IMG/VR virus record: IMGVR_UViG_3300044991_001618
Location: 1-64,000 of that record
Length of the DNA: 64,000 bases
Reading direction: 5' to 3' (one strand)
Source: a virus
The notes beneath the pieces were generated by a model that had not been told where the DNA came from, did no database searches, and saw only the letters and a list, made by a program, of their open reading frames with translations. A program made the translations under genes and the position numbers. Shown here piece after piece: positions 1 to 64,000 of this stretch; position 1 is the stretch's first letter, and each line of letters opens with the position of its first letter.

Positions 1-444
1 CACTCAAATAAGAAAAAAATAGTTGGTTATGTCCCATATGATTCTTTGGATAAAATAAGATTTAAATATGAACAAAATAATGTTCATTATACTGATTATC
101 TTGATTTTTCAAAAGCTACATTTGAACAATTCACAGGTACAAGTAGAAATACACCAAATATGGTTAAAATAGTTTCAAGACCTTATCCATTTGATGACGC
201 TACCCAAGATATAATACTTGAGGAGTATTTAGATAGCTACTCTGGGACTATTACATCAACTGGGTCAACTATTTATCATAATAACAATTATTATAAACTA
301 ATATCATATGATGGAGGGAGTTGGGATCCCAATACAATGGTTGCAGGAGGAAGTGAAATATTTGATGGTAAAGTTGGTGGGAAAATTGATTCTTTTTATA
401 ATAAAATGAAAAATAAAAAATTTGTTATTACTAAAGTTGGGTAA
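1..444 (+). CDS. Hypothetical protein, 5' end outside window
   Basis: The frame is open from base 1 and ends at TAA 442-444, so this is the C-terminal 147 residues of a longer protein. A TTG at 46 could start translation, but the frame continues upstream through lysine-rich codons, so truncation by the window edge is more likely. The sequence is rich in Asn, Tyr, Gly and Ser with a mixed beta-type pattern and no recognisable catalytic motif. Function unknown. The rho-independent hairpin at 523-545 ends its transcript. Confidence 0.6.
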   Translation, partial: HSNKKKIVGYVPYDSLDKIRFKYEQNNVHYTDYLDFSKATFEQFTGTSRNTPNMVKIVSRPYPFDDATQDIILEEYLDSYSGTITSTGSTIYHNNNYYKLISYDGGSWDPNTMVAGGSEIFDGKVGGKIDSFYNKMKNKKFVITKVG

Positions 445-522
445 ATATTTGAATCCTACAGATAGCATCTGTTGATTATAAATCGGTTTTAAAAAAAAGA
501 GGAGGTATTTAAATTTTAGGAG

Positions 523-549
523 AAGGTTGGGATTTACCCAACCTTTTCT
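523..549 (+). terminator. Rho-independent terminator
   Basis: A 9-bp stem, AAGGTTGGG (523-531) and CCCAACCTT (537-545), with a 5-nt loop is followed by TTCTTTTT. It sits between the first gene and the convergent clpP. The T-run is on the plus-strand side only. Confidence 0.75.
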
Positions 550-554
550 TTTTG

Positions 555-1211
555 TTATTTCTTTTTAGAAACAATAATCTCATCAATAATACCATAGGAT
601 AATGATTCATTAGCATCAAGCCATAAATCTCTACTAGCATCCAATTTAACTTGTTCTGCTGTTTTACCACAATAATCCCCCAACAATTTAAAAAGAATTT
701 CATTAGTTTTTTGCCATTCTTTCATTGTTATTTCAGCATCTTGGATATTACCATAAGCCCCCCCAGAACTTTGGTGTAGCATTGTTTTTGAAAACCTAAG
801 AGAAGTTCTTTTCCCTTTTGTTCCAGCACCAAGGATAATGGACCCCATTGATGCAGCCATTCCTGTGTTCACTGTACGCACATCACAAGCAATATAGTCC
901 ATAACATCAACAATTGACAAACCTGCCTTCACAGAGCCACCAGGGCTATCCACGTGCAATGTAACATCTGATTTATCAACAGAATCAAGGAACATTAATT
1001 GTGCTTGAATTATGGTTGCCATTCGATCTTCTACTGGTCCGGCAATCCAGATTAATCTATCTCTCATTAACCTTGAAAAGATGTCAATTTGTGTTGCCCT
1101 CATTTCCCTTTCTTCAAGAATGTAGGGTGTCATAGAGTTTTCAAAATAATCCAAATTTGATGATGGTTTTCCTAAATGGTTAACATAATAGGATTTGAAT
1201 TCGTTTTTCAT
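555..1211 (-). CDS. clpP: ClpP-type serine protease
   Basis: ATP-dependent protease core subunit. At 218 residues it has family length, with about 10 extra N-terminal residues. The catalytic triad is intact: Ser121 in GMAASMGS, His146 in MLHQSSGG and Asp195 in ASRDLWL, with the usual 25 and 49 residue spacing. The substrate-binding segment DSPGGSV lies near residues 88-94. It would form a barrel loaded by an AAA+ unfoldase; a ClpC-like unfoldase is encoded at 12603-14603. Transcribed alone; a TTATAAAAAA tract lies upstream of the ATG. It could act as an auxiliary or competing protease, or mature virion proteins. The family assignment is firm; the role in infection is inferred. Confidence 0.95.
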   Translation of the reverse strand: MKNEFKSYYVNHLGKPSSNLDYFENSMTPYILEEREMRATQIDIFSRLMRDRLIWIAGPVEDRMATIIQAQLMFLDSVDKSDVTLHVDSPGGSVKAGLSIVDVMDYIACDVRTVNTGMAASMGSIILGAGTKGKRTSLRFSKTMLHQSSGGAYGNIQDAEITMKEWQKTNEILFKLLGDYCGKTAEQVKLDASRDLWLDANESLSYGIIDEIIVSKKK

Positions 1212-1249
1212 ATTATTTTGGTTTTTTTATAAGTATAATACTTTTTTTG

Positions 1250-1738
1250 TTAAGAAACAAATGATGATTTATAATCTTCCCATACTTTTGCAACAGATGA
1301 TTCATTTGCGAATAAAGTTGGTGTTCTTGGCTGGAATCTTAGAGGCATTCTTGCTTCCTCTGGGGTTTTATCCCCCTTTCTTAAATTACAAGGTAAGCAA
1401 CAAGTTATGAGGTTATTCCAGGTATTCTTTCCCCCTCTTGATTTTGGCAATATGTGATCAATAGTTAAATCCTTTTTTGAACCGCAATAAACGCATTCAT
1501 TATTATCTCTTTTATATAATCTACTTCTATTGACCCTCAAATTCTTAATTTTATGTGAAATGTAATCAAAAAGTCTAATGATTAATGGTTTTGAATAAGT
1601 TATGCTTTCACTTCTGATGGTATTATCATCATTTTTTATGATTTCTGCTTTCCCTTTAATGACTAATATAATTGCTCTTTTAAAAGTTGTTATATTTAAG
1701 GGGGTATAATCTGAATTTAGCACTAAGATTGATTCCAT
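1250..1738 (-). CDS. HNH endonuclease
   Basis: 162 residues. The C-terminal half carries a zinc-binding HNH module: CVYC (82-85), IDHILPKSRGG (93-103, with the catalytic Asp-His), Asn at about 109, and a second Cys pair in CCLPC (113-117). The N-terminal 75 residues match the usual front part of stand-alone bacterial and phage HNH proteins of the McrA/RRXRR-adjacent type. It may be a homing-type or packaging-associated nuclease; the sequence does not say which. Leader: ATATTTTTATAAAAAA before the ATG. Confidence 0.85.
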   Translation of the reverse strand: MESILVLNSDYTPLNITTFKRAIILVIKGKAEIIKNDDNTIRSESITYSKPLIIRLFDYISHKIKNLRVNRSRLYKRDNNECVYCGSKKDLTIDHILPKSRGGKNTWNNLITCCLPCNLRKGDKTPEEARMPLRFQPRTPTLFANESSVAKVWEDYKSSFVS

Positions 1739-1760
1739 GTTTTTTTTTATAAAAATATAA

Positions 1761-1797
1761 TAAAATAAAAAAAGGGTTGCAAGTATTTCTGCAACCC
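1761..1797 (-). terminator. Rho-independent terminator (minus strand)
   Basis: An 8-bp stem GGGTTGCA/TGCAACCC (1774-1781, 1790-1797) is followed on the minus strand by a T-rich run (complement of 1761-1773). It closes a very short transcription unit that starts near 1906. Confidence 0.65.
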
Positions 1798-1801
1798 AGT
1801 T

Positions 1802-1867
1802 TTATATTAGTTTATGACGCTTGGTCGTTTTTCCAACAAATTTATCCAATTTACTCCAAAAAGACAT
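1802..1867 (-). CDS. Possible 21-residue peptide or small RNA unit
   Basis: A minus-strand ATG at 1867 opens a 21-codon frame beginning MSFWSKLDKFVGK, basic and amphipathic, ending in TAA at 1802. A TATTTATT promoter-like element (1906-1913) lies upstream and a terminator follows directly. This is a complete promoter-ORF-terminator layout in about 150 bp. It may instead be a non-coding RNA. Not recognised. Confidence 0.3.
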   Translation of the reverse strand: MSFWSKLDKFVGKTTKRHKLI

Positions 1868-1905
1868 AACAGGTTTGATATTTTCATATTATTTGTGTTA
1901 TATTT

Positions 1906-1913
1906 AATAAATA
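1906..1913 (-). promoter_or_regulatory. TATTTATA-type promoter element
   Basis: TATTTATT on the minus strand, about 40 nt before the small frame at 1867. Matches the recurring phage promoter motif. Confidence 0.4.
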
Positions 1914-1987
1914 TTATAAAATAAAAAAGTGGGTTAATATTTGAAACATAAAAGATATATTTTGGTTGTTTTTAATCTTTATTGTGT

Positions 1988-1997
1988 TATATTTATG
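1988..1997 (+). promoter_or_regulatory. TATATTTATA-type promoter element
   Basis: TATATTTATG ends 10 nt before the thioredoxin ATG at 2008. One of many copies of the motif found directly upstream of genes on both strands. Confidence 0.5.
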
Positions 1998-2007
1998 TAA
2001 AAAAATT

Positions 2008-2328
2008 ATGGAACTAACAAAAGAACAACTTGTTGATAAAATAAACAATGGTGAGAAGATGGTTGTGGATTTTTATTCTACCACTTGCGGACCATGCAAA
2101 ATGTTAAAGCCAATGTATGAAAAGTTGGCAAATGAATTAAAAGAACAAAATTCTGAGGTATCTTTATACACCTTTAATGTTCAGAATGATGTAGAATATG
2201 CTGTGAATGTTGCTGGAGTTAGGGGTGTTCCTACAATTAAAAGTTATACATCATCTTTGGTTAAAGATACAATTGTTGGATTACCAAGTTTAAATGAATT
2301 GAATGAATTAATTAATAGTTTAAAATAA
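2008..2328 (+). CDS. Thioredoxin
   Basis: 106 residues, a compact thioredoxin fold. The redox motif CGPC is at residues 27-30 (TTCGPCKM), and the cis-proline loop is GVPT near residue 80. ATG 2008 is chosen over an upstream in-frame start at 1966 because the homologous region begins here and the promoter-like motif lies just before it. thyX begins 5 nt after the stop, so the two are probably co-transcribed. In T4-like phages such proteins reduce ribonucleotide reductase or serve the virion. It fits the nucleotide-metabolism pair with ThyX. Confidence 0.93.
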   Translation: MELTKEQLVDKINNGEKMVVDFYSTTCGPCKMLKPMYEKLANELKEQNSEVSLYTFNVQNDVEYAVNVAGVRGVPTIKSYTSSLVKDTIVGLPSLNELNELINSLK

Positions 2329-2333
2329 ATTTT

Positions 2334-3047
2334 ATGACAGACAACAAAGCAATATTAATAGGTCATTATGGTGGAGACAAGACGCATTGTTTAGCTGCTT
2401 GGAGTTCAACATTCCTTGAATTAAATCTGGAAATGCCAAAGCAAATAGAAGATAGGGTTGATGTAATTATTAATTACATTTTAGCAAATTCAAAAAGGAT
2501 TAGAAACATTGAGCAATTGTTGGAATTTTTGGCATCAGAAGGCCACACATCACCTTTTAGATTTAGTACCTTACACTTTGTCACCACAACTGAAATAGCC
2601 ACTCACATCCAATTTCTGAAGCATTCTGTGGCGTTAGGTGCAGAGAACGCAGAATCAGCCAGATATAAAGAACTAAAAGAAGATAAATTCTACTTGCCAA
2701 ACGATTGGCTTGAATATGGTGAAAAAGGTGAATTTTGGCATAACACATTAAAAACACAAAGTGAGAAACTCAATAAAATGTATCACAATTGCTTAAATGA
2801 TTTAATACAGGCTGGAATGCCCAAAGCCAGGGCAAAAGAATCAGCAAGATTTTTTAAGATGTACAATTCTCAATTGAATAGCAATAAGATAATGTCTTTT
2901 GATGGATTTATGCAAATATATAAGAAAAGAAATTTGTTATCCCCCTCCCAAAAAGAAATTGGAGATGTTCTGGAACAAATGTTAAATGAGATAAAATCAA
3001 TACCAGATAACCCATTTAAGGATTCATTAAAAGCATTTGGAGTATAA
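2334..3047 (+). CDS. thyX: Flavin-dependent thymidylate synthase, divergent
   Basis: 237 residues. It converts dUMP to dTMP using FAD and methylenetetrahydrofolate. Family signs: EGHTSPFRF (69-77), QFLKH (93-97), and an N-x2-S-x-R-Y block (Asn105, Ser108, Arg110, Tyr111), which is the second half of the ThyX signature. The usual first half, RHR, reads KHS here (96-98), an unusual substitution. The C-terminal half keeps the expected helical region (ARFFKMYNSQLN). Operon with thioredoxin. Family call likely; whether activity is unchanged is uncertain. Confidence 0.85.
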   Translation: MTDNKAILIGHYGGDKTHCLAAWSSTFLELNLEMPKQIEDRVDVIINYILANSKRIRNIEQLLEFLASEGHTSPFRFSTLHFVTTTEIATHIQFLKHSVALGAENAESARYKELKEDKFYLPNDWLEYGEKGEFWHNTLKTQSEKLNKMYHNCLNDLIQAGMPKARAKESARFFKMYNSQLNSNKIMSFDGFMQIYKKRNLLSPSQKEIGDVLEQMLNEIKSIPDNPFKDSLKAFGV

Positions 3048-3053
3048 TAAAAA

Positions 3054-3081
3054 GGGCTTATAGTGATATAAGCCCTTTTTT
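3054..3081 (+). terminator. Rho-independent terminator
   Basis: GGGCTTATA (3054-3062), GTGA loop, TATAAGCCC (3067-3075) followed by TTTTTT. Ends the trx-thyX transcript. Confidence 0.85.
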
Positions 3082-3112
3082 AATTTGGTAAGTTTGATTA
3101 TCTACCTTTTTT

Positions 3113-3295
3113 TTAAACTTTTGGAGTTACAACTGGTTTTTTAGCAATAAAAGACCATACGGCACCAATTAATGTTGAAACACCACCAATTACCTCAGTT
3201 ACAATTGTTTCATCAATAAGACCTTTTGTAATTAAAAATCCACCAATGAATGTAAGTATGTGTCTAACAATACCTAAAATTTGTTCTTTATTCAT
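3113..3295 (-). CDS. Small putative holin, Pam3-gp28-like
   Basis: 60 residues. The beginning (MNKEQILGIVRHILTFIGG) and overall plan, two short hydrophobic segments (about 9-26 and 34-51) joined by a short acidic turn and ending in a basic tail, resemble the Pam3-gp28 family of putative phage holins. A holin would open the inner membrane so that the lysins encoded at 5314-7576 reach the wall. It is separated from those lysins by an oppositely oriented gene, so it has its own promoter. Assignment by pattern only. Confidence 0.6.
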   Translation of the reverse strand: MNKEQILGIVRHILTFIGGFLITKGLIDETIVTEVIGGVSTLIGAVWSFIAKKPVVTPKV

Positions 3296-3339
3296 TTTAT
3301 TTATTTTTTAATAAAAATGTTTATATATAGCAATAATGC

Positions 3340-3349
3340 TATATTTATA
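3340..3349 (+). promoter_or_regulatory. TATATTTATA promoter element
   Basis: Exact TATATTTATA, 26 nt before the ATG at 3375. The motif is nearly self-complementary with its surroundings, so it may serve the divergent small holin gene too. Confidence 0.5.
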
Positions 3350-3374
3350 AATATATATAAAAATATAAAAATTT

Positions 3375-5084
3375 ATGGAGAGAGTGAATATGTTTGATTT
3401 TATTTTATTAAATGAGGGTAGAACTGCTAAAAAATTTAAATTTATAACAGCAAATGAATTTGAGTTTATTTATAACTGTGTAGATGACAATGGTAAATAT
3501 TCTAAATGGGTTTCATCAAAGGATAAAAATAAATTAATAAATAAAATTGTAAATTATTTAAATGTTAATACCACTTTTACCGAAGACCTTAGTAGTTTTA
3601 AAGATTGTGAAGAAGCCAGAAGAAAAAACATAGAAGCTGCAGGGGGGGATAAAAGAAGAAAAAATTATGTAAAAGGAGAGGTTGGCAAAAAGAAAGAGGG
3701 TGAAGATGATGTACAATTGTTCTGTGATGCTGTGCCTAAATTTATGAATGAATTAGTTCCATTATTATTTAATAATATTAATGAATATCCTATTGAGGAT
3801 AAAGATAAAGGTAGGTTAAATGAATTTATTTCATTACATATTGATGTTTTTGTTAATTTTTTTGAAAATAGACATAGAGGACAGTCAAAAGAATTGCCAA
3901 GAAATTTATTATATCGACAATTAGTTGATGTTTACATGAGTAAACCATTTAAAAAAGTTGAAATCCCAGATACCTCTCCAAAAGAAGTAATTACAAAGCC
4001 AGGTAAAACACAAAAGAAACCAAAAATAGAAACAGAAAATCTTTATATATTTCAATTAGAAAACCAAAATCCCAATCACATTTATAAATTATATAATTAT
4101 GTATTAAGTGGGGGGGTATCAAAAAAGAATATTGGTTATTTGTATGATTGTACTAAAAAAACTGAACCAATAGATAAATTATTATGTGTTTTAACACATG
4201 ACAGAGATTTTGCTGCATCTTTTGCTTTTGAAAAAACATTTGAACATTCAGTACAATTTAAACCATACAAAGGAAATATATCATTTAAGATAACAACAAA
4301 GGATTTGAGGGCTGAAATAGATAGAATGGAAAGTATAGAGAAAGGTAGTAGTGATAATTTAGATTATAATATAAAAAAATTATATGTTGAATTATTTAAT
4401 ATAATTTTTAGAGATAAAGATATGATATATTTATTTAATAATTGTCTAAATCTTAGTGGTTCAACATCAACAAGTGTTACTTTTTGTTACCCAAAAGAAA
4501 AAGTTTCAAAAAAATTAGAAGAAAAATTGTCAGATGAATTGGGTATTAAACTAAAAAAAGATAATGATAATAAGGCAAAAGGTGATATTAAAGTAATTAA
4601 ACCAGTTTATAGTTGTAGTGATAGTTCACGTGTGGTTATAAACCCAAATTCTAAAATTGAACTAAAATTTTTTACTACTGATCAAATTAAAAAGAAAGAA
4701 AATAATTTACATATTACAAGAATACTAGAGCCAGATAGAAATTATATATTTTCTAATATAACTGGTTTGTCCAACTTTAATAAAAATTCAGAAGAATTTA
4801 ATACTTTTTTTAATTTAACACTGAATTCAGTAATAGAAGTTGTTAAGAACAAAGTTATTGAATTTAAAAAAGACATTGAGCGATTTTCCAGACCTACTTC
4901 TGGATTATTTATAGCTGGACCAAAATACATACCAAAGGATGGTGATTGGGCTTATAAAATTTATAAAGGACCAGGATTACAACAAGGTGAAGGTGTTGGA
5001 ATTAAACTAAAATTACCTGACAACTACAAATCATATGATATAGAGTATAGTTATGAAACTAGACAATTTTGTATAAAAGATTAA
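3375..5084 (+). CDS. Orphan 569-residue protein in lysis region
   Basis: Not recognised. A soluble, Lys- and Asn-rich protein with no signal peptide or membrane segment. Residues about 70-125 are strongly charged (RRKNIEAAGGDKRRK, GKKKEGEDD), and a Lys/Pro linker (about 195-220) divides it into two parts. The C-terminal 60 residues (from SGLFIAGPKYIPKDGDW) look like a compact beta domain. ATG 3375 is preferred; a second ATG is at 3390. It overlaps the convergent gene at 5081 by 4 nt at the stops. It could be an injected or virion protein, but nothing in the sequence proves that. Confidence 0.7.
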   Translation: MERVNMFDFILLNEGRTAKKFKFITANEFEFIYNCVDDNGKYSKWVSSKDKNKLINKIVNYLNVNTTFTEDLSSFKDCEEARRKNIEAAGGDKRRKNYVKGEVGKKKEGEDDVQLFCDAVPKFMNELVPLLFNNINEYPIEDKDKGRLNEFISLHIDVFVNFFENRHRGQSKELPRNLLYRQLVDVYMSKPFKKVEIPDTSPKEVITKPGKTQKKPKIETENLYIFQLENQNPNHIYKLYNYVLSGGVSKKNIGYLYDCTKKTEPIDKLLCVLTHDRDFAASFAFEKTFEHSVQFKPYKGNISFKITTKDLRAEIDRMESIEKGSSDNLDYNIKKLYVELFNIIFRDKDMIYLFNNCLNLSGSTSTSVTFCYPKEKVSKKLEEKLSDELGIKLKKDNDNKAKGDIKVIKPVYSCSDSSRVVINPNSKIELKFFTTDQIKKKENNLHITRILEPDRNYIFSNITGLSNFNKNSEEFNTFFNLTLNSVIEVVKNKVIEFKKDIERFSRPTSGLFIAGPKYIPKDGDWAYKIYKGPGLQQGEGVGIKLKLPDNYKSYDIEYSYETRQFCIKD

Positions 5085-5317
5085 GGTTTGGTGTTTTTAT
5101 TGCTAATGAAATCTGCAAATTTTTCACTAGCAATAAATCCAAGTCCAGCAATTGCCAGCCAGACTAATCCTTCAAATACATAATCTGTTATGGTGTAGCT
5201 TGAAAACAAATCAACAATTGACGCAAATATTATTGTTAGTGATGCAGAAATACCAATAGAACGTTTACTTGATATTTCACCATTTGCACTTAATAATGAT
5301 TTAAAAAATCTTTTCAT
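5081..5317 (-). CDS. Small two-helix membrane protein
   Basis: 78 residues. A basic N-terminus (MKRFFKSLLS) is followed by two hydrophobic segments (about 22-41 and 48-65) and a charged tail. It overlaps the upstream M23 peptidase gene by 4 nt (ATGA type), so it is co-translated with a lysin, as expected for a second holin or pinholin-like lysis protein. No family is recognised with certainty. Confidence 0.6.
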   Translation of the reverse strand: MKRFFKSLLSANGEISSKRSIGISASLTIIFASIVDLFSSYTITDYVFEGLVWLAIAGLGFIASEKFADFISNKNTKP

Positions 5318-6939
5318 ATCATTAATTTTTTAATTTTATTAATATTTTCATCAATCTTTTTAATATCTAATCTACTTGCTCCACTAGTTTTACTAGGAAT
5401 TAAAGCAATATTTGATTTCATTGTGTCTATATCAAAATTGGATTTACCTTTAGCACTATTTGAACTTGAATATGATTTCACATCTGGTTTTGTTGCCATA
5501 TTTGTTTTACCTGATATTAATTTAGCATCACTTCTACTTTTTTTCGCCTCTGTTCCATTTATAGGTATATTAGTAAATCCAATATATGCTGTGAATGTTA
5601 ATTTATCTTTATATTTACCAATAACCTCACCTAACGCAACATTAGATTTTGAATCATTTAATTCACCACCTATTTTTAAATTAAATTCAATATCTGGATT
5701 AATTGTACATCTATATTCTGTAGAAGTTGAATATCTTCTTTTTTCACATGTATCAAAAGTTGATTTTAATTTTTTTTCTACGCCATTAGCATCTATAACA
5801 TATTTATATTCTCCTATTTTTTCACCATCACCTAATTTATATATTTTTGATGCAATAATTTCATTTCTAGTTGGTTCAGGTGCTTCTATAATTATATTTA
5901 GTCTATTTGCTATTGATGTTAATTGGAGCGTTGGGTTTGTTGCCATATTGGTCTTTGCACTAAAAACACCACTTTGTTTTGAATCATTATTTGCATTATA
6001 ACTTCCATTTATAAAATTAATTGGATCAACATTTTTACCATTATCTATAACTTCAAAATGAAGATGTGGACCAGTAGAATTACCCTTATACTCATCATTT
6101 TCTCCCCCTCCACTTAACCCAATAACTGCACCTGCTTTAACAGCATCACCTTCATTAACTTTTCTACTTTTAATATGGCAATATCTTGTAAATAACACTT
6201 CACTATGTTTTATTGATATTAGCCCACCACAGCCATCAGTAGTGTCTCTACTACTTATGACTGTACCATCCATTGGTGCCAAAACATTAGTCCCAGATGC
6301 AATAGCAATATCAATACCTGAATGTTTTCTACCTTCTTTAGCCCCAGTTTCATCAAATGATGATGAGATTAAATTTTCAGAAAAATTTGGAACAGGGGCA
6401 TTAAAAATAGATGTTGTGGTTTCAAACAAATGTAATATTTTTGATTTTGTTATAAAATAATTCTCTCCAACTCTACCCTTACTCATTACATCAGGAGTTG
6501 TACTCATATTTGTTCTGCCACTACCATATTTAGAAAAGACATCAGGATTTGTACTCATATTTGTTCTACCTGTGCTAAAATTAGTATTTGTTTGGGTAGA
6601 TGATGCTTGGGGTTTTTCAACATTACAGATGTATATCTGAGTAGAACTTACTACCTTAAAATATTTTAATTCATTTGGATTTTGGGTTAAACTAGTGACT
6701 TCTTTAAATTGGTTTTCTACCAAAAATTTACGTAAATCTTCAATGTTTGTTATGTTAGTAACATATATACCATTTCCATTTTTATATTCAATATTATTTG
6801 GATTAAAATCAATATTAATTGTTATGTTTTTTTTTGTTGCAAAATCATTTAATACATTAATAATATTTTTATTAATATTAGTTATAGTTTTATTACCAAC
6901 AACTTTAATTTTACTAACCTGTTCTTTTATAAGTTTCAT
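5314..6939 (-). CDS. M23 peptidase with TNM repeats
   Basis: 541 residues. The central part (about 200-310) is a LytM/M23 zinc endopeptidase: HSGIDIA supplies the first His and Asp, and GPHLHFEV the H-x-H pair, in the usual order. It should cleave peptide cross-links of the host wall. Four copies of a short motif [GA][RK]TNM[SA]T-x-P lie before (two) and after (two) the peptidase domain, so the protein is modular with repeated linkers or binding segments. The C-terminus (VALIPSKTSGASRLD) is shared-linker-like. No signal peptide. Could be a lysin or a tail-associated wall enzyme. Confidence 0.85.
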   Translation of the reverse strand: MKLIKEQVSKIKVVGNKTITNINKNIINVLNDFATKKNITINIDFNPNNIEYKNGNGIYVTNITNIEDLRKFLVENQFKEVTSLTQNPNELKYFKVVSSTQIYICNVEKPQASSTQTNTNFSTGRTNMSTNPDVFSKYGSGRTNMSTTPDVMSKGRVGENYFITKSKILHLFETTTSIFNAPVPNFSENLISSSFDETGAKEGRKHSGIDIAIASGTNVLAPMDGTVISSRDTTDGCGGLISIKHSEVLFTRYCHIKSRKVNEGDAVKAGAVIGLSGGGENDEYKGNSTGPHLHFEVIDNGKNVDPINFINGSYNANNDSKQSGVFSAKTNMATNPTLQLTSIANRLNIIIEAPEPTRNEIIASKIYKLGDGEKIGEYKYVIDANGVEKKLKSTFDTCEKRRYSTSTEYRCTINPDIEFNLKIGGELNDSKSNVALGEVIGKYKDKLTFTAYIGFTNIPINGTEAKKSRSDAKLISGKTNMATKPDVKSYSSSNSAKGKSNFDIDTMKSNIALIPSKTSGASRLDIKKIDENINKIKKLMI

Positions 6940-6952
6940 ATTTATTTTTTAC

Positions 6953-6960
6953 AATAAATA
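6953..6960 (-). promoter_or_regulatory. TATTTATT promoter element
   Basis: Minus-strand TATTTATT about 13 nt before the M23 peptidase ATG at 6939; matches the recurring motif. Confidence 0.4.
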
Positions 6961-6970
6961 TTACAAACAT

Positions 6971-7576
6971 CTAAACTATTCTTTTTGATTTGATTATTTC
7001 ACATAATTTTTCATTATACTCATATATGTCAATACTTTTTTTGTATTTTTTATATGAATCATAATTTTTATTTATTATAGATTCATTTTCATTTATAATT
7101 TTCTTAACAAAGAAAACATAATTTGAATCTTCTGCATATATTCTACTTAAAAAACTAAAATACTCTTCTCTTGATTTTTCTTTTTTTCTAAGTAAAAATT
7201 CTTGAAATAATTTATAATCTTTCACGCTATCTGTCCAGCATTCATACATTGAATATCCTCTATTTTCATCAATAGCAGTAGTTTCTCTTCTTTCTGGATA
7301 TCTCATACCAAATAAATTTTTATTTTCTGTAAAAATATAACTGGTCATATATCCACTTTCCAATAATGCTTGAGCAAAAACTATGTCTGGATATTTTATG
7401 TCATTATCCAATATTTCAAAATATAAAAATAATAATTTTGAATTATCCTCATTAAAAAGTTGTTGTTCATTGATTTTTATATCATTGATTTCATTCTTTT
7501 GAATTTTAACATTTTCTGTTAAAATAATTAAACTAATTGCAATTAATGCAATTGATGCATATATTAATTTTTTCAT
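6971..7576 (-). CDS. GH73-type glucosaminidase, secreted or membrane-anchored
   Basis: 201 residues. The N-terminus is one hydrophobic segment (LIYASIALIAISLIIL, residues 4-19) after MKK, a signal or anchor. The rest fits the FlgJ/Bax-type N-acetylglucosaminidase fold: FAQALLESGYMTS with the catalytic Glu73, and NLFGMR at about 87-92. It would cut the glycan strand of peptidoglycan and complement the adjacent M23 endopeptidase. The C-terminal helices (YVFFVKKIINENES) match the family's end. Together with 5081-6939 it makes a lysis cassette on the minus strand. Confidence 0.85.
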   Translation of the reverse strand: MKKLIYASIALIAISLIILTENVKIQKNEINDIKINEQQLFNEDNSKLLFLYFEILDNDIKYPDIVFAQALLESGYMTSYIFTENKNLFGMRYPERRETTAIDENRGYSMYECWTDSVKDYKLFQEFLLRKKEKSREEYFSFLSRIYAEDSNYVFFVKKIINENESIINKNYDSYKKYKKSIDIYEYNEKLCEIIKSKRIV

Positions 7577-7683
7577 AAATTTTTATTTTTGTTATGTAAA
7601 TAATTTGGTGCAAAGATAATGCAAACCAATTAGACTTTATTGATAAATACCAATAATAGTCATTTTTTTGTTTAAAACAAATA

Positions 7684-7710
7684 GAAAGTGCCACAAAACG
7701 TGGCACTTTC
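7684..7710 (-). terminator. Terminator of tmRNA gene
   Basis: A perfect 11-bp stem GAAAGTGCCAC/GTGGCACTTTC (7684-7694, 7700-7710) begins 3 nt after the encoded CCA end of the tmRNA. On the minus strand it is followed by a T-rich stretch (complement of about 7666-7683). Confidence 0.85.
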
Positions 7711-7712
7711 TT

Positions 7713-8134
7713 TGGTGGAGACGCAGGGAATTGAACCCTGGTCTTGCTCGTAATTTAATAAAAAGACTACATGTTTATTCCATAGATTCTGTATGGACAC
7801 ATAAGACAGTTCATATTTTTCCATTTTTACTGCCAACTGTGGGGGGTTCACTTTCACTATTTACATAGACTAACAGGTAGCACCCCAAACCAAAACCTTT
7901 GACACAATAAGTAGTATCACACTATGAGGCTTCTGTTCCTGGGTTATATGCCCACCGACCCGGGGTTGTTATGACTACTAAGCCGCAACAACAGCATCTT
8001 CACGTACTAGACCTAAAGTTGCTAAAGTTTCTAAAGTGTTGCCAGTTAAAGGCTTGAACCAGTTGTTAATGAGGTTAATTCAGCCCCAACATGCCTTCTT
8101 ACCCAATCCACGCCAATCGATCCCTTTCGCCCCC
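7713..8134 (-). ncRNA. ssrA: Transfer-messenger RNA (tmRNA)
   Basis: 422 nt. The ends form a tRNA-like domain: 5' GGGGGCG pairs with 3' CGTCTCC over seven pairs, with G3-U70 (the alanine identity pair), discriminator A and encoded CCA. The T-arm is CAGGG TTCAATT CCCTG. The mRNA-like part contains a frame from GGC (about 8044) that ends ...LVREDAVVAA followed by tandem TAG TAG; if GGC is the resume codon the tag is 21 residues, twice the common length. Several G/C-rich hairpins between the frame and the 3' domain fit the pseudoknots. It rescues stalled ribosomes and tags products for proteolysis. Its own promoter and terminator flank it. Confidence 0.95.
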
Positions 8135-8140
8135 TTGTTT

Positions 8141-8148
8141 TATAAATA
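8141..8148 (-). promoter_or_regulatory. TATTTATA promoter of tmRNA
   Basis: Minus-strand GATATTTATAAAACAA ends right at the mature 5' G of the tmRNA; TATTTATA ends 6 nt upstream of it. This puts the motif where a -10 element should be and supports the same reading elsewhere in the window. Confidence 0.6.
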
Positions 8149-8268
8149 TCATCATTTCTGTTGATGACACAAATATAGATCCCTTTTTTTGATTTTCCAA
8201 ATGGTTTTTTCATTTTCTTTTAAAAGAATTTGATTTGCTGTTTTGTGGATGGAATAATAATATTTAGT

Positions 8269-8278
8269 TATATTTATA
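8269..8278 (+). promoter_or_regulatory. TATATTTATA promoter of LRR array 1
   Basis: Exact TATATTTATA 16 nt before the first LRR-like ATG (8295). With the tmRNA promoter it forms a divergent promoter region of about 160 bp. Confidence 0.5.
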
Positions 8279-8294
8279 TATTAATATATGAATT

Positions 8295-8798
8295 ATGGAA
8301 AAAGAAACATTAAAAAAGATATTCAATTTTCTTGAAAAGAATGATAACAGAAATGTACCATTTACTTGGAAATTATTAAATAATGAACCATTAACAGAAA
8401 AAGATTTAAATATTAAAGGTGATTTGGATTTAACAGAGACAAATATTAAATCATTACCAAATGGATTGAAAATTACTGGGAATTTGATTTTAACTGAAAC
8501 AGATATGAGATTCTTACCAGAAGGACTATTAGTTGGTGGCCATTTGGATTTATATGCTTCAAAAATAGACTCATTACCAAAGGGCTTGAAGGTTGGTGGG
8601 GATTTGAATATTGAAGGCACTTACATAGAATTATTACCAAGTGGCTTACAAGTTGGTGGTGATTTATATTTGAATGATAGTGATTTGCATCACAGCATAG
8701 ATTATAATGATAGTAATGAATTAAGGGATATTGTAAAAAAAATGGTTGAACCTGGTTTTATTAAAGGTAAGGTAATTTTTGATGACGATGATGATTGA
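8295..8798 (+). CDS. LRR-like repeat protein, array 1 gene 1
   Basis: 167 residues. The family N-cap (MEKETLKKIFNFLE... to about 45, with TWKLLNNEPLTEKDL) is followed by four repeats of about 20-22 residues with core LPxGLxVgG-L-L---I. The C-terminus (ELRDIVKKMVEPGFIKG) is followed by a poly-Asp tail. The plan predicts a small solenoid. First gene after the promoter. Its C-terminal 40 residues are nearly the same as in the gene at 10193, which shows recent duplication. Function unknown. Confidence 0.85.
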   Translation: MEKETLKKIFNFLEKNDNRNVPFTWKLLNNEPLTEKDLNIKGDLDLTETNIKSLPNGLKITGNLILTETDMRFLPEGLLVGGHLDLYASKIDSLPKGLKVGGDLNIEGTYIELLPSGLQVGGDLYLNDSDLHHSIDYNDSNELRDIVKKMVEPGFIKGKVIFDDDDD

Positions 8799-8815
8799 TT
8801 TAAATTAAATATATT

Positions 8816-9286
8816 ATGGAAAAAGAAACAATAAAAAAGATATTTGATTTTCTTGAAGAAAATGGTGAGCATAATGCACCACTTATGTGGAAATTAAAAA
8901 ATAATGAACCAATAACAGAAGATGATTTGATTGTTAATGGTGATTTGAATTTGGGTCATTCAAAAATAACTTCACTACCAGAAGGCTTGGAAGTTGGTGG
9001 GTTTTTGGATTTAAGTTATTCACTTATAAACTCATTACCAGAAGGTTTAAAAGTTGGTGGGAGTTTATCTTTATTTGATTGTGCAATTATAACTTCACTA
9101 CCAGAAGGCTTGAAGGTTGGGCGTAATTTAGATTTAGGTTTTACAAAAATAATCTCATTACCAAGAGGGTTAAAAGTTGAGGGTTTTATAGATTTGAATG
9201 GTACAAAATTAACAGAATACACAGATGATGAATTAAGAAAAATGATTAAACCTGGATATATAAAAGGAAGAATAATTAAAGTTTAG
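8816..9286 (+). CDS. LRR-like repeat protein, array 1 gene 2
   Basis: 156 residues, four repeats between the family N-cap (MEKETIKKIFDFLEENGEHN) and the C-cap (DDELRKMIKPGYIKGRIIKV). Its last three repeats are close to those of the gene at 9644 (shared GGSLSLFDCA and KVEGFIDLNGTKL blocks), so the two are recent copies. 17 nt from the previous stop, 3 nt to the next start; probably translated from one message. Confidence 0.85.
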   Translation: MEKETIKKIFDFLEENGEHNAPLMWKLKNNEPITEDDLIVNGDLNLGHSKITSLPEGLEVGGFLDLSYSLINSLPEGLKVGGSLSLFDCAIITSLPEGLKVGRNLDLGFTKIISLPRGLKVEGFIDLNGTKLTEYTDDELRKMIKPGYIKGRIIKV

Positions 9287-9289
9287 TTA

Positions 9290-9640
9290 ATGGAAAAAGA
9301 AACACTAAAAAAAATACTTGATTTTCTTAAACAGAATGAGAATAGAAATATTCCAATTGCTTGGAAATTAATAAATAATGAACCATTAACAGAAAAGGAA
9401 TTAACTATTGATCGTGATTTGGATTTAAAAGGTTCAACTATAAAATCCTTACCAGAATATTTAAATATTAAAGATGATTTGGATTTATCTCACACAAAAA
9501 TAACCTCATTACCAAAAGGATTAAAAGTTGGTGAAAATTTATATATTAAAAACAGCCCATTAACTAAATATTCAGATTATGAAATAATAAAAATGATTGC
9601 GCCTGGATATATTCAAGGTAAAATAGATAGAAGTTGGTAA
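9290..9640 (+). CDS. LRR-like repeat protein, array 1 gene 3 (short)
   Basis: 116 residues, the shortest member: complete N-cap and C-cap but only two repeats (SLPEYLNIKD, SLPKGLKVGE). The C-terminal block KVGENLYIKNSPL is also found in the gene at 10717. Both ends are intact, so this is a short variant and not a broken gene. It shows that repeat number is free to vary. Confidence 0.82.
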   Translation: MEKETLKKILDFLKQNENRNIPIAWKLINNEPLTEKELTIDRDLDLKGSTIKSLPEYLNIKDDLDLSHTKITSLPKGLKVGENLYIKNSPLTKYSDYEIIKMIAPGYIQGKIDRSW

Positions 9641-9643
9641 ATT

Positions 9644-10189
9644 ATGGAAAAAGAAACATTAAAAAAGATATTTGATTTTATCAAAACAAAAGATAATAGA
9701 AATATTCCATTTATGTGGAAATTAAAAAATAATGAGCCAATAACAGAAGATGATTTGATTGTTAATGGTGATTTGGATTTGAGACCTAGTAGCATAGATT
9801 ACATGGATATAGAATCATTACCAGAAGGATTAAAAGTTTCTGGTCGTTTAGACCTTATGGGCTCAGATATGCAATTTTTACCAAAAGGCTTGGAAGTTGG
9901 TGGGTATTTGGATTTAAGTTATTCACTTATAAAATCATTACCAGAAGGATTAAAAGTTGGGGGGAGTTTATCTTTATTTGATTGTGCAAATATAACTTCA
10001 CTACCAGAAGGCTTGAAGGTTGGGGGCAATTTAGATTTAGGGGCTACAAATATAACATTATTACCAAGAGGGTTAAAAGTTGAGGGTTATATAGAGTTGA
10101 ATGGTACAAAATTAACAGGATACTCAGATGGTGAATTAAGAAATATGGTCAAACCTGGATATATAAAAGGAAGAATAATTAAATTTTAG
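9644..10189 (+). CDS. LRR-like repeat protein, array 1 gene 4
   Basis: 181 residues, five repeats. The N-cap differs slightly (FDFIKTKDNRNIPFMWK). From about residue 85 it follows the gene at 8816 nearly residue by residue with one extra repeat before that point, as expected from unequal recombination. C-cap GELRNMVKPGYIKGRIIKF. Spacing is 3 nt on both sides. Confidence 0.85.
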   Translation: MEKETLKKIFDFIKTKDNRNIPFMWKLKNNEPITEDDLIVNGDLDLRPSSIDYMDIESLPEGLKVSGRLDLMGSDMQFLPKGLEVGGYLDLSYSLIKSLPEGLKVGGSLSLFDCANITSLPEGLKVGGNLDLGATNITLLPRGLKVEGYIELNGTKLTGYSDGELRNMVKPGYIKGRIIKF

Positions 10190-10192
10190 TTA

Positions 10193-10717
10193 ATGGAAAA
10201 AGAAACACTAAAAAAAATATTCAATTTTCTTGAAGAAAATGAAAGACATCAAACTCCATTTTTGTGGAAATGGGTAAATAATATACCATTAACAGAAAAA
10301 GATTTAAATATTGAAGGTAATTTGGATTTAACAGACACAGATATTAAATCATTACCAGATGGATTGAAAGTTGCTGGGAATTTGAATTTAACTGAAACAG
10401 ATATGGAATCATTACCAGAAAGATTGGAAGTTGCTGGTAATTTATATTTGGATCACAGTTTTATAAAATCATTACCAAAGGACTTGAAGGTTGGGGGGTA
10501 TTTGAGTATTGAAGCCACTTACATAAAATCATTACCAAGAGGCTTACAAGTTGGTGGTGATTTATATTTGAATGATAGTAAATTACTTAATAATATAGAT
10601 TATAATGATAGTAATGAATTAAGGGATATTGTAAAAAAAATGGTTGAACCTGGTTTTATTAAAGGTAATGTAATTTTTGATGAAGAAGGTGAGAATTGGC
10701 TTAAATCAGACATGTAA
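10193..10717 (+). CDS. LRR-like repeat protein, array 1 gene 5
   Basis: 174 residues, four repeats. It is the paralogue of the gene at 8295: same order of repeats, the same GGDLYLNDS block and the same extended C-cap (NDSNELRDIVKKMVEPGF), but the acidic tail is replaced by DEEGENWLKSDM. Its stop overlaps the next ATG (TAATG), giving translational coupling. Confidence 0.85.
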   Translation: MEKETLKKIFNFLEENERHQTPFLWKWVNNIPLTEKDLNIEGNLDLTDTDIKSLPDGLKVAGNLNLTETDMESLPERLEVAGNLYLDHSFIKSLPKDLKVGGYLSIEATYIKSLPRGLQVGGDLYLNDSKLLNNIDYNDSNELRDIVKKMVEPGFIKGNVIFDEEGENWLKSDM

Positions 10718-11268
10718 TGGAAAAAGAAACACTAAAAAACATACTTGATTTTCTTAAAGAAAAGGAAGGGAAATCATCTATTAGATGGAAATTATTACAT
10801 AATGAACCATTTACAGAAGAAGAGTTAAATGTTGATGGTAAGTTTATTTTTGATGGATTTTTGGATTTATCAGGCAAAAATATAACATCATTACCAAAAG
10901 GATTGGAAGTTAGGGGTAATTTATATTTAAGAAACTGTAAAAGTTTAACATCCTTACCAGAAGGATTGTCTGTTTGGGGGACTTTGGATTTAAAAGGTTC
11001 AACTATAAAATCCTTACCAGAAGGACTACTCCTTGGTGGTTTGAATTTAACAAATTGCAAAAGTTTAACATCCTTACCAGAAGGAATGAAAGTTGGTCGT
11101 GGTGGTTTGAATTTAACAAATTGCAAAAGTTTAACCTCATTACCAAAAGGATTAAAAGTTGGTGAAAATTTATATATTAAAAACAGCCCATTAGCAAAAT
11201 TTTCAGATGAGAGTTTAAAAGATATGATTGGATTAAATGGATATATAAAAGGAAAAATAGTTAGATAA
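10717..11268 (+). CDS. LRR-like repeat protein, array 1 gene 6
   Basis: 183 residues, five repeats. The repeats here are LRR-like in the strict sense (LNLTNCKSLTSLPEGMKVG), with the NCKSLTSLP segment present three times. N-cap MEKETLKNILDFLKEKEG, C-cap ESLKDMIGLNGYIKGKIVR with an insertion (GLNG) relative to the family. Coupled to both neighbours by TAATG overlaps. Confidence 0.85.
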   Translation: MEKETLKNILDFLKEKEGKSSIRWKLLHNEPFTEEELNVDGKFIFDGFLDLSGKNITSLPKGLEVRGNLYLRNCKSLTSLPEGLSVWGTLDLKGSTIKSLPEGLLLGGLNLTNCKSLTSLPEGMKVGRGGLNLTNCKSLTSLPKGLKVGENLYIKNSPLAKFSDESLKDMIGLNGYIKGKIVR

Positions 11269-11747
11269 TGAAAAAAGAAACACTAAAAAAGATATTTGAT
11301 TTTCTTGAAGAAAATCATAATAAAAGAAAACCACTTATGTGGAAATTAAAAAACAATATACCAATAACAGAAAAAGATGATTTGATTGTTAAAGGTAGTT
11401 TGGATTTATCTAGTTCAAACATAACCTCACTACCAAAAGGTTTGGAAGTTAAAGGTGGTTTAAGTTTATATGAATCAGAAATAATCTCCTTACCAGAAGG
11501 CTTGAAGGTTGGGGGTGATTTAGATTTAAGAAATTCATATATAGAAAGTTTACCAGAAGGATTGGAAGTTGGGGATGAATTGGATTTAGCATATACATAC
11601 ATAACATCACTACCAAAAGGTTTAAAAGTTGGGAGTATTTTGATTATAATTGAGAGTGAATTATTAAAATATTCAGATAAAGAAATAAGAAAAATGATTG
11701 AACCTGGGTATATTAAAGGGAAAATAATTAGAGAATATTATAGATAA
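11268..11747 (+). CDS. LRR-like repeat protein, array 1 gene 7
   Basis: 159 residues, four repeats, N-cap beginning MKKETL in place of MEKETL and C-cap KEIRKMIEPGYIKGKIIREYYR. Last gene of the first array; the peptidase gene follows after 24 nt with its own TATATTTA-like element (about 11753-11760). Confidence 0.85.
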   Translation: MKKETLKKIFDFLEENHNKRKPLMWKLKNNIPITEKDDLIVKGSLDLSSSNITSLPKGLEVKGGLSLYESEIISLPEGLKVGGDLDLRNSYIESLPEGLEVGDELDLAYTYITSLPKGLKVGSILIIIESELLKYSDKEIRKMIEPGYIKGKIIREYYR

Positions 11748-11771
11748 TTTACTATATTTACACAAAAAAAC

Positions 11772-12569
11772 ATGGACAAAGAACTTTTAAAAGAAATATT
11801 ATCAATCCCCTCCTATTCGGGTGATGAAACAAAATTGGTTAATTTTATTACCAGTTATTTAGATGCTAACGATATCAAATACACATTAGATGAAATGAAA
11901 AACATTTATTGTGTGAAAGGTGAAGCAGAGTATTATCCTTGTGTCGTAGCACACACAGATACTGTCCATAACAACACTTTTATAGATGTTAGAACTGAAC
12001 TTAAACCAAACTCCAAAAGAGTCTTAAAAGAGGCGTATAAGGGTTATGATGTAAAAGGAAACCCAACAGGAATTGGTGGTGATGATAAGGCTGGAGTATT
12101 TGCTTGTCTTACTTTATTAAAGGAATTACCAGTAATAAAAGCGGCCTTTTTTGTTTCAGAAGAAATTGGTTGCGTGGGATCATTAAACGCTGATGCAAAT
12201 TTTTTCCTAGATGTGGGTTATGCAATTCAATTTGATGCCCCCTTTGATTGGATGGTAAGTGAAATATCTTCTGGAGTTAGATTATTTGACAGAGATAGCA
12301 AGTTCTTCACAAAGATAGATAAGGTATTAACAGAAAACACAAACCCCCAATATCAATCACACCCATATACCGATATATTTGCCTTAAAGAAATTATTTGA
12401 TTTTAGTTGTGTTAATATATCAATAGGATATTATGATTACCACACAAAGGATGAATATGTTGTTTTAGAAGATGTGGAGAAAGGAATTAAAATGGGCAGA
12501 GAAATGATAGAAAGTTTAGGATACAAGAAATATTACAAAAAATATAAACCATTAAGAATATTAGGATAA
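11772..12569 (+). CDS. M20-family di-zinc peptidase (PepT-like)
   Basis: 265 residues. Two-zinc aminopeptidase fold: metal ligands His61 and Asp63 (VVAHTDTV), the Asp pair in GIGGDDKAG (104-105), catalytic and ligand Glu130-131 (VSEEIGCVGS), Asp155 (QFDAP) and a late His in YYDYHTKDEYV. All positions needed for activity seem present. It is shorter than host PepT (about 400) because the lid/dimerisation domain is mostly missing, as in tetrahedral aminopeptidase-like or reduced M20 enzymes. It would trim peptides, for instance Clp products. Followed by a strong terminator. Confidence 0.85.
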   Translation: MDKELLKEILSIPSYSGDETKLVNFITSYLDANDIKYTLDEMKNIYCVKGEAEYYPCVVAHTDTVHNNTFIDVRTELKPNSKRVLKEAYKGYDVKGNPTGIGGDDKAGVFACLTLLKELPVIKAAFFVSEEIGCVGSLNADANFFLDVGYAIQFDAPFDWMVSEISSGVRLFDRDSKFFTKIDKVLTENTNPQYQSHPYTDIFALKKLFDFSCVNISIGYYDYHTKDEYVVLEDVEKGIKMGREMIESLGYKKYYKKYKPLRILG

Positions 12570-12574
12570 AAAGA

Positions 12575-12602
12575 AATGGGGGTTGTTAGCCCCCATTTTT
12601 GT
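12575..12602 (+). terminator. Rho-independent terminator
   Basis: AATGGGGG (12575-12582) pairs with CCCCCATT (12590-12597), followed by TTTTGTTT. Lies between the convergent peptidase and ClpC-like genes. Confidence 0.85.
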
Positions 12603-14603
12603 TTAGTTTAGAATAACATTTTCATCTTTTGCAGTTAATTGGTATTTACCCCCTTCTTTAACCACATCATTTAATACTTCATCAGAAATTAAATCTTCAA
12701 TTTTATCTTGAATTGCTCGTTTTATTGGTCTTGCACCATAAGTTTCATCAAACCCAATTTTTGATATTAAATCAACAACACTATCATCATAAGTGAAATT
12801 GTATTTTGATTCTTTTAGTCTATCAATCAACTTGTTAAGTTCAATTCTTGTGATTTTCTTAACATTATCATCATTTAATGTATTGAATACAACTGTATCA
12901 TCAATACGATTTAAGAATTCTGGTGAGAAAAACTTTTTAAGTTCAGCCATTAGCATAGATTTTTTTGCTTCTTCATTACCATATTTTGAACTAGTGAAAC
13001 TAATACCTGTACCAAAGTCAGAGAATTTCTTAATACCCAAGTTTGATGTTAAAATGATTATGGTATTTTTAAAATTAATTGTTTTTCCCATAGCATCAGT
13101 AAGATGACCATCATCCAGAATTTGCAATAATAAATGGAATACATCTTTATGTGCTTTTTCTATCTCATCAAATAAAATAACAGAATAAGGATTGTTTTTA
13201 ACTTTTTCAGTTAATTGACCACCTTCATCATGTGAAACATATCCTGGAGGTGAACCAATTAATCTTGATATGGTATGCTTTTCTTGGTATTCACTCATAT
13301 CAACACGAATTAGTGATTTTTCATTCCCAAACAATTGTTTTGCAAGTTGTTTTGCAAGATGCGTCTTACCAACACCTGTGGATCCCAAACAAATAAAACT
13401 ACCAATTGGTCGGTTGGGGTCTTTTATGTTTAATCTATTTCTCTTAATTGCTTTAACAATTGAATCAACTGCTTGGTCTTGCCCAATAACTTTATCTTTA
13501 ATCTTTTTATCAATATTGATAAGTTTTTGCTTTTCATCAAGATTTAATTGTTCAATTGGGATGTTTGTCATAATTGATACAACAGAATAAACATCTTCTT
13601 CATCAATTTTTCTTTTGTTTTTAATATTATCTTCTTCAAACTTTTTTGTTTCAGCATCAAGTTTGGTTAATAATTTTAATTCCTTATCCCTAATTTCAGC
13701 AGCCAATTCATATTCTTGGTTGATAACAACTCTTGTTTTTTCTTGTTTTAGTTCAGAAATTTTTTCTTTTAACTTTTTGATTGATTCTGGAATTTTAACT
13801 TCAACTTGTTGCCTTGCACCAACTTCATCAATAACATCAAATCCCTTATCTGGGAATGCTCTGTCTGTGATATATCTATCAGCCAATCTAACACATAATT
13901 CAATTATCTCATCACTATATATTGATTTATGAAATGATTCATATTTATCAATGGATTGTTTAATGATTGTTATTGTTTCTGCTATTGAGGGTTGTTCAAG
14001 TTTGATTTTTTGAAATCTTCTTGCTAATGCCCCATCTTTCTCAATTGATTTTTTATATTCATCAAATGTGGTTGCCCCAATGCATTGAATATCCCCAGAT
14101 GCTAATGCTGGCTTGAATATATTTGCACCATCCATAGAATTTGAAGAATTACCAGAGCCAATTAATGTGTGAATTTCATCAATAAACACAACCACATTTG
14201 GATTTGATGTTAATTCATCAATAATAACTTTCATTCTTTCTTCAAACTGACCCCTATATTTGGTTCCAGCAACAACAGATGTTAAATCCAAATTAACAAT
14301 TCTTTTGTTCAATAAATTTTGCGGACCTTCACCTTTTGAAATCATTAAAGCAACGCCTTCAATTAAGTTAGTTTTACCACAACCAGCCTCACCAAGGATT
14401 AATGGGTTGTTCTTTTTTCGTCTTGATAAGATTTGAGCCAATCTCTTAACCTCTTTCTCTCTACCAATTGACGCATCCAATTTCCCCATTTCAGCTAGTT
14501 TGGATAAATCCCTACTAAAATTGTCTAAGACTGGGGTTTTTGAACTTGAGGTATTTTTCTTACCTCTTGTTGTTTTTTCATCATCAAAATAGTCAACATT
14601 CAT
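12603..14603 (-). CDS. ClpC/ClpA-type AAA+ unfoldase lacking N-domain
   Basis: 666 residues with two AAA+ rings: Walker A GEAGCGKT (71-78) and Walker B VVVFIDE (137-143) in D1; Walker A GSTGVGKT (407-414) and Walker B VILFDE (475-480) in D2; Arg-finger region EFLNRID (562-568) and sensor-2 GARP. A short coiled middle segment (about 274-325, INQEYELAAEIRDKE) is of ClpC type. The substrate/adaptor N-domain (about 150 residues) is absent; D1 starts near residue 25. The ClpP-docking loop position after TSNLG reads GISF (533-536), where hosts usually have (I/V)GF or IGL. Expected to feed substrates to ClpP (555-1211). Divergent from hsp20. Confidence 0.92.
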   Translation of the reverse strand: MNVDYFDDEKTTRGKKNTSSSKTPVLDNFSRDLSKLAEMGKLDASIGREKEVKRLAQILSRRKKNNPLILGEAGCGKTNLIEGVALMISKGEGPQNLLNKRIVNLDLTSVVAGTKYRGQFEERMKVIIDELTSNPNVVVFIDEIHTLIGSGNSSNSMDGANIFKPALASGDIQCIGATTFDEYKKSIEKDGALARRFQKIKLEQPSIAETITIIKQSIDKYESFHKSIYSDEIIELCVRLADRYITDRAFPDKGFDVIDEVGARQQVEVKIPESIKKLKEKISELKQEKTRVVINQEYELAAEIRDKELKLLTKLDAETKKFEEDNIKNKRKIDEEDVYSVVSIMTNIPIEQLNLDEKQKLINIDKKIKDKVIGQDQAVDSIVKAIKRNRLNIKDPNRPIGSFICLGSTGVGKTHLAKQLAKQLFGNEKSLIRVDMSEYQEKHTISRLIGSPPGYVSHDEGGQLTEKVKNNPYSVILFDEIEKAHKDVFHLLLQILDDGHLTDAMGKTINFKNTIIILTSNLGIKKFSDFGTGISFTSSKYGNEEAKKSMLMAELKKFFSPEFLNRIDDTVVFNTLNDDNVKKITRIELNKLIDRLKESKYNFTYDDSVVDLISKIGFDETYGARPIKRAIQDKIEDLISDEVLNDVVKEGGKYQLTAKDENVILN

Positions 14604-14617
14604 ATCTTATGTTTTTT

Positions 14618-14625
14618 TATAAATA
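14618..14625 (-). promoter_or_regulatory. TATTTATA promoter of clpC-like gene
   Basis: Minus-strand CATATTTATAAAAAAAC, 14 nt upstream of the ATG at 14603. Confidence 0.5.
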
Positions 14626-14657
14626 TGCTACAAATTTTGTACTAATCAAATAGTTTT

Positions 14658-14668
14658 GACAAATTGTC
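14658..14668. promoter_or_regulatory. Palindromic operator-like site 1
   Basis: GACAAATTGTC, a perfect 5+1+5 palindrome within a 16-bp sequence (14657-14672) that is repeated exactly at 14688-14703. It lies in the clpC/hsp20 divergent region, 33 bp upstream of the clpC-side TATTTATA. Confidence 0.6.
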
Positions 14669-14688
14669 TTATAATTTCATTGTATTAT

Positions 14689-14699
14689 GACAAATTGTC
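14689..14699. promoter_or_regulatory. Palindromic operator-like site 2
   Basis: Second exact GACAAATTGTC, 31 bp from the first (three helical turns, same DNA face). A half site TTGTC follows at 14726-14730. The arrangement suits cooperative binding of a dimeric regulator. Confidence 0.6.
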
Positions 14700-14781
14700 T
14701 TATTGATATATATATAACTGCCATTTTGTCATATAAAAATATATTTGGCATTATATTTGACTTTATCATAAAAAAAATAAA

Positions 14782-14789
14782 CATTTATA
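14782..14789 (+). promoter_or_regulatory. ATTTATA promoter element of hsp20
   Basis: CATTTATA followed by an A-rich leader, 12 nt before the ATG at 14802. Confidence 0.4.
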
Positions 14790-14801
14790 AAAATTAAAAT
14801 T

Positions 14802-15215
14802 ATGAAAGACAGAGATTATTTAGCAGAGCTATTATTTGGATTATCAAATCCATTTGGCTTATCAAGTTCAGTACCGTTTGCATCAGATTCCACTTATGGT
14901 CATTATGGGATTAAACATAGCGCCTATGATAGTGAATATGATATTGAATTAACTAAGGATGGTGCATACATATCCTTTGAAGTTCCAGGTTTTACCAAAG
15001 ATAACTTAGAAATATCTATAGAAGATAGGGTAGTCATAATTAAAGGTGAAAGGGTTGTCAATAAGAAAGGCGAAGTTAAGAAAATACTTCACAAATACAA
15101 AGTTGATAGCAACTTTAATGAATCAAATATTGAAGCAACAGTATCAAATGGTATTTTAACATTATTCTTGCCAAATTATATTGCTAAACCTAAAAAAACA
15201 ATAACAATTAACTAA
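14802..15215 (+). CDS. Hsp20 small heat-shock protein
   Basis: 137 residues. Alpha-crystallin domain at about 45-130: [26 protein letters not shown] and the signature [13 protein letters not shown]; the C-terminal ITI is the family's I-x-I anchor. A holdase that keeps unfolding proteins soluble. Stop and next start overlap (TAATG at 15213-15217), so it is coupled to the cyclophilin gene. Divergent from the ClpC-like gene across a region with paired palindromes. T4-like phages of other hosts also carry Hsp20 genes, where they are presumed to aid capsid or tail assembly. Confidence 0.93.
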
Positions 15216-15646
15216 TGACAAAAGTAAAAATTGAAACAGCAAAGGGGGTGATGATTGCTGAATTGTATGACAATGAAACCCCAATTACCGTTGATAATTT
15301 TAAGAAATTAATCAATGAAGGATTTTATAATGGATTAAATTTCCATAGGGTTATTCCCAACTTTATGATACAAGGTGGTTGCCCAAATGGTGTTGGAAAT
15401 GGTGGACCAGGATATAATATTAAGTGTGAGGTTAATGCTGATAAACAACAACACGATAGGGGTGTATTGAGTATGGCTCATGCTGGTAGGGATACTGGGG
15501 GATCACAATTCTTCATATGTCATAATAGGCAAGGTGTTGCTCATTTGGATGGAAATCATACATGCTTTGGTAAAGTTGTTGATGGGTTGGATGTAATTGA
15601 TTCAATTAGCCAAGGTGATTTAATAAATAGTATTTCAATAATTTAA
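15215..15646 (+). CDS. Cyclophilin peptidyl-prolyl isomerase
   Basis: 143 residues. Cyclophilin motifs [13 protein letters not shown] (43-55; catalytic Arg45, with Phe50, Met51 and Gln53), [16 protein letters not shown] (substrate pocket) and [13 protein letters not shown] near the C-terminus. Cytoplasmic type, no signal peptide. It catalyses cis-trans isomerisation of X-Pro bonds. Co-translated with Hsp20, a two-gene folding unit. The C-terminus is slightly shorter than in host enzymes but all core strands appear present. A phage-encoded cyclophilin is uncommon. Confidence 0.93.
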
Positions 15647-15651
15647 CAAAG

Positions 15652-16116
15652 ATGAAAAATTTTATATTATTTTTGGGTTTAATATCCATTTTTTCTTGTG
15701 AAAAAGAAGTTGTGCAAACAAAAGATGTTGTGAAAGCAAAGCAAATAAATGCTGTTATTTTAACAATTGATTCAATTACAAAATATTCTAGCATAAATGA
15801 AGATTGGTTTTCAATTGCCTCAAATAAATCTTATAATGTTTCAACTGAATTTTTTAATAATGATTCATTGGGTAATATCACCAACTTAACAAATATCATA
15901 ATTGATAGTAATTATACTGTTGAGTATAAACTATATCCATCAACCAAAAGTAATATAACTATTCTGGATAAGAATAAAATTGGGAATAATTTGGGATTAC
16001 TTTTCAATATAAAGACAACAACACCTGAATTTGGTTTTATGGATGTTAAAGTTTATAACAATAAATGTGAATCTATTTTCAAATATCAATATTCATTTAT
16101 TGTAGCAACACCTTAA
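15652..16116 (+). CDS. Putative lipoprotein
   Basis: 154 residues. MKNFILFLGLISIFSC is a lipoprotein signal peptide with lipobox IFSC (Cys16), giving a lipidated envelope protein with a beta-rich mature part. Starts 5 nt after the cyclophilin stop, so it is transcribed with hsp20. Lipoproteins in phages often act in superinfection exclusion by masking or altering receptors; that role is a guess. No family recognised. Confidence 0.75.
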   Translation: MKNFILFLGLISIFSCEKEVVQTKDVVKAKQINAVILTIDSITKYSSINEDWFSIASNKSYNVSTEFFNNDSLGNITNLTNIIIDSNYTVEYKLYPSTKSNITILDKNKIGNNLGLLFNIKTTTPEFGFMDVKVYNNKCESIFKYQYSFIVATP

Positions 16117-16143
16117 TATTATTTAAGTGTATTTTTCCATTCC

Positions 16144-16176
16144 ACCCCCATTCTTAATTAGTCTGGGGGTTTTTTA
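16144..16176 (+). terminator. Rho-independent terminator (copy A)
   Basis: ACCCCC (16144-16149) and GGGGGT (16165-16170) with T-run. The loop and stem are almost identical to the terminator at 21347-21380. Confidence 0.75.
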
Positions 16177-16183
16177 TTTTTGG

Positions 16184-16193
16184 TATATTTATA
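16184..16193 (+). promoter_or_regulatory. TATATTTATA promoter element
   Basis: Exact TATATTTATA directly after terminator copy A, 15 nt before the ATG at 16209. Confidence 0.5.
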
Positions 16194-16208
16194 TATAAAA
16201 TTCAATTT

Positions 16209-16451
16209 ATGGGAATTACAAAAGAAATTATAAGTGGAACTAAAATCATTAATGAGATTAAATCTAGTAATATTAAGAAAAGTGAATATGACTTAAATAC
16301 AAAAAAGTTATTGATTACATTCAATAATGATATTATGTATGAGTATGATGATGTTCCGCATAAATTATATACTCAATTTAGATTATCAGAATCACAAGGT
16401 AAATTCTTTAGCACAAATATTGCTAAAAGTTTTAAATATGTTAAAAAATGA
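16209..16451 (+). CDS. KTSC-domain small protein
   Basis: 80 residues. Fits the KTSC domain: SSNIKKSEYD at the start, the strand pair LLITFNNDIMYEYDDVP (short F-x-N/G then Y-x-Y and VP), and an ending with SQGKFFSTNI where the domain has its Ser-x-Gly-x-x-(F/V) segment. KTSC domains are found alone or fused to other phage and bacterial proteins and may bind nucleic acid or other proteins. Overlaps the nucleotidyltransferase start by 4 nt (ATGA). Confidence 0.8.
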   Translation: MGITKEIISGTKIINEIKSSNIKKSEYDLNTKKLLITFNNDIMYEYDDVPHKLYTQFRLSESQGKFFSTNIAKSFKYVKK

Positions 16452-17191
16452 AAGATAATATAATTCAAAGTTTTGTTGTTAAAGATACATTGAATCCCAA
16501 GGTCTGGGAAACTCCAAATGATATAAAGAAAGCAAAAATTAAATCTGAAATTAAAAAGGGTTTATTAGATATTGCAAAAGAATTTATTGAATTTCTGGAT
16601 GAAGAAGTCTTTATTGAGGACATTATATTAACTGGCTCAATATCCAATTATAATTGGTCAGAATATTCTGATTTTGATTTACATATTGTTATTGATTTGG
16701 ATCAATTTGATGATGATGGTGAAATATATTTAAAATTATTTTCAGCAAAAAAATTAATATTTAACGAAAAACATAATTTAACCATAAAAGGTTATGATGT
16801 TGAGGTTTTTCCACAAGATTCAAAAGAGAAACATTCAGGTGAAGGACAATATTCATTAATGAATAGTGAATGGCTTGTTATCCCCAAAAAAGAAAAACCA
16901 CCAGTTAATAAAGCAAAATTAAAGTTAAAAATTGACCATTGGGTTGGGGTTGTTAAAAAAACATTAATAGATGCAGATAAGTCTTCATTAAAAGTTGCAA
17001 AAAGTAATATAAAAAAATTAACAGATAAATTAAGGAAGTTTAGGCAAGGTGGATTGGAAAAGGGAGGTGAATTTTCAAATGAAAATTTGGTTTATAAGTA
17101 TTTAAGGCGAAGTGGGCTATTAGATAAGGTGTTTAATTATCAATATAAGAAAAGAACCAAAGAGTTATCCATTGAAAATGAAATTTATTAA
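16448..17191 (+). CDS. Predicted nucleotidyltransferase
   Basis: 247 residues. DNA-polymerase-beta-type nucleotidyltransferase core: LTGSISNYNW (61-70) followed by SDFDLHIVID with Asp75 and Asp77, then a third acidic residue in YDVEVF. All three metal-binding positions are present, so it should transfer a nucleotide to an unknown acceptor. The C-terminal 90 residues are Lys-rich helices. Similar genes occur in T4-like marine phages near structural genes. Translationally coupled to the KTSC gene. Confidence 0.8.
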   Translation: MKDNIIQSFVVKDTLNPKVWETPNDIKKAKIKSEIKKGLLDIAKEFIEFLDEEVFIEDIILTGSISNYNWSEYSDFDLHIVIDLDQFDDDGEIYLKLFSAKKLIFNEKHNLTIKGYDVEVFPQDSKEKHSGEGQYSLMNSEWLVIPKKEKPPVNKAKLKLKIDHWVGVVKKTLIDADKSSLKVAKSNIKKLTDKLRKFRQGGLEKGGEFSNENLVYKYLRRSGLLDKVFNYQYKKRTKELSIENEIY

Positions 17192-17228
17192 ATTTTATTT
17201 TTACTATATTAATATTTGACATAATAGA

Positions 17229-17238
17229 TATATTTATA
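17229..17238 (+). promoter_or_regulatory. TATATTTATA promoter element
   Basis: Exact motif 16 nt before the ATG at 17255, start of the head operon. Confidence 0.5.
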
Positions 17239-17254
17239 TATAAATAAAATAAAA

Positions 17255-17449
17255 ATGGCAGTAGTTAGTGCAAACACGTTTTATGAATATACCAGAGGTA
17301 TGTTTGGGTTTTTTAATGGAAACCCTCTAACCGGAACAACACAAGTACCGCATCCACAAGCAGTTGTTAGAAATGCAACAGGAGGGACTGATACAGTTAT
17401 TGAAATGTCAGCAGTTGCATTAGGTGGAATAAATGGTTTAAATAATTAA
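17255..17449 (+). CDS. Small hypothetical protein upstream of head genes
   Basis: 64 residues, neutral, rich in Gly, Thr and Val (for example NGNPLTGTTQVPHPQ), no membrane segment. Well expressed by context (strong promoter motif, short leader). Possibly a minor virion or decoration-type protein. Not recognised. Confidence 0.6.
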   Translation: MAVVSANTFYEYTRGMFGFFNGNPLTGTTQVPHPQAVVRNATGGTDTVIEMSAVALGGINGLNN

Positions 17450-17463
17450 AAAAAATATAAAAA

Positions 17464-18819
17464 ATGAGTAAATTAAAACCAATTGGTAGTGAAAAACTAC
17501 AAGGTAGTGCAAAGCTAAATAGAATGTTAGAAATTGCTATGTATAAGGAAGTTGATAGACAAAATATCAATGAAACTAGCTCAAAAGAATATGATATAAA
17601 TCTACCTGATGGTAATAAATATTTTATTATTAAGGAAAAAGTTGGATATATAATCAAAAGAGGATTAACCGAATCAACATTGGATTATATTGAGCCAATG
17701 AAAAATAGAACATACTATAGATCATATTCACAAGCATTAAAGAAGTTAAATTTAATTACCAAAGAATTAAATGAAATTTATGATAACCCAGATGGTATTT
17801 CATTATTTGGTGAGCAAAAGAAATATACATTAAAAACACCAAAACCACCTGTTGATGATATGGGTGACGTTCCTATGCCACCACCAGCACCACCAGCAGT
17901 TCCACAGCCAGAATTACCCCCATCTCCATTGGATGGTGGAGGTGATATGGGTGATATGGGTATGCCACCACCAGAAGGGGGTGAAATGCCTCCTATGGAT
18001 GATATGGGTGGTGAAATGCCAGATATGGGTGATGATGAAATGGGTGATGATATGTCAGATATGGGCGATGATGAAATGGGTGATAAATCAAAAAAAGGTG
18101 AAGAACAAATTACATTTAAAACCATACAAAAATTAACAGGCAGATTAACACAGAAAATCAGAGCATTAGAAAATGAAGAAGGTTTAACTTCAGAAGAAAT
18201 TAAATATGTTATTAATATGGTTATTTCATCATTAAATATTGAAGCCCTTGATGAAGAGGATCTTGATGATATTATGTCAAAATTTGAAGGGGGTGAAGAT
18301 ATGGGCGATGAAGATATGGGTGAAATGCCTGATATGGGTGATGAGGATATGGGTGAAATGCCTGATATGGGTGATGAGGATATGGGTGAAATGCCTGATA
18401 TGGGTGATGAGGATATGGGTGAAATGCCTTATATGGGTCAAATGCCACCACCAGCAAATGGGGGTAATAGGGCAAGTATGGGTCAAATGCCACCACCACC
18501 AGGGGGTGATGAAAGTTATGCACCAAAAAAGAGATATTCTGAATCCAAAGTGGACAACATTTTATCAAGATACTTTGAATTAACCCCACAAGAAAAAATA
18601 TTAGCAGAACAAAGGAAGAATAAAAATGCAAAATTCTTAAAAGAAAATTTAAAATCAATAAATGTTTTATCTGAAACCAGAAACCAATATTTAGCTGCTG
18701 AAAGTTTTTTAAATAAATATAAAAGATTTAAAGTTATGGGCAAATCAAACTTGGGTAATATTATATTGAAATTAAACGAAAGAACAGTTAAGATAAATAA
18801 AAAAGGAGATATCATATAA
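17464..18819 (+). CDS. Virion-type protein with Met-Gly-Asp repeats
   Basis: 451 residues. N-terminal domain (1-115), a Pro/Gly/Met/Asp-rich linker (about 120-225), a helical segment (about 217-265: EEQITFKTIQKLTGR), a second repeat block (four copies of an 11-residue unit, DMGDEDMGEMP), a further Pro-rich stretch and a basic helical C-terminus (about 355-451). Residue bias is like the portal C-terminus and the scaffold, suggesting a shared assembly role inside the prohead. No enzyme motif. Probably a structural or core protein of the head; identity unknown. Confidence 0.65.
   Translation: MSKLKPIGSEKLQGSAKLNRMLEIAMYKEVDRQNINETSSKEYDINLPDGNKYFIIKEKVGYIIKRGLTESTLDYIEPMKNRTYYRSYSQALKKLNLITKELNEIYDNPDGISLFGEQKKYTLKTPKPPVDDMGDVPMPPPAPPAVPQPELPPSPLDGGGDMGDMGMPPPEGGEMPPMDDMGGEMPDMGDDEMGDDMSDMGDDEMGDKSKKGEEQITFKTIQKLTGRLTQKIRALENEEGLTSEEIKYVINMVISSLNIEALDEEDLDDIMSKFEGGEDMGDEDMGEMPDMGDEDMGEMPDMGDEDMGEMPDMGDEDMGEMPYMGQMPPPANGGNRASMGQMPPPPGGDESYAPKKRYSESKVDNILSRYFELTPQEKILAEQRKNKNAKFLKENLKSINVLSETRNQYLAAESFLNKYKRFKVMGKSNLGNIILKLNERTVKINKKGDII
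18298..18429 (+). repeat. 33-bp in-frame tandem repeat, 4 copies
   Basis: Units start at 18298, 18331, 18364 and 18397; the last three are identical and the first differs by two bases. Each encodes DMGDEDMGEMP. Confidence 0.95.
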
Positions 18820-19211
18820 TGAATAGATTAATTTTCATAAACTCATTAGGCATCAATTATAAAGGTGATTTTATATATGAATTTATATTTTCATCTTCTG
18901 ATTCAGTTTGGGGGGAAAGTTGGGAAGCCAAACCATCAAATGGATATCCAAAGCCACCAGAATTAAAATATATTACAAAAGTTGGACAATTAACAACAGA
19001 AGATGTATCATTATATTTAATACAAAATTCAGATTATTTTTCAATGATAGATTCTGTTGATGGAGTTATTGCACTAGGTTGGGAAGTAAATGAAGATGTT
19101 AAAAATAGATTGGTATTCAAGTTTGGTGAAACTGAACAAGAAATAAAAAATAAACTATATGAAAGAGATTTAGTATTAGAATTTGAAAAAATTATGACTT
19201 ATGAAAATTAA
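18819..19211 (+). CDS. Hypothetical protein in head operon
   Basis: 130 residues, mixed alpha/beta, acidic at the C-terminus. The N-terminal strand NYKGDFIYEFIFS and the WGESWEAKPSNGYPKPPELKYI segment resemble small phage proteins conserved next to terminase and portal genes. Its start overlaps the previous stop (TAATG) and its stop overlaps the next ATG. Unknown function. Confidence 0.65.
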   Translation: MNRLIFINSLGINYKGDFIYEFIFSSSDSVWGESWEAKPSNGYPKPPELKYITKVGQLTTEDVSLYLIQNSDYFSMIDSVDGVIALGWEVNEDVKNRLVFKFGETEQEIKNKLYERDLVLEFEKIMTYEN

Positions 19212-19980
19212 TAAAAAAGTAATATCACTTTTAGAGGGTGGATTTTCAATGCAAACTTTAAGAGGTATGAGTGAGAACAATATAAATTATTTATATTCAA
19301 AATTAGTGACAGAGCAAACTACATCAACCAAGGGTAGTATTATAACTAAAAATGAACCAAAGGCAATGCAATTAGTTGCTAAAGGTTATAATGTTAGACT
19401 TGAGAAAAAGGAAATGGGTGAGGCAAAGAAAAAATCTCAAACAAAAAATCCTTTTGCAATTTGTACAGCACAATTAAAAAAAGAATTTGGAACATCTGAA
19501 AGAAGTGAGTGGACAAAATCACAACTTAAAAAATATGAAAGATGTGTTATGGATGTTAAGAAAGGTGTGAAAGAAGGCGTAAATCCAATTGATGTTTTTA
19601 TTGAAAATGAAATGGATAGAATGATTGAATCTTATTCAAAACCAAAAGTAACAAAAAGTGCATTATTGAGGCATTTAAGAGAATATGATACACCAACTAC
19701 TAAGCCAGTTGTAAAGCCAGCAAAACCAACTACAAAACCAACAAGAAGGGATAATCCATTCATCAACCCAAATCCAAAAGTTAATCCAGACCCAAAAGCA
19801 AATACTGAAACAAAGCCAGTTGTAAAACCAGCAAAACCAACAACAAAACCAACAAGGAGAGATAACCCATTTATTAACCCAAACCCAAAAGTTAATACAA
19901 CACCAAAAGCAATTTCACCTGAAAAGGCAAAAAACGCTATTATAGATAACATTATGCAATTACTAAATTTTGAAAACTAA
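19201..19980 (+). CDS. Head-operon protein with NPFAICTAQ motif
   Basis: 259 residues. Residues about 80-122 (NPFAICTAQLKKEFG ... YERCVMDVKKG) form a small two-Cys domain that recurs in structural proteins of T4-like environmental phages. The C-terminal third is a Lys/Pro/Thr-rich tail containing two copies of a 37-residue unit. Flexible basic tail and position suggest a DNA- or capsid-associated protein. Overlaps the gene on each side by 1 to 11 nt. Confidence 0.65.
   Translation: MKINKKVISLLEGGFSMQTLRGMSENNINYLYSKLVTEQTTSTKGSIITKNEPKAMQLVAKGYNVRLEKKEMGEAKKKSQTKNPFAICTAQLKKEFGTSERSEWTKSQLKKYERCVMDVKKGVKEGVNPIDVFIENEMDRMIESYSKPKVTKSALLRHLREYDTPTTKPVVKPAKPTTKPTRRDNPFINPNPKVNPDPKANTETKPVVKPAKPTTKPTRRDNPFINPNPKVNTTPKAISPEKAKNAIIDNIMQLLNFEN
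19702..19907 (+). repeat. 111-bp in-frame direct repeat, 2 copies
   Basis: Unit 1 starts at 19702 and unit 2 at 19813; each begins KPVVKPAKPTTKPTRRDNPF. Identity is high over the first 90 bp and fades at the end. Confidence 0.9.
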
Positions 19981-21326
19981 TGAAGGATATTAATAAATTA
20001 ATAAAAAGAAAACTAAAGGAGCAATTAGATTATAGTGGTTCTGAAAGAATGGATCCAAGACTTGAAAAGAAATTGGCTGACCCTGAAAGTATGTTTGCTA
20101 AAAACCCAGCCTTTAAGAGGGGTGCTGCTGATGTTCAAAAATTATATAGTGATTCATTTAATGACTTGGTTGAAAAGGTTAGAGATGTAGTTGGTAAGGA
20201 TGATTTGACACCAAATGAATTGGCTAGCATAATATCAACCACTATGTTTAGAAATGTTAGAGCAATTCAAGAGATTGAACAATCAAATAGTGATGAATTA
20301 GTAGAGTTAGCAATTGAAGGGACATTAAATGAAATGGAAATTTCTGATGAAACATTTACTATTAATGCAACATTAGATATGCCAGGTAATGATGTGGTTG
20401 GCAAAATGAAACAAAATAAAGAGGAAATAGAGGATGAATTAACTTTTGAGGAACAAGAGGTGTTGGATGATGAAGTATTTAAAAGAGATATTATTAATGC
20501 TTTAATTGGTGGTACAGGGAAAAAAGTCCAATACATTTATGAAAAGCCAGAAATAAAAGCAAGATTGGATGAAATTAATCCAAGATTATTTCAATTATAT
20601 AAATCAACATTACCATTAATTGATCTTCATTTTTATTATTTAAATGAAGATTATATGGATATGGCTAGTGGTGGTGGTGGAGTTGCTGGTGCTGTTGAAG
20701 TTGATGATGAAGAAGATAAGGAAACAAATGAATTAAAAACTGTTATAAATGCTGCTGGATTTATTTTTCCAGTTCTATGCCATGAAATAGGTAAGGGAGT
20801 TCAAGAAGCATTAGCAAGACAAGGTTATCCTTCTGATACTGATACAGCTAATATGACATTAGGTCAAGCAGATACATTAAAAGCAGAAACAGAGGGTTTA
20901 AGAATTGGGCCAGCCATCTTAAAGAAGATAAGAAATATTTTACCAATGGATGTATTGGACAAATCAGATATTGGATTAATTAATTTCTTTTTTGTTGAAT
21001 TGTATAAAATACCTGCAAAAGAATTTCTTAACTTAATGAAATATGTTATATCAACTAATCCTAGTGATAATTCATATGCTCAAAATGAATTTAAAGACTT
21101 AGTTGCTGCTGCAAGAGAAGGTAAGCAAAGATATCTTGATTATTTAATGAGTCAATTTGATGATGGTGGTTTAGGTGACCAAGATGATGATGATGATGAT
21201 ACAAATACCCCAGACAACACATATTCTGGTGGTAAACAAGTTAAAAATTTTGACCCAAATGACTATATGGATGTCAGTTTACCTGAATTACTTAAAAATT
21301 TGAGAGATGCAAATATGTTAAATTAA
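19980..21326 (+). CDS. Hypothetical protein upstream of terminase
   Basis: 448 residues, mostly helical and acidic, with a DDEEDKE stretch (about 242-250) and a poly-Asp run near residue 403 (DQDDDDDDTN). No signal peptide or catalytic motif. Its position before the large terminase and after small coupled genes fits a structural or packaging accessory role. A terminator identical to copy A follows its stop. Not recognised. Confidence 0.65.
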   Translation: MKDINKLIKRKLKEQLDYSGSERMDPRLEKKLADPESMFAKNPAFKRGAADVQKLYSDSFNDLVEKVRDVVGKDDLTPNELASIISTTMFRNVRAIQEIEQSNSDELVELAIEGTLNEMEISDETFTINATLDMPGNDVVGKMKQNKEEIEDELTFEEQEVLDDEVFKRDIINALIGGTGKKVQYIYEKPEIKARLDEINPRLFQLYKSTLPLIDLHFYYLNEDYMDMASGGGGVAGAVEVDDEEDKETNELKTVINAAGFIFPVLCHEIGKGVQEALARQGYPSDTDTANMTLGQADTLKAETEGLRIGPAILKKIRNILPMDVLDKSDIGLINFFFVELYKIPAKEFLNLMKYVISTNPSDNSYAQNEFKDLVAAAREGKQRYLDYLMSQFDDGGLGDQDDDDDDTNTPDNTYSGGKQVKNFDPNDYMDVSLPELLKNLRDANMLN

Positions 21327-21346
21327 TTTTTATTTTTCATAGAATT

Positions 21347-21380
21347 AACCCCCATTCTTAATTAGTTTGGGGGTTTTTTT
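21347..21380 (+). terminator. Rho-independent terminator (copy B)
   Basis: AACCCCC (21347-21353)/GGGGGTT (21369-21375) then T-run. The segment from CCCCC through the loop to GGGGGTTTTTT differs from 16145-16175 by one base. Confidence 0.8.
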
Positions 21381-21390
21381 ATTTTGTATG

Positions 21391-21398
21391 TATTTATA
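21391..21398 (+). promoter_or_regulatory. TATTTATA promoter of terminase
   Basis: TATTTATA plus A-rich leader, 12 nt before ATG 21411. As at 16144-16193, terminator and promoter are adjacent. Confidence 0.5.
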
Positions 21399-21410
21399 AA
21401 AAAACAAAAT

Positions 21411-23162
21411 ATGACAAGAGATCAAGTATTGATTGAATCAGCCAAATGTATAAAAAGCACACCATATTGTTTAAAGACATATTTACAAACATATGACAAT
21501 ACAGTTAAAAGATATGTACCATTAGATTTATTTCCAGACCAAGTAAAATTGATTGAGGATTTTGATTCATATAATGAAAATATTGCATTAAAGTATAGGC
21601 AGGCTGGGGTGTCAACGGTTACAGCTGCTTGGATATCAAAAAAATTAGCATTTGCAAATAAGAATAAACCTGAAAAAGTGTTAATTATTGCCAACAAATT
21701 GGATACCGCAGTTGAGATGGCTAATAAGGTTAGACATTTTACAGAACAATGGCCTAATTGGGTTGGTATTGGATTTTCATCTGAAAAAAATTCAGCAAGG
21801 CATTTTAAATTAAACAATGATTGTGAGGTTAAAGCAGTGGCAACATCAAAAGATGCGTTAAGGGGTTATACACCCACCACATTGATATTTGATGAGGCAG
21901 CCTATATTGATGCTGACCCCGACTTTTGGGCAGCCTCTATGGCATCGCTATCAACAGGGGGTAAGGTTGTGGTAATATCAACACCAAATGGTTATGATAG
22001 GATATATTATGAGATATATGACCAAGCATTGCGTAATATGAATGAGTTCAAGATTACTGAAATGGTTTGGTATAGGGATCCAAGATATACAAAAGATTTA
22101 TTTTTGGTAAAGACAAAAGATATGATTCATTATCTTTTAAATAAAGAAGAATATACCAAAGATGATATATTAGATTTATCACATGAGAATTCATACGAAA
22201 GAGACCATCAAGTAGTGATTGACCATATTGAAGAAGGTTATAAACCATGTTCATCTTGGTATGAGGGTATGGTGAAGAAATTAAAATATGATAAAAGAAA
22301 AGTTTCACAAGAGATTGAAAGTAATTTCTTGGGGTCAGGTGATAATGTATTTGATTCAGAATTATTAACAAATATCTTAAAGAACCAATTGGCAAACCCC
22401 ATATCAAAATTGATGGGAAATAGTTTATGGATGTTTAAAGAGCCAGAAAATGGTCATAGGTATGTTGCAGGTGTTGATGTATCAAGGGGCGATTCAGAAG
22501 ATTTTTCAACAATTCAGATTATTGATTTTGATACACAAGAACAAGTTTTGGAATATGTTGGCAAAATACCCCCAGATATATTAGCAGAAGTTGTGTATAA
22601 ATGGTGTACAATGTATAGGGCATTTGTTGTTGTCGATTTGACTGGTGGAATGGGAGTTGCAACATCTAGGAAATTACAAGAAATGAATTATCCAAGTTTA
22701 TATTATGATAATGTTGATACAAATAATAAATGGAAGTATGACCCAAAAATGTATGAAAGGATTCCTGGAATAAATTTCAATAACAAAAGAGTTCAAATGA
22801 TTGCATCTTATGAAGAAGCATTAAGACATGGTTTTAAAATTTATTCAAATAGACTATACAATGAAATGAATACCTTTATATATATAAATGGGAGACCTGA
22901 TCACCAGAAGGGGCATCATGATGATTGTATTATGGCAATAGCAATGGCTACTTATGTTGCAGAAAAGTCTTTTCAAGTTTTGGAAAAAGTAACAAACCAC
23001 ACAAAAGCAATGATTAATTCTTGGAGTACACATACAAATACATATACTGAACAATCACTCTATTTTAATCCAATGATATCAAATGCCAATGGTAAAGATG
23101 GAATAAATACCCCAAATGTAAATGATTACCAAAAATATAATTGGTTATTTGGTGGAAGATAA
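21411..23162 (+). CDS. terL: Large terminase subunit (gp17-like)
   Basis: 583 residues from ATG 21411, chosen over an upstream in-frame TTG at 21384. Packaging motor: ATPase with Walker A-like ALKYRQAGVST (59-69) and Walker B TLIFDEAAYI, coupling motif VVISTPNG, then an RNase-H-like nuclease with Asp in VAGVDVSRGDSEDF, FVVVDLTGG and the C-terminal acidic pair in HHDDCIMAIAMA. It cuts concatemeric DNA and pumps it through the portal. The gene order terL-portal-protease-scaffold-capsid is that of T4, but the sheath and tube genes found between terL and portal in T4 are not here. Confidence 0.97.
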   Translation: MTRDQVLIESAKCIKSTPYCLKTYLQTYDNTVKRYVPLDLFPDQVKLIEDFDSYNENIALKYRQAGVSTVTAAWISKKLAFANKNKPEKVLIIANKLDTAVEMANKVRHFTEQWPNWVGIGFSSEKNSARHFKLNNDCEVKAVATSKDALRGYTPTTLIFDEAAYIDADPDFWAASMASLSTGGKVVVISTPNGYDRIYYEIYDQALRNMNEFKITEMVWYRDPRYTKDLFLVKTKDMIHYLLNKEEYTKDDILDLSHENSYERDHQVVIDHIEEGYKPCSSWYEGMVKKLKYDKRKVSQEIESNFLGSGDNVFDSELLTNILKNQLANPISKLMGNSLWMFKEPENGHRYVAGVDVSRGDSEDFSTIQIIDFDTQEQVLEYVGKIPPDILAEVVYKWCTMYRAFVVVDLTGGMGVATSRKLQEMNYPSLYYDNVDTNNKWKYDPKMYERIPGINFNNKRVQMIASYEEALRHGFKIYSNRLYNEMNTFIYINGRPDHQKGHHDDCIMAIAMATYVAEKSFQVLEKVTNHTKAMINSWSTHTNTYTEQSLYFNPMISNANGKDGINTPNVNDYQKYNWLFGGR

Positions 23163-23174
23163 ATATAATATATT

Positions 23175-25028
23175 ATGAGTAATAATGAAAATCTAACAGT
23201 TTGGCAAAGGTTATCTGCAACTTTTGGACCAAATTCTCTTTTAAATCAAGATATCCCAACATATAAATTTGATAAGAAGGAGTTATTAAGAACGCAAAAT
23301 AAAGATGAATATCAAAGGGAAAAATTACAAGCCCAGCAATCATTTTATCTATCAAATCAATGGGCAAAGATTGATAACCACTTATATACCCAAGCAGTAT
23401 ATTATGAACCAACAAGATTAGCATCAGTCTATGATTTTGAAAGTATGGAGTATACGCCAGAAATAGGGGCAGCATTAGATATATATGCTGAAGAATCAAC
23501 AACAGCAAATGAAGATGGTCATATGCTACAAATATATTCTGAATCAAAAAGAATTAAATCGGTGCTAACTGATTTATTTAATAATGTTTTGGATATAAAC
23601 ACATCATTGCCTATGTGGACTAGGAATACAGCTAAGTTTGGTGATAATTTTGTCTATTTAAAGTTAGACCCAGAAAAAGGCATTGTTGGTTGCAATCAAT
23701 TACCTAATATAGAAATAGAAAGATTAGAACCAGGTAGTACTGAAAAATCACCAAATTATGGTGAAATGTCATCAGAAAATCAATCCCTTAAATTCAAATG
23801 GAAAAATAAACAGATGGAATTTCAGCCTTGGGAAGTTGCTCACTTTAGAATATTGGGAGATGATAGAAAATTACCTTATGGTACATCTTTATTGGAAAAA
23901 GCGAGGCGTATTTGGAAACAACTTTTATTGGCAGAAGATGCTATGTTAATATATAGAACATCAAGAGCACCAGAACGTAGGGTATTTAAAGTTTTTGTTG
24001 GTAATATGGATGATAATGATGTTGAGTCATATGTACAGCGTGTTGCAAATAAATTCAAACGAGAACAAATTGTTGATAGTAAAACGGGTAATGTGGATAT
24101 GAGATATAATCAAATGGCTGTTGACCAAGATTATTTTATACCAGTAAGAGACCCCGGGCAAGGTAGTCCCATTGAAACTTTACCTGGCGGAACAAATCTT
24201 GGAGAAATTGCAGATATAGAGTATATCCAGAAAAAATTGGTTACAGCATTAAGGATACCAAAAACATTCTTGGGTTTTGAAGATGTGGCTGGTGAAGGAA
24301 AAACTTTAGCGTTACAAGATATTAGATTTGCAAGAACAATAAATAGAATACAAAAATGTATGATATCTGAATTGAATAAAATTGCAATTATTCATTTATT
24401 TTTATTGGGTTTTGAGGATGAAATATCTAATTTTACTTTGGGATTAACCAATCCATCAACACAATCAGATTTATTAAAGATTGATGTTTGGAAAGAAAAG
24501 GTTGGTCTTTATAGGGATGCAGTTGCGGATCCTGGTACAGGTATTTCACCAGTTTCAGCAACATGGGCTAAAAAACATATTTTTGGTTTCTCTGATGAGG
24601 AGATTAGATTAGATTTACAACAACAGAGAATTGAAAGAGCAGTTGGTGAAGAATTAAAACAAACCCCTCTCATTATTAAGAAAACTGGATTATTTGATAA
24701 TATTGATAAGTTATATGGTACAGTAAGTGGTGGTACAACAACTGCTGGAGCACCACCACCTCCAATGGGGGATGATATGGGTGGTATGGATATGGGTGGT
24801 ATGGATATGGGTGCACCACCACCTCCAATGGGGGATGATATGGGTGGTATGGATATGGGGATACCTCCACCAGCAGAGTCAGGTTTAGCACCAGAATCAA
24901 GAGATAGAAATTTGAATATTTTGCTTGAACATAGCAAGTTTAATGGAACAAATTATATTCCATTATCAAAAGGTCAAAAATCTTTGGGGGATTTAGAAAA
25001 CGAACTAAAAAAGTTATTAGGTTCATAA
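23175..25028 (+). CDS. Portal protein (gp20-like)
   Basis: 617 residues. T4-type portal features: EYTPEIGAALDIYAEE near 95, the wing region with QPWEVAHFRILGDDRKLPYGTSLLEKARRIWKQL, and the long stem helix after GGTNLGEIADIEYIQKKL (DPGQGSPIETLPGG just before it is highly typical). The C-terminal 90 residues hold an added Pro/Gly/Met/Asp tract with two copies of a 21-residue unit (GAPPPPMGDDMGGMDM) and a short charged end; T4 gp20 (524 residues) lacks this. Twelve copies form the DNA gate. 12 nt after terL. Confidence 0.96.
   Translation: MSNNENLTVWQRLSATFGPNSLLNQDIPTYKFDKKELLRTQNKDEYQREKLQAQQSFYLSNQWAKIDNHLYTQAVYYEPTRLASVYDFESMEYTPEIGAALDIYAEESTTANEDGHMLQIYSESKRIKSVLTDLFNNVLDINTSLPMWTRNTAKFGDNFVYLKLDPEKGIVGCNQLPNIEIERLEPGSTEKSPNYGEMSSENQSLKFKWKNKQMEFQPWEVAHFRILGDDRKLPYGTSLLEKARRIWKQLLLAEDAMLIYRTSRAPERRVFKVFVGNMDDNDVESYVQRVANKFKREQIVDSKTGNVDMRYNQMAVDQDYFIPVRDPGQGSPIETLPGGTNLGEIADIEYIQKKLVTALRIPKTFLGFEDVAGEGKTLALQDIRFARTINRIQKCMISELNKIAIIHLFLLGFEDEISNFTLGLTNPSTQSDLLKIDVWKEKVGLYRDAVADPGTGISPVSATWAKKHIFGFSDEEIRLDLQQQRIERAVGEELKQTPLIIKKTGLFDNIDKLYGTVSGGTTTAGAPPPPMGDDMGGMDMGGMDMGAPPPPMGDDMGGMDMGIPPPAESGLAPESRDRNLNILLEHSKFNGTNYIPLSKGQKSLGDLENELKKLLGS
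24750..24866 (+). repeat. 63-bp in-frame repeat in portal tail
   Basis: Two units starting at 24750 and 24813 encode GAPPPPMGDDMGGMDM with an extra GGMDM in the first. Confidence 0.9.
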
Positions 25029-25036
25029 TATTTATA
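25029..25036 (+). promoter_or_regulatory. TATTTATA element
   Basis: TATTTATA starts directly at the portal stop and lies 13 nt before the ATG at 25050. Confidence 0.4.
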
Positions 25037-25049
25037 AAAAAAGAAAAAT

Positions 25050-25754
25050 ATGAAATTTGGTAGAGTAAAAACAATTATTGAAAATAATCTTTCAGAATCT
25101 GTAAAAGATAAGAAGATTTTTAAAGAAAACATAAAAAATTTTAAAAAGCATATTTTAAAGGATAAAAATTTATCCAAATTATATGTATTATATGGTGATT
25201 TATCAAAGCCAAGGGGTTTAACTGAAAGTGAGGCAAAAACTTATCTGGATGAGGGCATTGATTGGGCTAAGAAATTAATTAGTAAATCTAAAATACCAGT
25301 CATCCTAAATAAACTTGATAATAATGAATATGGAAATATTGATAAATTAGTTTATGAATCAACAAAAAGTATTGAAGAATTGGTTGAAATCAAAAAGAAT
25401 ATTTTAACTGTATTAGTACAACCAATTAAAATTAATGAGAATAAAATTAACTTACCAATAAGTTCAATGGTTAAAGTTGTTAATACAAAAGTTAATGAAT
25501 ATATTAATTCATTAAATGAGGAAACAAAAAAGGAAATTTTATCATTATTAAAAGAAGATAAGAATAAATTAAATGCTGATTTTATAACATTAAAATCTGA
25601 TACAGAGAAGAAACTAGTTGAATTGTCTTTGACCGAAACAAATGCTGAAGTTAAGACAAAAATATTAAAGGCAATTGATAAGGTTAAAACTGATAAGTTT
25701 GATATATTGAATTATTATGAAATAAAAAATTTAAATAAATCATTAAATGGGTAA
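25050..25754 (+). CDS. Putative prohead core protein
   Basis: 234 residues, almost wholly helical and Lys/Glu-rich with predicted coiled coils (for example EETKKEILSLLKEDKNKLN). No catalytic motif. It lies between portal and protease, where T4 has the small core proteins gp67 and gp68; composition and position agree with an internal scaffold or core role. LTESEAK near residue 60 resembles a gp21-type cleavage context. Assignment is from position. Confidence 0.55.
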   Translation: MKFGRVKTIIENNLSESVKDKKIFKENIKNFKKHILKDKNLSKLYVLYGDLSKPRGLTESEAKTYLDEGIDWAKKLISKSKIPVILNKLDNNEYGNIDKLVYESTKSIEELVEIKKNILTVLVQPIKINENKINLPISSMVKVVNTKVNEYINSLNEETKKEILSLLKEDKNKLNADFITLKSDTEKKLVELSLTETNAEVKTKILKAIDKVKTDKFDILNYYEIKNLNKSLNG

Positions 25755-25810
25755 TTTCATTTGATAATTATATTGTTTTTGTTTATTTTTAAATAAACAA
25801 TTAACAATCA

Positions 25811-26251
25811 ATGAAGAATGGGAAAAAAATAAGACTTAGGTTATTTAATGATTTAAAAGTATTTTACGGTACTATTGATTATATTGAATTAAAATCAATT
25901 TACATAAATATTCAATCTTGGGTTCAGCCAAAAGATGACTATACTAACTGGAAAAAAATTGTTTGCACCCAGTCAAGGGATATTAAGCACACAATATTAG
26001 ATGTCAATGATTTGAATTTATTTCATAAATCAACAATTGTTGATTTGGATATTAGACATAGTGGTCTTTCGTTAGATAAAAAATCTTTTATGAACCTTGA
26101 AATAACTTTATTTGCTAAAGTTGGGGTTGATTTTAAATCAAATGAATTAAAGGACTCTGTTAGAAAAATAATAAAAGAAATATATAATAAAAATATTTCT
26201 AAAAACAAATATTTTGATTTTTTCATAACAAAAAGAGATTTAATTCAATAA
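25811..26251 (+). CDS. Hypothetical head-cassette protein
   Basis: 146 residues, beta-rich N-terminal half (RLFNDLKVFYGTIDYIELKSIYINIQ) with a helical C-terminal end. Lies between the core-like gene and the prohead protease. It could be a core or vertex component. No recognised motif. Preceded by a 56-nt AT-rich gap without a clear TATTTATA element. Confidence 0.55.
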   Translation: MKNGKKIRLRLFNDLKVFYGTIDYIELKSIYINIQSWVQPKDDYTNWKKIVCTQSRDIKHTILDVNDLNLFHKSTIVDLDIRHSGLSLDKKSFMNLEITLFAKVGVDFKSNELKDSVRKIIKEIYNKNISKNKYFDFFITKRDLIQ

Positions 26252-26265
26252 AACAAAACATTTTA

Positions 26266-26275
26266 TATATTTATT
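26266..26275 (+). promoter_or_regulatory. TATATTTATT promoter element
   Basis: 15 nt before the ATG of the prohead protease at 26290. Confidence 0.45.
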
Positions 26276-26289
26276 ATATAAAATATAAT

Positions 26290-26991
26290 ATGAATAGTTT
26301 AAGAATATTAGAATCAAATGAAATTGGTCATGGAATATTAATTGAGGCTGATGCTGGTTGGATTAATCCCAAAGACCAATTAAATGTTAATTTAATACAA
26401 GAAAACAAAAAGTTAGATTATAAGAACCCTTTTGAATTTTATGCTGTATTGCAAAAGCATGATGTACCAAATAGAAATGGTAGAACATATCCTGAAAAAA
26501 TATTAAAAAGGGAGGCTGAAAGATATAAGCAAATTATTGAAAAGGGTTTATCTACTTCTGAATTAAATCACCCCGAATCATCCTTAATTGACTTAGATAG
26601 AGTTGCCCACTTAATAACAGAAATTTGGTGGGATGGCAATATACTAATGGGTAAATTATTGCTATTAACCTCTCCTGGCTTTCACCAGAGCGGTGTTGTG
26701 TCAACCAAGGGTGATGTTGCCGCAAATCTAATGAGGCAAGGAGTGAGCCTAGGAATCAGTTCTAGGGGGGTTGGATCACTTAAAAAAGTTGGGGAGAAAA
26801 ATGAGGTTCAAGATGATTTTGAATTGATTTGTTTTGATTTGGTTTCATCCCCATCAACACCCGGGGCATACCTATTCTCAAATAAGGAAGATAGGCATAA
26901 GTATGATGAAAAACTAGAAGAAGAAAAGAAAATTGACCCCTCAACTAATATATTAAAATTAATGAATAAACTTGATAGTTATTTGAAATAA
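26290..26991 (+). CDS. Prohead maturation protease (gp21-like)
   Basis: 233 residues. Serine protease of the T4 gp21/herpes assemblin type: catalytic His in STSELNHPES, catalytic Ser in SLGISSRGVG, and the strands WWDGNILMGKLLLLTSPG between them. It processes scaffold, core and capsid proteins after C-terminally assembling in the prohead. N-terminal VLQKHDVPNRNGRTYPE is the family's substrate-loop region. The LRR-like gene array 2 begins one base after its stop, which is unlike T4, where the scaffold gene follows. Confidence 0.95.
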   Translation: MNSLRILESNEIGHGILIEADAGWINPKDQLNVNLIQENKKLDYKNPFEFYAVLQKHDVPNRNGRTYPEKILKREAERYKQIIEKGLSTSELNHPESSLIDLDRVAHLITEIWWDGNILMGKLLLLTSPGFHQSGVVSTKGDVAANLMRQGVSLGISSRGVGSLKKVGEKNEVQDDFELICFDLVSSPSTPGAYLFSNKEDRHKYDEKLEEEKKIDPSTNILKLMNKLDSYLK

Positions 26992-26992
26992 A

Positions 26993-27754
26993 ATGGAAAT
27001 AGCAACATTAGGAAAGATATTTGAATTTATCAAAGAAAAGGGTGAACAAAATTTACCATTATTTTGGAAAATGAAAAATAATATGCCATTAACAGAAGAA
27101 GATTTGAATGTTAAAGGTGATTTGCATTTATCAAATAGAAACATAACCTCACTACCAAAAGGCTTGAAAGTTTATGGGAATATGAGTTTAGGGTATAGTA
27201 AAGTAAGATCATTACCAGAAGGATTAGAAGTTGGCGGTACGTTAAATGTTTCTGATAGTATGATAAGCAAATTACCAAAAGGATTAAAAGTTGGTGGTTC
27301 TCTGGTTATATCTTATACAAGTATAGGAATACTACCAAAAGGATTGGAAGTTGGTGGAGTTATCTATGCAATAAATAGTCATATATTTAATATAGACGAA
27401 ATACCAAAAGGTGTAATAACTGAAGGAATTGTAACTATCAACAAATTAATACTTAATTCAAATTTAACAATAAGTAGTGATTTGCATTTACAACATACAA
27501 AAATACCCTCATTACCAGAAGGATTGAAAGTTGGGAAGCATTTGTTTTTAGGATATTCAGAAATAACATCCTTACCAGAAGGATTAAACGTTGGGGAGCA
27601 TTTGTTTTTAGGATATTCAAAAATAACCTCATTACCAAAAGGGTTGGAAGTTTTTGGTGGTTTGTATATTAAAAATGCACCATTAACAAAATACACAGAT
27701 GAGCAATTAAGAGAAATGGTTAAACCTGGACATATAAATAGGATAATGAGATAA
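26993..27754 (+). CDS. LRR-like repeat protein, array 2 gene 1 (long)
   Basis: 253 residues, tied for the most repeats (about eight). N-cap starts MEIATLGKIFEFIKE. The fifth unit is irregular (EIPKGVITEGIVTINKLIL), as if two half repeats were fused. The last repeats KHLFLGYSEITSLPEGLNVGEHLFLGYS are near-identical copies. C-cap EQLREMVKPGHINRIMR. Starts 1 nt after the prohead protease stop, so it must be expressed with the head genes. Confidence 0.85.
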   Translation: MEIATLGKIFEFIKEKGEQNLPLFWKMKNNMPLTEEDLNVKGDLHLSNRNITSLPKGLKVYGNMSLGYSKVRSLPEGLEVGGTLNVSDSMISKLPKGLKVGGSLVISYTSIGILPKGLEVGGVIYAINSHIFNIDEIPKGVITEGIVTINKLILNSNLTISSDLHLQHTKIPSLPEGLKVGKHLFLGYSEITSLPEGLNVGEHLFLGYSKITSLPKGLEVFGGLYIKNAPLTKYTDEQLREMVKPGHINRIMR

Positions 27755-28155
27755 TGGAAATAGCAACATTAAAAAACATATTTAATTTCCTTGAAGTAAA
27801 TGAAAAAAAATTATCCATAAAATGGAAAATGATGAATAAAATCCCCTTTACTAAAGAACAATTATATGTCAAAGGTGATTTGGATTTACAAGGGGAAGAC
27901 ATAGAACAATTGCCAGCAGGGTTATATATTAAACGTAATTTATTGTTAAATGCCACACCAATAAAAAAATTACCAAAAGGTTTAAGAGTTGGTGGTGATT
28001 TGCAGTTACAAGATTGTGAAAATTTAAAATCCCTACCAAAAGATTTAAAAGTTCGGGGTAATATATGGCTTGGTGGCACACCATTAGGGAGAATGTCAGA
28101 TGAGAAAATATTAAATATGGTAAAACCAGATGGCTATATAGGTAACATATATTAA
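27754..28155 (+). CDS. LRR-like repeat protein, array 2 gene 2
   Basis: 133 residues, three repeats (QLPAGLYIKR, KLPKGLRVGG, SLPKDLKVRG). N-cap MEIATLKNIFNFLEVNE with the WKMMNKIPFTKEQL motif, C-cap LNMVKPDGYIGNIY. Overlaps the previous stop by 1 nt (TAATG). Confidence 0.85.
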   Translation: MEIATLKNIFNFLEVNEKKLSIKWKMMNKIPFTKEQLYVKGDLDLQGEDIEQLPAGLYIKRNLLLNATPIKKLPKGLRVGGDLQLQDCENLKSLPKDLKVRGNIWLGGTPLGRMSDEKILNMVKPDGYIGNIY

Positions 28156-28156
28156 A

Positions 28157-28747
28157 ATGAAAGAAGAAACATTAGGAAAGATATTTGAATTTATCAAAGA
28201 AAAGAGCAAACAAAATTTACCATTATTTTGGAAATTGAAAAATGATATACCATTAACAGAAGAAGATTTGACTTTTAAAGGTGATTTAAATTTAGAAAAT
28301 TCAAAAATAACCTCCTTACCAGATGGTTTGAAAGTTGAGGGTGATTTGATGTTAACCTTTTCAGAAATAAGCTCATTACCAGATGATTTACAAGTTGGTG
28401 GTCATTTAAACATAATTGGTTGTGATGCCATAAACTCATTACCAAAAGGATTAAAAGTTGGTGACAGCATTCAATTATCACCAAAACGAATAGTTTCCAT
28501 TGGGGAAGGATTGTTTGTTGGTGGGGATTTAAATTTATTTAATAGCCAAATAAAATCATTACCCCAAGGAGTTAAAATTGGGGGAGAGTTAATATTATCC
28601 TTTACAAAAATAGAAACATTACCAAAAGGTTTGATAGTTAAAGGTGGTTTGGATATTGCTGGAACACCATTAGAAAAATATTCAGATGATGAATTAAGAA
28701 AAATGGTTAAACCTGGAGTTATAAAAGGTTCAATAATTAGAGATTAA
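28157..28747 (+). CDS. LRR-like repeat protein, array 2 gene 3
   Basis: 196 residues, six repeats, one degenerate (SIGEGLFVGG in place of SLPEGL). The N-cap FEFIKEKSKQNLPLFWKLKN is close to that of the gene at 26993, so these two are sisters. C-cap DELRKMVKPGVIKGSIIRD. Last of the array; followed by a TATATTTATA-like element (about 28779-28788) for the next gene. Confidence 0.85.
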   Translation: MKEETLGKIFEFIKEKSKQNLPLFWKLKNDIPLTEEDLTFKGDLNLENSKITSLPDGLKVEGDLMLTFSEISSLPDDLQVGGHLNIIGCDAINSLPKGLKVGDSIQLSPKRIVSIGEGLFVGGDLNLFNSQIKSLPQGVKIGGELILSFTKIETLPKGLIVKGGLDIAGTPLEKYSDDELRKMVKPGVIKGSIIRD

Positions 28748-28807
28748 AAAATTTGATTTTACAAAAAAAACAACTATATTTATACAAACAAATAAAAAAC
28801 AATACCT

Positions 28808-29017
28808 ATGGATGAAAAATTCTTTGTTGCCAGATTAACTTTTTCTCTACCTGATGAGAATACTGGTAAAATGAAAAAAGTAAGAGAAGAGAAATTAGTT
28901 AAAGGTTATTCTGTAACAGATGTTGAAGCAAAAGTTACAGAAAAGTATAAAAACTTTTCCCAAGATTGGAGAATAACAGCAGTTTCAGAATCAAAAATTG
29001 ATGAGGTTTTTGTTTAA
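28808..29017 (+). CDS. DUF4494-like small protein
   Basis: 69 residues. The order of a short N-terminal strand (FFVARLTFSL), a basic middle (KKVREEKLVKGYSVTDVEAKVTEKY) and a terminal strand resembles DUF4494 proteins, common in Bacteroidota. This supports the host assignment. It lies alone with a terminator 21 nt after its stop. Function unknown. Confidence 0.6.
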   Translation: MDEKFFVARLTFSLPDENTGKMKKVREEKLVKGYSVTDVEAKVTEKYKNFSQDWRITAVSESKIDEVFV

Positions 29018-29037
29018 AACAAATAACTTTTATCGTA

Positions 29038-29071
29038 AACCCCTAGCATAAATAATGTTAGGGGTTTTTTT
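29038..29071 (+). terminator. Rho-independent terminator
   Basis: AACCCCTA (29038-29045) pairs with TAGGGGTT (29059-29066), followed by TTTTT. Precedes the scaffold-capsid promoter. Confidence 0.85.
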
Positions 29072-29116
29072 ATTTTAAAAATAATAATGATAATCAGTAA
29101 CTTTTTTACTTTTTGA

Positions 29117-29126
29117 TATATTTATT
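29117..29126 (+). promoter_or_regulatory. TATATTTATT promoter of scaffold-capsid unit
   Basis: 19 nt before the ATG at 29146. Confidence 0.5.
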
Positions 29127-29145
29127 ATAAAAATAAATAAAAATT

Positions 29146-30930
29146 ATGCAATCTGAAAAAAATTTAGTAGAAGAAGCACTAATTCAAATGAAACAAATTG
29201 AAGATGTGCTTGCAGAAAACGCAAAAGGAATACTTGCTTCAACAATGAAGGAAGAAATCGAAGAATTAGTTAAAGAATCTTTAAATGAGCAAGCAGATAT
29301 TGAAGATGATGAAACTGATTTAGATATGGAAGATGATATGGATATGGAAGATGATATGGATATGGAGGATGATATGGAAGATGATATGGAAGATGATATG
29401 GATATGGAAGATGATATGGATATGGAAGATGATATGGATATGGAAGATGATATGGATATGGAGGATGATGTTATTGATATGAGGGGAGCATCACAAAGTG
29501 AACTTTTAAAAGTATTTAAAGCAATGGATGATGAAGATGGTATAATTATATCAAAAGATGGTAATGATATCTCATTAACTGATGATGGTGATGAATATTT
29601 AATAAGACTAGGAGAACAAATAGAAGATTTTGATTCAGATATGGGGAAAGGTAAACAATATTCACGTATGGTTCGTCATCTTAGTAATCAAATGGATGAT
29701 GGTGATGATGATTTAGAGGATGATTATATCAAGTCAAGTTATGGTGATGAAGAAGATGATGCTCAAGAATATGGTATGAGATATTTTAATGACGACGATG
29801 AAGAAGGTGATTTTGAACCTTTTGATGACGAAAACGAAGATATTGATGTGGACTATGCTATGAGCAAAAGACTTGGTTTGAAATATTTTAATGACAACAA
29901 AGAAGAAGATGATGATATGGAAGATGATATGGAGTTAGAAGAAGATGATACGCAATCAACAATTGATAAAATTTTTGAAAAAGCAAATAAACATAGCAAT
30001 GTTATTTATGAAATAGAAATGGAAGACGAAGAAGAGTTTGATGTAGAAGATGATGGTTATGAGATGGAAGATGAGGATTATGAAATGGAAGATGATGATT
30101 ATGAAATGGAAGATGATGAAGATTTTGATTGTTCTAATTTTAGCACTTCAGATTATTTAGCCAAAAATCCAAAAGCAACTATTTCTGATGTGTATGATTA
30201 CTTGAAAGAAAAAGGTTGTTTAAATGGTGGCGATGGTAATGTTGGAGAGAATTATAATTATTTAGGTGAGGCTAAAAAGACTTCCAAATTTAAGTACAAG
30301 ATGGCTAAAAACGGTTTTAATGAAAAAATGAAAGAGGGTCCTAAAAAAATGGGAACAGGTAAAGCCAAATTTAACTATGACAAATCCGCAGCAAATGTTG
30401 ATGGGAAAATGAAAAAAGTTACAACTGGTAAAAAACAAGAAACCAAAGAAGCATCAAGAACTTACGGAATGGGAAGTAAAGCAGGTAGAGGTCTTAGAAA
30501 AGGCGTAACACCAAATAGAAATTTACATTTAGAGGCTCTGGAAAACCAAGTTTCTGAATTAAAACAAACAAATAATGATTATAAAAAATCATTAAACATT
30601 TTTAGAGAGAAACTAAATGATGTTGCAGTTTTCAATGCTAATTTAGCATATGCAACAAGATTGTTTACTGAACACTCAACTACTAAAAAAGAAAAAATAA
30701 ACATTTTAAGACGATTTGATAATATTCAGACATTACAAGAATCTAAAAACTTGTATTCTGCTATTAACAATGAATTATCAAAAGATTCAAATTCGTCTTT
30801 AAATGAGTCTGTTAACCGTAAGATTTCAAATGTTGCGTCAACAGGTTCATCAGCTAACTTAATTGAATCAAAAACTTATGAAAATCCTCAATTTTTGAGG
30901 ATGAAGGATTTGATGGGTAAATTAGGTTAA
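29146..30930 (+). CDS. Acidic prohead scaffold (gp22-like)
   Basis: 594 residues. Residues about 55-110 are a Met/Asp/Glu low-complexity run (repeats of DDMDMED) and acidic tracts continue to about 330; this gives a very low isoelectric point, as expected for a scaffold that must dissolve or be cleaved. The C-terminal 130 residues are a coiled coil (LEALENQVSELKQTNNDYKKS) followed by NLAYATRLFTE and a helical end, the plan of T4-like scaffold C-termini. Directly upstream of the capsid gene. A middle basic patch (KKMGTGKAKFNYDKSAANVDG) may bind the core or DNA. Confidence 0.8.
   Translation: MQSEKNLVEEALIQMKQIEDVLAENAKGILASTMKEEIEELVKESLNEQADIEDDETDLDMEDDMDMEDDMDMEDDMEDDMEDDMDMEDDMDMEDDMDMEDDMDMEDDVIDMRGASQSELLKVFKAMDDEDGIIISKDGNDISLTDDGDEYLIRLGEQIEDFDSDMGKGKQYSRMVRHLSNQMDDGDDDLEDDYIKSSYGDEEDDAQEYGMRYFNDDDEEGDFEPFDDENEDIDVDYAMSKRLGLKYFNDNKEEDDDMEDDMELEEDDTQSTIDKIFEKANKHSNVIYEIEMEDEEEFDVEDDGYEMEDEDYEMEDDDYEMEDDEDFDCSNFSTSDYLAKNPKATISDVYDYLKEKGCLNGGDGNVGENYNYLGEAKKTSKFKYKMAKNGFNEKMKEGPKKMGTGKAKFNYDKSAANVDGKMKKVTTGKKQETKEASRTYGMGSKAGRGLRKGVTPNRNLHLEALENQVSELKQTNNDYKKSLNIFREKLNDVAVFNANLAYATRLFTEHSTTKKEKINILRRFDNIQTLQESKNLYSAINNELSKDSNSSLNESVNRKISNVASTGSSANLIESKTYENPQFLRMKDLMGKLG
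29322..29470 (+). repeat. Degenerate GATATGGA(A/G)GAT repeats
   Basis: About ten copies of a GATATGGA(A/G)GAT unit mixed with GATATG, encoding the Met/Asp/Glu run of the scaffold. Confidence 0.85.
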
Positions 30931-30955
30931 TAAATTAAATAAAAAAAAATAGAAA

Positions 30956-32746
30956 ATGGGAGCATTATTAGAATCAGGTCTTGTTGGTAATATTGGGTTG
31001 AAACACCTAAAAGTTATCAAAGAAGATACAATTAACAAATGGAATAAATTAGGATTCCTTGAAGGCTTAAAAGGTCATTTAAAAGAGAATGTTGCACAGT
31101 TATATGAAAACCAAGCATCATATCTTATTAACGAAGCGGCTAGTACATCTGATACTGGTGCGTTTGAAACAGTTGTTTTCCCAATCGTTAGGAGAGTATT
31201 CTCTAAATTATTGGCTAATGATATTGTATCTGTACAGGCAATGAATTTACCAATTGGTAAACTGTTCTTCTTTGTACCTCAAATCCAAGAAGCAAATTCT
31301 GGTGCACACTATTCACCATATGGTGCTCCAGGTGCAGCAGATACTCAAACACCAACTACTGGTTATGGTAGTGGAAAAAATTTATATGATAGATTTTATG
31401 AAGGTAATGAGCCAAGCTTAAACCCAGAAGGTCTTTATGATTATTCAAAAGGACAATATAGTGCAGTTACTGCAACAGGTACTACAGTTGTTTGGAGTGA
31501 TGGTTCATTAGTTACTTCAGGTTATTCAGCAGGTAATTATAGAAGAGTTATACTAGCTTTGACAGGTTTTGGATCTGATGGTGAAGGTAAATTAATTGGA
31601 CCTGATGGTCATCCAATGGATAATGAAAGTTTCTTGGCTGGTTTGACTGTTTATGCAAGTACATCAGCAGGTGGTGCATTCTCTGGTGTTACAACAGCAT
31701 CTGGACTTGGCAATCCATTATTGTTTAGAGTTGTTACACAGAAATATGCAAAAGGGCTTGTTCAATATGGTTCTGAGAATACAATAACTTTCCCTAGTAG
31801 TAGAACAGGAGGTGGATCATACAATGATTTATCAACACCTGCTGGTGTTGTTTATCTTGAAGTTGATTTACAAAGACCTGCAACAGTTGGTGCAGATTCA
31901 TTAGATGGTTACACAGGTTTCACAACATCAATTTCAGGTACAGCCGCAACTGACTTTACAGCAACTTATAGAATTTACAAGAGTTTAGAATTTGAAGATA
32001 AAATTGGTGAGGTTTCTTTTGATTTACAATCAGTTACTGTTTCAGTTACAGAAAGAAAGTTAAGAGCACAATGGTCACCAGAAATGGCACAAGACGTTGC
32101 TGCATTCCATAACATTGATGCTGAAGCAGAATTAACTGCTTTATTATCAGAGCAAATTGCAGCTGAGATTGATAGAGAAATTTTAAGAGACCTTAGAAAA
32201 GGTGCTGCTTGGAATTTACGTTGGGATTACAATGGTTGGAAGAGATTGGGTACAAACGCTATCCCTTACACACAGAAAGACTGGAATCAAACATTAATCA
32301 CAACTATTAACCAAGTATCAGCACAAATCCACAAATCAACATTGAGAGGTGGTGCAAACTGGATTGTTGTTTCTTCTGAAGTTAGTGCAATTTTTGATGA
32401 TTTGGAATACTTCCACGTATCAAATGCATCTCCTGACCAAGACCAATACAACATGGGTATTGAAAGAGTTGGTACATTAGCAGGTCGTTACCAAGTATAT
32501 CGTGACCCTTACTTCCCAGCAAACCAAGTGTTAATGGGACACAAAGGAACATCATTATTAGACACTGGTTATATCTATGCACCATATGTACCATTACAAT
32601 TAACACCAACAATGTATAATCCATTCAACTTTACACCAATTAAAGGTATAATGACAAGATATGCTAAAAAACTAGTTAACAACCGTTTCTACGGTAGAAT
32701 TACGGTTGATGGTGTTAGAACATTTGACTTACAAGAGTTAAGATAA
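30956..32746 (+). CDS. Major capsid protein (gp23-like)
   Basis: 596 residues, HK97-fold T4-type capsid protein (521 in T4). Typical strings: FPIVRRVFSKLLANDIVSVQAM, SPEMAQDVAAFHNIDAEAEL, LLSEQIAAEIDREI, and a C-terminal segment FAPIKGI-like (FNFTPIKGIMTRYAKKLVNNRFYG). The N-terminal 60 residues form the delta-type arm; LINE (57-60) followed by AASTSDTG is a plausible gp21-type cleavage site, giving a mature protein of about 536 residues. The 130-residue region around 130-330 is longer than in T4 and may be an added surface domain. Confidence 0.97.
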   Translation: MGALLESGLVGNIGLKHLKVIKEDTINKWNKLGFLEGLKGHLKENVAQLYENQASYLINEAASTSDTGAFETVVFPIVRRVFSKLLANDIVSVQAMNLPIGKLFFFVPQIQEANSGAHYSPYGAPGAADTQTPTTGYGSGKNLYDRFYEGNEPSLNPEGLYDYSKGQYSAVTATGTTVVWSDGSLVTSGYSAGNYRRVILALTGFGSDGEGKLIGPDGHPMDNESFLAGLTVYASTSAGGAFSGVTTASGLGNPLLFRVVTQKYAKGLVQYGSENTITFPSSRTGGGSYNDLSTPAGVVYLEVDLQRPATVGADSLDGYTGFTTSISGTAATDFTATYRIYKSLEFEDKIGEVSFDLQSVTVSVTERKLRAQWSPEMAQDVAAFHNIDAEAELTALLSEQIAAEIDREILRDLRKGAAWNLRWDYNGWKRLGTNAIPYTQKDWNQTLITTINQVSAQIHKSTLRGGANWIVVSSEVSAIFDDLEYFHVSNASPDQDQYNMGIERVGTLAGRYQVYRDPYFPANQVLMGHKGTSLLDTGYIYAPYVPLQLTPTMYNPFNFTPIKGIMTRYAKKLVNNRFYGRITVDGVRTFDLQELR

Positions 32747-32770
32747 TCAATTTTATATTGATATAATAGG

Positions 32771-32801
32771 AAGGGTTGCATTTTTTTGCAACCCTTTTTT
32801 T
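32771..32801 (+). terminator. Rho-independent terminator
   Basis: AAGGGTTGCA (32771-32780) pairs with TGCAACCCTT (32787-32796), followed by TTTTT. Ends the capsid transcript. Confidence 0.9.
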
Positions 32802-32808
32802 ATTTGCA

Positions 32809-32818
32809 TATATTTATT
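32809..32818 (+). promoter_or_regulatory. TATATTTATT promoter element
   Basis: 12 nt before the ATG at 32831. Again located directly after a terminator. Confidence 0.5.
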
Positions 32819-32830
32819 AATAAAAATTTT

Positions 32831-33184
32831 ATGGAAAATAAGCCATCATTTTTTAATGAAGATTTAAGAGTTTGGTTTGGTGATAAGAAAAAACCAAAAG
32901 GTAGCAATCAACCCAAAGGTCCTTGGGTTAATATATGTAGAAAAGATTCAAATGGTAAGCACCCCCCCTGTGGCAGAGAATCTGATGATAAGGGTGCATA
33001 TCCTAAATGTAAGGCGGCTGGTGTTGCTAGTAAGATGAGTGATGCTGAAAAGAAGTCAGCTTGTACAAAGAAAAGAGCGGCTGAAAAAAAGAATCCAAAA
33101 TCTGGAACGGGCAATAAACCAACAATGGTTACAAAGGAAAGTTTAATAAGAATTATTGAAGAGTTTTTAATTCATAATCATTAG
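32831..33184 (+). CDS. DUF5872-like Cys/Lys-rich protein
   Basis: 117 residues from ATG 32831 (an upstream in-frame start at 32786 would run through the terminator). GPWVNICRKDSNGKHPPCG and the following KGAYPKCKAAG form a small domain with three Cys that recurs in large phages and giant viruses (DUF5872-like), followed by a basic Lys/Ala stretch. Binding of nucleic acid is likely from charge. Its end overlaps the convergent gene by 32 nt. Confidence 0.7.
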   Translation: MENKPSFFNEDLRVWFGDKKKPKGSNQPKGPWVNICRKDSNGKHPPCGRESDDKGAYPKCKAAGVASKMSDAEKKSACTKKRAAEKKNPKSGTGNKPTMVTKESLIRIIEEFLIHNH

Positions 33185-34061
33185 CATTAACTTCATTTAC
33201 TAAATGAACATAATCTAAATTAATAAATGAACAATTTCCTTGTCCAGAAACCCTTTGTGATAATATAAATAAAATATTATCATTTTGGGTGAAAAAAAGA
33301 TACAAGTAACCATTTTGTGTAAGTAAATCAACTATAACATTATTATTTGGTATTTCATCAAAAGAAGCAAATTTATATTGTATTTTTTTACCACTTTTTA
33401 TAATAAAATTCCTCTTGGGTATTATATTAAATTCTTTCCAAGCATAACCTAATTCAGTCATCCTAAATATTGCAATAAATTCATCTTTTGTTATTTCAGT
33501 TATTTGTTTTTTTGTTGTAAATTCAGTTTCAATAATTGCTTTGGCTTCATTTTTTTTAGTATTGTTACTAGGGAATAAAAAATTATAAAGAATAGTAGCA
33601 TGGTTTTTTAGATAATAAAAAGTAGGGTATTTTATGTTTGAGTCGCTACCCTTCATAAAAGATTTAGGGGATAACCCTTCAATTTCAGGGAATTTAAATA
33701 TAGGAATAATGCTATCATAATTTTTTGCATCAAATACTTCATCCTCCCCATTAATTTGAATTAAATAATCACCCTTTAGTGTTGTTTGGGGTTTCATATT
33801 TTTAAATTTTCCCATTAATTGTATAAATAATTTTTTTATTGTTTTTCTTTCCTCACCATAAGAAGTTTTTGAATCAATATTTATAAATTTATTTTTATCA
33901 ATAGTTTTTTTGGTTAAATCAGAAAACAAATCTGTTTTTTTGAATAGTTCAAAAATATAGTTTTCAAAGTCTGTACCTTTTTCTGAAGCTGATGTTTTTT
34001 TTAGTTTATTTGAAATTTCATCTGCTTGATTAGGAGTTATAAGAATTTTTATTTTGCTCAT
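33153..34061 (-). CDS. PD-(D/E)XK-like nuclease candidate
   Basis: 302 residues from ATG 34061 (upstream in-frame start 34091 rejected because the A-rich leader lies before 34061). Core residues of a PD-(D/E)XK site are present in order: Glu33 in TDFENYIFELF, Asp98 in KGDYLIQI, and Asp111-x-Lys113 in VFDAKNYD, with 13 residues between the two Asp, as expected. The rest is beta/alpha with no further motif. It would be a DNA-cleaving enzyme of unknown target. Followed upstream by another unknown gene; its 3' end overlaps the plus-strand gene. Confidence 0.5.
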   Translation of the reverse strand: MSKIKILITPNQADEISNKLKKTSASEKGTDFENYIFELFKKTDLFSDLTKKTIDKNKFINIDSKTSYGEERKTIKKLFIQLMGKFKNMKPQTTLKGDYLIQINGEDEVFDAKNYDSIIPIFKFPEIEGLSPKSFMKGSDSNIKYPTFYYLKNHATILYNFLFPSNNTKKNEAKAIIETEFTTKKQITEITKDEFIAIFRMTELGYAWKEFNIIPKRNFIIKSGKKIQYKFASFDEIPNNNVIVDLLTQNGYLYLFFTQNDNILFILSQRVSGQGNCSFINLDYVHLVNEVNANDYELKTLQ

Positions 34062-34103
34062 AATGTTTTTAAATTTATATGATATTATCATATCTTTGTT
34101 AAC

Positions 34104-34490
34104 CTAAAAGGCTTCAACCTTAATTAAAAAGTTTTCTTTTAGATAATTTGACAACTCATAAAAGGTATCAAATTTTGATTGCATCTTATCATCAAACCTG
34201 CTGATAATATCAATATGTGTTTGATGGTGATTAATAAAAAACTTGAAAAGTTCATATTCATAAATCATATGAATTTCTCTATCATATATAATGATAAAGA
34301 TATTCTCATCTTCAAGATAAATTAATCTTTCTGGCGATTTTGATGAATAAGCAAGTTTGGCATCTGGATTGTCCAGCATTTTAAAGATAATATTTTTACA
34401 CCTAACTTCATCCTCTGTTGGGTCAGTTAATGCCAAGATGTTTTCTTTAAATGAATTAACTAGGGGGGTCAACCAAGATTTAATGTTCAT
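34104..34490 (-). CDS. Hypothetical protein
   Basis: 128 residues, acidic with helical ends and a central hydrophobic strand set (EDENIFIIIYDREIHMIYEYELFKFFI). No recognised motif. Lies between the nuclease-like gene and LRR array 3 and is transcribed in the same direction. Confidence 0.55.
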   Translation of the reverse strand: MNIKSWLTPLVNSFKENILALTDPTEDEVRCKNIIFKMLDNPDAKLAYSSKSPERLIYLEDENIFIIIYDREIHMIYEYELFKFFINHHQTHIDIISRFDDKMQSKFDTFYELSNYLKENFLIKVEAF

Positions 34491-34523
34491 AGTTTTTTTA
34501 TTACAAATATACTACAAGTTGAA

Positions 34524-35090
34524 TTAAATAGCAAATTCTGTTTCATCCCAATCAGGATCCTCATTTAATATAATACCTTTAATATATCCAGGTTTAACCA
34601 TTTTTTTTAATTGATTTTCAGTGTATTTGGTTAATTTTGTGTAAGTTATGTTTATTCCATCATCAACTTTCAATCCTTTTGGTAATGATTGTAATTTGTA
34701 ACAATGATTTAAATATAATGTACCATTAACTTTTAATCCTTCTGGTAATGATTCAAGTTTTTCACAGCCATATAAATCCAAATCACCCCCAACTTTCAAT
34801 AGTTCTGGTAATGATTTTATATTTGAATGTTCTAAAGATAACTCGCCCCCAACTTCCAAGTCTTCTGGTAATGAAGTTATTTTTGAATAATCTAAATTCA
34901 AATTGCCACTAACTTTCAATCCTTCTGGTAATGAAGTTATTTTAAAATTTGATAAATCCAAATCATCATTAACAATTAAATCTTCTTTTGTTAATGGTGA
35001 ACCATTTGTTATTTTCCATAAAAATGGAATTTTTGTACCATCTAACTTTTCAATAAAATTAAATATATTCTTTAGTGTTTCTTTTTCCAT
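34524..35090 (-). CDS. LRR-like repeat protein, array 3 gene 4
   Basis: 188 residues, five repeats with classical LRR character (DLYGCEKLESLPEGLKVNG, TLYLNHCYKLQSLPKGLKV). N-cap FNFIEKLDGTKIPFLWKITNGSPLTKEDL is the most divergent of the family. C-cap NQLKKMVKPGYIKGIIL and an acidic tail EDPDWDETEFAI. Last gene of array 3 in transcription order; its start overlaps the upstream stop by 1 nt. Confidence 0.85.
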   Translation of the reverse strand: MEKETLKNIFNFIEKLDGTKIPFLWKITNGSPLTKEDLIVNDDLDLSNFKITSLPEGLKVSGNLNLDYSKITSLPEDLEVGGELSLEHSNIKSLPELLKVGGDLDLYGCEKLESLPEGLKVNGTLYLNHCYKLQSLPKGLKVDDGINITYTKLTKYTENQLKKMVKPGYIKGIILNEDPDWDETEFAI

Positions 35091-35494
35091 TATCTAATTA
35101 TATTATTTATATATCCAGGATTAACCATTTGCCTTAATTCCTCAGTTGAATATTTTGTTAATGGTGTATTTTTAATAAACAAACGACCCCAAACTTTCAA
35201 CCCTTTTGGTAATGATGTTATATTTGAATGTCCCAAATCCAAATCCTCCCCAACTTTTAATCCTTCTGGTAATGATTGTATATTTTTACAACCATATAAA
35301 CTTAAAATATCCTCAACGTTCAATCCATCTGGTAATGATTCAATATCTGTTTCTGTTAAATCCAAATCCCCTTCAACAAATAACTCTTCATCTGTTAATG
35401 GTTCATTATTCATTAATTTCCACATAAATGGTTTATCCTTATTTTCTTCTTCTTCAAGGAATGTAAATATCTTTTTTAGTGTTTCTTTTTCCAT
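35090..35494 (-). CDS. LRR-like repeat protein, array 3 gene 3
   Basis: 134 residues, three repeats. N-cap IFTFLEEEENKDKPFMWKLMNNEPLTDEEL; repeats SLPDGLNVED, SLPEGLKVGE, SLPKGLKVWG; C-cap EELRQMVNPGYINNIIR. TAATG overlaps on both sides. Confidence 0.85.
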   Translation of the reverse strand: MEKETLKKIFTFLEEEENKDKPFMWKLMNNEPLTDEELFVEGDLDLTETDIESLPDGLNVEDILSLYGCKNIQSLPEGLKVGEDLDLGHSNITSLPKGLKVWGRLFIKNTPLTKYSTEELRQMVNPGYINNIIR

Positions 35495-36141
35495 TATCTT
35501 TCTATATTTCCAAGTATAAATCCTGGTTTAACCATTTTTCTTAATTCATTATCTGAAAATTTTGCTAACCCAGAGTCGTGAATGGCCAAATTACCATAAA
35601 CCTCCAACCCTTTTGGTAATGAAGTTAAATTTTTGCAACGCATTAAATCTAACAATCTATTAACTTTTAATCCTTTTGGTAAAAATCCTATCTCTGAATC
35701 CTCCAAAGATAATATACCAACTTCCATTCCTTCTGGTAATGATTCCAAATATGGGGTGGTATTTAAATTTAATTCACCTTCAATTTTTAATCCTTTTGGT
35801 AATGATTGTATTTGTGTATATGATAAATCCAAATCTAATTTAACTTTTAATCCTTTTGGTAATTTTCTTATTTCTGTATAATTTAAAACTAAATGCCCTC
35901 CAACTTCCAATCCTTCTGGTAATGATTTAATATCTGAATTTTGTAAAAACAAATCACCTTCAACTTTCAATCCTTCTGGCAATTCTTCTATCTCTAAATC
36001 TGATAAATTCAAATCACCTTTAACATGTAAATCATCTTCTGTGAATGGAAAACCATTTGACCATTTCCACCTAAGTGGCGTATTCCTATTATCCTTCTTT
36101 TCAAGGAAATTAAATATCTTCTTTAATGTTTCTTTTTCCAT
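35494..36141 (-). CDS. LRR-like repeat protein, array 3 gene 2
   Basis: 215 residues, seven repeats, two lacking the final Gly-Gly (KVKLDLDLSYTQ, EVGILSLEDSE). N-cap FNFLEKKDNRNTPLRWKWSNGFPFTEDDL, C-cap NELRKMVKPGFILGNIER. Coupled to neighbours by TAATG overlaps. Confidence 0.85.
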   Translation of the reverse strand: MEKETLKKIFNFLEKKDNRNTPLRWKWSNGFPFTEDDLHVKGDLNLSDLEIEELPEGLKVEGDLFLQNSDIKSLPEGLEVGGHLVLNYTEIRKLPKGLKVKLDLDLSYTQIQSLPKGLKIEGELNLNTTPYLESLPEGMEVGILSLEDSEIGFLPKGLKVNRLLDLMRCKNLTSLPKGLEVYGNLAIHDSGLAKFSDNELRKMVKPGFILGNIER

Positions 36142-36605
36142 TATCTATATATATATCTATTTAAAAAACTAGGCTCAACCATTTTTATTAATTCATCATC
36201 TGAAAATTTTGCTAATGGTGTTCCACCAATAAACAAATTTTGCCCAACTTTCAATCCTTTTGGTAATGATGCTATTTCAGAGTAGGATAAATCCAAATCA
36301 ACCCCAACTTCTAATCCTTCTGGCATAGAAGTTATTCTTGTGTTTGATAAATCTAAATGTCTCCCAACTTTCAATCCTTTTGGTAATGATTTAATATCAG
36401 AAAATTGTAAATACAAGTCACCTTCAACATATAAATTATCTGGCAATGTTTCTATCCCTGAATCTGAAAAATCCAAATCACCTTTAATATGCAAATCATC
36501 TTCTGTTAATGGTTCACCACTTGACCATTTCCATAATAATGGTGCTCTTATTTCATCATTCTTTTCAAGAAATTTAAATATCTTCTTTAATGTTTCTTTT
36601 TCCAT
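36141..36605 (-). CDS. LRR-like repeat protein, array 3 gene 1
   Basis: 154 residues, four repeats. First LRR-like gene of array 3 in transcription order; it begins 3 nt after the stop of the LWSQCLSWARSRY protein. N-cap FKFLEKNDEIRAPLLWKWSSGEPLTEDDL, C-cap DELIKMVEPSFLNRYIYR. Confidence 0.85.
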   Translation of the reverse strand: MEKETLKKIFKFLEKNDEIRAPLLWKWSSGEPLTEDDLHIKGDLDFSDSGIETLPDNLYVEGDLYLQFSDIKSLPKGLKVGRHLDLSNTRITSMPEGLEVGVDLDLSYSEIASLPKGLKVGQNLFIGGTPLAKFSDDELIKMVEPSFLNRYIYR

Positions 36606-36608
36606 TAT

Positions 36609-37031
36609 CTATCCTTTCTTCCACTTTCCACCCAATTTCTTATACCTTTTTGCCGCAGCACCATTACAATATGCGCTTGGGCATACTTTATACCTAGACC
36701 TTGCCCAACTCAAACATTGACTCCATAACTTGGGATTTGTTGGTTTATTCTTTTTTTCCTTTGCTTCTGTTATGTTCTGGCTATCCCTATTTTCAAATTC
36801 ATTCATCATAAAATCAAAAACTTGATCCAAGTTTTCTTTTGCAACTGTCACATGGTCATCAGCCCAATCATGGCCATTGGTCAACAATTCATTAATTTCA
36901 TCAGGTTGAAATTCAAGCAATAATTCACATTGTCTTTTAATTTGTTTTAAGTTTCCAAAAAACATATAATTTTCTGTTGCTTGCTCATTTATTGCATTCT
37001 TAACAATTTTTTTAATTACTGGATGTATCAT
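36609..37031 (-). CDS. Virion-associated protein with YKVCPSAYCNG motif
   Basis: 140 residues. The C-terminal block LWSQCLSWARSRYKVCP followed by SAYCNGAAAKRYKKLGGKWKK is a small domain common at the C-termini of proteins in large environmental phages. The N-terminal half contains a helix starting IKKIVKNAINEQ. Leads array 3. A TATTTATA element lies 15 nt upstream (37046-37053). Confidence 0.65.
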   Translation of the reverse strand: MIHPVIKKIVKNAINEQATENYMFFGNLKQIKRQCELLLEFQPDEINELLTNGHDWADDHVTVAKENLDQVFDFMMNEFENRDSQNITEAKEKKNKPTNPKLWSQCLSWARSRYKVCPSAYCNGAAAKRYKKLGGKWKKG

Positions 37032-37045
37032 ATCTTATTTTTTAT

Positions 37046-37053
37046 TATAAATA
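37046..37053 (-). promoter_or_regulatory. TATTTATA promoter of array 3 operon
   Basis: Minus-strand GATATTTATAATAAAAAA, 15 nt before the ATG at 37031. It follows the end of array 4 (37171), separating the two arrays into different transcripts. Confidence 0.5.
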
Positions 37054-37170
37054 TCATTATTCTTTATTTTGATTATGGCTCTCATATTTTGATTTTAAGG
37101 GACTTTTTGTTTTAGCCTATTACTATGTCATCTTTATTAAAATCTGCTGTTGTGGTTAAATTGTATGTGG

Positions 37171-37710
37171 TTATATCCTAATTATTCTACCTATACGCCC
37201 AGGTTTAACCATTTCTCTTAATTCAGCATCTGAAAATTTGTCTAAACTATCTCCAACACTCACGGCTAAATATCCATTAACTTCCAATCCTTTTGGTAAT
37301 CTTTTTATTGGTGTATCCATTATTGATAACCAAAGGTCAATTACTAGCCCTTCTGGTAATGAAGTTATTTTTGTATTATGCAAATACAAAGAAGCACCAA
37401 TTTTAATATCATTTGGTATGTTTTTTATAATTGAATGCGATAACTCCAGAGAACCATCAACTTTTAACCCTTTTGGTAATTCTTCTATTTTTGAAAATCT
37501 AGTAATCATTCTACCTTTAACTTCCAAATTATCTGGTAATGATTTTAAAGTTGAATCTGTTAAATCTAAATCACCATTAACAATTAAATCTTCTTTTGTT
37601 AGGGGATCACCAAGTTTTAATTTCCAAATAAAGGTATCTCTATCTTTATGTTTTTTGTTTTCTTTCTTTTCAAGGAAATCAAATATATTTTTTATTGCTT
37701 CTTTTTCCAT
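37171..37710 (-). CDS. LRR-like repeat protein, array 4 gene 9
   Basis: 179 residues, five repeats, two with Ile-Pro in place of Leu-Pro (NIPNDIKIGASLYL). The N-cap MEKEAIKNIFDFLEKKENKK, with extra KHKDRD, is the same as in the next gene. C-cap AELREMVKPGRIGRIIRI. Last gene of array 4. Confidence 0.85.
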   Translation of the reverse strand: MEKEAIKNIFDFLEKKENKKHKDRDTFIWKLKLGDPLTKEDLIVNGDLDLTDSTLKSLPDNLEVKGRMITRFSKIEELPKGLKVDGSLELSHSIIKNIPNDIKIGASLYLHNTKITSLPEGLVIDLWLSIMDTPIKRLPKGLEVNGYLAVSVGDSLDKFSDAELREMVKPGRIGRIIRI

Positions 37711-38318
37711 TATCTAATTATTTGCTCCTTTATAAATCCAGGTTTAACCATATTTCTTAATTCTTCATCAGAAAATTTTACTAATGGTGATCCACTTATA
37801 ATTAAAATCCCCCTAACTTTCAACCCTTTTGGTAATGATGTTAAACTTGTGCAATTTTCTAAATACAAATCACGGCCAACTTCCAATCCTTCTGGCAAGG
37901 ATGTTAAACTTGTGCAATTTTCTAAATCTAAATTATGCGCAACTTTCAATCCTTTTGGTAAAGATATTAAATTTGTGGAATTTTCTAAATATAAAGACGC
38001 TCCAAGTTCTAATCCTCTTGGCAGTGAAATTAAATCTTCACAACCTTCTAAATCTAAACGACCCCCAACTTTTAAGTTATCAGGTAATGATTTAATAGAT
38101 GAATAATTTAAAATCAAATAACCACCAACTTTCAACCCATCTGGTAATGAGGTTATTTTTGAATATGATAAATCCAAATTACCTTTTACATTTAACTCTT
38201 CTTCTGTTATTGGTTCATCAAATTTTAATTTCCAAATAATGCTATCCCTATCTTTATGTTTTTTATTTTCTTTCTTTTCAAGGAAATCAAATATATTTTT
38301 TATTGCTTCTTTTTCCAT
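37710..38318 (-). CDS. LRR-like repeat protein, array 4 gene 8
   Basis: 202 residues, six repeats. Its repeats contain the strict LRR segment LENCTSLTSLP (twice) and LENSTNLISLP. N-cap nearly identical to the gene at 37171. C-cap EELRNMVKPGFIKEQIIR. TAATG overlaps at both ends. Confidence 0.85.
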   Translation of the reverse strand: MEKEAIKNIFDFLEKKENKKHKDRDSIIWKLKFDEPITEEELNVKGNLDLSYSKITSLPDGLKVGGYLILNYSSIKSLPDNLKVGGRLDLEGCEDLISLPRGLELGASLYLENSTNLISLPKGLKVAHNLDLENCTSLTSLPEGLEVGRDLYLENCTSLTSLPKGLKVRGILIISGSPLVKFSDEELRNMVKPGFIKEQIIR

Positions 38319-38797
38319 TATCTAATTATTTTACCATTTATAAACCCATCTGGTTCAACCATTTCTCTTATTTTTTCATCTGAAAGTTTTGCTAATGGAG
38401 TTTTTACAATATGTAAATTACGTTCAACTTTTAAACCTTTTGATAATGTTTCTATATCTGAATATGTTAAATCTAAATCGCGACCAACATATAAATCACC
38501 TGGCAAGGATTTGAAACTTGTCCATTCAAAATTCAAATCACCCTCAACAAATAATTTTTCTGGGAATGTTTTTAAACTTGAGAACCGAAAATCAGCATTT
38601 CCTATAACTTTTAACCCTTTTGGTAAATGTTGTATATTTATGCCAGATATATCCAAATCGCCTCTAACAATTAAATCTTCTTTTGTTAATGGTTCATTAA
38701 ACATAAATTTCCACCTTAAAGTTCCTTTGTTTTTATGTTTTTTATTGTCTTCTTTTTCAAGAAAATCAAGTATATTTTTTAGTGTTTCTTTTTCCAT
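38318..38797 (-). CDS. LRR-like repeat protein, array 4 gene 7
   Basis: 159 residues, four repeats of weaker consensus (TFPEKLFVEG, SLPGDLYVGR, TLSKGLKVER). N-cap LDFLEKEDNKKHKNKGTLRWKFM; C-cap EKIREMVEPDGFINGKIIR. The divergence suggests an older copy. Confidence 0.82.
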   Translation of the reverse strand: MEKETLKNILDFLEKEDNKKHKNKGTLRWKFMFNEPLTKEDLIVRGDLDISGINIQHLPKGLKVIGNADFRFSSLKTFPEKLFVEGDLNFEWTSFKSLPGDLYVGRDLDLTYSDIETLSKGLKVERNLHIVKTPLAKLSDEKIREMVEPDGFINGKIIR

Positions 38798-39267
38798 TAT
38801 CTAATTATATTTCCTTTAAATGAACCATTATTTAAATTTTTATTTCTTCTTATTTCAGCATCTGTATATTTTTTGGCAAGGAAGGATTCTCCTATATATA
38901 AATTACCACCAACATATAAATTTTTTGGGATTTCTTCTATATCTGAATGTCTAAAATACAAATCACCCCCAACATATAAATTGTCTGGTAATGATTCTAT
39001 ATTTGTATGGGATAAGTTAAAACTATCCTTAACATATAACCCTTCTGGTAATGAGTTTATTTCTGATCCCAACAACCACAATTTACCTTCAACTCTCATC
39101 CCATTAGGTAATGAGGTTATAGTTGTAAATTCCAAATTTAAATTGCCTTTTATATTTAAATCCTCTTTTGTTAGTTCATTATTTACCCATTTCCATAAAA
39201 ATGGTGTTTTGATATCATCATTTTCTTCAAGGAAATCAAATATTCTTTTTAATGTTTCTTTTTCCAT
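38797..39267 (-). CDS. LRR-like repeat protein, array 4 gene 6
   Basis: 156 residues, four repeats. The last two repeats (SLPDNLYVGG, EIPKNLYVGG) and the unusual C-cap (KKYTDAEIRRNKNLNNGSF) are the same as in the gene at 39267 except for a few positions; a recent duplication. Confidence 0.85.
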   Translation of the reverse strand: MEKETLKRIFDFLEENDDIKTPFLWKWVNNELTKEDLNIKGNLNLEFTTITSLPNGMRVEGKLWLLGSEINSLPEGLYVKDSFNLSHTNIESLPDNLYVGGDLYFRHSDIEEIPKNLYVGGNLYIGESFLAKKYTDAEIRRNKNLNNGSFKGNIIR

Positions 39268-39740
39268 TATCTAATTATATTTCCTTTAAATGAACCATTA
39301 TTTAAATTTTTATTTCTTCTTATTTCACCATCTGTATATTTTTTGGCGAGGGGGGTCTCTTCTATATCTAATTCACCACCAACGTATAAATTTTTTGGTA
39401 TTTCTCCTATATTTGAATATTTAAACCATAAATCACCCCCAACATATAAATTGTCTGGTAATGATTCAATATATGTATGTGATACATCCAAACTACCCTT
39501 AACATATAGCCCTTCTGGTAATGTTTTTATTGCTGATGCAAATAATGACAAATCACCTTGAACTCTCAATCCCTCTGGTAATGAGGTTATTGCTGAATGA
39601 TTTAAAATTAAATCCCCATCAAAATTTAATTCATCTTCTGTAAATGGGTGATTAATTTTTACTTTATAAGCAAAAGGTTTTGGTCTATTTTCCTCTTTCT
39701 CAAGGAATTCAATTATTTTTTTTAATGTTTCTATTTCCAT
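39267..39740 (-). CDS. LRR-like repeat protein, array 4 gene 5
   Basis: 157 residues, four repeats; sister of the gene at 38797. N-cap MEIETLKKIIEFLEKEENRP differs at residues 2-4. The C-cap ends ...NLNNGSFKGNIIR in both. Confidence 0.85.
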   Translation of the reverse strand: MEIETLKKIIEFLEKEENRPKPFAYKVKINHPFTEDELNFDGDLILNHSAITSLPEGLRVQGDLSLFASAIKTLPEGLYVKGSLDVSHTYIESLPDNLYVGGDLWFKYSNIGEIPKNLYVGGELDIEETPLAKKYTDGEIRRNKNLNNGSFKGNIIR

Positions 39741-40279
39741 TACTCTCTTAATATTCCTTTTATAAATCCAGGTTTAACCATTTCTTTTAATTCAGCATTA
39801 GAAAATTTGGATAAACTATCATTACTATTTAAAACTAAATAACCCTTAATTATCAATCCTTTTGGTAATGAAGTTATTTTTGTTTTCTGCAAATACAAAG
39901 AACCACCAATTTCAATATCATCAGGTATATTTTTTATTTTTGAGTTCCTTAAATTCAAATTACCACCAACTTTCAATCCTTTTGGTAGTGATTCTATATT
40001 TGAACTTGCTAAAGATAAATAATCCCCAACTTCTAACCCTTCTGGTAATGAGACTATTGCCGAACAACCCATTAAATTAACCCAACCCTTAACTCTTAAT
40101 CCTTCTGGTAATGATGTTACTTTTGTATATGATAATTCCAAATTACCATTAATATTTAATTCATCATATGTTAATTCATTAAATATAACCTTCCATTTAA
40201 AACTACCTTTATCTCGGGGCATTTTATTTTCTTCCTTTTCAAGAAAATCAAGTATTTTTTTAAATGTTTTATTTTCCAT
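39740..40279 (-). CDS. LRR-like repeat protein, array 4 gene 4
   Basis: 179 residues, five repeats; the fourth, NIPDDIEIGGSLYLQKTKI, is close to one in the gene at 37171 (NIPNDIKIGASLYLHNTKI). N-cap LDFLEKEENKMPRDKGSFKW. C-cap AELKEMVKPGFIKGILRE. Confidence 0.85.
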   Translation of the reverse strand: MENKTFKKILDFLEKEENKMPRDKGSFKWKVIFNELTYDELNINGNLELSYTKVTSLPEGLRVKGWVNLMGCSAIVSLPEGLEVGDYLSLASSNIESLPKGLKVGGNLNLRNSKIKNIPDDIEIGGSLYLQKTKITSLPKGLIIKGYLVLNSNDSLSKFSNAELKEMVKPGFIKGILRE

Positions 40280-40282
40280 TAT

Positions 40283-40696
40283 CTACATATTTCCTATTAT
40301 TTCTCCTATATAACCATTTGGCTTTATCATATTCAATAATTCATTGTCTGAAATTTCTGTAAATTTTGTTCTGTAAATATATAAACTACCCCCAACTTTC
40401 AAGTCTTTTGGTAATGAGGTTAAACCCCAACACCCAGCTAACCATAAATTACCCTCAACTTCCAATCCTTCTGGTAATGTTTTTATATCTGAGTCTGTTA
40501 AATCTAAAACACGCCCAACTTTCAATCCTTCTGGTAATGAAGTTATTTTAAAATTTGATAAATCCAAATTACCTTCAATATTTAAATCTTTTTCTGTTAA
40601 GGGTTCATTATTTTTTACTTTATAAGCAAAAGGTTTTTTTCTATTTTCTTCCTTCTCAAGGAATTCAAGTATTCTTTTTAATGTTTCTTCTTTCAC
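40283..40696 (-). CDS. LRR-like repeat protein, array 4 gene 3
   Basis: 137 residues, three repeats. N-cap MKEETLKRILEFLEKEENRK, C-cap NELLNMIKPNGYIGEIIGNM, similar to the C-cap of the gene at 27754. Overlaps the upstream gene by 4 nt. Confidence 0.83.
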   Translation of the reverse strand: MKEETLKRILEFLEKEENRKKPFAYKVKNNEPLTEKDLNIEGNLDLSNFKITSLPEGLKVGRVLDLTDSDIKTLPEGLEVEGNLWLAGCWGLTSLPKDLKVGGSLYIYRTKFTEISDNELLNMIKPNGYIGEIIGNM

Positions 40697-41289
40697 AATC
40701 TTGATATTTTTTCTTTTATAAATCCAGGATAAACCATTTCTCTTAATTGTCCATCTGTGTATTTTCGTAATGGGGTATTTTCTATATACAATACCCCCCT
40801 AACTTCTAACCCTTTTGGTAATGATGTTATTTTTGTATCTTTTAAATTCAAATATTTACCAACTTTTAATCCTTCTGGTAGTGAAATTAAATCTTTGCAA
40901 GAATATAAATCCAAAAAACCCCTAATTTTTAAGTCATTAGGTAATGAACTAATGGATGTATAATTTAAATGCAAATTACCACCAACTTTCAATCCTTTTG
41001 GTAATGAGGTTATTTTTGAATATGCTAAAAACAAATGCTTCCCAACTTTTAATCCTTCTGGTAATGATTGTATTCTTGAAAATGTTAAAATTAAGTCCCC
41101 CTCAACTTTTAACCCTTCTGGTAATGATTCTATACTTGAGTACATTAAATTCAAATCATCTTTTATATTTAATTCATCTTTTGTTAATGGTTTATTAAAT
41201 AATAACTTCCACCTTAAATTATTTTTAGGTATTACCCCTTCCTTTTCTTCAAGAAAATCAAGTATTTTTTCAATTGTTTCTTTTTCCAT
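40693..41289 (-). CDS. LRR-like repeat protein, array 4 gene 2
   Basis: 198 residues, six repeats of good consensus. N-cap LDFLEEKEGVIPKNNLRWKLLFNKPLTKDEL; C-cap GQLREMVYPGFIKEKISRL. Overlaps neighbours at both ends. Confidence 0.85.
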   Translation of the reverse strand: MEKETIEKILDFLEEKEGVIPKNNLRWKLLFNKPLTKDELNIKDDLNLMYSSIESLPEGLKVEGDLILTFSRIQSLPEGLKVGKHLFLAYSKITSLPKGLKVGGNLHLNYTSISSLPNDLKIRGFLDLYSCKDLISLPEGLKVGKYLNLKDTKITSLPKGLEVRGVLYIENTPLRKYTDGQLREMVYPGFIKEKISRL

Positions 41290-41996
41290 TATCTAACTAT
41301 TTTTCCTTTTATAAATCCAGGTTGAATCATCTTTCTTAATCTATAATTACTAATTTCATCTAAATGGGAAAGATTCAACATTATAGATCCATAAACTTTC
41401 AATCCTTTTGGTAATGAGGTTAAATCTGTTAGTCTTAAATCCAAATCACCACCAACTTTTAAACCTTCTGGCAATGATTGTATATTTTTACAACCAAATA
41501 ACACCAAATCTTTCCTAACTTCAAGTCCTTCTGGTAATGAAGTTATTTTTGTATTATTTAAAACTAAATGCCCTCCAACTTTCAATCCTTCTGGTAATGA
41601 AGTTATTTTTGTATTATTTAAATACAAATCCCTACCAACTTTCAATCCTTTTGGTAGCAAGGTTATATCTGTATTAGATGAAAACAAATCACCACCAACT
41701 TCCAATCCTTCAGGTAATGATGTTATTTTTGTTGAACCTAAATTCAAATTACCCCCAACTTTCAAACCTTCTGGCAATGAGGTTATTTTTGATCTTCTTA
41801 AATCGAAATTACCACCAACTTTCAAACCTTCTGGTAATGAGGTTATTGTTGTTTCATAAAACCACAAATTACCTATAACATCTAAATCTTCTTTGGTTAT
41901 TGGCTCATTATTTAATATTTTCCATTTAAATGGTGCTCTATGTTCTCCTTTCTCTTCAAGGAATTCAAATATTCTTTTTAATGTTTCTTTTTCCAT
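41289..41996 (-). CDS. LRR-like repeat protein, array 4 gene 1 (long)
   Basis: 235 residues, eight repeats of near-perfect consensus; adjacent units KITSLPEGLKVGG are almost identical, so the array expanded recently within this gene. N-cap FEFLEEKGEHRAPFKWKILNNEPITKEDL, C-cap YRLRKMIQPGFIKGKIVR. First LRR-like gene after the structural gene at 42004 (7 nt gap). Confidence 0.87.
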   Translation of the reverse strand: MEKETLKRIFEFLEEKGEHRAPFKWKILNNEPITKEDLDVIGNLWFYETTITSLPEGLKVGGNFDLRRSKITSLPEGLKVGGNLNLGSTKITSLPEGLEVGGDLFSSNTDITLLPKGLKVGRDLYLNNTKITSLPEGLKVGGHLVLNNTKITSLPEGLEVRKDLVLFGCKNIQSLPEGLKVGGDLDLRLTDLTSLPKGLKVYGSIMLNLSHLDEISNYRLRKMIQPGFIKGKIVR

Positions 41997-42003
41997 TATC
42001 TAA

Positions 42004-43506
42004 TTATTTTTTATTTATAATAAAAAAGTGCAATTGTTTTTTATAAGTGGTAATCTCCCCAGCAATTTGAACCTTTAAATCAACAAAATATTTATTTGGT
42101 ATTTTATCTCTTGTGTCAAAATTAAAATAATATTCATTTGGTGTTCTGTTAAATTCTGTCCAATCTTGAACTTGAACTTGGGTTTCCCCCTCCTTAACAT
42201 AAACACGATAAAATCCTTTAATGTTTGTTAATAATTCACTTGTGCTATATGCTTTTTTAATTATAACCCCAATCTTTCTAACATCAGTATTGAGTATTTT
42301 TTCCCCTTGCATAATGTTATAGAAATCAAAATTATATGTTTCACTTTCTGTTGTCTTTGTTCCAGTTTTAATTCGATTATTTACATCATATAATACAAAT
42401 TCATTTTCAACATTGGGTAATGTAATTCCATTTAAGGTCATCCCACTCCAAACATCAGTAAATACCATAGGTGCTGTATATCCACTAAATACATTTGGTA
42501 CAGATACCTCATACACACCCTTGGTAATTAATTTTGTTGATAAGTTTGTGCAACCAGTAACAACATTCCCATCATTGTCAAATATATTAACAATTGGATT
42601 GTTATCCAAATTTGAATACGAATCTTCATCTGTTACATAAAGATATAATTTATTTACCCTATTCTTAACAAAATTATTTCTATCATCCTTAATCAAATCA
42701 TCATAAGTTGTTAATAGATAAGGTTCATAAAATGTCTGGGTGTGCCTTGAAAAAAAGCCAACAGAATAGCTTTCCGTTAACCCTGTTGCATTTTCATAAG
42801 ATGGGGTATAAGCAATGCCCCAACCAGAATAAGATGTGGTAGAACCGCTTAAAATGGCGTTTATTTCATTTGTCATGTTAAATGAAACATCTTCATTACC
42901 AAATTCAAAATGTTTGGTATCAAGAATGGTCAATCCGCTATAATTAACATTTCCCGTATTTTTATTGTTATAAATACCAGGTTCAGTCCATCCGCTTAAT
43001 GTTTGAGCATTATACCAATTTGAGGGGGTTGATGCAAATGAATTATCATTCTTTATAACTAGGGGATATTTCGCCCCTGACCCTGAATTTAAGTTTTTTG
43101 AATAATCTGTATAATCATAACCTACACCTTCATCCCAATTTTGAACATACCCTGTGCTACCACTACTCAATGGAATTCTAAATAAAACCAAATCAAAGGA
43201 AGATGCTCTACGTTTTTGATTTGGCATTTTCCCATTTAATAAGGATTCATCAAAAGATGCTGAATTTTTTAAGACTAATGTATGTGTGACACTTGACAAT
43301 GAACCGCTAAAAATGATATCATCATTAACTTTATCAATTAGAGGTTCTAAATCTAAATCAAAAATTAGCCTTGTTGGTCCATATGCTGGGATTAAGTAAT
43401 CTGTTGCACCATAAGTTAATTCAATAACAGGGTTTCTACCTGTATTTATTTTTGAATTTGCAATTAAAGTGTTGTTTCTATTAAAATAAGATAGATGAAT
43501 TGACAT
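42004..43506 (-). CDS. Putative tail/baseplate structural protein
   Basis: 500 residues, beta-rich, Gly/Ser/Asn/Thr-rich with few charged clusters, typical of phage tail or fibre-adjacent proteins. The N-terminus RNNTLIANSKINTGRNPVIEL, and segments such as SFDLVLFRIPLSSGS and FEFGNEDVSFNMTNEINAI, give the look of a jelly-roll/attachment protein. No catalytic motif. TATTTATT at 43517-43524 is upstream. Heads a unit that continues into LRR array 4. Confidence 0.65.
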   Translation of the reverse strand: MSIHLSYFNRNNTLIANSKINTGRNPVIELTYGATDYLIPAYGPTRLIFDLDLEPLIDKVNDDIIFSGSLSSVTHTLVLKNSASFDESLLNGKMPNQKRRASSFDLVLFRIPLSSGSTGYVQNWDEGVGYDYTDYSKNLNSGSGAKYPLVIKNDNSFASTPSNWYNAQTLSGWTEPGIYNNKNTGNVNYSGLTILDTKHFEFGNEDVSFNMTNEINAILSGSTTSYSGWGIAYTPSYENATGLTESYSVGFFSRHTQTFYEPYLLTTYDDLIKDDRNNFVKNRVNKLYLYVTDEDSYSNLDNNPIVNIFDNDGNVVTGCTNLSTKLITKGVYEVSVPNVFSGYTAPMVFTDVWSGMTLNGITLPNVENEFVLYDVNNRIKTGTKTTESETYNFDFYNIMQGEKILNTDVRKIGVIIKKAYSTSELLTNIKGFYRVYVKEGETQVQVQDWTEFNRTPNEYYFNFDTRDKIPNKYFVDLKVQIAGEITTYKKQLHFFIINKK

Positions 43507-43516
43507 TTTTTTATTT

Positions 43517-43524
43517 AATAAATA
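43517..43524 (-). promoter_or_regulatory. TATTTATT promoter element
   Basis: Minus-strand GATATTTATTAAATAAAAAA before the ATG at 43506. Confidence 0.45.
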
Positions 43525-45033
43525 TCAATTAATCCTAATTTTTTTGTTTAATATTTTTGTTGTTGCAAGTGAAAACTCACGTAATAGATTTTGAATTGTT
43601 GATCCATCTTCTGTAACAGAAACTGGTGCCTCCCCGGGAAATGGATGTGCATGTGTAACCAAAAATCTAATGATTAAATTAATCAATTCAAGAAGTTCTT
43701 CTCCCCTAATAATTGAAGATGTATTGGGGTCAATACTATCAACAATTTTATCATTATCAATACCATATAAAGTATCTGTTAAATCAATTTTGGATTTGTT
43801 AGGTGAAGGAGTAGTATTGTGGCTTAATAAATAAATTGTGTCAGCACCAATTAAAGCAGATGAATTTTCTTCGTTTATTATTGTATTACCAATAACAACA
43901 CCACTTTCAGTAAAAGTAGGAACAATTGTACTATCTTTTGAATAAATAAATCCTGAACCCCTTTTATTTGAAAATTTATCAAACTTTATTTCATTATATA
44001 TGTCAATAACATTTGTAGATGGTGTTTTAGATAAAAATGTTCCACTCAATCTTAAATAAGTTGAATATCCTGGTCTAAAAAATATTGGGAATTTTATTTC
44101 ATTTTCAAAAAATAATTGTGTTCCATCATCAAGTTTTACACCTGAATTGCATTTTTGAATAAAATCATTAATAAATTTAATTGTATTTTCTTTACTTAAT
44201 TGATTAAACTTAACCCTACATCTAAATATTTTTAAATCATCAATAGTACTATTAATATCCAAATTTTTAATAGCTACTCTTTCATTTTGAATTAAATTAT
44301 ATAAATTAATAAATCCATCAAATTTATCATTTGTAGCATCAGGATTTTGGATAACCCATTCAATCAAGAATTTTGTTCCTAATGTTTTTTCTCTTTCAAG
44401 TTCAATAACTTCTGGGGGATTTTTTACTTTCCTTGATTTAAACTGTGATACTTGAACAAATGACCTATTATAATTTGGTGTAGGAAACTCATTTGGATTC
44501 ATTGACCCCTTGTATTTACCTGCCCTAATTATAACATCATCCTCTTTAACTAAAATGTCAGATGATCCCCTACCAATAATACCAGTATCATTAGGTTCAA
44601 CAAATATGCCTTTAACTTTTGATTTCCTATATGAACCATCAAGATTTTTTAATGTTAATGTTCTTTTAAATCTTCTACCTGAACCAGTTAATATACGAGA
44701 TTCTGTCACAGTATTAGAATCCGCTCGCATAGGAGAATTAAAATCAGATTGAATATAATATTGATTATCAAACTTAAAATCTTTATTTGCATAAATAACC
44801 AATATTCTTTCTCCAGCACTCAAGGGAGCATTTATATAATAAGGCAATAATGGTTTAAATATGAAAGGATCCCTATCCCCCCAGATGTCTGTTTTTTCAT
44901 TAAAATTTGGGTTACTAATTGAATTTAATATATCATCATTTCTATCTGAATCAACCCTAGCCCTAACCCTATTTAATCCTAATGGGTCTTCAATATCAAT
45001 TATCTCCGCTGGAAATAGTACTCTATTGTCCAT
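43525..45033 (-). CDS. Baseplate hub protein, gp5-like OB domain
   Basis: 502 residues. The N-terminal 120 residues fit a gp5/VgrG-type OB domain: LFPAEIIDIEDPLGLNRVRARV, then a WGDRDPFIFKPLLPYYINAPLSAGERILVIYANKD segment that is a hallmark of T4-like gp5 N-termini. The C-terminal part (DTIYLLSHNTT, FLVTHAHPFPGEAP) lies where T4 has lysozyme or the triplex helix; the H-A-H segment is also found in phage hub proteins. No lysozyme motif seen. It would form the central hub piercing the cell envelope. Confidence 0.75.
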   Translation of the reverse strand: MDNRVLFPAEIIDIEDPLGLNRVRARVDSDRNDDILNSISNPNFNEKTDIWGDRDPFIFKPLLPYYINAPLSAGERILVIYANKDFKFDNQYYIQSDFNSPMRADSNTVTESRILTGSGRRFKRTLTLKNLDGSYRKSKVKGIFVEPNDTGIIGRGSSDILVKEDDVIIRAGKYKGSMNPNEFPTPNYNRSFVQVSQFKSRKVKNPPEVIELEREKTLGTKFLIEWVIQNPDATNDKFDGFINLYNLIQNERVAIKNLDINSTIDDLKIFRCRVKFNQLSKENTIKFINDFIQKCNSGVKLDDGTQLFFENEIKFPIFFRPGYSTYLRLSGTFLSKTPSTNVIDIYNEIKFDKFSNKRGSGFIYSKDSTIVPTFTESGVVIGNTIINEENSSALIGADTIYLLSHNTTPSPNKSKIDLTDTLYGIDNDKIVDSIDPNTSSIIRGEELLELINLIIRFLVTHAHPFPGEAPVSVTEDGSTIQNLLREFSLATTKILNKKIRIN

Positions 45034-45232
45034 AATTATTTCTTGAATTATATTCTTCTAAAATTTTAGAATAAGCCCCCTCAATCTCATCTAATTTATA
45101 AGTCAGATTGATAACTATATTTTTTGTTTCATTAAATTCCTCAGTCAAACTATCCAAAACATTAATAATTTCACTATTACTTTTATTTTTAATATCCTTA
45201 CAGAATTCAATAATATTTTCATTATTTTTCAT
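45023..45232 (-). CDS. Small coiled-coil protein
   Basis: 69 residues from ATG 45232, which directly follows the preceding stop (TAATATG). Acidic and helical throughout (ITYKLDEIEGAYSKILEEYN), heptad-like. Its end overlaps the hub gene start by 11 nt. Probably a baseplate accessory or chaperone; unknown. Confidence 0.6.
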   Translation of the reverse strand: MKNNENIIEFCKDIKNKSNSEIINVLDSLTEEFNETKNIVINLTYKLDEIEGAYSKILEEYNSRNNYGQ

Positions 45233-45233
45233 A

Positions 45234-47276
45234 TTAACCATGTCTTTTTTTAGCAAAAACCCTTCCTGTTAATAGGGGGTCAATAAAACCATCAACTGCA
45301 CCATTTGTAATTTCTTCAGAATCCATGCCATTTATAAGTGATTCAGCAAACAATAAAACTCTATTTGGTGAACCATCTAACAAGTTTTCAGTTTTTAAAC
45401 CCAAATTTTGCATTTCAGAAATAACATTTATTTTAGCTCGTTCACTTGAATACCCAGGTAAAAATTGAGCACCAAGTAATAATGGTGCTGGTATTGGTAT
45501 AATTGCTCTTTTACTTAAAACATTAATTGAATTTAATATTTGTCCAATAGATTCAATTACACTTTTACATTTTTTTAAATCAACCTTAATTGATAATATA
45601 CCAAATAAAGATGAAGTCAATGCAAGTATTATTCTTTTTTGTTTGTTGGTGTATTTTTCAAAAATACCTCCAACCACTTTTGACACCATCTTTTTTAATT
45701 TACCCTTCAATATGTTAAATAATTCTTTTAAGAATAATTCCAATATTTTTTTGGTAACATTTTGAATATAAACTTTATATTTTTTTGCAAATATTTCAGC
45801 ACTCCCAATTACTTCTTTTGCATATGATAAATTACTTTTAGCCTCATTTAAATTTTTTTCAGCTTGGTCTTTTAGTTCATTATATTTATCATTAATTGTC
45901 CCTTCAATAACTTGACCCAACACCATTATTGGAAATAATAATTTTGGGCTAATAATAGATTCAATGGTTGCTTTAACAAAAGAAAATAAAGTTGCATTAT
46001 TATTTTGTAAATTATTATTTTGTAATATACTTAATATTCCCTCATTTATTGCATTACTTTTTTCTTGTTCAGATAATCCATCAAATGTATCAATAATATC
46101 TTTTGCAAAATCTCTTATAATCTCATAATCAATTGGCTGATTTAATACCCCACAACTCTCATAATCAATTATTTTATTTTGATAATTATTTATATTCCTA
46201 TCTATTTTTCTTAAATCAATTTCAGAAAATGTGAAAAAATCATCAGTATCATTATCTAGTTCTGATATTTTAGAAATGCCACTAACATTTATTTCTTCAC
46301 TATTGTCAATACATTTATTACAAAATCTTTCAATTAATAACATAAATTTACTTTTCTCCTTTATGTCTGTTTCTGTACTACTTTCTGTAATATCTGCACC
46401 ATCAATAAGATAACTAAATATGTTTTTTATAATATTATTAAAATCAATGATGTCTAATGTATCGTAATAATCAAATATAAATTTACTATAAGAATTAAAT
46501 GTATTATCACCATCCCCCAACAAAGCAACCGCAATAAAATCCCCATCTACATCTAAATCATTTTTTGTTTCATATGAAAAATCAAATAAATCCAATCCAG
46601 AATATCCTTTATAATTTGTACCATATTTTTGATAAAAAGTTTCTTTCTCATTACTTAATCGCTCATATAACTCACGATTAAATGAAAACCCTAAATTGCC
46701 ACCATATCCTTTATATTTATCATTTGTAATGTTTTGACCTATTGTGGTGTTTTTTAGATTTTCATAAAAAAATATACCAGATGTAGAATCTGGACTTTTT
46801 GTTAAATTACCAAATAAATCTAAATTCTTAATAGGGACAAAAACTTTTGATTTTTTGTCCATTTTAAATGATGGCTTAATATATTCATTTTTAGGTATAA
46901 CTGGAAATGTTTGGTCATCTCTACAACCTAATAATTTAATTGCCTCATCAGATAATATTTTTTTTATTTCTGAAAGGTTTTTAACTGTAATATCTGAAAA
47001 TGTCTTTAATAATTTGTTATTAGTATCCAATCCCTCACCATCTATTTTTTTTATATAACTAATTATTTGTTCAAAAACAGAGGGGGCTTTATTGGTCTTT
47101 AAATTGCTTGGGGCTTTATTTATATTAATTGAATTACTTACATTAGAAACAACTTTATCAAAAAAGATTTCACTCTGTCTTCTAGCTGTTTTTGACGCAT
47201 TGTTACTATCTAAGTAAGTTGTATATGCATCAATTTTTTTGCTAATGTTCTTATATTCATTAATTAAATTTGGCAT
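45234..47276 (-). CDS. Large structural/baseplate protein
   Basis: 680 residues. N-terminal half mixed and Asn-rich; residues about 430-580 are long helices with basic heptads (KNLNEAKSNLSYAKEVIGS, LFLKELFNILKGKLKKMVSK). The C-terminus has a short amphipathic stretch (IPIPAPLLLGAQFLPGYSSERA) and ends GAVDGFIDPLLTGRVFAKKR. Not a tape measure by size, but may be a wedge or sheath-initiating component. Position between gp5-like and small proteins supports a baseplate role. Confidence 0.6.
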   Translation of the reverse strand: MPNLINEYKNISKKIDAYTTYLDSNNASKTARRQSEIFFDKVVSNVSNSININKAPSNLKTNKAPSVFEQIISYIKKIDGEGLDTNNKLLKTFSDITVKNLSEIKKILSDEAIKLLGCRDDQTFPVIPKNEYIKPSFKMDKKSKVFVPIKNLDLFGNLTKSPDSTSGIFFYENLKNTTIGQNITNDKYKGYGGNLGFSFNRELYERLSNEKETFYQKYGTNYKGYSGLDLFDFSYETKNDLDVDGDFIAVALLGDGDNTFNSYSKFIFDYYDTLDIIDFNNIIKNIFSYLIDGADITESSTETDIKEKSKFMLLIERFCNKCIDNSEEINVSGISKISELDNDTDDFFTFSEIDLRKIDRNINNYQNKIIDYESCGVLNQPIDYEIIRDFAKDIIDTFDGLSEQEKSNAINEGILSILQNNNLQNNNATLFSFVKATIESIISPKLLFPIMVLGQVIEGTINDKYNELKDQAEKNLNEAKSNLSYAKEVIGSAEIFAKKYKVYIQNVTKKILELFLKELFNILKGKLKKMVSKVVGGIFEKYTNKQKRIILALTSSLFGILSIKVDLKKCKSVIESIGQILNSINVLSKRAIIPIPAPLLLGAQFLPGYSSERAKINVISEMQNLGLKTENLLDGSPNRVLLFAESLINGMDSEEITNGAVDGFIDPLLTGRVFAKKRHG

Positions 47277-47280
47277 ACCA

Positions 47281-47649
47281 TTACTTTAATGTGTAATTAT
47301 TTGTTAAATCATTATTTATGTCTTTATTTAATAAATTTTCTAATACAGTTTCATCCAAATCTGCAAATGAATAAGATGTTTCATCTTTACTCATTTTTTC
47401 CCAGATACTTGATTGTAATTTAGATAAACTTAATTTTTTTTCAACACACTCATTAATAATTTTTTGTTGCTTTTCAATAACAGGTCCAATCATTGTCATA
47501 TCTTCTGGATCCTTTAACATTGTTAGCATTTTGTTTTGTATTCTAATGGCAGTTGTCCTCTGCTCAACAAGTTCATTGTATATTTCTTGCATTAGATTTA
47601 GAATTGATTCCTTATTAAAAGAAATTTCTTTTTTAACTGGTCTAGCCAT
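47281..47649 (-). CDS. Small helical protein next to sigma factor
   Basis: 122 residues, mainly alpha-helical (ESILNLMQEIYNELVEQRTTA and EKQQKIINECVEKKLSLSKLQ), acidic end. Lies 2 nt downstream of the gp55-like gene. T4 late transcription needs the co-activator gp33 (112 residues), also small and helical, so that is one possibility; no motif confirms it. Confidence 0.55.
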   Translation of the reverse strand: MARPVKKEISFNKESILNLMQEIYNELVEQRTTAIRIQNKMLTMLKDPEDMTMIGPVIEKQQKIINECVEKKLSLSKLQSSIWEKMSKDETSYSFADLDETVLENLLNKDINNDLTNNYTLK

Positions 47650-47651
47650 AA

Positions 47652-48386
47652 TTAAACAATTTTATTTATAATAAAAATATAAAGAGATTTAAATTTCTTT
47701 AACGAAACTCGAATCTCTTTAGTTGTTAAGTTTGTCATTTCACGCAATGACAACAAAATTAAATTTTTATTAAACTTTGAATTATCTGTTGCTGTAAATA
47801 TTGTTTCATATTTTTCAAAAACATCTATTAATGCTAATCCTAATTTTCTTTCATTATCAGTTAAAGATTGGGTTTCAACAAAATCTTTTAGTTTAATAGT
47901 ATATTCAACAATAATTAAATCTAAATCAACCACATCATCATCTATGTTATATAACATATCTGGGCGTTCTTCTATTGATGCTGAAATATCTTCATAAGAT
48001 ACCTTTCTGTTGGTTTCTTTTTGGTCTTTTAATATTTGACCCATCAAATAATTTTTACATATCGTACCAAAGTATGAATATGCTTTTTTATTTTTGGATG
48101 GTTTAAATTTATCTACTTTGGTCATAAGAAAAGAATGAACATCAGTATGAATCTCATTGAAGTCCATATCTTTTCTATATAACCTGTATCGTCTAATTAT
48201 TGACGATATCATTTTATCTAAAGGCTTTCTAAGAAATTGGTTGTATATTTTGTTTTTTTCATGTAAAGTATTTGCTGTTAGAAAATCTACAACAGCCTTT
48301 TCTTCCCTTATGTCAAAATAGTTTTCTTTTGGGGTTTTCTTTGTTTTCTTAGTATCATCTATTACATCAATAGTTTGGGTTGTCAT
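47652..48386 (-). CDS. Late sigma factor, gp55-like
   Basis: 244 residues. Sigma region 2-like core: ISSIIRRYRLYRKDMDFNEI, then KFKPSKNKKAYSYFGTICKNYLMGQILKD, where T4 gp55 and other sigma-2 domains contact the beta-prime coiled coil and the -10 element. Region 4 is not seen, as in gp55. It would direct host RNA polymerase to phage late promoters, likely the TATATTTATA motif found across this window. Overlaps the glycosyltransferase gene upstream by 1 nt. Assignment is from motif and context. Confidence 0.8.
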   Translation of the reverse strand: MTTQTIDVIDDTKKTKKTPKENYFDIREEKAVVDFLTANTLHEKNKIYNQFLRKPLDKMISSIIRRYRLYRKDMDFNEIHTDVHSFLMTKVDKFKPSKNKKAYSYFGTICKNYLMGQILKDQKETNRKVSYEDISASIEERPDMLYNIDDDVVDLDLIIVEYTIKLKDFVETQSLTDNERKLGLALIDVFEKYETIFTATDNSKFNKNLILLSLREMTNLTTKEIRVSLKKFKSLYIFIINKIV

Positions 48387-49192
48387 TAAGAATTTTGAAT
48401 TTCGTACTTTATTTTTCTATCAGTTGTAAAAAAATATTCTTTTTTAGCAGTTTGAAGCCAAAATTTAACTTCATCTTCAGTAATTTTATTATCATCATAC
48501 TTATAATTCCAAAATATTGACCCCTCCCTTAAATTGGTATGTTTATATCCCAATCTTGGTATTGTCATAACTGATGTTGAATTATAAGTTAACCTCAATA
48601 AAAATTCATAACTAAATGTTAATTTTATTGATGGCTTAAATCCACCTGTGCTAATAAATATATCCTTTTTCAAAATAATTCCAGAAGTTTGAAAATTTTG
48701 ATATTCTTGTAGGATGTCATTTGTTAAAACTCCCATTTCTTGGGTGAAATTTGCCGCAAATGTTGCTTCATTTGTAAAACCAGCAAATGTTTCTTTTGCA
48801 TCAACATCAACAACAACAGGTAAAAATGCCCCATATTCAGGATAAACTTCTGCATACTTTTTAAAATTCTTAAACCAAATATTTGAATACTCATCATCAA
48901 ATTCAAATAATGAAATCCATTCTGATGAAGCGTTTTCAACGCCATAATTAATTTGCTCACAATAATTTGGTTCAGAATCCCAAGCTAATTTTTTAACATT
49001 AATAGATTTAAAATCATATTCATTTAAATATTTAACAAGAGAATCTTCTTTTGTATGGATAATAACCAATTCATCAAAATCATTTTCTTGTTTCTCCAAT
49101 GACGCAATTGCTTTGGTGAAAAACATATCAAAGTCTTTAACTTTTGATGATTTAATTGGTAATATAATTGATAGTGATAATTTTTTGCTCAT
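48386..49192 (-). CDS. Family 2 glycosyltransferase
   Basis: 268 residues. GT-A fold: SIILPIKSSKVKDFDMFFTKAIASL (nucleotide-binding start) and a DxD-like acidic motif in WISLFEFDDEYS. Transfers a sugar from an NDP-donor. Lies in the late-gene operon next to sigma factor and a second glycosyltransferase; it may act on phage DNA bases, on a virion protein or on host surface. Cytoplasmic. Confidence 0.85.
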   Translation of the reverse strand: MSKKLSLSIILPIKSSKVKDFDMFFTKAIASLEKQENDFDELVIIHTKEDSLVKYLNEYDFKSINVKKLAWDSEPNYCEQINYGVENASSEWISLFEFDDEYSNIWFKNFKKYAEVYPEYGAFLPVVVDVDAKETFAGFTNEATFAANFTQEMGVLTNDILQEYQNFQTSGIILKKDIFISTGGFKPSIKLTFSYEFLLRLTYNSTSVMTIPRLGYKHTNLREGSIFWNYKYDDNKITEDEVKFWLQTAKKEYFFTTDRKIKYEIQNS

Positions 49193-49193
49193 T

Positions 49194-50240
49194 TTATAAT
49201 TTGTTTAGTTGCTCTTGAAATGCGTTTATTCTATTATCAAAATATGAATTAAAACAATTGATAACTGTTGATGTGAATTTATCCTTATCTTTATACATAT
49301 TAGATGTCTTTTCTATCTCTTCATATAGTTCAGGTGTTATACTGTCTTCCAACCAATTCTGAATAAATTCGGCAATATAATCAACCATTTTTAATTTGTC
49401 TTGTATCCAAATGCCGTTTTTATCATTCATCCATTCAGGTATTAAATCTGGTATTCTACCAATAACTGGAATACCACAAGCCATAGATTCTAATGGATAT
49501 GTTCCAAAACCACTAATATCATCAATCCAAACGCTTAAAAAACAATTCTTTAAAGAATTAGCAAATTCACTTTGGCTAAGACCCCTCATATCCCTAAATG
49601 TGAACCACCTAAATTGGGGGTATTTTAAATAAAATTGTTTAACAATATTAATTGTATCAGTCTGCTCTCTTGTGTGAACAGCAATAATTGGCATTGGGGG
49701 TACTTTTGGTTTATCAAATAAATCTGAAATTACTGGGGTAATAATGTCATAAGACATTTTCTTCATATATGAATCTAGTTCATCCTTTTGTTTTTCAGAA
49801 GTTGTTATACATTTTAAAAATCCTAATGAAGGCCAACTTTGCCCTGGTTGTAATGTATCTAAAACATAAGAGTAAGATTGCATCAATACAATTTTACCAC
49901 AAGGCAAATCTTTTATTTGTTCCATAATAAATCCATATATTTCTGGAAGTACAATAAAATCTTCTGGACTAATTTCCAAATTCTCCCCCTCAATTGAACG
50001 GTGGGGTAATGAGGTCATATAACTTTCGTCAAGCCAAGAAGCAACACCTGAATAATCTTTCTTTTCGTGTAATATAATAGGATTGAAGCCGTTATCTTTT
50101 AATGATAATGCCACATCGTATATATATTTTATGGATGCCCTAGCATTTCCTTTTGTGTCTTGAGCCACAAAATAAATCCTTGATTTCTTATCTTTTAAGA
50201 TATTTAAAGAATTTTCAATTTTTGGTTTAATATCATTCAT
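49194..50240 (-). CDS. GT-B glycosyltransferase
   Basis: 348 residues. GT4-like GT-B protein: N-terminal Rossmann part with SRIYFVAQDTKGNARASIKY, C-terminal nucleotide-sugar site in DISGFGTYPLESMACGIPVIGR (the E-x7-E type region) and ILDKLKMVDYIAEF-type helices. One base from the upstream small gene and 1 nt from GT2. The pair may build a two-sugar modification. Confidence 0.85.
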   Translation of the reverse strand: MNDIKPKIENSLNILKDKKSRIYFVAQDTKGNARASIKYIYDVALSLKDNGFNPIILHEKKDYSGVASWLDESYMTSLPHRSIEGENLEISPEDFIVLPEIYGFIMEQIKDLPCGKIVLMQSYSYVLDTLQPGQSWPSLGFLKCITTSEKQKDELDSYMKKMSYDIITPVISDLFDKPKVPPMPIIAVHTREQTDTINIVKQFYLKYPQFRWFTFRDMRGLSQSEFANSLKNCFLSVWIDDISGFGTYPLESMACGIPVIGRIPDLIPEWMNDKNGIWIQDKLKMVDYIAEFIQNWLEDSITPELYEEIEKTSNMYKDKDKFTSTVINCFNSYFDNRINAFQEQLNKL

Positions 50241-50241
50241 G

Positions 50242-50520
50242 TTAATATTTGTTTATTATCTTTTTGTTTAATAATGTATTAAATGCCAATTTAAATGGTA
50301 GAGTCAAGTTATTACCTGAACTTAATCCAAGTTTTTCATCAATGTCATCATTCTCTGTTAGAATAACATCTAACATTAGTTTTACAAGTTCATATTTTAT
50401 AATATTTATTTTTGTATCTGTTGTACCTGTTATTTCTATTGATGCAACTTCTGTCATATCAACATACTTTTCAACAATATCTAAATCAACATAATAATGT
50501 TCTCCTAAAATTTTTAACAT
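50242..50520 (-). CDS. Small hypothetical protein
   Basis: 92 residues, acidic, with an alpha/beta arrangement (HYYVDLDIVEKYVDMTEVASIEITG). Overlaps the HAD-like gene by 7 nt. Not recognised. Confidence 0.5.
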   Translation of the reverse strand: MLKILGEHYYVDLDIVEKYVDMTEVASIEITGTTDTKINIIKYELVKLMLDVILTENDDIDEKLGLSSGNNLTLPFKLAFNTLLNKKIINKY

Positions 50521-51101
50521 AGTTCTAAAATTTTGTCTTTAAATTCTCTTAGTTTATTTATGCTATGTTTGGTTTTAATATTTTTATTGTATTCTTGTTC
50601 ATACTTAATTATAACCAAATTGTTTGGCACATCTAATAATAGGTTAGGATTAGCCGTAAGTAAAACATCTATTGGTTTAATCATCTCATTTTTTGTTTGT
50701 TCGCTATAAAATTTGATATTTTCAATCAAACAAGAAAATTTTGATAAAAAGAACAATGTTGCTGGCTTTGATTTTCCAATTTCATCGGAAACAATAATAA
50801 TCTCATGATTATCTCTCATATCCAAATAAAAATCATTCAAATCATTCATCCCTGTATATTCAACAGATGCTGCATGCCCAAATATCTCCATTGGATGTTC
50901 AATGTATAAAAAATTATACAAATCATCATCCAATGGAAATTTAAAATGATTTAAAAGATTTAAGGAATCAATTGGGTAATTTATTTCATATTTAAATTCT
51001 GATTCATTATCTTCATTTGCAACATAAAACTTATCATAAACTTGTTCTATCTTCCCAAGAGTGTCCCTTAATATTCCATTTAAATCAATTGCTATTGTCA
51101 T
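50514..51101 (-). CDS. HAD-like phosphatase-related protein
   Basis: 195 residues. The start TIAIDLNGILRDT resembles HAD motif I (D-x-D-x-T/V) but the second Asp is Asn, and the downstream segment EIIIVSDEIGKSKPATLFFLSKF resembles motif II/III with Lys. A T4-like 'phosphatase-like' gene family next to PhoH is common. With Asn at the acid/base position, phosphatase activity is doubtful. Overlaps phoH by 17 nt. Confidence 0.6.
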   Translation of the reverse strand: MTIAIDLNGILRDTLGKIEQVYDKFYVANEDNESEFKYEINYPIDSLNLLNHFKFPLDDDLYNFLYIEHPMEIFGHAASVEYTGMNDLNDFYLDMRDNHEIIIVSDEIGKSKPATLFFLSKFSCLIENIKFYSEQTKNEMIKPIDVLLTANPNLLLDVPNNLVIIKYEQEYNKNIKTKHSINKLREFKDKILELC

Positions 51102-51816
51102 ACTTTTTTAAAATTTTGCTTATGATGGGGTTTCTAACAATATCCTCACTATAAAATTCATGGTGAGCAATATCTGAGATGCCTTGTAATCTTTCCATAG
51201 CATCATATAATCCAGTTCCCCTCTTGTCTTTATATCTATCAGTTTGTTCCAAATCTCCAGATATAAAGAATTTAGTATTAAAACCTATTCTTGTCAATAG
51301 TAATTTCATTTGATTTGGTGTGGTATTTTGTGCCTCTTCTAATACCAAGATGGTGTTGTCAATGTTTAAACCCCTCATATAAGCAAGAGCCATAACCTCA
51401 ATAACCTCCATATCCATTAATTTCTCACGGATATTTTTGCCAATTATTTTGTTAATTAAATAAAATGATGGATAAATATATGGATCCATCTTCTCATTTA
51501 CATTTCCAGGTAACGCCCCTAGTTTCTCTTCTGCTTCAACTGCTGGTTTAACAATCACCAACTTGTCATATGTATTGCTGGGGTCTGCAAGTAAGTCAAT
51601 GGCTGCTTTCATAGACATATAACTCTTTCCAGTTCCAGCAGGACCAATGCAAATTGTAATTTGGTTATTTAACAATTTGTCATAATAAACCACTTGATTG
51701 TCATTTAGGAATTTTTCTTTTGTTTTCTTTTTAAGTAAACTACAAATTTGGCTTTTCCTAGATTGGGGAGCTAACTCAACCTCATCTTCTTTTTTCACAA
51801 ATCTTCTTCTCGTCAT
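51085..51816 (-). CDS. PhoH-family ATPase
   Basis: 243 residues. Walker A GPAGTGKS (near residue 58), Walker B TILVLEEAQNTTPNQMK and the motif KFFISGDLEQTDRYKD with LYDAMERLQGI typical of PhoH-type NTPases. Predicted RNA helicase/ATPase of unknown role, common in large phages. A basic N-terminus (RRRFVKKEDE) starts at the ATG. Co-transcribed with the HAD-like gene. Confidence 0.92.
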   Translation of the reverse strand: MTRRRFVKKEDEVELAPQSRKSQICSLLKKKTKEKFLNDNQVVYYDKLLNNQITICIGPAGTGKSYMSMKAAIDLLADPSNTYDKLVIVKPAVEAEEKLGALPGNVNEKMDPYIYPSFYLINKIIGKNIREKLMDMEVIEVMALAYMRGLNIDNTILVLEEAQNTTPNQMKLLLTRIGFNTKFFISGDLEQTDRYKDKRGTGLYDAMERLQGISDIAHHEFYSEDIVRNPIISKILKKYDNSN

Positions 51817-51850
51817 TAAGTTGTTTTTATTTAATAATAAATAATAGGAA

Positions 51851-52852
51851 CTAGAATTTAGTAGTCAAATTTTCATCATTAAATTTATGTAACCAATATT
51901 CTATCATTTCATCAAGCATTGTTTCAAATGTATATTTTGGTTGCCAGTTAATTGTTTTCCTTAATTTTGTTGCATCTCCTTTTAAATCATATAGTTCTTC
52001 TGGTCTATAAAATTTTTCATCTTGTTTTACATAATCCATATAATTTAACCCCAAGTATGAAAAAACATATTCACACAATTCTCTAACAGAATGGGATACC
52101 CCTGTGGCACACACAAAGTCATCAGGATTATCTAATTGCAATATTGACCACATTGCCTCCACATAATCTTTTGCGTGTCCCCAGTCCCTTGTAGCATCCA
52201 AATTACCCAAACTTAATGAATTAGCTAATCCCAATTTTATTTTAACTGCTTGTTTAACCACCTTGTTTGTTACAAAGTTTGTCCCCCTTCTTGGGGATTC
52301 GTGATTAAATAAAATCCCATTTGATATAAACATACCATATGAATTTCTATAATTTCTTGCAATATTATACCCAAATACTTTTGAACAACCATAGGGTGAT
52401 ACCGGATTTAAAGGCGTTGTTTCCCTTTGAAATCCATCAGCATCAATTGAATTACCAAACATTTCAGATGATGATGCCTGGTATATTTTAATTGACTTAT
52501 CTACAAGTTTAACCGCTTCAAGTAAGTTTAAAACGCCAAGTCCAGTTGCATTTGCTGTGTAAATGGGTTGGTCAAATGATATTCTTACATGAGATTGTGC
52601 TGCCAAATTATATATCTCATTAGGTCTAACATCTTGTATTACTCTAATTAATGATGATAAGTCAGTCAAATCAGCATAATGTAATTTTAACTTATCATAT
52701 ATATTATCCAATCTTGATGTTTGATTTTCTGCAACTGAATTTCTTTTCAATGTTCCATGAACTTCATATCCTTTCTCAATCAATAATTCTGCTAAGTATG
52801 ATCCATCTTGACCATTTATCCCAGATATCAATGCTATTTTATTTTCTTGCAT
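51851..52852 (-). CDS. gmd: GDP-mannose 4,6-dehydratase (copy 2)
   Basis: 333 residues from ATG 52852 (an upstream TTG at 52879 adds ten residues). Rossmann GINGQDGSYLAELL near the start, SSSEMFG (catalytic Ser region), YGCSK (catalytic Tyr-Lys) and FNHESPRRGTNFVT typical of Gmd. It makes GDP-4-keto-6-deoxymannose. Lies after fcl and overlaps its end by 14 nt. A second gmd is encoded at 53747-54745. Confidence 0.93.
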   Translation of the reverse strand: MQENKIALISGINGQDGSYLAELLIEKGYEVHGTLKRNSVAENQTSRLDNIYDKLKLHYADLTDLSSLIRVIQDVRPNEIYNLAAQSHVRISFDQPIYTANATGLGVLNLLEAVKLVDKSIKIYQASSSEMFGNSIDADGFQRETTPLNPVSPYGCSKVFGYNIARNYRNSYGMFISNGILFNHESPRRGTNFVTNKVVKQAVKIKLGLANSLSLGNLDATRDWGHAKDYVEAMWSILQLDNPDDFVCATGVSHSVRELCEYVFSYLGLNYMDYVKQDEKFYRPEELYDLKGDATKLRKTINWQPKYTFETMLDEMIEYWLHKFNDENLTTKF

Positions 52853-53741
52853 AAGTATAATTTTCAATAAACCACTCAACTGTTTCCTTCAACCCCTCCT
52901 CAATTGGGGTGAATTTAAAATCTGGTAAATATGACATCAATTTGCTATTATCAGATGGCTTTCTAAATTGTCCATCAGGTTTAGAATCATCAAATATTAC
53001 CTTACCCTTAAAGTTAAAATAATTTACCAATAAGTCAACCAAATCTCTTATACTAATTTCAGATGAGGGACTCAAAATAATTGGTTCAGATTCATTGTAA
53101 TTATTTAAAACCCATTCACTTAATCTTGCAACATCTTTAACATAAATAAATTCTCTTAATGGTTTACCAGATCCCCAAACAATAAAATCAGTTTTTGTTT
53201 CTTTTGCCAAAAATAATTTATGAATTAACATAGGAATAACATGACCATGCTCTAATGAGAAATTATCATTAGAACCATATATGTTTGTTGGTATTACTGA
53301 TTTATAATTTAACCCATATTGTTCTCTATATGCCCTAATTTGTATATCTGCCATTCTCTTGGCATAAGCATAGGGATAATTTGATGAATGAGGCTCACCC
53401 AAATGTATCTTCTTTTCAGTTAGGGGGTAATCAATATTATCTGGAAATACACAAGTGGATAAGAAACAAACCAAATTTTCAACTCCAACCTTCCTTGCTG
53501 ATTCTATAACATTTGTGTTTATCATAATGTTATCATAGAAATATTCACCCTTATACTTCATATTACCCCCAAGTCCACCAACTTTACCAGCACAATGAAT
53601 AATATGTGTTGGTTTATGCTTTTCAAAGGCTTCATATGTAAGGTGGGGGTTTGTTAAATCAATTTCACTTCCAATCTTAATATCTGATTTAATATGTGAA
53701 CCAACTAAACCATATCCACCAGTTACTAACAATTTTAGCAT
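52839..53741 (-). CDS. fcl: GDP-L-fucose synthase
   Basis: 300 residues. Epimerase-reductase of the extended SDR type: VTGGYGLVGSHI at the N-terminus, LSTCVFPDNIDYP, and YAYAKRM with the Tyr-x3-Lys pair. HVIPMLIHKLF and REFIYVKDVARL are also typical of Fcl. It turns GDP-4-keto-6-deoxymannose into GDP-L-fucose. The GT11 fucosyltransferase at 59502 fits as a user of its product. Confidence 0.93.
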   Translation of the reverse strand: MLKLLVTGGYGLVGSHIKSDIKIGSEIDLTNPHLTYEAFEKHKPTHIIHCAGKVGGLGGNMKYKGEYFYDNIMINTNVIESARKVGVENLVCFLSTCVFPDNIDYPLTEKKIHLGEPHSSNYPYAYAKRMADIQIRAYREQYGLNYKSVIPTNIYGSNDNFSLEHGHVIPMLIHKLFLAKETKTDFIVWGSGKPLREFIYVKDVARLSEWVLNNYNESEPIILSPSSEISIRDLVDLLVNYFNFKGKVIFDDSKPDGQFRKPSDNSKLMSYLPDFKFTPIEEGLKETVEWFIENYTYARK

Positions 53742-53746
53742 ATAAA

Positions 53747-54745
53747 CTAATATTTTTTATTATTAATCATTTTAGTAATCCTAACTTGTTCATCCCAATG
53801 CTCAATCATTTCATCCATTAACATTTCAAAAGTATATTCTGGCTTCCAACCAAATTCTTTTCTAATTTTAGTAGAATCACCTTTAAGATATTTTAATTCT
53901 TCAGGTCTCATAAATTCTTGGTCTTGGACAACATATAGATTATAATCAAGTTCTAGTTTAGTAAATACATAATCAATCATTTCTCTAACTGAATGAGTTT
54001 TCATTGTTGATACAACATAATCATCTGGTGTATTGTGGTTTAATAATAAGTGCATTGCTTTTACATAATCTTTAGAATGACCCCAATCTCTATATGAATC
54101 CATATTGCCAATGACTAGTTTATTTGCTAATCCATGTTTTATTTCAAGAGCAGTTTTAATAACTTTGCTTGTTACAAAATTGGATCCCCTTCTTGGGGAT
54201 TCATGATTGAATAGTATTCCATTTACAGCATGTAATCCATAACCCCTTCTGTAACTTCTAACTAATGAATATGCAGATAATTTAGAACACCCATATGGTG
54301 ATACTGGTATCATTGGTGTTGTTTCTCGTTGAAAGCCATCACTATCAACAGAGTTTCCAAACATTTCTGATGATGATGCTTGATAAAATTTAGCATTTGG
54401 ACAACTTCTTCTATAGGCTTCTAACATATTTAAAACACCATTTGAATTTGTTTGTAATGTAAATTCTGGTATATCAAAACTTATTCTAACATGACTTTGT
54501 GCTGCTAAATTATATATTTCATCAGGTTGTATTTTATCTAATAATTTTTGTAAATTTGTTTGGTCTAAAACATCCCCATAATAAACATACATTCTATCTT
54601 TTATGGATTCAATACGGCTTTGTTGGTGTTCAGGTACTGAATTTCTTCTAACAATGCCATAAACTTCATATCCTAAAGACAATAAATATTCTGATAAGTA
54701 TGAGCCATCTTGCCCATTAATTCCTGTAATAAATGCTTTTTTCAT
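53747..54745 (-). CDS. gmd: GDP-mannose 4,6-dehydratase (copy 1)
   Basis: 332 residues, closely similar to the gene at 51851 (same GINGQDGSYL, SSSEMFG, YGCSK and FNHESPRRGSNFVT blocks). 5 nt before fcl. Two copies may supply different pathway branches (fucose and an amino-sugar) or reflect a gene duplication around fcl. The start MKKAFITGINGQD is well placed after a 1-nt gap. Confidence 0.93.
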   Translation of the reverse strand: MKKAFITGINGQDGSYLSEYLLSLGYEVYGIVRRNSVPEHQQSRIESIKDRMYVYYGDVLDQTNLQKLLDKIQPDEIYNLAAQSHVRISFDIPEFTLQTNSNGVLNMLEAYRRSCPNAKFYQASSSEMFGNSVDSDGFQRETTPMIPVSPYGCSKLSAYSLVRSYRRGYGLHAVNGILFNHESPRRGSNFVTSKVIKTALEIKHGLANKLVIGNMDSYRDWGHSKDYVKAMHLLLNHNTPDDYVVSTMKTHSVREMIDYVFTKLELDYNLYVVQDQEFMRPEELKYLKGDSTKIRKEFGWKPEYTFEMLMDEMIEHWDEQVRITKMINNKKY

Positions 54746-54746
54746 A

Positions 54747-55346
54747 TTATTTTTTAAAAATTTTCATTTTAGTTAAATCAGGCCAATCAGTAACTACCCA
54801 TTGCCTTGGTGGGGTATTGATTGCATCTTGTAATTTATTTAGTCCTAATTGTGCAATCTCAGGTGTCATATAATAATGAAATCCAAGAGTGTCTATATCT
54901 TGGTCTCTCCACGGTATGTTAGGTAATCTTCCATCATAAGACATTTTCTTTAATGAAATATAATCAATTTCATTATCAAGTAAAATAATACCCCCTCTAC
55001 CTAATGAAAGATGTTTTTGATATTGAAAACTAACACACATAAATGTGTTGGGAATATAACTATTTTTTTTCCACAATACTGCTGCATCAATAATTCTTTT
55101 ATCACCATAATTAAGTGTATAATAATTTTCCCAATCTTCATATCTCCATTCTAGTTCTATACCTATTTTTTCTGCCAAAAATGGTACAGACAAATATGTT
55201 CTTGTAGGTACATTAATTTTGGTTTCTTTAACATATCTTAAACATAATTCTAACCCATGTGTACAACTATCAACAGCAACTGCATAAGAAGAACCAAAAA
55301 ACTCTGATATTTTATTTTCAAAAGTTGAAACTACTTCAAAATTCAT
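54747..55346 (-). CDS. Short DegT/DnrJ-type aminotransferase
   Basis: 199 residues, about half the usual 370-400. PLP-enzyme signs: FGSSYAVAVDSCTHGLELCL near the start, DAA in KRIIDAAVLW, and the Schiff-base lysine Lys111 in SFQYQKHLSLGRGG. The C-terminal small domain is missing after MTPEIAQLGLNKL. Expected substrate: GDP-4-keto-6-deoxymannose to GDP-perosamine-type amino sugar. A shortened but in-frame gene with intact ends; may need a partner or be inactive. Confidence 0.75.
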   Translation of the reverse strand: MNFEVVSTFENKISEFFGSSYAVAVDSCTHGLELCLRYVKETKINVPTRTYLSVPFLAEKIGIELEWRYEDWENYYTLNYGDKRIIDAAVLWKKNSYIPNTFMCVSFQYQKHLSLGRGGIILLDNEIDYISLKKMSYDGRLPNIPWRDQDIDTLGFHYYMTPEIAQLGLNKLQDAINTPPRQWVVTDWPDLTKMKIFKK

Positions 55347-56245
55347 TTTTTATCATTTAAATAGGTTTTAATATTGTTGTTATCATCACACCATTTAAGT
55401 GCGTATTGACCTTCTAACGGTCTTGAAAACATTGGATGGTAATGTTTGGCACACCCCTCAAAAAAATAATGATTGGCTTGAGTTAATCTAGTTTTATTAA
55501 AATCTGTAACACCTTCAACATTACAGCCACCATGCAACATATTTGAAGCCCATATTAAAGCTTGTCCTTTTTTTAAACTTACGTTTTTTTCAGAGGCTTT
55601 TTTACTTTTTATTAATTCAATTAAAAAATCTTCATATATTTTATAATTATTAGATTCCCCATTTTCAATAGTATCAGGGTGAGGTAAATTAAGATTATGG
55701 TATTCATATACTGGCCATTTATGACTACCCGGTATTATTTTTAAAGTGCCATTAGTTTCATCAACATCTTCAAATGCTACCCACACACCAACCATCCAAA
55801 GATGTGGTATTGTGTGAAAATGTATTGTATCACTATGTAGTGGTTGATTACTACCTTTAATAAAATTAATAGTTGAAAATGGAAATGGCGTTTTTCCATA
55901 TAAATAACTAAGAGTATTAATAATTTTAGGGTGTATTGTTAAATTAGCAATTGAGTCACTTTTTTTCCAATGTTCAAATATTCTTTTACTTTCTGTATAT
56001 TGAAAGTGGTCAGCATGATATGTAGTATTTTCATTATTTAGTGCACTATACGTGTCATTTACTATTGGTAATATATCATCATCAGTTAATTCTAAATCAA
56101 TAATAAGATAACCATTTTCATTATAAAATTTACAATTTTCTTTTTGTTTATTGGTTAGCCCTGAATCATCCAATAATTCGTGAAAAAATGGTGATTCAAT
56201 CCATGGAATGTCTAATGAGTTGTTTGATGGTTTAAAATTATTCAT
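55343..56245 (-). CDS. Phytanoyl-CoA dioxygenase-like Fe(II)/2OG enzyme
   Basis: 300 residues. Iron ligands His137 and Asp139 (QPLHSDT) and His238 (NMLHGG), with the 2-oxoglutarate-binding Arg253 (NKTRLTQ). Also IPGSHKWP typical of the family. Could hydroxylate a sugar or an acyl chain. 4-nt overlap with the aminotransferase gene and 8-nt overlap with the acyltransferase gene make a tight operon. Confidence 0.85.
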   Translation of the reverse strand: MNNFKPSNNSLDIPWIESPFFHELLDDSGLTNKQKENCKFYNENGYLIIDLELTDDDILPIVNDTYSALNNENTTYHADHFQYTESKRIFEHWKKSDSIANLTIHPKIINTLSYLYGKTPFPFSTINFIKGSNQPLHSDTIHFHTIPHLWMVGVWVAFEDVDETNGTLKIIPGSHKWPVYEYHNLNLPHPDTIENGESNNYKIYEDFLIELIKSKKASEKNVSLKKGQALIWASNMLHGGCNVEGVTDFNKTRLTQANHYFFEGCAKHYHPMFSRPLEGQYALKWCDDNNNIKTYLNDKK

Positions 56246-56768
56246 AGTTCATAAGTTTTTTAGCACTTTCTAATATTTGTTTTGAATCTCTCGTTTTGAT
56301 TGGTTTTGCTGGTGATCCAGCATATACTGTCCAAGGTTCTGTATCTTTAGTAACAACAGACCCAGCTCCAACTATTGACCCTTCACCTAATGTTACACCA
56401 GGTAAAACAGTACAATTAACACCTAAAGTAGAGTATCTTTTAAATATTACTGGTTTATTTATGACCATTCGATGTTCTAATGGAACAACAGGCGATATTA
56501 ATCCTTGAGTAAAATCATCACTTGCGCAGACAATTCTACTTCCAGAACCAATGTTAGTAAAATCTTCCATAACAATTAATGCTGGCGCACCACCTATAAT
56601 TGAAACACTTGGTGCAATATGAATATAATCCCCCAATATTGCTTGAGTTGATATATAAGTCCACATATCAATTGCTACATGATTACCTATTTCAACTAAT
56701 TCAGGTCTTGATATTATTGCTAAATTACTAACCCTAACATCTTTCCCCACTTTTTTTAATTTTTTCAT
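56238..56768 (-). CDS. Hexapeptide acyltransferase
   Basis: 176 residues. Left-handed beta-helix with hexapeptide turns (LGVNCTVLPGVTLGEGSIVGAGSVVTKD) and the C-terminal VYAGSPAKPIKTR block of the maltose/galactoside acetyltransferase family. It would acylate a sugar amine or hydroxyl. The ketoacyl synthase and reductase genes upstream suggest a non-acetyl acyl donor. Confidence 0.88.
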   Translation of the reverse strand: MKKLKKVGKDVRVSNLAIISRPELVEIGNHVAIDMWTYISTQAILGDYIHIAPSVSIIGGAPALIVMEDFTNIGSGSRIVCASDDFTQGLISPVVPLEHRMVINKPVIFKRYSTLGVNCTVLPGVTLGEGSIVGAGSVVTKDTEPWTVYAGSPAKPIKTRDSKQILESAKKLMNYE

Positions 56769-56777
56769 TTTTTATAT

Positions 56778-57428
56778 TTATAATCCACCATTTATTTTTA
56801 AATTACCACCACAAAAATATTCATTTTCTATAATATAATCAATAGTATTATATAATTCTTCAGTTTTACCAAACCTTTTTAAACCTATTTTTTCTTTTGC
56901 AATATCTTGATATTTAGATTCAACTCTATCACCCATTCCACCATCCCAATATCCTAGTTGTATTGTATTACATGTTATTCCATGTTTTATATTTTCTTTA
57001 TTAGCAACCGAAATTAATCTATCCAAAAAAGCTTTTGATGCACAATATAATGAATTTTTAGGTACATTCATTTCAGAAAAAATTGAAGATATTGATATCA
57101 CTCTACCCCATTTATTTTTAATCATATTTGGTAAGCATCCAGAAAGTATATTTATATTACCTTTTATGTTTACATTCAACATATCATCAATTTCTTTATA
57201 ATCATCCTCAGTAATACTATTTAAAAATACATCATATTTTTTACCTGACATATTTAAAACAATATCTACTTGATTTTCATTAAAAAAATTATTTACTTCT
57301 TTTGGGTTTGTTACATCAACGTCTTTACTACTTAAATCAATTACTTCATATTTTTTTTTAAGAAATGGTACTAATTTAGTTCCAAGACCACCTTTTCCAC
57401 CAAAAACAACTATTTTTTTCATAATCAT
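56778..57428 (-). CDS. Short-chain dehydrogenase/reductase (FabG-like)
   Basis: 216 residues. NAD(P)-binding VFGGKGGLGTKLV near residue 6-18, NMSGKK, the catalytic Ser in SISSIFSE and Tyr-x3-Lys in YCASKAF. Reductase of 3-ketoacyl or ketosugar substrates. ATG 57428 overlaps the KAS III stop in an ATGA arrangement, so the two enzymes are made together, which favours a 3-ketoacyl substrate. Confidence 0.85.
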   Translation of the reverse strand: MIMKKIVVFGGKGGLGTKLVPFLKKKYEVIDLSSKDVDVTNPKEVNNFFNENQVDIVLNMSGKKYDVFLNSITEDDYKEIDDMLNVNIKGNINILSGCLPNMIKNKWGRVISISSIFSEMNVPKNSLYCASKAFLDRLISVANKENIKHGITCNTIQLGYWDGGMGDRVESKYQDIAKEKIGLKRFGKTEELYNTIDYIIENEYFCGGNLKINGGL

Positions 57429-58369
57429 TGATTATACTTAATTATCATTGAACCCCAAGCCCAACCAGCACCAACAGCTGATAATAATATATTATCACCA
57501 TAAGTTATTTCACCTGATTTAATTGCATCATCTAAAGCAATTGGTATTGATGCACCTGCAATATTACCATATTTATCCATTATTGTTTTTACTTTATGCA
57601 TTGGTAAACCAACATCTTTTGCAACCAACTTTAATATATTAATACTAGGTTGATGTGGTACTAACATATTAATATCATCAGCTGTTAAATTAGCTTCTTT
57701 TAAAACACTTTTAATTGATTCAGGTAATACTTTAGTTGCTTGTTCCCAAACTTCTTTGCCTACCATTTCAAATGGTTTATCTAATGGCATTCTAAAACCT
57801 GTCATACCAGTACCTTTACCATTAGACAATATTTCACTTACCATCCAACTATTATCTGAGGGTCCTAAAACTACAGCTCCAGCACCATCGCCAAAAAATA
57901 CACAATGACGATTATTTAAGTTAGTATGTTTAGAATATGTTTCACTAGCAACAATTAATATATTTTTATATATACCAGTACTAATTAATGTTGATGCAAA
58001 TGACATAGCATAGACAAACCCAGCACAAACTGCATTAATATCAAATGATGGTACATTTTTTTCAATATCTAATTTATTATGTAAAACACATGCAGTTGAT
58101 GGTGATATTTGATCAGGACTAGAAGTAACTACTATAATTAAATCTAAATCTTCTTTATTTATGTTAGCCGATTCTAAAGCATTTATGGCAGCATAGTAAG
58201 CTAAATCAGAAGTTTTCTCATCAGCAATAAATCTTCTTTCTAAAATACCTAATTTTTGTTCAACCCATTCTGGTGTTGTGTCTATGTTTTTACATAGTTC
58301 ACTATTACTCACAACCCTATTAGGTAGATAAGACCCAGTACCAATTATTGTTACTTTATCACTCTTCAT
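57425..58369 (-). CDS. Ketoacyl-ACP synthase III-like enzyme (FabH-like)
   Basis: 314 residues. Complete triad: Cys115 in NAVCAGFVYA, His239 in VPHQPSINI and Asn269 in YGNIAGASIP. TPEWVEQKLGILERR near the N-terminus is classic KAS III. It condenses acyl-CoA with malonyl-ACP. In O-antigen clusters such enzymes make short acyl chains for amino-sugar acylation. In a phage this is very unusual. No acyl carrier gene is in the window, so host ACP would be used. Confidence 0.92.
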   Translation of the reverse strand: MKSDKVTIIGTGSYLPNRVVSNSELCKNIDTTPEWVEQKLGILERRFIADEKTSDLAYYAAINALESANINKEDLDLIIVVTSSPDQISPSTACVLHNKLDIEKNVPSFDINAVCAGFVYAMSFASTLISTGIYKNILIVASETYSKHTNLNNRHCVFFGDGAGAVVLGPSDNSWMVSEILSNGKGTGMTGFRMPLDKPFEMVGKEVWEQATKVLPESIKSVLKEANLTADDINMLVPHQPSINILKLVAKDVGLPMHKVKTIMDKYGNIAGASIPIALDDAIKSGEITYGDNILLSAVGAGWAWGSMIIKYNQ

Positions 58370-58373
58370 TTAT

Positions 58374-58462
58374 AGAAATGTTTTATCTAATTCTTACCTT
58401 TTGCAGAAATCTGTTTTATATTCATATACTAATACCCAACTTTCTTGGATAATTACATTTTA
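58374..58462 (-). pseudogene. Remnant of duplicated cupin gene
   Basis: The gap after the KAS III start carries a decayed copy of parts of the cupin gene (59085-59498). 58411-58433 equals 59129-59151 (23 of 23 bases) and 58434-58447 equals 59287-59300 (14 of 14). On the minus strand it reads NVIIQESW joined to YEYKT, so about 135 bp between are deleted, with an early stop after KR. Confidence 0.8.
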
Positions 58463-59088
58463 TTTTTTTCCCATGACTCCCAAACAAAAGGATAATCAAA
58501 TTTATTTTCAAATCCATTATAAATTAAGTTTTTTTGAATATTAATTCTTCTTTCTATATCATTTTCAATACCTAAATGAAACTGTATTTGTATATTTTTA
58601 AATTTATTAATAATTTTACTTTCAATCATATATTCCATTAATGCATATTCATCGCCCTCAATATTAATCTGAAGTAAATCTACTTGATTAATGTTATTAT
58701 CTGAAAGTATTTTATCAATAGGTAAGGTTTTAATTTGGATTACAGAATTACCATTTGTATTAAAATTTGTTGATGAGCCATCATTTGACAAATATAAAGA
58801 TTTAGTTGCCTCATTTTTATCTGTAGATACACCTACATTCATTACTTTTATTTTTTTATAATTTTCATATTTTGTAACTAAATGATTATAAAAGTCTGGG
58901 ACAGGTTCAACTAATATTATATTAGGAACATATGGGTTATTTTTTTTTAAAATTTCATCAATCCATAACCCATAATACCCCCCTAAATCAATAACAATTG
59001 AATTGTTATTTAATTCATAATTTATGTTATGGGTATAATCACCATTATCCCCAAACCACTTATTTAAACTTGTAATGTCTTGTCTCAT
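58453..59088 (-). CDS. FkbM-type methyltransferase
   Basis: 211 residues. SAM-binding VIDLGGYYGLWIDE (motif I) with ILVEPVPDF (motif II region), then DLLQINIEGDEYALME, the FkbM-family DxxGxE-type block. It O-methylates a sugar hydroxyl. Start overlaps the cupin stop by 4 nt. Confidence 0.85.
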   Translation of the reverse strand: MRQDITSLNKWFGDNGDYTHNINYELNNNSIVIDLGGYYGLWIDEILKKNNPYVPNIILVEPVPDFYNHLVTKYENYKKIKVMNVGVSTDKNEATKSLYLSNDGSSTNFNTNGNSVIQIKTLPIDKILSDNNINQVDLLQINIEGDEYALMEYMIESKIINKFKNIQIQFHLGIENDIERRINIQKNLIYNGFENKFDYPFVWESWEKNKM

Positions 59089-59498
59089 AAAATAAAAGTT
59101 TTATCAAATTCTTGTCCTTCATAAGGACCTGTTTTATATTCATATACTAATGTGTTATCTTCTAATATTTCATAATTATGCCCACCTTCTAATGTAAATG
59201 ATGCATCACCAAAATATAAAATTTCTGTTGTTAAAATTGAATCATCAATATCGTAAAATATACATTTGACGCTCCCTTGTAATACCACCCAACTTTCTTG
59301 TGCAATTACATTTCTAGTTCTTTCTTTCCAAATATGTTTATGTGGTTTAAATGTTGTACCCTTAGTTAAATTTAATTTTGAACATTGGATAAAGTTATCC
59401 CCAGATATTATATCTTCTCTTCCTGGGGTTATTTCATTTTTTCTAACTATTATGTGTAGTAGTTTAGTTTCATTAATTTTTGAATATATCTTTTTCAT
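59085..59498 (-). CDS. Cupin, WxcM/FdtA-like
   Basis: 137 residues. Single cupin barrel: FKPHKHIWKERT and ESWVVLQGSVKCIFYD give the two cupin motifs, GDASFTLEGGHNYEIL the second. WxcM/FdtA proteins isomerise TDP-4-keto-6-deoxy sugars; this one might process GDP-linked forms or act as a lone cupin. A remnant of a second copy lies at 58374. Confidence 0.7.
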   Translation of the reverse strand: MKKIYSKINETKLLHIIVRKNEITPGREDIISGDNFIQCSKLNLTKGTTFKPHKHIWKERTRNVIAQESWVVLQGSVKCIFYDIDDSILTTEILYFGDASFTLEGGHNYEILEDNTLVYEYKTGPYEGQEFDKTFIL

Positions 59499-59501
59499 TT
59501 T

Positions 59502-60314
59502 TTAAATTTTAATCCAATTATCAAGTAATATGTCAGAAGAGTTTAGATGTGACGCTGAGGGTCCAAACCAATTATTAGGTCCAATTATTTTTTTATCTTT
59601 ATTTTCATTTAAATAAGCACCCCACCAACCAAAAGTACTATTACATATTATATTGTGTTCACACATACTCATTGAGTATAAATCTAAATAATCTTTGCCC
59701 AAACTAACAAATTCTTTATTAGGTAAAAAATCAAACATACTTTTAACACCATTTAAATCATCACTAAATATTAAGTAATTTCTATCAAGACCAATCAAAT
59801 TAATAGCTGACATATAATACTCTATAGATTGTTGTGGATGGTAATTAGATGATGATAAATAATCACCTCTTCTAATATGAATTGAAACTGAATTTTGAAC
59901 ATTTGGTAATCTTTCCAAAATAATTTGTTTAATATTTATAGTTGGTTTAAAAAGATTGATAATATAATCTTTATTATTTATAAAATATTTTTCACTCTGA
60001 AAATAACCTTCAATTAATAAATTTTCACCTATGTTATATTTTATTTGCCCATAATTAAATGTTATAGGTTCTACATGTACTCTATATGGTAATAGTAATT
60101 TCTCTATAAAAGTAATATTACGTAATAAATTATCTTTATAAACACTATAATCAGGGTCAAACCCTGGTTTTGGCGTCTCAGTACTAATTGGTCTTAAAAA
60201 TTCATTTGAAAAAATATAATCAACATTATTATCCAAAGCCAAACTAATTGATGCAGATAATTTAAACATAACATTACATATCCCACCTTGATGATTTGTA
60301 GTTATAAAATTCAT
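59502..60314 (-). CDS. GT11 fucosyltransferase
   Basis: 270 residues. SIHIRRGDYLSSS (HxRRGDY of alpha-1,2- and alpha-1,6-fucosyltransferases), FSDDLNGVKSMFDF and CNSTFGWWGAYLNE are GT11 motifs. Uses GDP-L-fucose made by the gmd/fcl pair of this cluster. Overlaps the next gene by 4 nt. Confidence 0.92.
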   Translation of the reverse strand: MNFITTNHQGGICNVMFKLSASISLALDNNVDYIFSNEFLRPISTETPKPGFDPDYSVYKDNLLRNITFIEKLLLPYRVHVEPITFNYGQIKYNIGENLLIEGYFQSEKYFINNKDYIINLFKPTINIKQIILERLPNVQNSVSIHIRRGDYLSSSNYHPQQSIEYYMSAINLIGLDRNYLIFSDDLNGVKSMFDFLPNKEFVSLGKDYLDLYSMSMCEHNIICNSTFGWWGAYLNENKDKKIIGPNNWFGPSASHLNSSDILLDNWIKI

Positions 60315-61159
60315 ATTTTTGTGGTATATAGATTTATTAAAGTTTCACATCTTTTTTCATATGTATGCTTTTTTGACAACTCCAATCCAGATTTACCAAT
60401 AGACTCTCTTAATTTATCATTAGATAGTAATTGTTTTATTTTTAAAATCATTTCATTATTATCTTTATACATCATAACATTTACACCATCAATAAAACCC
60501 AATTCTTCATACTGGTAATTATAGTTAGTCACTAAGGGTATGCCACATCCTATGGTCTCAAAACTTCTATAATTAATATCATTTGATAAGTTACAATTCC
60601 AATGTATTTTGTAGGAATTTATTGCATTAACCATAGAGTCACCAATAACAAAATTATCAAATATAAAACTAAAATTACTTGATAATAAATCTATATAGTT
60701 GTTTCTATTAAGTAAGTTACCACAAAACCCAAGGTCACATTTTTTAGCAGCATTTCTTGGAGAGATTAATGTATCATCAAATGAGTTTGGAAACCAAATC
60801 TTATAATCTTTATTAACATAATCTTTAGTTGAGTGTAATAAAATGTCATAATTACCTCTATTATATTCTTTTATATACCCTTCTTCCCCTTTTACATGCG
60901 CATCAATACTCCATAAAAATTTTGTTGTTTTAACTTTAGATAAATTTGGAACCCATCCTGTCTCATTATAATTTTCTAAATTTATTATTAAATCATATGA
61001 TTCATAATCTATATTATCATTAAAATTATTGTGACCTAAACCCCAAACATCACATTCTTGATTTAACTTAATAAATGCTCTTTGTAAACAAAAACATTCT
61101 CTAAAATGTCTATTTTCATTATGTCTGCCATTCTCTTGTATTAAAAGTATTTTTAACAT
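60311..61159 (-). CDS. CgeB/DUF3880-type glycosyltransferase
   Basis: 282 residues. N-terminal KTTKFLWSIDAHVKGEEGY, C-terminal NYRSFETIGCGIPLVTNYNYQ and the closing helices of the Glyco_trans_1_2 family. Retaining GT-B type; donor unknown. Confidence 0.85.
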   Translation of the reverse strand: MLKILLIQENGRHNENRHFRECFCLQRAFIKLNQECDVWGLGHNNFNDNIDYESYDLIINLENYNETGWVPNLSKVKTTKFLWSIDAHVKGEEGYIKEYNRGNYDILLHSTKDYVNKDYKIWFPNSFDDTLISPRNAAKKCDLGFCGNLLNRNNYIDLLSSNFSFIFDNFVIGDSMVNAINSYKIHWNCNLSNDINYRSFETIGCGIPLVTNYNYQYEELGFIDGVNVMMYKDNNEMILKIKQLLSNDKLRESIGKSGLELSKKHTYEKRCETLINLYTTKI

Positions 61160-61160
61160 A

Positions 61161-61952
61161 TTAATAATTTGTTATAATTTTATTGATAACCCCATTTATT
61201 AAATTATTATTTAAGTGATTCCCTTCGGTTAATGGTTGGATATTATTTTTTTGAGTAAACAATTCAATATTGTCTTTATGTACAAAAATATGGTCAGAAG
61301 GATAATCATATTCTAAATAAAAAGGAATGTATCCAATATCTTTAAGTAATTTAAAAATATTGGAATCATCATATCCAAATTTGGTTAATTGAAAATTTTC
61401 TAACTCTACAATCAATGTTGGTTTATCTTTCTTTATTGTCTCAACCCCACCTTCTAACACAAATTTTTCATATCCCTGAACATCAATTTTAATAAAATCT
61501 ATTTTTGGTAAATCTAAACTATCAATTGTTTTTATATTAATTTCTTCACCACCAGCACCAACACTTAAATCACCAATATTAATCCAAGGAGAATTGTAAT
61601 TAATTTGATTCATTTTAGATACAATATTTTCATTACCTAATCCAAAATTATATACAATTATGTTTTTAATGTTGTTATCATTAATTGATAATGTTTGGAT
61701 ATCAAACATAATTTTTTGAGGTTCAAAACTATAAACTATATTACAATACTTAGAGGCAATTATTGAATGCCACCCATAATTACTTCCAACGTCTATAAAG
61801 GTTGAGTCACTATCTAAATTAGTTTTTAAAAATTCAATAATATGTTTTTCCCAAATTTTTCCGTTAATTATATCCCCACCAATACCATCATTTTTGAAAG
61901 TATATATTTCAAACCAATCTACTTTAGTTTTAATTATATTATCTATTATCAT
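61161..61952 (-). CDS. FkbM-type methyltransferase
   Basis: 263 residues. Motif I FIDVGSNYGWHSIIA, then DFIKIDVQGYEKFVLEGG, the FkbM signature, and PTLIVELENFQL. A second sugar methyltransferase beside that at 58453, with different N-terminus, so the glycan may carry two methyl groups or act on different residues. Overlaps the next gene by 14 nt. Confidence 0.88.
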   Translation of the reverse strand: MIIDNIIKTKVDWFEIYTFKNDGIGGDIINGKIWEKHIIEFLKTNLDSDSTFIDVGSNYGWHSIIASKYCNIVYSFEPQKIMFDIQTLSINDNNIKNIIVYNFGLGNENIVSKMNQINYNSPWINIGDLSVGAGGEEINIKTIDSLDLPKIDFIKIDVQGYEKFVLEGGVETIKKDKPTLIVELENFQLTKFGYDDSNIFKLLKDIGYIPFYLEYDYPSDHIFVHKDNIELFTQKNNIQPLTEGNHLNNNLINGVINKIITNY

Positions 61953-62994
61953 ATAATTTTTGATATAAAGTTTCCCATTCTAATGTTATTTTTTTTTCTT
62001 CAAAATCTATTGCCCTGTTTTTTGCATTATAGGACATTGTTTTATATAATTCTTTGTCATTACAAAGGTTTGTAATAGATTCTACATATTCGTTTTCATT
62101 TTTACATACAAATCCACCATCTTTTATAATTTCATCTTGAGCATTATATCCAGCAAAATGAGAAATAATTGGTTTACCATAAATCATAGATTGTGCTATT
62201 GCAGTTCCAAATGTTTCTCCATCACTTCTATAGTGTAAAAACATATCAATAGTATTATGGAATTTATGTATTAATTCATCATCATTTGTTGGGTCAATAA
62301 TTATACAATTATTATTTAATTCTAAACTATTAATTAAATTTATAGTTTGACAACATGCGCCAATTATAATGTATTTAAATTTATAACCATTATCTTTTAT
62401 TTTTTTTAATGAATTTAAAGCTATTGGATGAAAATTATCTTTTCTACCCGTTCTACCAAATACAAAATAATCTTTAGGGATATTATATTCTAATTTTAAA
62501 TTATCCTTTGAATTTAACGGAAAAGGAATTGGGTTGTAAATCATATAATCAGAACCATTTCTAATCTCTGTTACCTTATTACTAATTGTTACAGAACAAT
62601 CTAAAAATTCAGAAAAATCCTTACCACCAAATATATTTGTTTCAATTTGAATTGGGCAAATTCTTTGATTAAACGGCCATTCAAAATATCCACTTCTTGC
62701 AAAATGAATTATGTCAAAATTATATGATTTAACTATTTTGGTAAAATTATTTTCTCTATAAGGATAACCCATATCCGGGCCTAATTTATCTGTTGACGCC
62801 TCAAAAGGTATTAGTTGAGAATTGTTTAGTTTTGTTTTTAAAAAATTTAACCGATTATTGTCTTGGTTAGGATTATAACAAACGTATACATCAAATAAAT
62901 CAAGGTTTAAATTTAATAATATTCTTTCATGTGACCTCCAAGTACCCCCATAGTCTATGGTATGTGAGTAAAATAAAATTTTAATTTTATTCAT
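61939..62994 (-). CDS. GT4-family glycosyltransferase
   Basis: 351 residues. GT-B: IKILFYSHTIDYGGTWRSHERI at the N-terminus, VFGRTGRKDNFHPIAL, and the nucleotide site SDGETFGTAIAQSMIYGKPIISHFAG with E-x7-E-like spacing. Adds one sugar to the growing chain in the cytoplasm. Confidence 0.9.
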   Translation of the reverse strand: MNKIKILFYSHTIDYGGTWRSHERILLNLNLDLFDVYVCYNPNQDNNRLNFLKTKLNNSQLIPFEASTDKLGPDMGYPYRENNFTKIVKSYNFDIIHFARSGYFEWPFNQRICPIQIETNIFGGKDFSEFLDCSVTISNKVTEIRNGSDYMIYNPIPFPLNSKDNLKLEYNIPKDYFVFGRTGRKDNFHPIALNSLKKIKDNGYKFKYIIIGACCQTINLINSLELNNNCIIIDPTNDDELIHKFHNTIDMFLHYRSDGETFGTAIAQSMIYGKPIISHFAGYNAQDEIIKDGGFVCKNENEYVESITNLCNDKELYKTMSYNAKNRAIDFEEKKITLEWETLYQKLYDNR

Positions 62995-62995
62995 A

Positions 62996-63646
62996 TTATC
63001 TAATAATACTAGTATTTAATCTATAAATATATAATCTTTCAGGTATTTGATAAAACTTATACCCATTATTAATGGCTCTTTGCCATAAATCCCAATCCTC
63101 CATACCTTTAATATCTCTATATCCACCTAATTCTAATAATGCATTTTTTCTAACTAACATAGAACCATGAGTTAATACATTCTCACTAAAAATTTTATTA
63201 AAAATATCTAAATGAGTTATATTGTCATTAACATCAAAACAACTTGGCAATAAATTATCATCATTTATTCCAGTAATATTCCAAGCATGTGTTCCTAAAA
63301 AATCAATTTCATTATTTTCTATGTAGTGAAGTTGCTTTTCAAGTTTGTCTGGTAAATATAAATCATCGCCATCCAAAAATCCAACCCATTCAGTTTCAAC
63401 ATGCTTTAAACCAAATTCTTTAGCATATGATAATCCTTGTTTTTTATCTTTTTTTAATATGGTTAAATCTAAATTGTAATTTGCTAATTCAATCATTTTT
63501 TGAGTATAATCCCAACATTCATCTAAAACAATAATAGTTTTAAAATTTTTATAAGTTTGATTAACCAATGAATTTATTGATTTATTCAATAACATATCAT
63601 AAAATTCATTTATACTATGCACACAAATTAAAATTGTTAATTTCAT
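62996..63646 (-). CDS. GT2-family glycosyltransferase
   Basis: 216 residues. GT-A: LTILICVHSINEFYDMLL and WVGFLDGDDLYLPDKLEKQL with the DxD motif (DGDD), and GGYRDIKGMEDWDLWQRAI with the acceptor-side ED. Compact with no membrane segments. 1 nt after the GT4 start direction. Confidence 0.92.
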   Translation of the reverse strand: MKLTILICVHSINEFYDMLLNKSINSLVNQTYKNFKTIIVLDECWDYTQKMIELANYNLDLTILKKDKKQGLSYAKEFGLKHVETEWVGFLDGDDLYLPDKLEKQLHYIENNEIDFLGTHAWNITGINDDNLLPSCFDVNDNITHLDIFNKIFSENVLTHGSMLVRKNALLELGGYRDIKGMEDWDLWQRAINNGYKFYQIPERLYIYRLNTSIIR

Positions 63647-63652
63647 AATTCT

Positions 63653-64000
63653 TTAATAAATTTCTAAATAAAATTTAGGATGTCTATTTTCATTCTCATC
63701 AAAAACATCGCCAACAAATTCATTATTCATTCTATTATTAGGAAATTTAACTGTATTTTTTTCTAAAGTAAAATATGAATCATGAACAAAAGAATTTTCT
63801 TTAACTTTATTGTAAATAATATCTTTTAGGAAATTTTGGTCAATTTGCCAAAAATCACCCTTAACATATTCATTAATTAAATTTTTAATATTTTTTAATA
63901 TTTTATTTCTGCATCCCCACATACCACCCATTATTAGTGCGTTGTGGTAAGGGTGATCTCTCATAATATGGAAATCTTTATTGGATTTTAGCCATTCATC
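63653..64000 (-). CDS. Partial glycan-cluster protein (5' end outside window)
   Basis: The minus-strand frame is open to the window edge (continues through DEWLKSNKDFHIM...), so this is the C-terminal 115 residues. DFHIMRDHPYHNALIMGGMWGC is a motif seen at the end of glycosyltransferase-like proteins of viruses and capsule clusters. Exact enzyme unknown. Confidence 0.65.
   Translation of the reverse strand, partial: DEWLKSNKDFHIMRDHPYHNALIMGGMWGCRNKILKNIKNLINEYVKGDFWQIDQNFLKDIIYNKVKENSFVHDSYFTLEKNTVKFPNNRMNNEFVGDVFDENENRHPKFYLEIY

Follow-up and report, generated by a model that had tools for sequence, protein, structure and literature searches.

A tmRNA gene with an unusually long tag and a gene for an AAA+ unfoldase of the ClpC type travel together in phages whose hosts, as several lines of evidence support, are Bacteroidota. 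On sequence comparison, with a probability that we would put at roughly two in three, they constitute a trans-translation branch that belongs to the phage and is linked to an AAA+ protease likewise its own. The case starts from a single gene in the window, the 64,000-nucleotide stretch of DNA analysed here, which belongs to a 112,963-base virus record with one tmRNA copy above the RF00023 cut-off. Comparison with 127 related phage tmRNAs from IMG/VR indicates that the finding is wider than one odd tag and concerns a conserved phage system, whose features in the window are collected in Table 1.

Table 1. Features of the tmRNA and Clp region in the window (positions in nucleotides)
Feature	Position	Strand	Basis
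tmRNA (ssrA), 422 nt	7713..8134	minus	ARAGORN; Rfam RF00023; stem covariation in relatives
Tag reading frame GGC..GCT = GNTLETLATLGLVREDAVVAA, then TAG TAG	7981..8043	minus	gene positions 92-154; homologous frame open in 127 relatives; A at -4 invariant
Bacteroidota-type promoter TTTG-N20-TATATTTG	8170..8201	minus	pattern match; enriched upstream of relatives
Intrinsic-terminator-like hairpin, 12-bp stem	7682..7711	minus	fold after encoded CCA
ClpP-like peptidase, 218 aa, triad motifs ASMG / LHQ / SRD	555..1211	minus	PF00574, 190 bits; 175 bits to solved ClpP
M42/M20-like aminopeptidase	11772..12569	plus	phrog_4191; PF05343 just over cut-off
ClpC-like AAA+ unfoldase without N-domain, 666 aa, UVR/M region kept	12603..14603	minus	PF07724, AAA_lid_9, ClpB_D2-small, phrog_4871; alignment with Bacteroidota ClpC
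Hsp20 small heat-shock protein (putative system member)	14802..15215	plus	PF00011
Cyclophilin-type prolyl isomerase (putative system member)	15215..15646	plus	PF00160, 147.6 bits

The tmRNA gene and its phage relatives

An earlier note on this DNA had described a complete tmRNA with the alanine identity pair G3-U70, an encoded CCA, and its own promoter and terminator, leaving the strand unstated; the gene lies on the minus strand. ARAGORN calls a single tmRNA there, with the tag GNTLETLATLGLVREDAVVAA and two successive stops, and the covariance-model search that the note had proposed gives an end-to-end match to RF00023 (82.6 bits against a cut-off of 47, E 1.6e-30). The gene is real, and both the G3-U70 pair and the encoded CCA are present. 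The two flanking signals are likewise seen: the promoter motif fits the Bacteroidota consensus, and a terminator-like hairpin follows the CCA, the 52 nt after the CCA having a fold energy of -21.4 kcal/mol in all.

The same features recur across the family. Of 119 relatives, 110 retain the G-U pair, and their acceptor and T stems show compensatory substitutions; the CCA is encoded in most relatives and not in all (ACCA in 70 of 119). The motif TTTG-N17-23-TAnnTTTG stands in 55 of 104 distinct upstream regions, where 1.0 would be expected. RF00023 exceeds its curated cut-off in 21 of 27 records of relatives. A Clp-anchored set of 80 viral loci, picked by a homologue of the window's ClpC-like gene and then searched with a tmRNA family model, yielded matches in 58, as against 7 in which ARAGORN reported a tmRNA; that program misses most of this family. 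It also reports short tags for two relatives (AEEATVVA and AEEAVVEA, loci L005 and L016), which look like wrong frame starts, homology giving full 21-residue tags in both. The start of the tag frame, formerly placed by position, is now backed by 127 open homologous frames and by an A at -4 from the resume codon in 114 of 114 distinct sequences; in Escherichia coli the frame is set mainly by the corresponding base, A86 (PMC2481249).

This degree of maintenance bears on whether the gene might be a non-functional passenger that was picked up from a host through imprecise excision or retained because it serves integration. Host ssrA genes are reported as known integration sites, with fragments occurring in prophages (PMC9004378), but the sequences already contradict such an origin: the 127 relatives keep the frame, the tag length, the acceptor and T stems, the A at -4 and, in many cases, the promoter motif, and the family shows little similarity to the tested Bacteroidota tmRNAs outside the universal ends. 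We give this explanation almost no weight.

Searches of GenBank phages with the tag and the tmRNA returned nothing, or the universal 3' end alone; no cultured member of the family was found in them, and all records are metagenomic. The same tmRNA was not found near the closest Clp genes of three deposited huge phages and one Staphylococcus phage. One member of a subclade with NVYNxME tags (L242, IMGVR_UViG_2603880160_000004) may have an isolate or single-cell source and might therefore name a host.

A long tag maintained by selection

Among the 127 tmRNAs there are 80 different tags; each has 20-22 residues, and no frame is broken. Their consensus is GN[TV][FL]xKMxx[LIV]GL[IVL]R[ET][ES]xVxVA, also given as GNVLNKMAxLGLVRxxxVxVA, with conservation at an inner core (K6, M/L7, G11 and L12) as well as at the C-terminus; among 71 distinct 63-base tag sequences G11 is invariant, and L12 and A21 are nearly so. 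Synonymous changes outnumber nonsynonymous ones in the tag codons: pN/pS is 0.66 overall and 0.44 in close pairs, compared with a mean of 0.90 and a minimum of 0.68 after shuffling of columns. Conservation at codon positions 1, 2 and 3 is 0.61, 0.69 and 0.48, and the two alternative frames contain stops in 66 of the 71 sequences. From these patterns the phage tags are judged to be under purifying selection.

The earlier note had called the tag unusually long and unlike the usual ALAA type, and had suggested a comparison with host tags, which upholds both points. Tags recovered from host-like Bacteroidota genomes have 9 residues (GENNYALAA, GESNYALAA, GNEEYALAA) and end mostly in ALAA or AMAA. 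The phage tags mostly end in -VA or -AA.

The Clp unfoldase, its synteny and its neighbours

A ClpP and a ClpC belonging to the phage itself had also been claimed, and both genes are confirmed in the window. The ATPase is nearest to the ClpC of Bacteroidota, at 52-54% identity, and contains two AAA+ modules with Walker A/B motifs and pore loops; D1, the M region and D2 are shared between phage and host proteins, while the N-domain is found in the host proteins only. We call it ClpC-like because this N-terminal, adaptor-binding domain is absent. The loss is general, occurring in 111 of 111 phage ClpC proteins examined, with at most 49 residues before D1 as against 187-200 in hosts, and the same 111 all retain the ATPase motifs and pore loops. 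Adaptors such as ClpS dock on the N-domain of ClpA, and Leptospira ClpA from which this domain was deleted still assembles and binds ClpP (PMC12493166). The loss in the phage proteins would thus fit an enzyme reduced to direct recognition of its substrates, which may include direct reading of the tag.

The position of the tmRNA relative to this gene is strikingly constant. All 58 tmRNAs found by the family model in Clp-anchored loci lie on the Clp strand, 2.0-5.2 kb downstream of Clp. Among the 80 loci, each of the 47 that extend 6 kb or more downstream has the tmRNA on that strand. A second scan of viral contigs by tmRNA DNA pattern alone, which avoids ascertainment through Clp, found a phage Clp in 39 of 50 records, with the tmRNA downstream on the same strand in all 38 in which both genes could be placed. 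The remaining 11 records were considered as a possible break in the link and can be accounted for otherwise: two are weak family-model matches (L252 and L259), in four the contig ends no more than 3 kb from the tmRNA, and the other five come from the NVYNxME subclade, in which Clp lies up to 35 kb upstream. The tag and ClpC also diverge together: with the rest of the tmRNA controlled for, their distances give a partial r of 0.24 (permutation p 0.001, 50 distinct loci), compared with 0.04 for the tag and the adjacent peptidase. This association is suggestive only, as shared descent cannot be fully removed from a Mantel-type correlation and may partly underlie it.

Of 71 records, 25 encode a ClpP; among the 13 that are at least 150 kb long it was detected in 10 and not in the other 3. 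The ClpP-docking loop G[IVL]GF is present in nearly all phage ClpC proteins, mostly as GIGF or GVGF, and the window protein has GISF. PHROGs suggests that the window's ClpP is a head maturation protease, a candidate that we rejected: a separate prohead protease lies in the capsid cluster at 21.4-32.7 kb (terminase, portal, phrog_207 protease and major head protein), with ClpP far off at 0.6-1.2 kb. No SmpB gene was found in the window's virus record; among 27 records of relatives, one encodes it. A single 309-kb record, L019, holds all four parts, SmpB (161 bits, locus L086), tmRNA, ClpC and ClpP.

These data also bear on a role of the tag in stabilising or redirecting products, for example as a shield of phage fragments from host ClpXP or a peptide for binding, in which case ClpC would work without ClpP, as an unfoldase or disaggregase. 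The conserved inner core of the tag, besides its C-terminus, and the large records without ClpP would suit such a role; the near-universal docking loop and the ClpP genes in most of the largest records speak against it, and we regard it as improbable.

Between Clp and the tmRNA the aminopeptidase recurs in 58 of 58 loci by neighbourhood clustering. In the window the interval also holds about seven short plus-strand genes (8295-11747), several of them clearly paralogous, with leucine-rich-repeat-like LPxGLxVGGxLxL repeats, whereas most relatives have in their place a conserved protein of about 450 aa (phrog_17056, function unknown). A further conserved family between aminopeptidase and tmRNA (L065:13170-15086, minus strand, with homologues in 57 loci), which has no Pfam match and in some loci a second copy beyond the tmRNA, is a possible adaptor. 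In 19 loci a short protein with an HExxH-like metallopeptidase-type motif, FHEIRHE (L034:11892-12671, plus strand), is encoded on the Clp strand a short way downstream of that gene, without a Pfam or PHROG match. Elsewhere in the window, minus-strand genes of a surface-glycan type (53747-54745, 57425-58369, 58453-59088 and 61161-61952) comprise a nucleotide-sugar epimerase (phrog_540), a FabH-like ketoacyl synthase and two FkbM methyltransferases, and a long minus-strand series of similar-sized genes occupies 34104-41996, of which three were checked and had no Pfam match.

A Bacteroidota host is supported by the affinity of ClpC, by the promoter type and by probable identity with a described phage group. 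Phages encoding bS21 are reported to have predicted Bacteroidetes hosts, genomes of up to 331 kb, and chaperones and a Clp protease (PMC9723584); bS21 is encoded in 26 of 32 records tested and had no match in the window's own record, and the present clade is probably the same group. The consulted portion of that study describes tRNA prediction by tRNAscan-SE only and makes no mention of tmRNA.

A proposed pathway and its relation to known systems

Taken together, these features suggest how the phage-owned branch of trans-translation might operate. Host RNA polymerase would transcribe the tmRNA from its own Bacteroidota-type promoter, as the motif implies, and host RNase P, AlaRS, EF-Tu and SmpB would presumably serve it. 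When a ribosome stalls on an mRNA that is broken or has no stop codon, the tmRNA would supply alanine and a tag of 20-22 residues, which the phage ClpC lacking an N-domain would bind directly at the D1 pore, without N-domain adaptors. The ClpC would then unfold the tagged protein and feed it to a ClpP, the phage's own if it encodes one and otherwise the host's, and the nearby aminopeptidase may complete the breakdown of the peptides. The advantage would lie in the recycling of ribosomes during infection, when broken mRNA is likely to be common, and in the disposal of fragments by a machine under phage control. Expression, tagging, tag recognition and degradation are all inferred here from the genes.

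The earlier note had raised the possibility of a preference of the phage protease for the tag. The Clp-tmRNA synteny, the loss of the ClpC N-domain, the selection on the tag and the divergence of the tag in step with ClpC give this supposition a better footing than the note could have had. Set against the pathway as a whole are the several large records without detected ClpP, the GISF loop of the window's ClpC in place of GIGF, and tag ends in -VA or -AA that might be legible to host ClpXP too. A stricter version, in which a private degron of about 21 residues is read only by the phage ClpC lacking an N-domain, so that stalled products go to the viral and not the host protease, and in which this pathway belongs to a widespread clade of large Bacteroidota phages, seems to us evenly poised between true and false.

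A plainer account would have the tmRNA do no more than rescue ribosomes, with host ClpXP (or Lon) degrading the products and the synteny reflecting a shared infection-time quality-control module of Hsp20, cyclophilin, ClpC, peptidase and tmRNA, without direct recognition of the tag by ClpC. The adjoining chaperone genes, the many records in which ClpP was not found (including the 3 of 13 large ones) and the small hydrophobic residues at the tag ends are in keeping with it, but it does not readily explain why the tags exceed host tags more than twofold in length and are under selection throughout, why the adaptor domain is exactly what the phage ClpC has lost, or why tag divergence follows ClpC. 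We consider this account unlikely, though the most credible of the alternatives.

Viral tmRNAs are not new. Mycobacteriophages and phage G are reported to have them (PMC4131195), as are Melnitz and 402 of 18,146 phage genomes (PMC9004378), and in huge phages SmpB can accompany the tmRNA (PMC7162821), so that the earlier statement that few phages are known to have one is outdated. Those genes are complete, as here, and the consulted portions of the reports mention no Clp partner (PMC4131195, PMC9004378). Tags annotated in Streptomyces phages, ANSNVASAYALAA and ANSKFAFALAA, are short and host-like, unlike those of the window's family. Our search of the open literature, with subscription papers outside its scope, found no description of this tag or of Clp-tmRNA coupling, and the coupling and the long conserved tag thus appear to be undescribed there. 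Where viral tmRNAs have been reported without a known protease partner, as far as the consulted open literature goes, the present ones stand in fixed synteny with a dedicated unfoldase, and recurrence in more than 100 viral contigs with a selected long tag makes it testable what a phage tmRNA is for.

The predicted system resembles bacterial tmRNA/ssrA with ClpXP or ClpAP in its G3-U70 pair, CCA, resume codon set by the A at -4, in-frame tag and stop, and in the AAA+ unfoldase and ClpP nearby. It differs from Bacteroidota ssrA in being phage-encoded, in a tag of 20-22 aa ending V-x-x-A instead of 9 aa ending ALAA or AMAA, and in its tie to a ClpC without N-domain. The nearest functional precedent is Mesoplasma florum, whose mf-Lon is co-adapted with a long divergent ssrA tag and reads other tags poorly (PMC8138137); that pair is cellular and Lon-based, whereas the one proposed here is viral and ClpC-based, with a putative specificity. 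Next to the Mesoplasma Lon, it is a naturally occurring candidate for an orthogonal pair of degron and protease.

What the first reader, a model, noticed from the sequence alone, without database searches (positions are those of the whole stretch)
8295..41996. 23-member LRR-like gene family in four head-to-tail arrays
Twenty-three genes (7+3+4+9) share an N-cap (MEKETLKKIFDFLE...WKL-NEPLTEEDL), 2 to 8 repeats of about 20-22 residues (core SLPEGLKVGGDLDLS-TKI), and a C-cap (ELRKMVKPGYIKGKIIR). They take up about 12 kb, some 19% of the window. The arrays occur on both strands but always follow the direction of virion operons. No effector domain is attached, so the solenoid itself is the product: decoys against host defence, virion surface or binding proteins, or inhibitors are possible.
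Basis: partly seen in the sequence, partly recalled or inferred. Interest (0 to 1): 0.88.

Follow-up and report, generated by a model that had tools for sequence, protein, structure and literature searches.

The report
Phage arrays of diversified LRR proteins
A large T4-like virus of bacteria spends about one sixth of its known sequence on more than 30 different copies of one small leucine-rich-repeat binding protein, kept in clusters at fixed places in the genome, which looks like a custom repertoire of protein binders (most likely to block host proteins) that nobody has yet tested.

Summary
All 23 genes are present and intact at the stated places (12,102 b, 18.9% of the window). The window is part of a 112,963-b contig of a contractile-tailed, T4-like phage with ten more members at 95.8-101.3 kb: 33 genes in five arrays, 15.6% of the contig. 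A colinear contig, identical at every point checked, adds three more beyond the window's left end.

They are true leucine-rich-repeat (LRR) proteins: confident models (pLDDT 93) match solved LRRs. Units are 20 residues (Ser/Thr type) or 21 (Cys type), with variability concentrated on the predicted concave strand face. Three arrays ride directly behind other genes, one behind the prohead protease.

In related phages the arrays sit in the same slots beside conserved core genes, but copy number and members differ. Paralogues are about 52% identical. Orthologues have dN/dS 0.58, against 0.10-0.13 for typical core genes; scaffold residues are conserved (0.17); no copy is a pseudogene. This fits a maintained, fast-evolving repertoire of binders, not dosage amplification or junk.

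Targets are unknown. Best guess: cytosolic binders that block host proteins (0.45), ahead of virion-associated binders. No family with a defined function was found. New variant of a known kind.

The parts
8295..8798 (+). Array A, LRR gene 1 (167 aa, 4 LP units)
   Evidence: first of array, with a TATTTAT box 20-45 b upstream
8816..9286 (+). Array A, LRR gene 2 (156 aa); AlphaFold2 model pLDDT 92.7, pTM 0.83
9290..9640 (+). Array A, LRR gene 3 (116 aa, 2 LP units, smallest)
9644..10189 (+). Array A, LRR gene 4 (181 aa)
10193..10717 (+). Array A, LRR gene 5 (174 aa)
10717..11268 (+). Array A, LRR gene 6 (183 aa); start overlaps the previous stop
11268..11747 (+). Array A, LRR gene 7 (159 aa)
26290..26991 (+). 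Prohead protease (T4 gp21-like), directly upstream of array B (gap 1 b)
   Evidence: PHROG 207 head maturation protease, E 9e-43
26993..27754 (+). Array B, LRR gene 1 (253 aa, 7 LP units)
27754..28155 (+). Array B, LRR gene 2 (133 aa)
28157..28747 (+). Array B, LRR gene 3 (196 aa)
29037..29067 (+). Terminator-like hairpin after array B, before the scaffold gene
   Evidence: 13 pairs + T run; number of such sites in the region is no more than chance
34524..35090 (-). Array C1, LRR gene 4 (188 aa)
35090..35494 (-). Array C1, LRR gene 3 (134 aa)
35494..36141 (-). Array C1, LRR gene 2 (215 aa)
36141..36605 (-). Array C1, LRR gene 1 (154 aa), 3 b behind gene 36609-37031
37171..37710 (-). Array C2, LRR gene 9 (179 aa)
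37710..38318 (-). Array C2, LRR gene 8 (202 aa)
38318..38797 (-). Array C2, LRR gene 7 (159 aa)
38797..39267 (-). Array C2, LRR gene 6 (156 aa)
39267..39740 (-). Array C2, LRR gene 5 (157 aa)
39740..40279 (-). Array C2, LRR gene 4 (179 aa)
40283..40696 (-). Array C2, LRR gene 3 (137 aa, GTG start)
40693..41289 (-). Array C2, LRR gene 2 (198 aa)
41289..41996 (-). Array C2, LRR gene 1 (235 aa, 8 LP units); AlphaFold2 model pLDDT 93.2, pTM 0.87
42004..43506 (-). 500-aa gene directly upstream of array C2 (gap 7 b); virion role inferred only
   Evidence: no PHROG, Pfam or phage match; 84% identical orthologues in both relatives

Best explanation
These are free-standing LRR binding proteins. SHOWN: (1) each is an N-terminal helical cap, 2-8 LRR units of 20 residues (Ser/Thr at the 'asparagine' position) or 21 residues (Cys there), and a conserved helical C-cap, by sequence and confident predicted structure; (2) the leucine/proline scaffold is conserved while positions 10, 12, 14, 15 and 17, which flank the predicted concave beta strand, are the most variable; (3) members duplicate and turn over inside arrays at fixed genome slots, three of them placed directly behind an upstream gene, without disrupting core genes; (4) their dN/dS is about four to five times that of core genes, yet no copy is a pseudogene. 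INFERRED: each paralogue uses its concave face to bind a different protein in the infected cell, and the shared N-cap gives a common fold-cap or docking element. Most likely the targets are host proteins (defence or other proteins hostile to the phage) blocked by stoichiometric binding, so the arrays are a swappable inhibitor repertoire that tracks host variation.
For: Fold: (8z5u LRR protein TM 0.75 by target length; SspH1/IpaH LRR domains next); sequence profile against PDB E 1e-31. Variability on the concave strand: (entropy 3.2-3.7 bits at positions 10, 12, 14, 15, 17 against 0.3-1.6 at scaffold positions and 1.1-2.8 elsewhere). Repertoire rather than dosage: median pairwise identity 52%, maximum 79%. 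Same slots, different copy numbers: (A 7/2/3; B 3/3/5; C 13/6/10; E 10/8/not covered). Lineage-specific expansion: 17 of 33 members have their nearest relative in the same array or slot of the same genome. dN/dS 0.58 (0.48-0.69) over 33 independent orthologue pairs against core-gene medians 0.10-0.13, with no core gene above 0.5. No stop inside any match. No membrane segment: highest 19-aa hydropathy 1.25. Precedent: T4 tandemly amplifies a gene for a protein inhibitor (tifA) to beat a host toxin-antitoxin system (PMC9391042).
Against: No target is known. No PADLOC hit, though that library holds defence, not anti-defence, proteins. No site class has dN/dS significantly above 1 (concave 0.73, 0.50-1.07), and the concave/convex contrast among orthologues is not significant (1.39, 0.91-2.24), so positive selection is not proven. 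Array B sits in the head operon, presumably late, which is odd for inhibitors that should act early unless they are packaged or act on late events. No LRR gene was found beside any recognised anti-defence gene.
Confidence: 0.45

Rival explanations
1. Virion-associated binders: LRR proteins are packaged in the head and injected, or decorate the virion, and bind host surface or cytoplasmic targets at entry.
For: Array B lies between prohead protease and scaffold in three genomes. In a related contig an LRR is fused into a 521-aa protein that starts with a leader ending in LLNE, which resembles a prohead-protease (I/L)xE site. In other phages LRR arrays start with MIKLIDLLEN/MIKLLDILRE, and unrelated neighbouring proteins start similarly.
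Against: The family's own N-cap has (I/L)xE at the comparable place in only 100 of 232 sequences. Arrays A and E are not in recognisable virion operons. No receptor-binding, trimerisation or signal sequence was recognised.
Confidence: 0.25
2. Assembly adaptors or chaperones: each LRR binds a different phage protein and helps virion assembly, as the best structural match (an LRR protein in the polar flagellar motor) is a part of a large assembly.
For: 8z5u is the best structural and sequence match; three arrays sit directly behind, and are probably read through from, upstream genes.
Against: Copy number and membership change between phages whose core proteins are mostly 60-90% identical; partners of conserved proteins should not turn over like that. 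dN/dS is far above that of core genes.
Confidence: 0.12
3. Decoys: the proteins mimic host or phage triggers and absorb defence sensors or competing phage factors.
For: High copy number, diversity and lack of enzymatic domains.
Against: Nothing shows mimicry of any host or phage protein; the nearest cellular relatives are LRR recognition modules, not targets.
Confidence: 0.08
4. Near-neutral copy-number ratchet: tandem duplication by recombination between the conserved caps keeps making copies with little function.
For: Conserved gene junctions, within-array expansion and relaxed dN/dS.
Against: No pseudogene among the 33; scaffold codons under clear purifying selection (0.17); 15.6% of a packaged genome is a heavy load.
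Confidence: 0.1

Closest known systems
LRR protein in the polar flagellar motor structure (PDB 8z5u/8z5w/8z60)
   Same: Same short LRR unit and solenoid (profile E 1e-31; TM 0.75 by target length, 28% identity).
   Different: Match covers the repeats, not the N-cap; part of a flagellar complex; no array shown. The source paper was not found.
LRR domains of IpaH/SspH/SlrP type III effectors (LRR-NEL ubiquitin ligases)
   Same: Short bacterial LRR fold used for substrate recognition (TM about 0.5-0.6 by query length; NCBIfam SlrP E 2e-8, far below cut-off).
   Different: No NEL ligase domain and no secretion context here; the scores fail the family cut-offs.
Uncharacterised 'Leucine-rich repeat' proteins of uncultured Caudovirales phages (BFVD A0A6J7X9U5, A0A6J7X691) and PHROG 21719
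   Same: About 50% identity, TM 0.65 for the two BFVD proteins; PHROG 21719 matches weakly, E 5e-6.
   Different: Deposited as single proteins of unknown function; I did not see their genomic setting.
Edwardsiella phage Edno5 / GF-2 LRR protein (AYP69195.1)
   Same: Same 20-residue 'ALPDGLSVGGSLDLRGTGIT' unit.
   Different: One gene, phage of a different kind with a repressor region, different N- and C-terminal parts.
Adaptive tandem amplification of the T4 inhibitor gene tifA (PMC9391042)
   Same: Tandem gene expansion in a T4-type phage, there serving counter-defence.
   Different: tifA copies there are recent amplifications of one gene; here copies are diverged (median 52%) and numerous. 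Analogy of process only.

Membership tests
Leucine-rich repeat (LRR) superfamily | Tandem 20-30-residue units with LxxLxLxx(N/C/T/S)xL core | tested here: met
   20- and 21-residue units with LxLxx(S/T)xI or LxLxxCxxL
Leucine-rich repeat (LRR) superfamily | Solenoid with a strand per unit on the concave face | tested here: met
   AlphaFold2 pLDDT 92.7 and 93.2 with regular strands; Foldseek best hits are LRR structures. Prediction, not an experimental structure
Leucine-rich repeat (LRR) superfamily | Pfam LRR model above gathering score (a detection criterion, not a defining structural one) | tested here: not met
   LRR_1/LRR_4 match below cut-off, as is common for divergent short LRRs; read as low sensitivity of the model because fold and motif agree
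IpaH/SspH LRR-NEL E3 ligases | C-terminal NEL catalytic domain | tested here: not met
   No NEL in the window proteins scanned; NEL found only in the Chlamydiae MAG relative L160
T4-type internal head proteins (capsid-targeted, injected) | N-terminal targeting peptide ending in an (I/L)xE prohead-protease site | tested here: not met
   (I/L)xE at N-cap residues 13-15 in 100 of 232
T4-type internal head proteins (capsid-targeted, injected) | Protein present in the virion | not testable with these tools
   Needs virion mass spectrometry
Known anti-phage defence protein families (PADLOC) | Match to a PADLOC model | tested here: not met
   Four members, no hit
Receptor-binding or tail-fibre proteins | Tail-fibre or adhesin domain, or PHROG tail category | tested here: not met
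   Six members scanned with PHROGs and Pfam: weak LRR-type, unknown-function and chance-level matches, no tail category

The most novel reading that the evidence does not exclude
A lineage of large T4-like phages carries an evolving library of at least 36 LRR binders at fixed, expandable slots, with hypervariable concave faces as in lamprey VLRs or plant LRR receptors, used as a combinatorial counter-defence repertoire; other phages have assembled similar arrays with different N-caps.
Probability: 0.3. Interest if true: 0.88.

Novelty: new variant of a known kind. Interest (0 to 1): 0.68.

Why it matters
Multigene families of diversified binding proteins are familiar from eukaryotic immunity and parasites, but I found no description of one filling about a sixth of a phage contig. 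If these are inhibitors, each member points to a host protein worth blocking, so the arrays would be a ready-made screen for unknown bacterial defences. Arrays with other N-caps in further phage contigs suggest a general way for phages to hold and renew a binder repertoire, and the 20/21-residue units are simple enough for reuse as binding scaffolds.

Tried and rejected
(1) Dosage amplification of one gene: rejected, paralogues are only 52% identical on average. (2) Degenerate copies: rejected, no stops in any match. (3) Cleaved capsid-targeting N-cap: site present in only 43%. (4) Host acquisition: an N-cap pattern scan of 84,980 bacterial and archaeal genomes found no relative; a repeat-based scan found four LRR loci, none with this N-cap. 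The scans need near-exact peptide patterns, so distant relatives can be missed. (5) Shared arrays in the closest cultured T4-like phage (Flavobacterium phage immuto, terminase 26%) and a 484-kb uncultured phage: none found, but no positive control was in that search. (6) Phage-specific promoter class: a TATTTAT/TATTTGT box lies 20-45 b upstream of 18 of 55 core genes with an intergenic gap, and of the first genes of arrays A and E only; the reverse-complement control is also high (14 core genes against 20), so this is suggestive at best. (7) Papers: no report of LRR arrays in phages found in the held open-access library; a relevant review of viral LRR unit length (Matsushima 2021, cited in PMC10945359) is not held. 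PDB 8z5u was identified only through Foldseek.
Full report
Check of the observation. An alignment shows invariant M1, I9, F12, K26 and the cap motifs. Profile E-values for these members are 1e-45 or better, no reversed ORF scores, and there is no twilight zone between family and other ORFs.

Larger than seen. The window lies in a 112,963-b virus record. A profile search found a further array at 95,758-101,289 (+, E), with ten ORFs: 33 genes, 17,643 b, 15.6% of the contig. Contig G001 is colinear with G000, identical at all eight points checked, with 100% identity in all 23 shared members; it extends 28.6 kb beyond the window's left end and there holds three more members. So this phage carries at least 36.

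What phage. Terminase, portal, prohead protease and major head protein match T4-type families; a head-tail adaptor-like protein and a tail sheath are encoded further on. The closest terminases in annotated phages are only 26-27% identical (an uncultured 484-kb phage, Flavobacterium phage immuto). The outer-membrane protein gene and this relative suggest a Bacteroidota host (inference).

Fold. Two AlphaFold2 models (156 aa, 35-sequence alignment, pLDDT 92.7; 235 aa, 16 sequences, pLDDT 93.2) show helices at 3-15 and 23-28, a regular solenoid with two short strands per unit, and a helical C-cap. Foldseek's best PDB hit is 8z5u chain 0, an LRR protein in a polar flagellar motor (E 2e-6, TM 0.75 by target length), then SspH1 and Leptospira LRR proteins. 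Sequence profiles give the same first hit. In the viral library the best hits are phage proteins named only 'Leucine-rich repeat', at about 50% identity.

Anatomy of the unit. In 147 distinct members, 407 units are 20 residues, LPxGLxVGGxLxLxx(S/T)xIxS, and 133 are 21 residues, LPxGLxVGGxLxLxxCxxLxS, the cysteine type of LRR. Entropy is highest at positions 10, 12, 14, 15 and 17 (3.2-3.7 bits), which flank the second strand (the concave side in LRRs, from general knowledge and the model's strand positions), and lower at other positions outside the scaffold (1.1-2.8) and at scaffold positions (0.3-1.6). That is the pattern of LRRs that bind many different ligands.

Genome slots. Comparison with contigs G006 (270 kb, 41 members) and G007 (107 kb, 23 members) shows arrays in the same slots with flanking genes mostly 60-90% identical: A beside the peptidase gene (7/2/3), B between protease and scaffold (3/3/5), C between the genes at 34,104-34,490 and 42,004-43,506 (4+9 / 6 / 10), E beside superoxide dismutase (10/8/not covered). 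Inside the slots, membership differs: 17 of the 33 have their nearest relative in the same array or slot of the same genome (C1 and C2 counted as one slot). Between G000 and close relative G002, some members are 94-98% identical, others 53-74%, others absent.

Selection. With the same counting method, 33 independent orthologous family pairs give dN/dS 0.58 (95% interval 0.48-0.69), and core genes of the same phages have per-gene medians of 0.10-0.13, none above 0.5. By site: scaffold 0.17, convex 0.46, concave 0.73 (0.50-1.07), N-cap 0.63, C-cap 0.69. This shows coding, a maintained fold and weakly constrained or diversifying surfaces. It does not prove positive selection, and concave against convex is not significant among orthologues. 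The pairs are limited to at least 70% identity and chosen as reciprocal best matches, which biases towards recent, possibly exchanged, copies.

Transcription. B, C1 and C2 begin 1-7 b behind another gene and genes inside arrays often overlap at stop and start codons, so they are very probably read from the upstream gene (inference). A and E begin at gaps with an AT-rich box also seen before several virion and non-virion genes; the statistics are weak.

Wider occurrence. The viral collection holds many contigs with this N-cap and others whose LRR arrays have the same kind of C-cap but other N-caps: MIKLIDLLENKILVPRRSPEERSKN (L196, L218, L216), MNLxEATKRI (L223) and a divergent MKPxxYNFFKFL (L215). 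Of 333 distinct LRR proteins in those loci, 291 have the N-cap. Fusions exist: PcfJ-LRR (L206), N-cap-LRR with a 290-aa C-terminal part (L195), an LRR in a 521-aa protein (L136), and the N-cap on a non-LRR 112-aa protein (L110:5033-5371). The N-cap is therefore a separable module. Among bacterial and archaeal genomes only four loci with such repeats were found, including a Chlamydiae LRR-NEL protein.

Mechanism. The shared plan (constant caps and scaffold, variable binding face, many paralogues, turnover, no enzyme or membrane part) is best explained as a repertoire of binding proteins. I rate the statement 'LRR binders with different partners' at about 0.8 and 'the partners are mainly host proteins that the phage must block' at 0.45. 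The main rival is virion association, for which array B and the 521-aa fusion speak but the missing cleavage motif speaks against.

Novelty. LRR phage proteins are known as single uncharacterised entries; phage gene amplification is known from T4 tifA (PMC9391042). A large, diversified, slot-bound LRR repertoire in phages was not found in the literature or family libraries available here, so I call it a new variant of a known kind.

Noticed in passing
L097:2901-6245 (contig 86,901-90,245, -): Phage-encoded 1114-aa outer-membrane beta-barrel protein with a carboxypeptidase-regulatory-like domain, 87% identical orthologue in G006: a host-type surface protein conserved in the phage lineage.
   Followed up: partly
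window 7713-8134 (-): tmRNA gene found by ARAGORN and Rfam, next to array A.
   Followed up: partly
window 11772-15646: Proteostasis cluster: peptidase, Clp ATPase, Hsp20, cyclophilin.
   Followed up: partly
L097:11024-11725 and L098:16356-17123: Fe/Mn superoxide dismutase gene beside array E; an ADP-ribosyltransferase (ART-PolyVal) with an N-terminal leader.
   Followed up: partly
L110:5033-5371 (-): LRR-family N-cap joined to an unrelated 70-aa body: the N-cap is a transferable module.
   Followed up: partly
L196, L218, L216: LRR arrays with a different N-cap; unrelated neighbouring proteins share an MIxLxxLLxE-type start, perhaps a head-targeting leader.
   Followed up: partly
L218:4127-5163 and 10283-10717: Another tandem repeat-protein family (HREDGPAIEY...GDKWYYINGK units) in a phage contig that also has LRR arrays.
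   Followed up: no
L161:162-967: Two tandem LRR genes with a distinct N-cap in a short contig binned as Lokiarchaeota; may be viral or misbinned.
   Followed up: no
L206:5059-6102 and L160:5554-8505: PcfJ-LRR fusion in a viral contig; LRR-NEL protein in a Chlamydiae MAG.
   Followed up: partly
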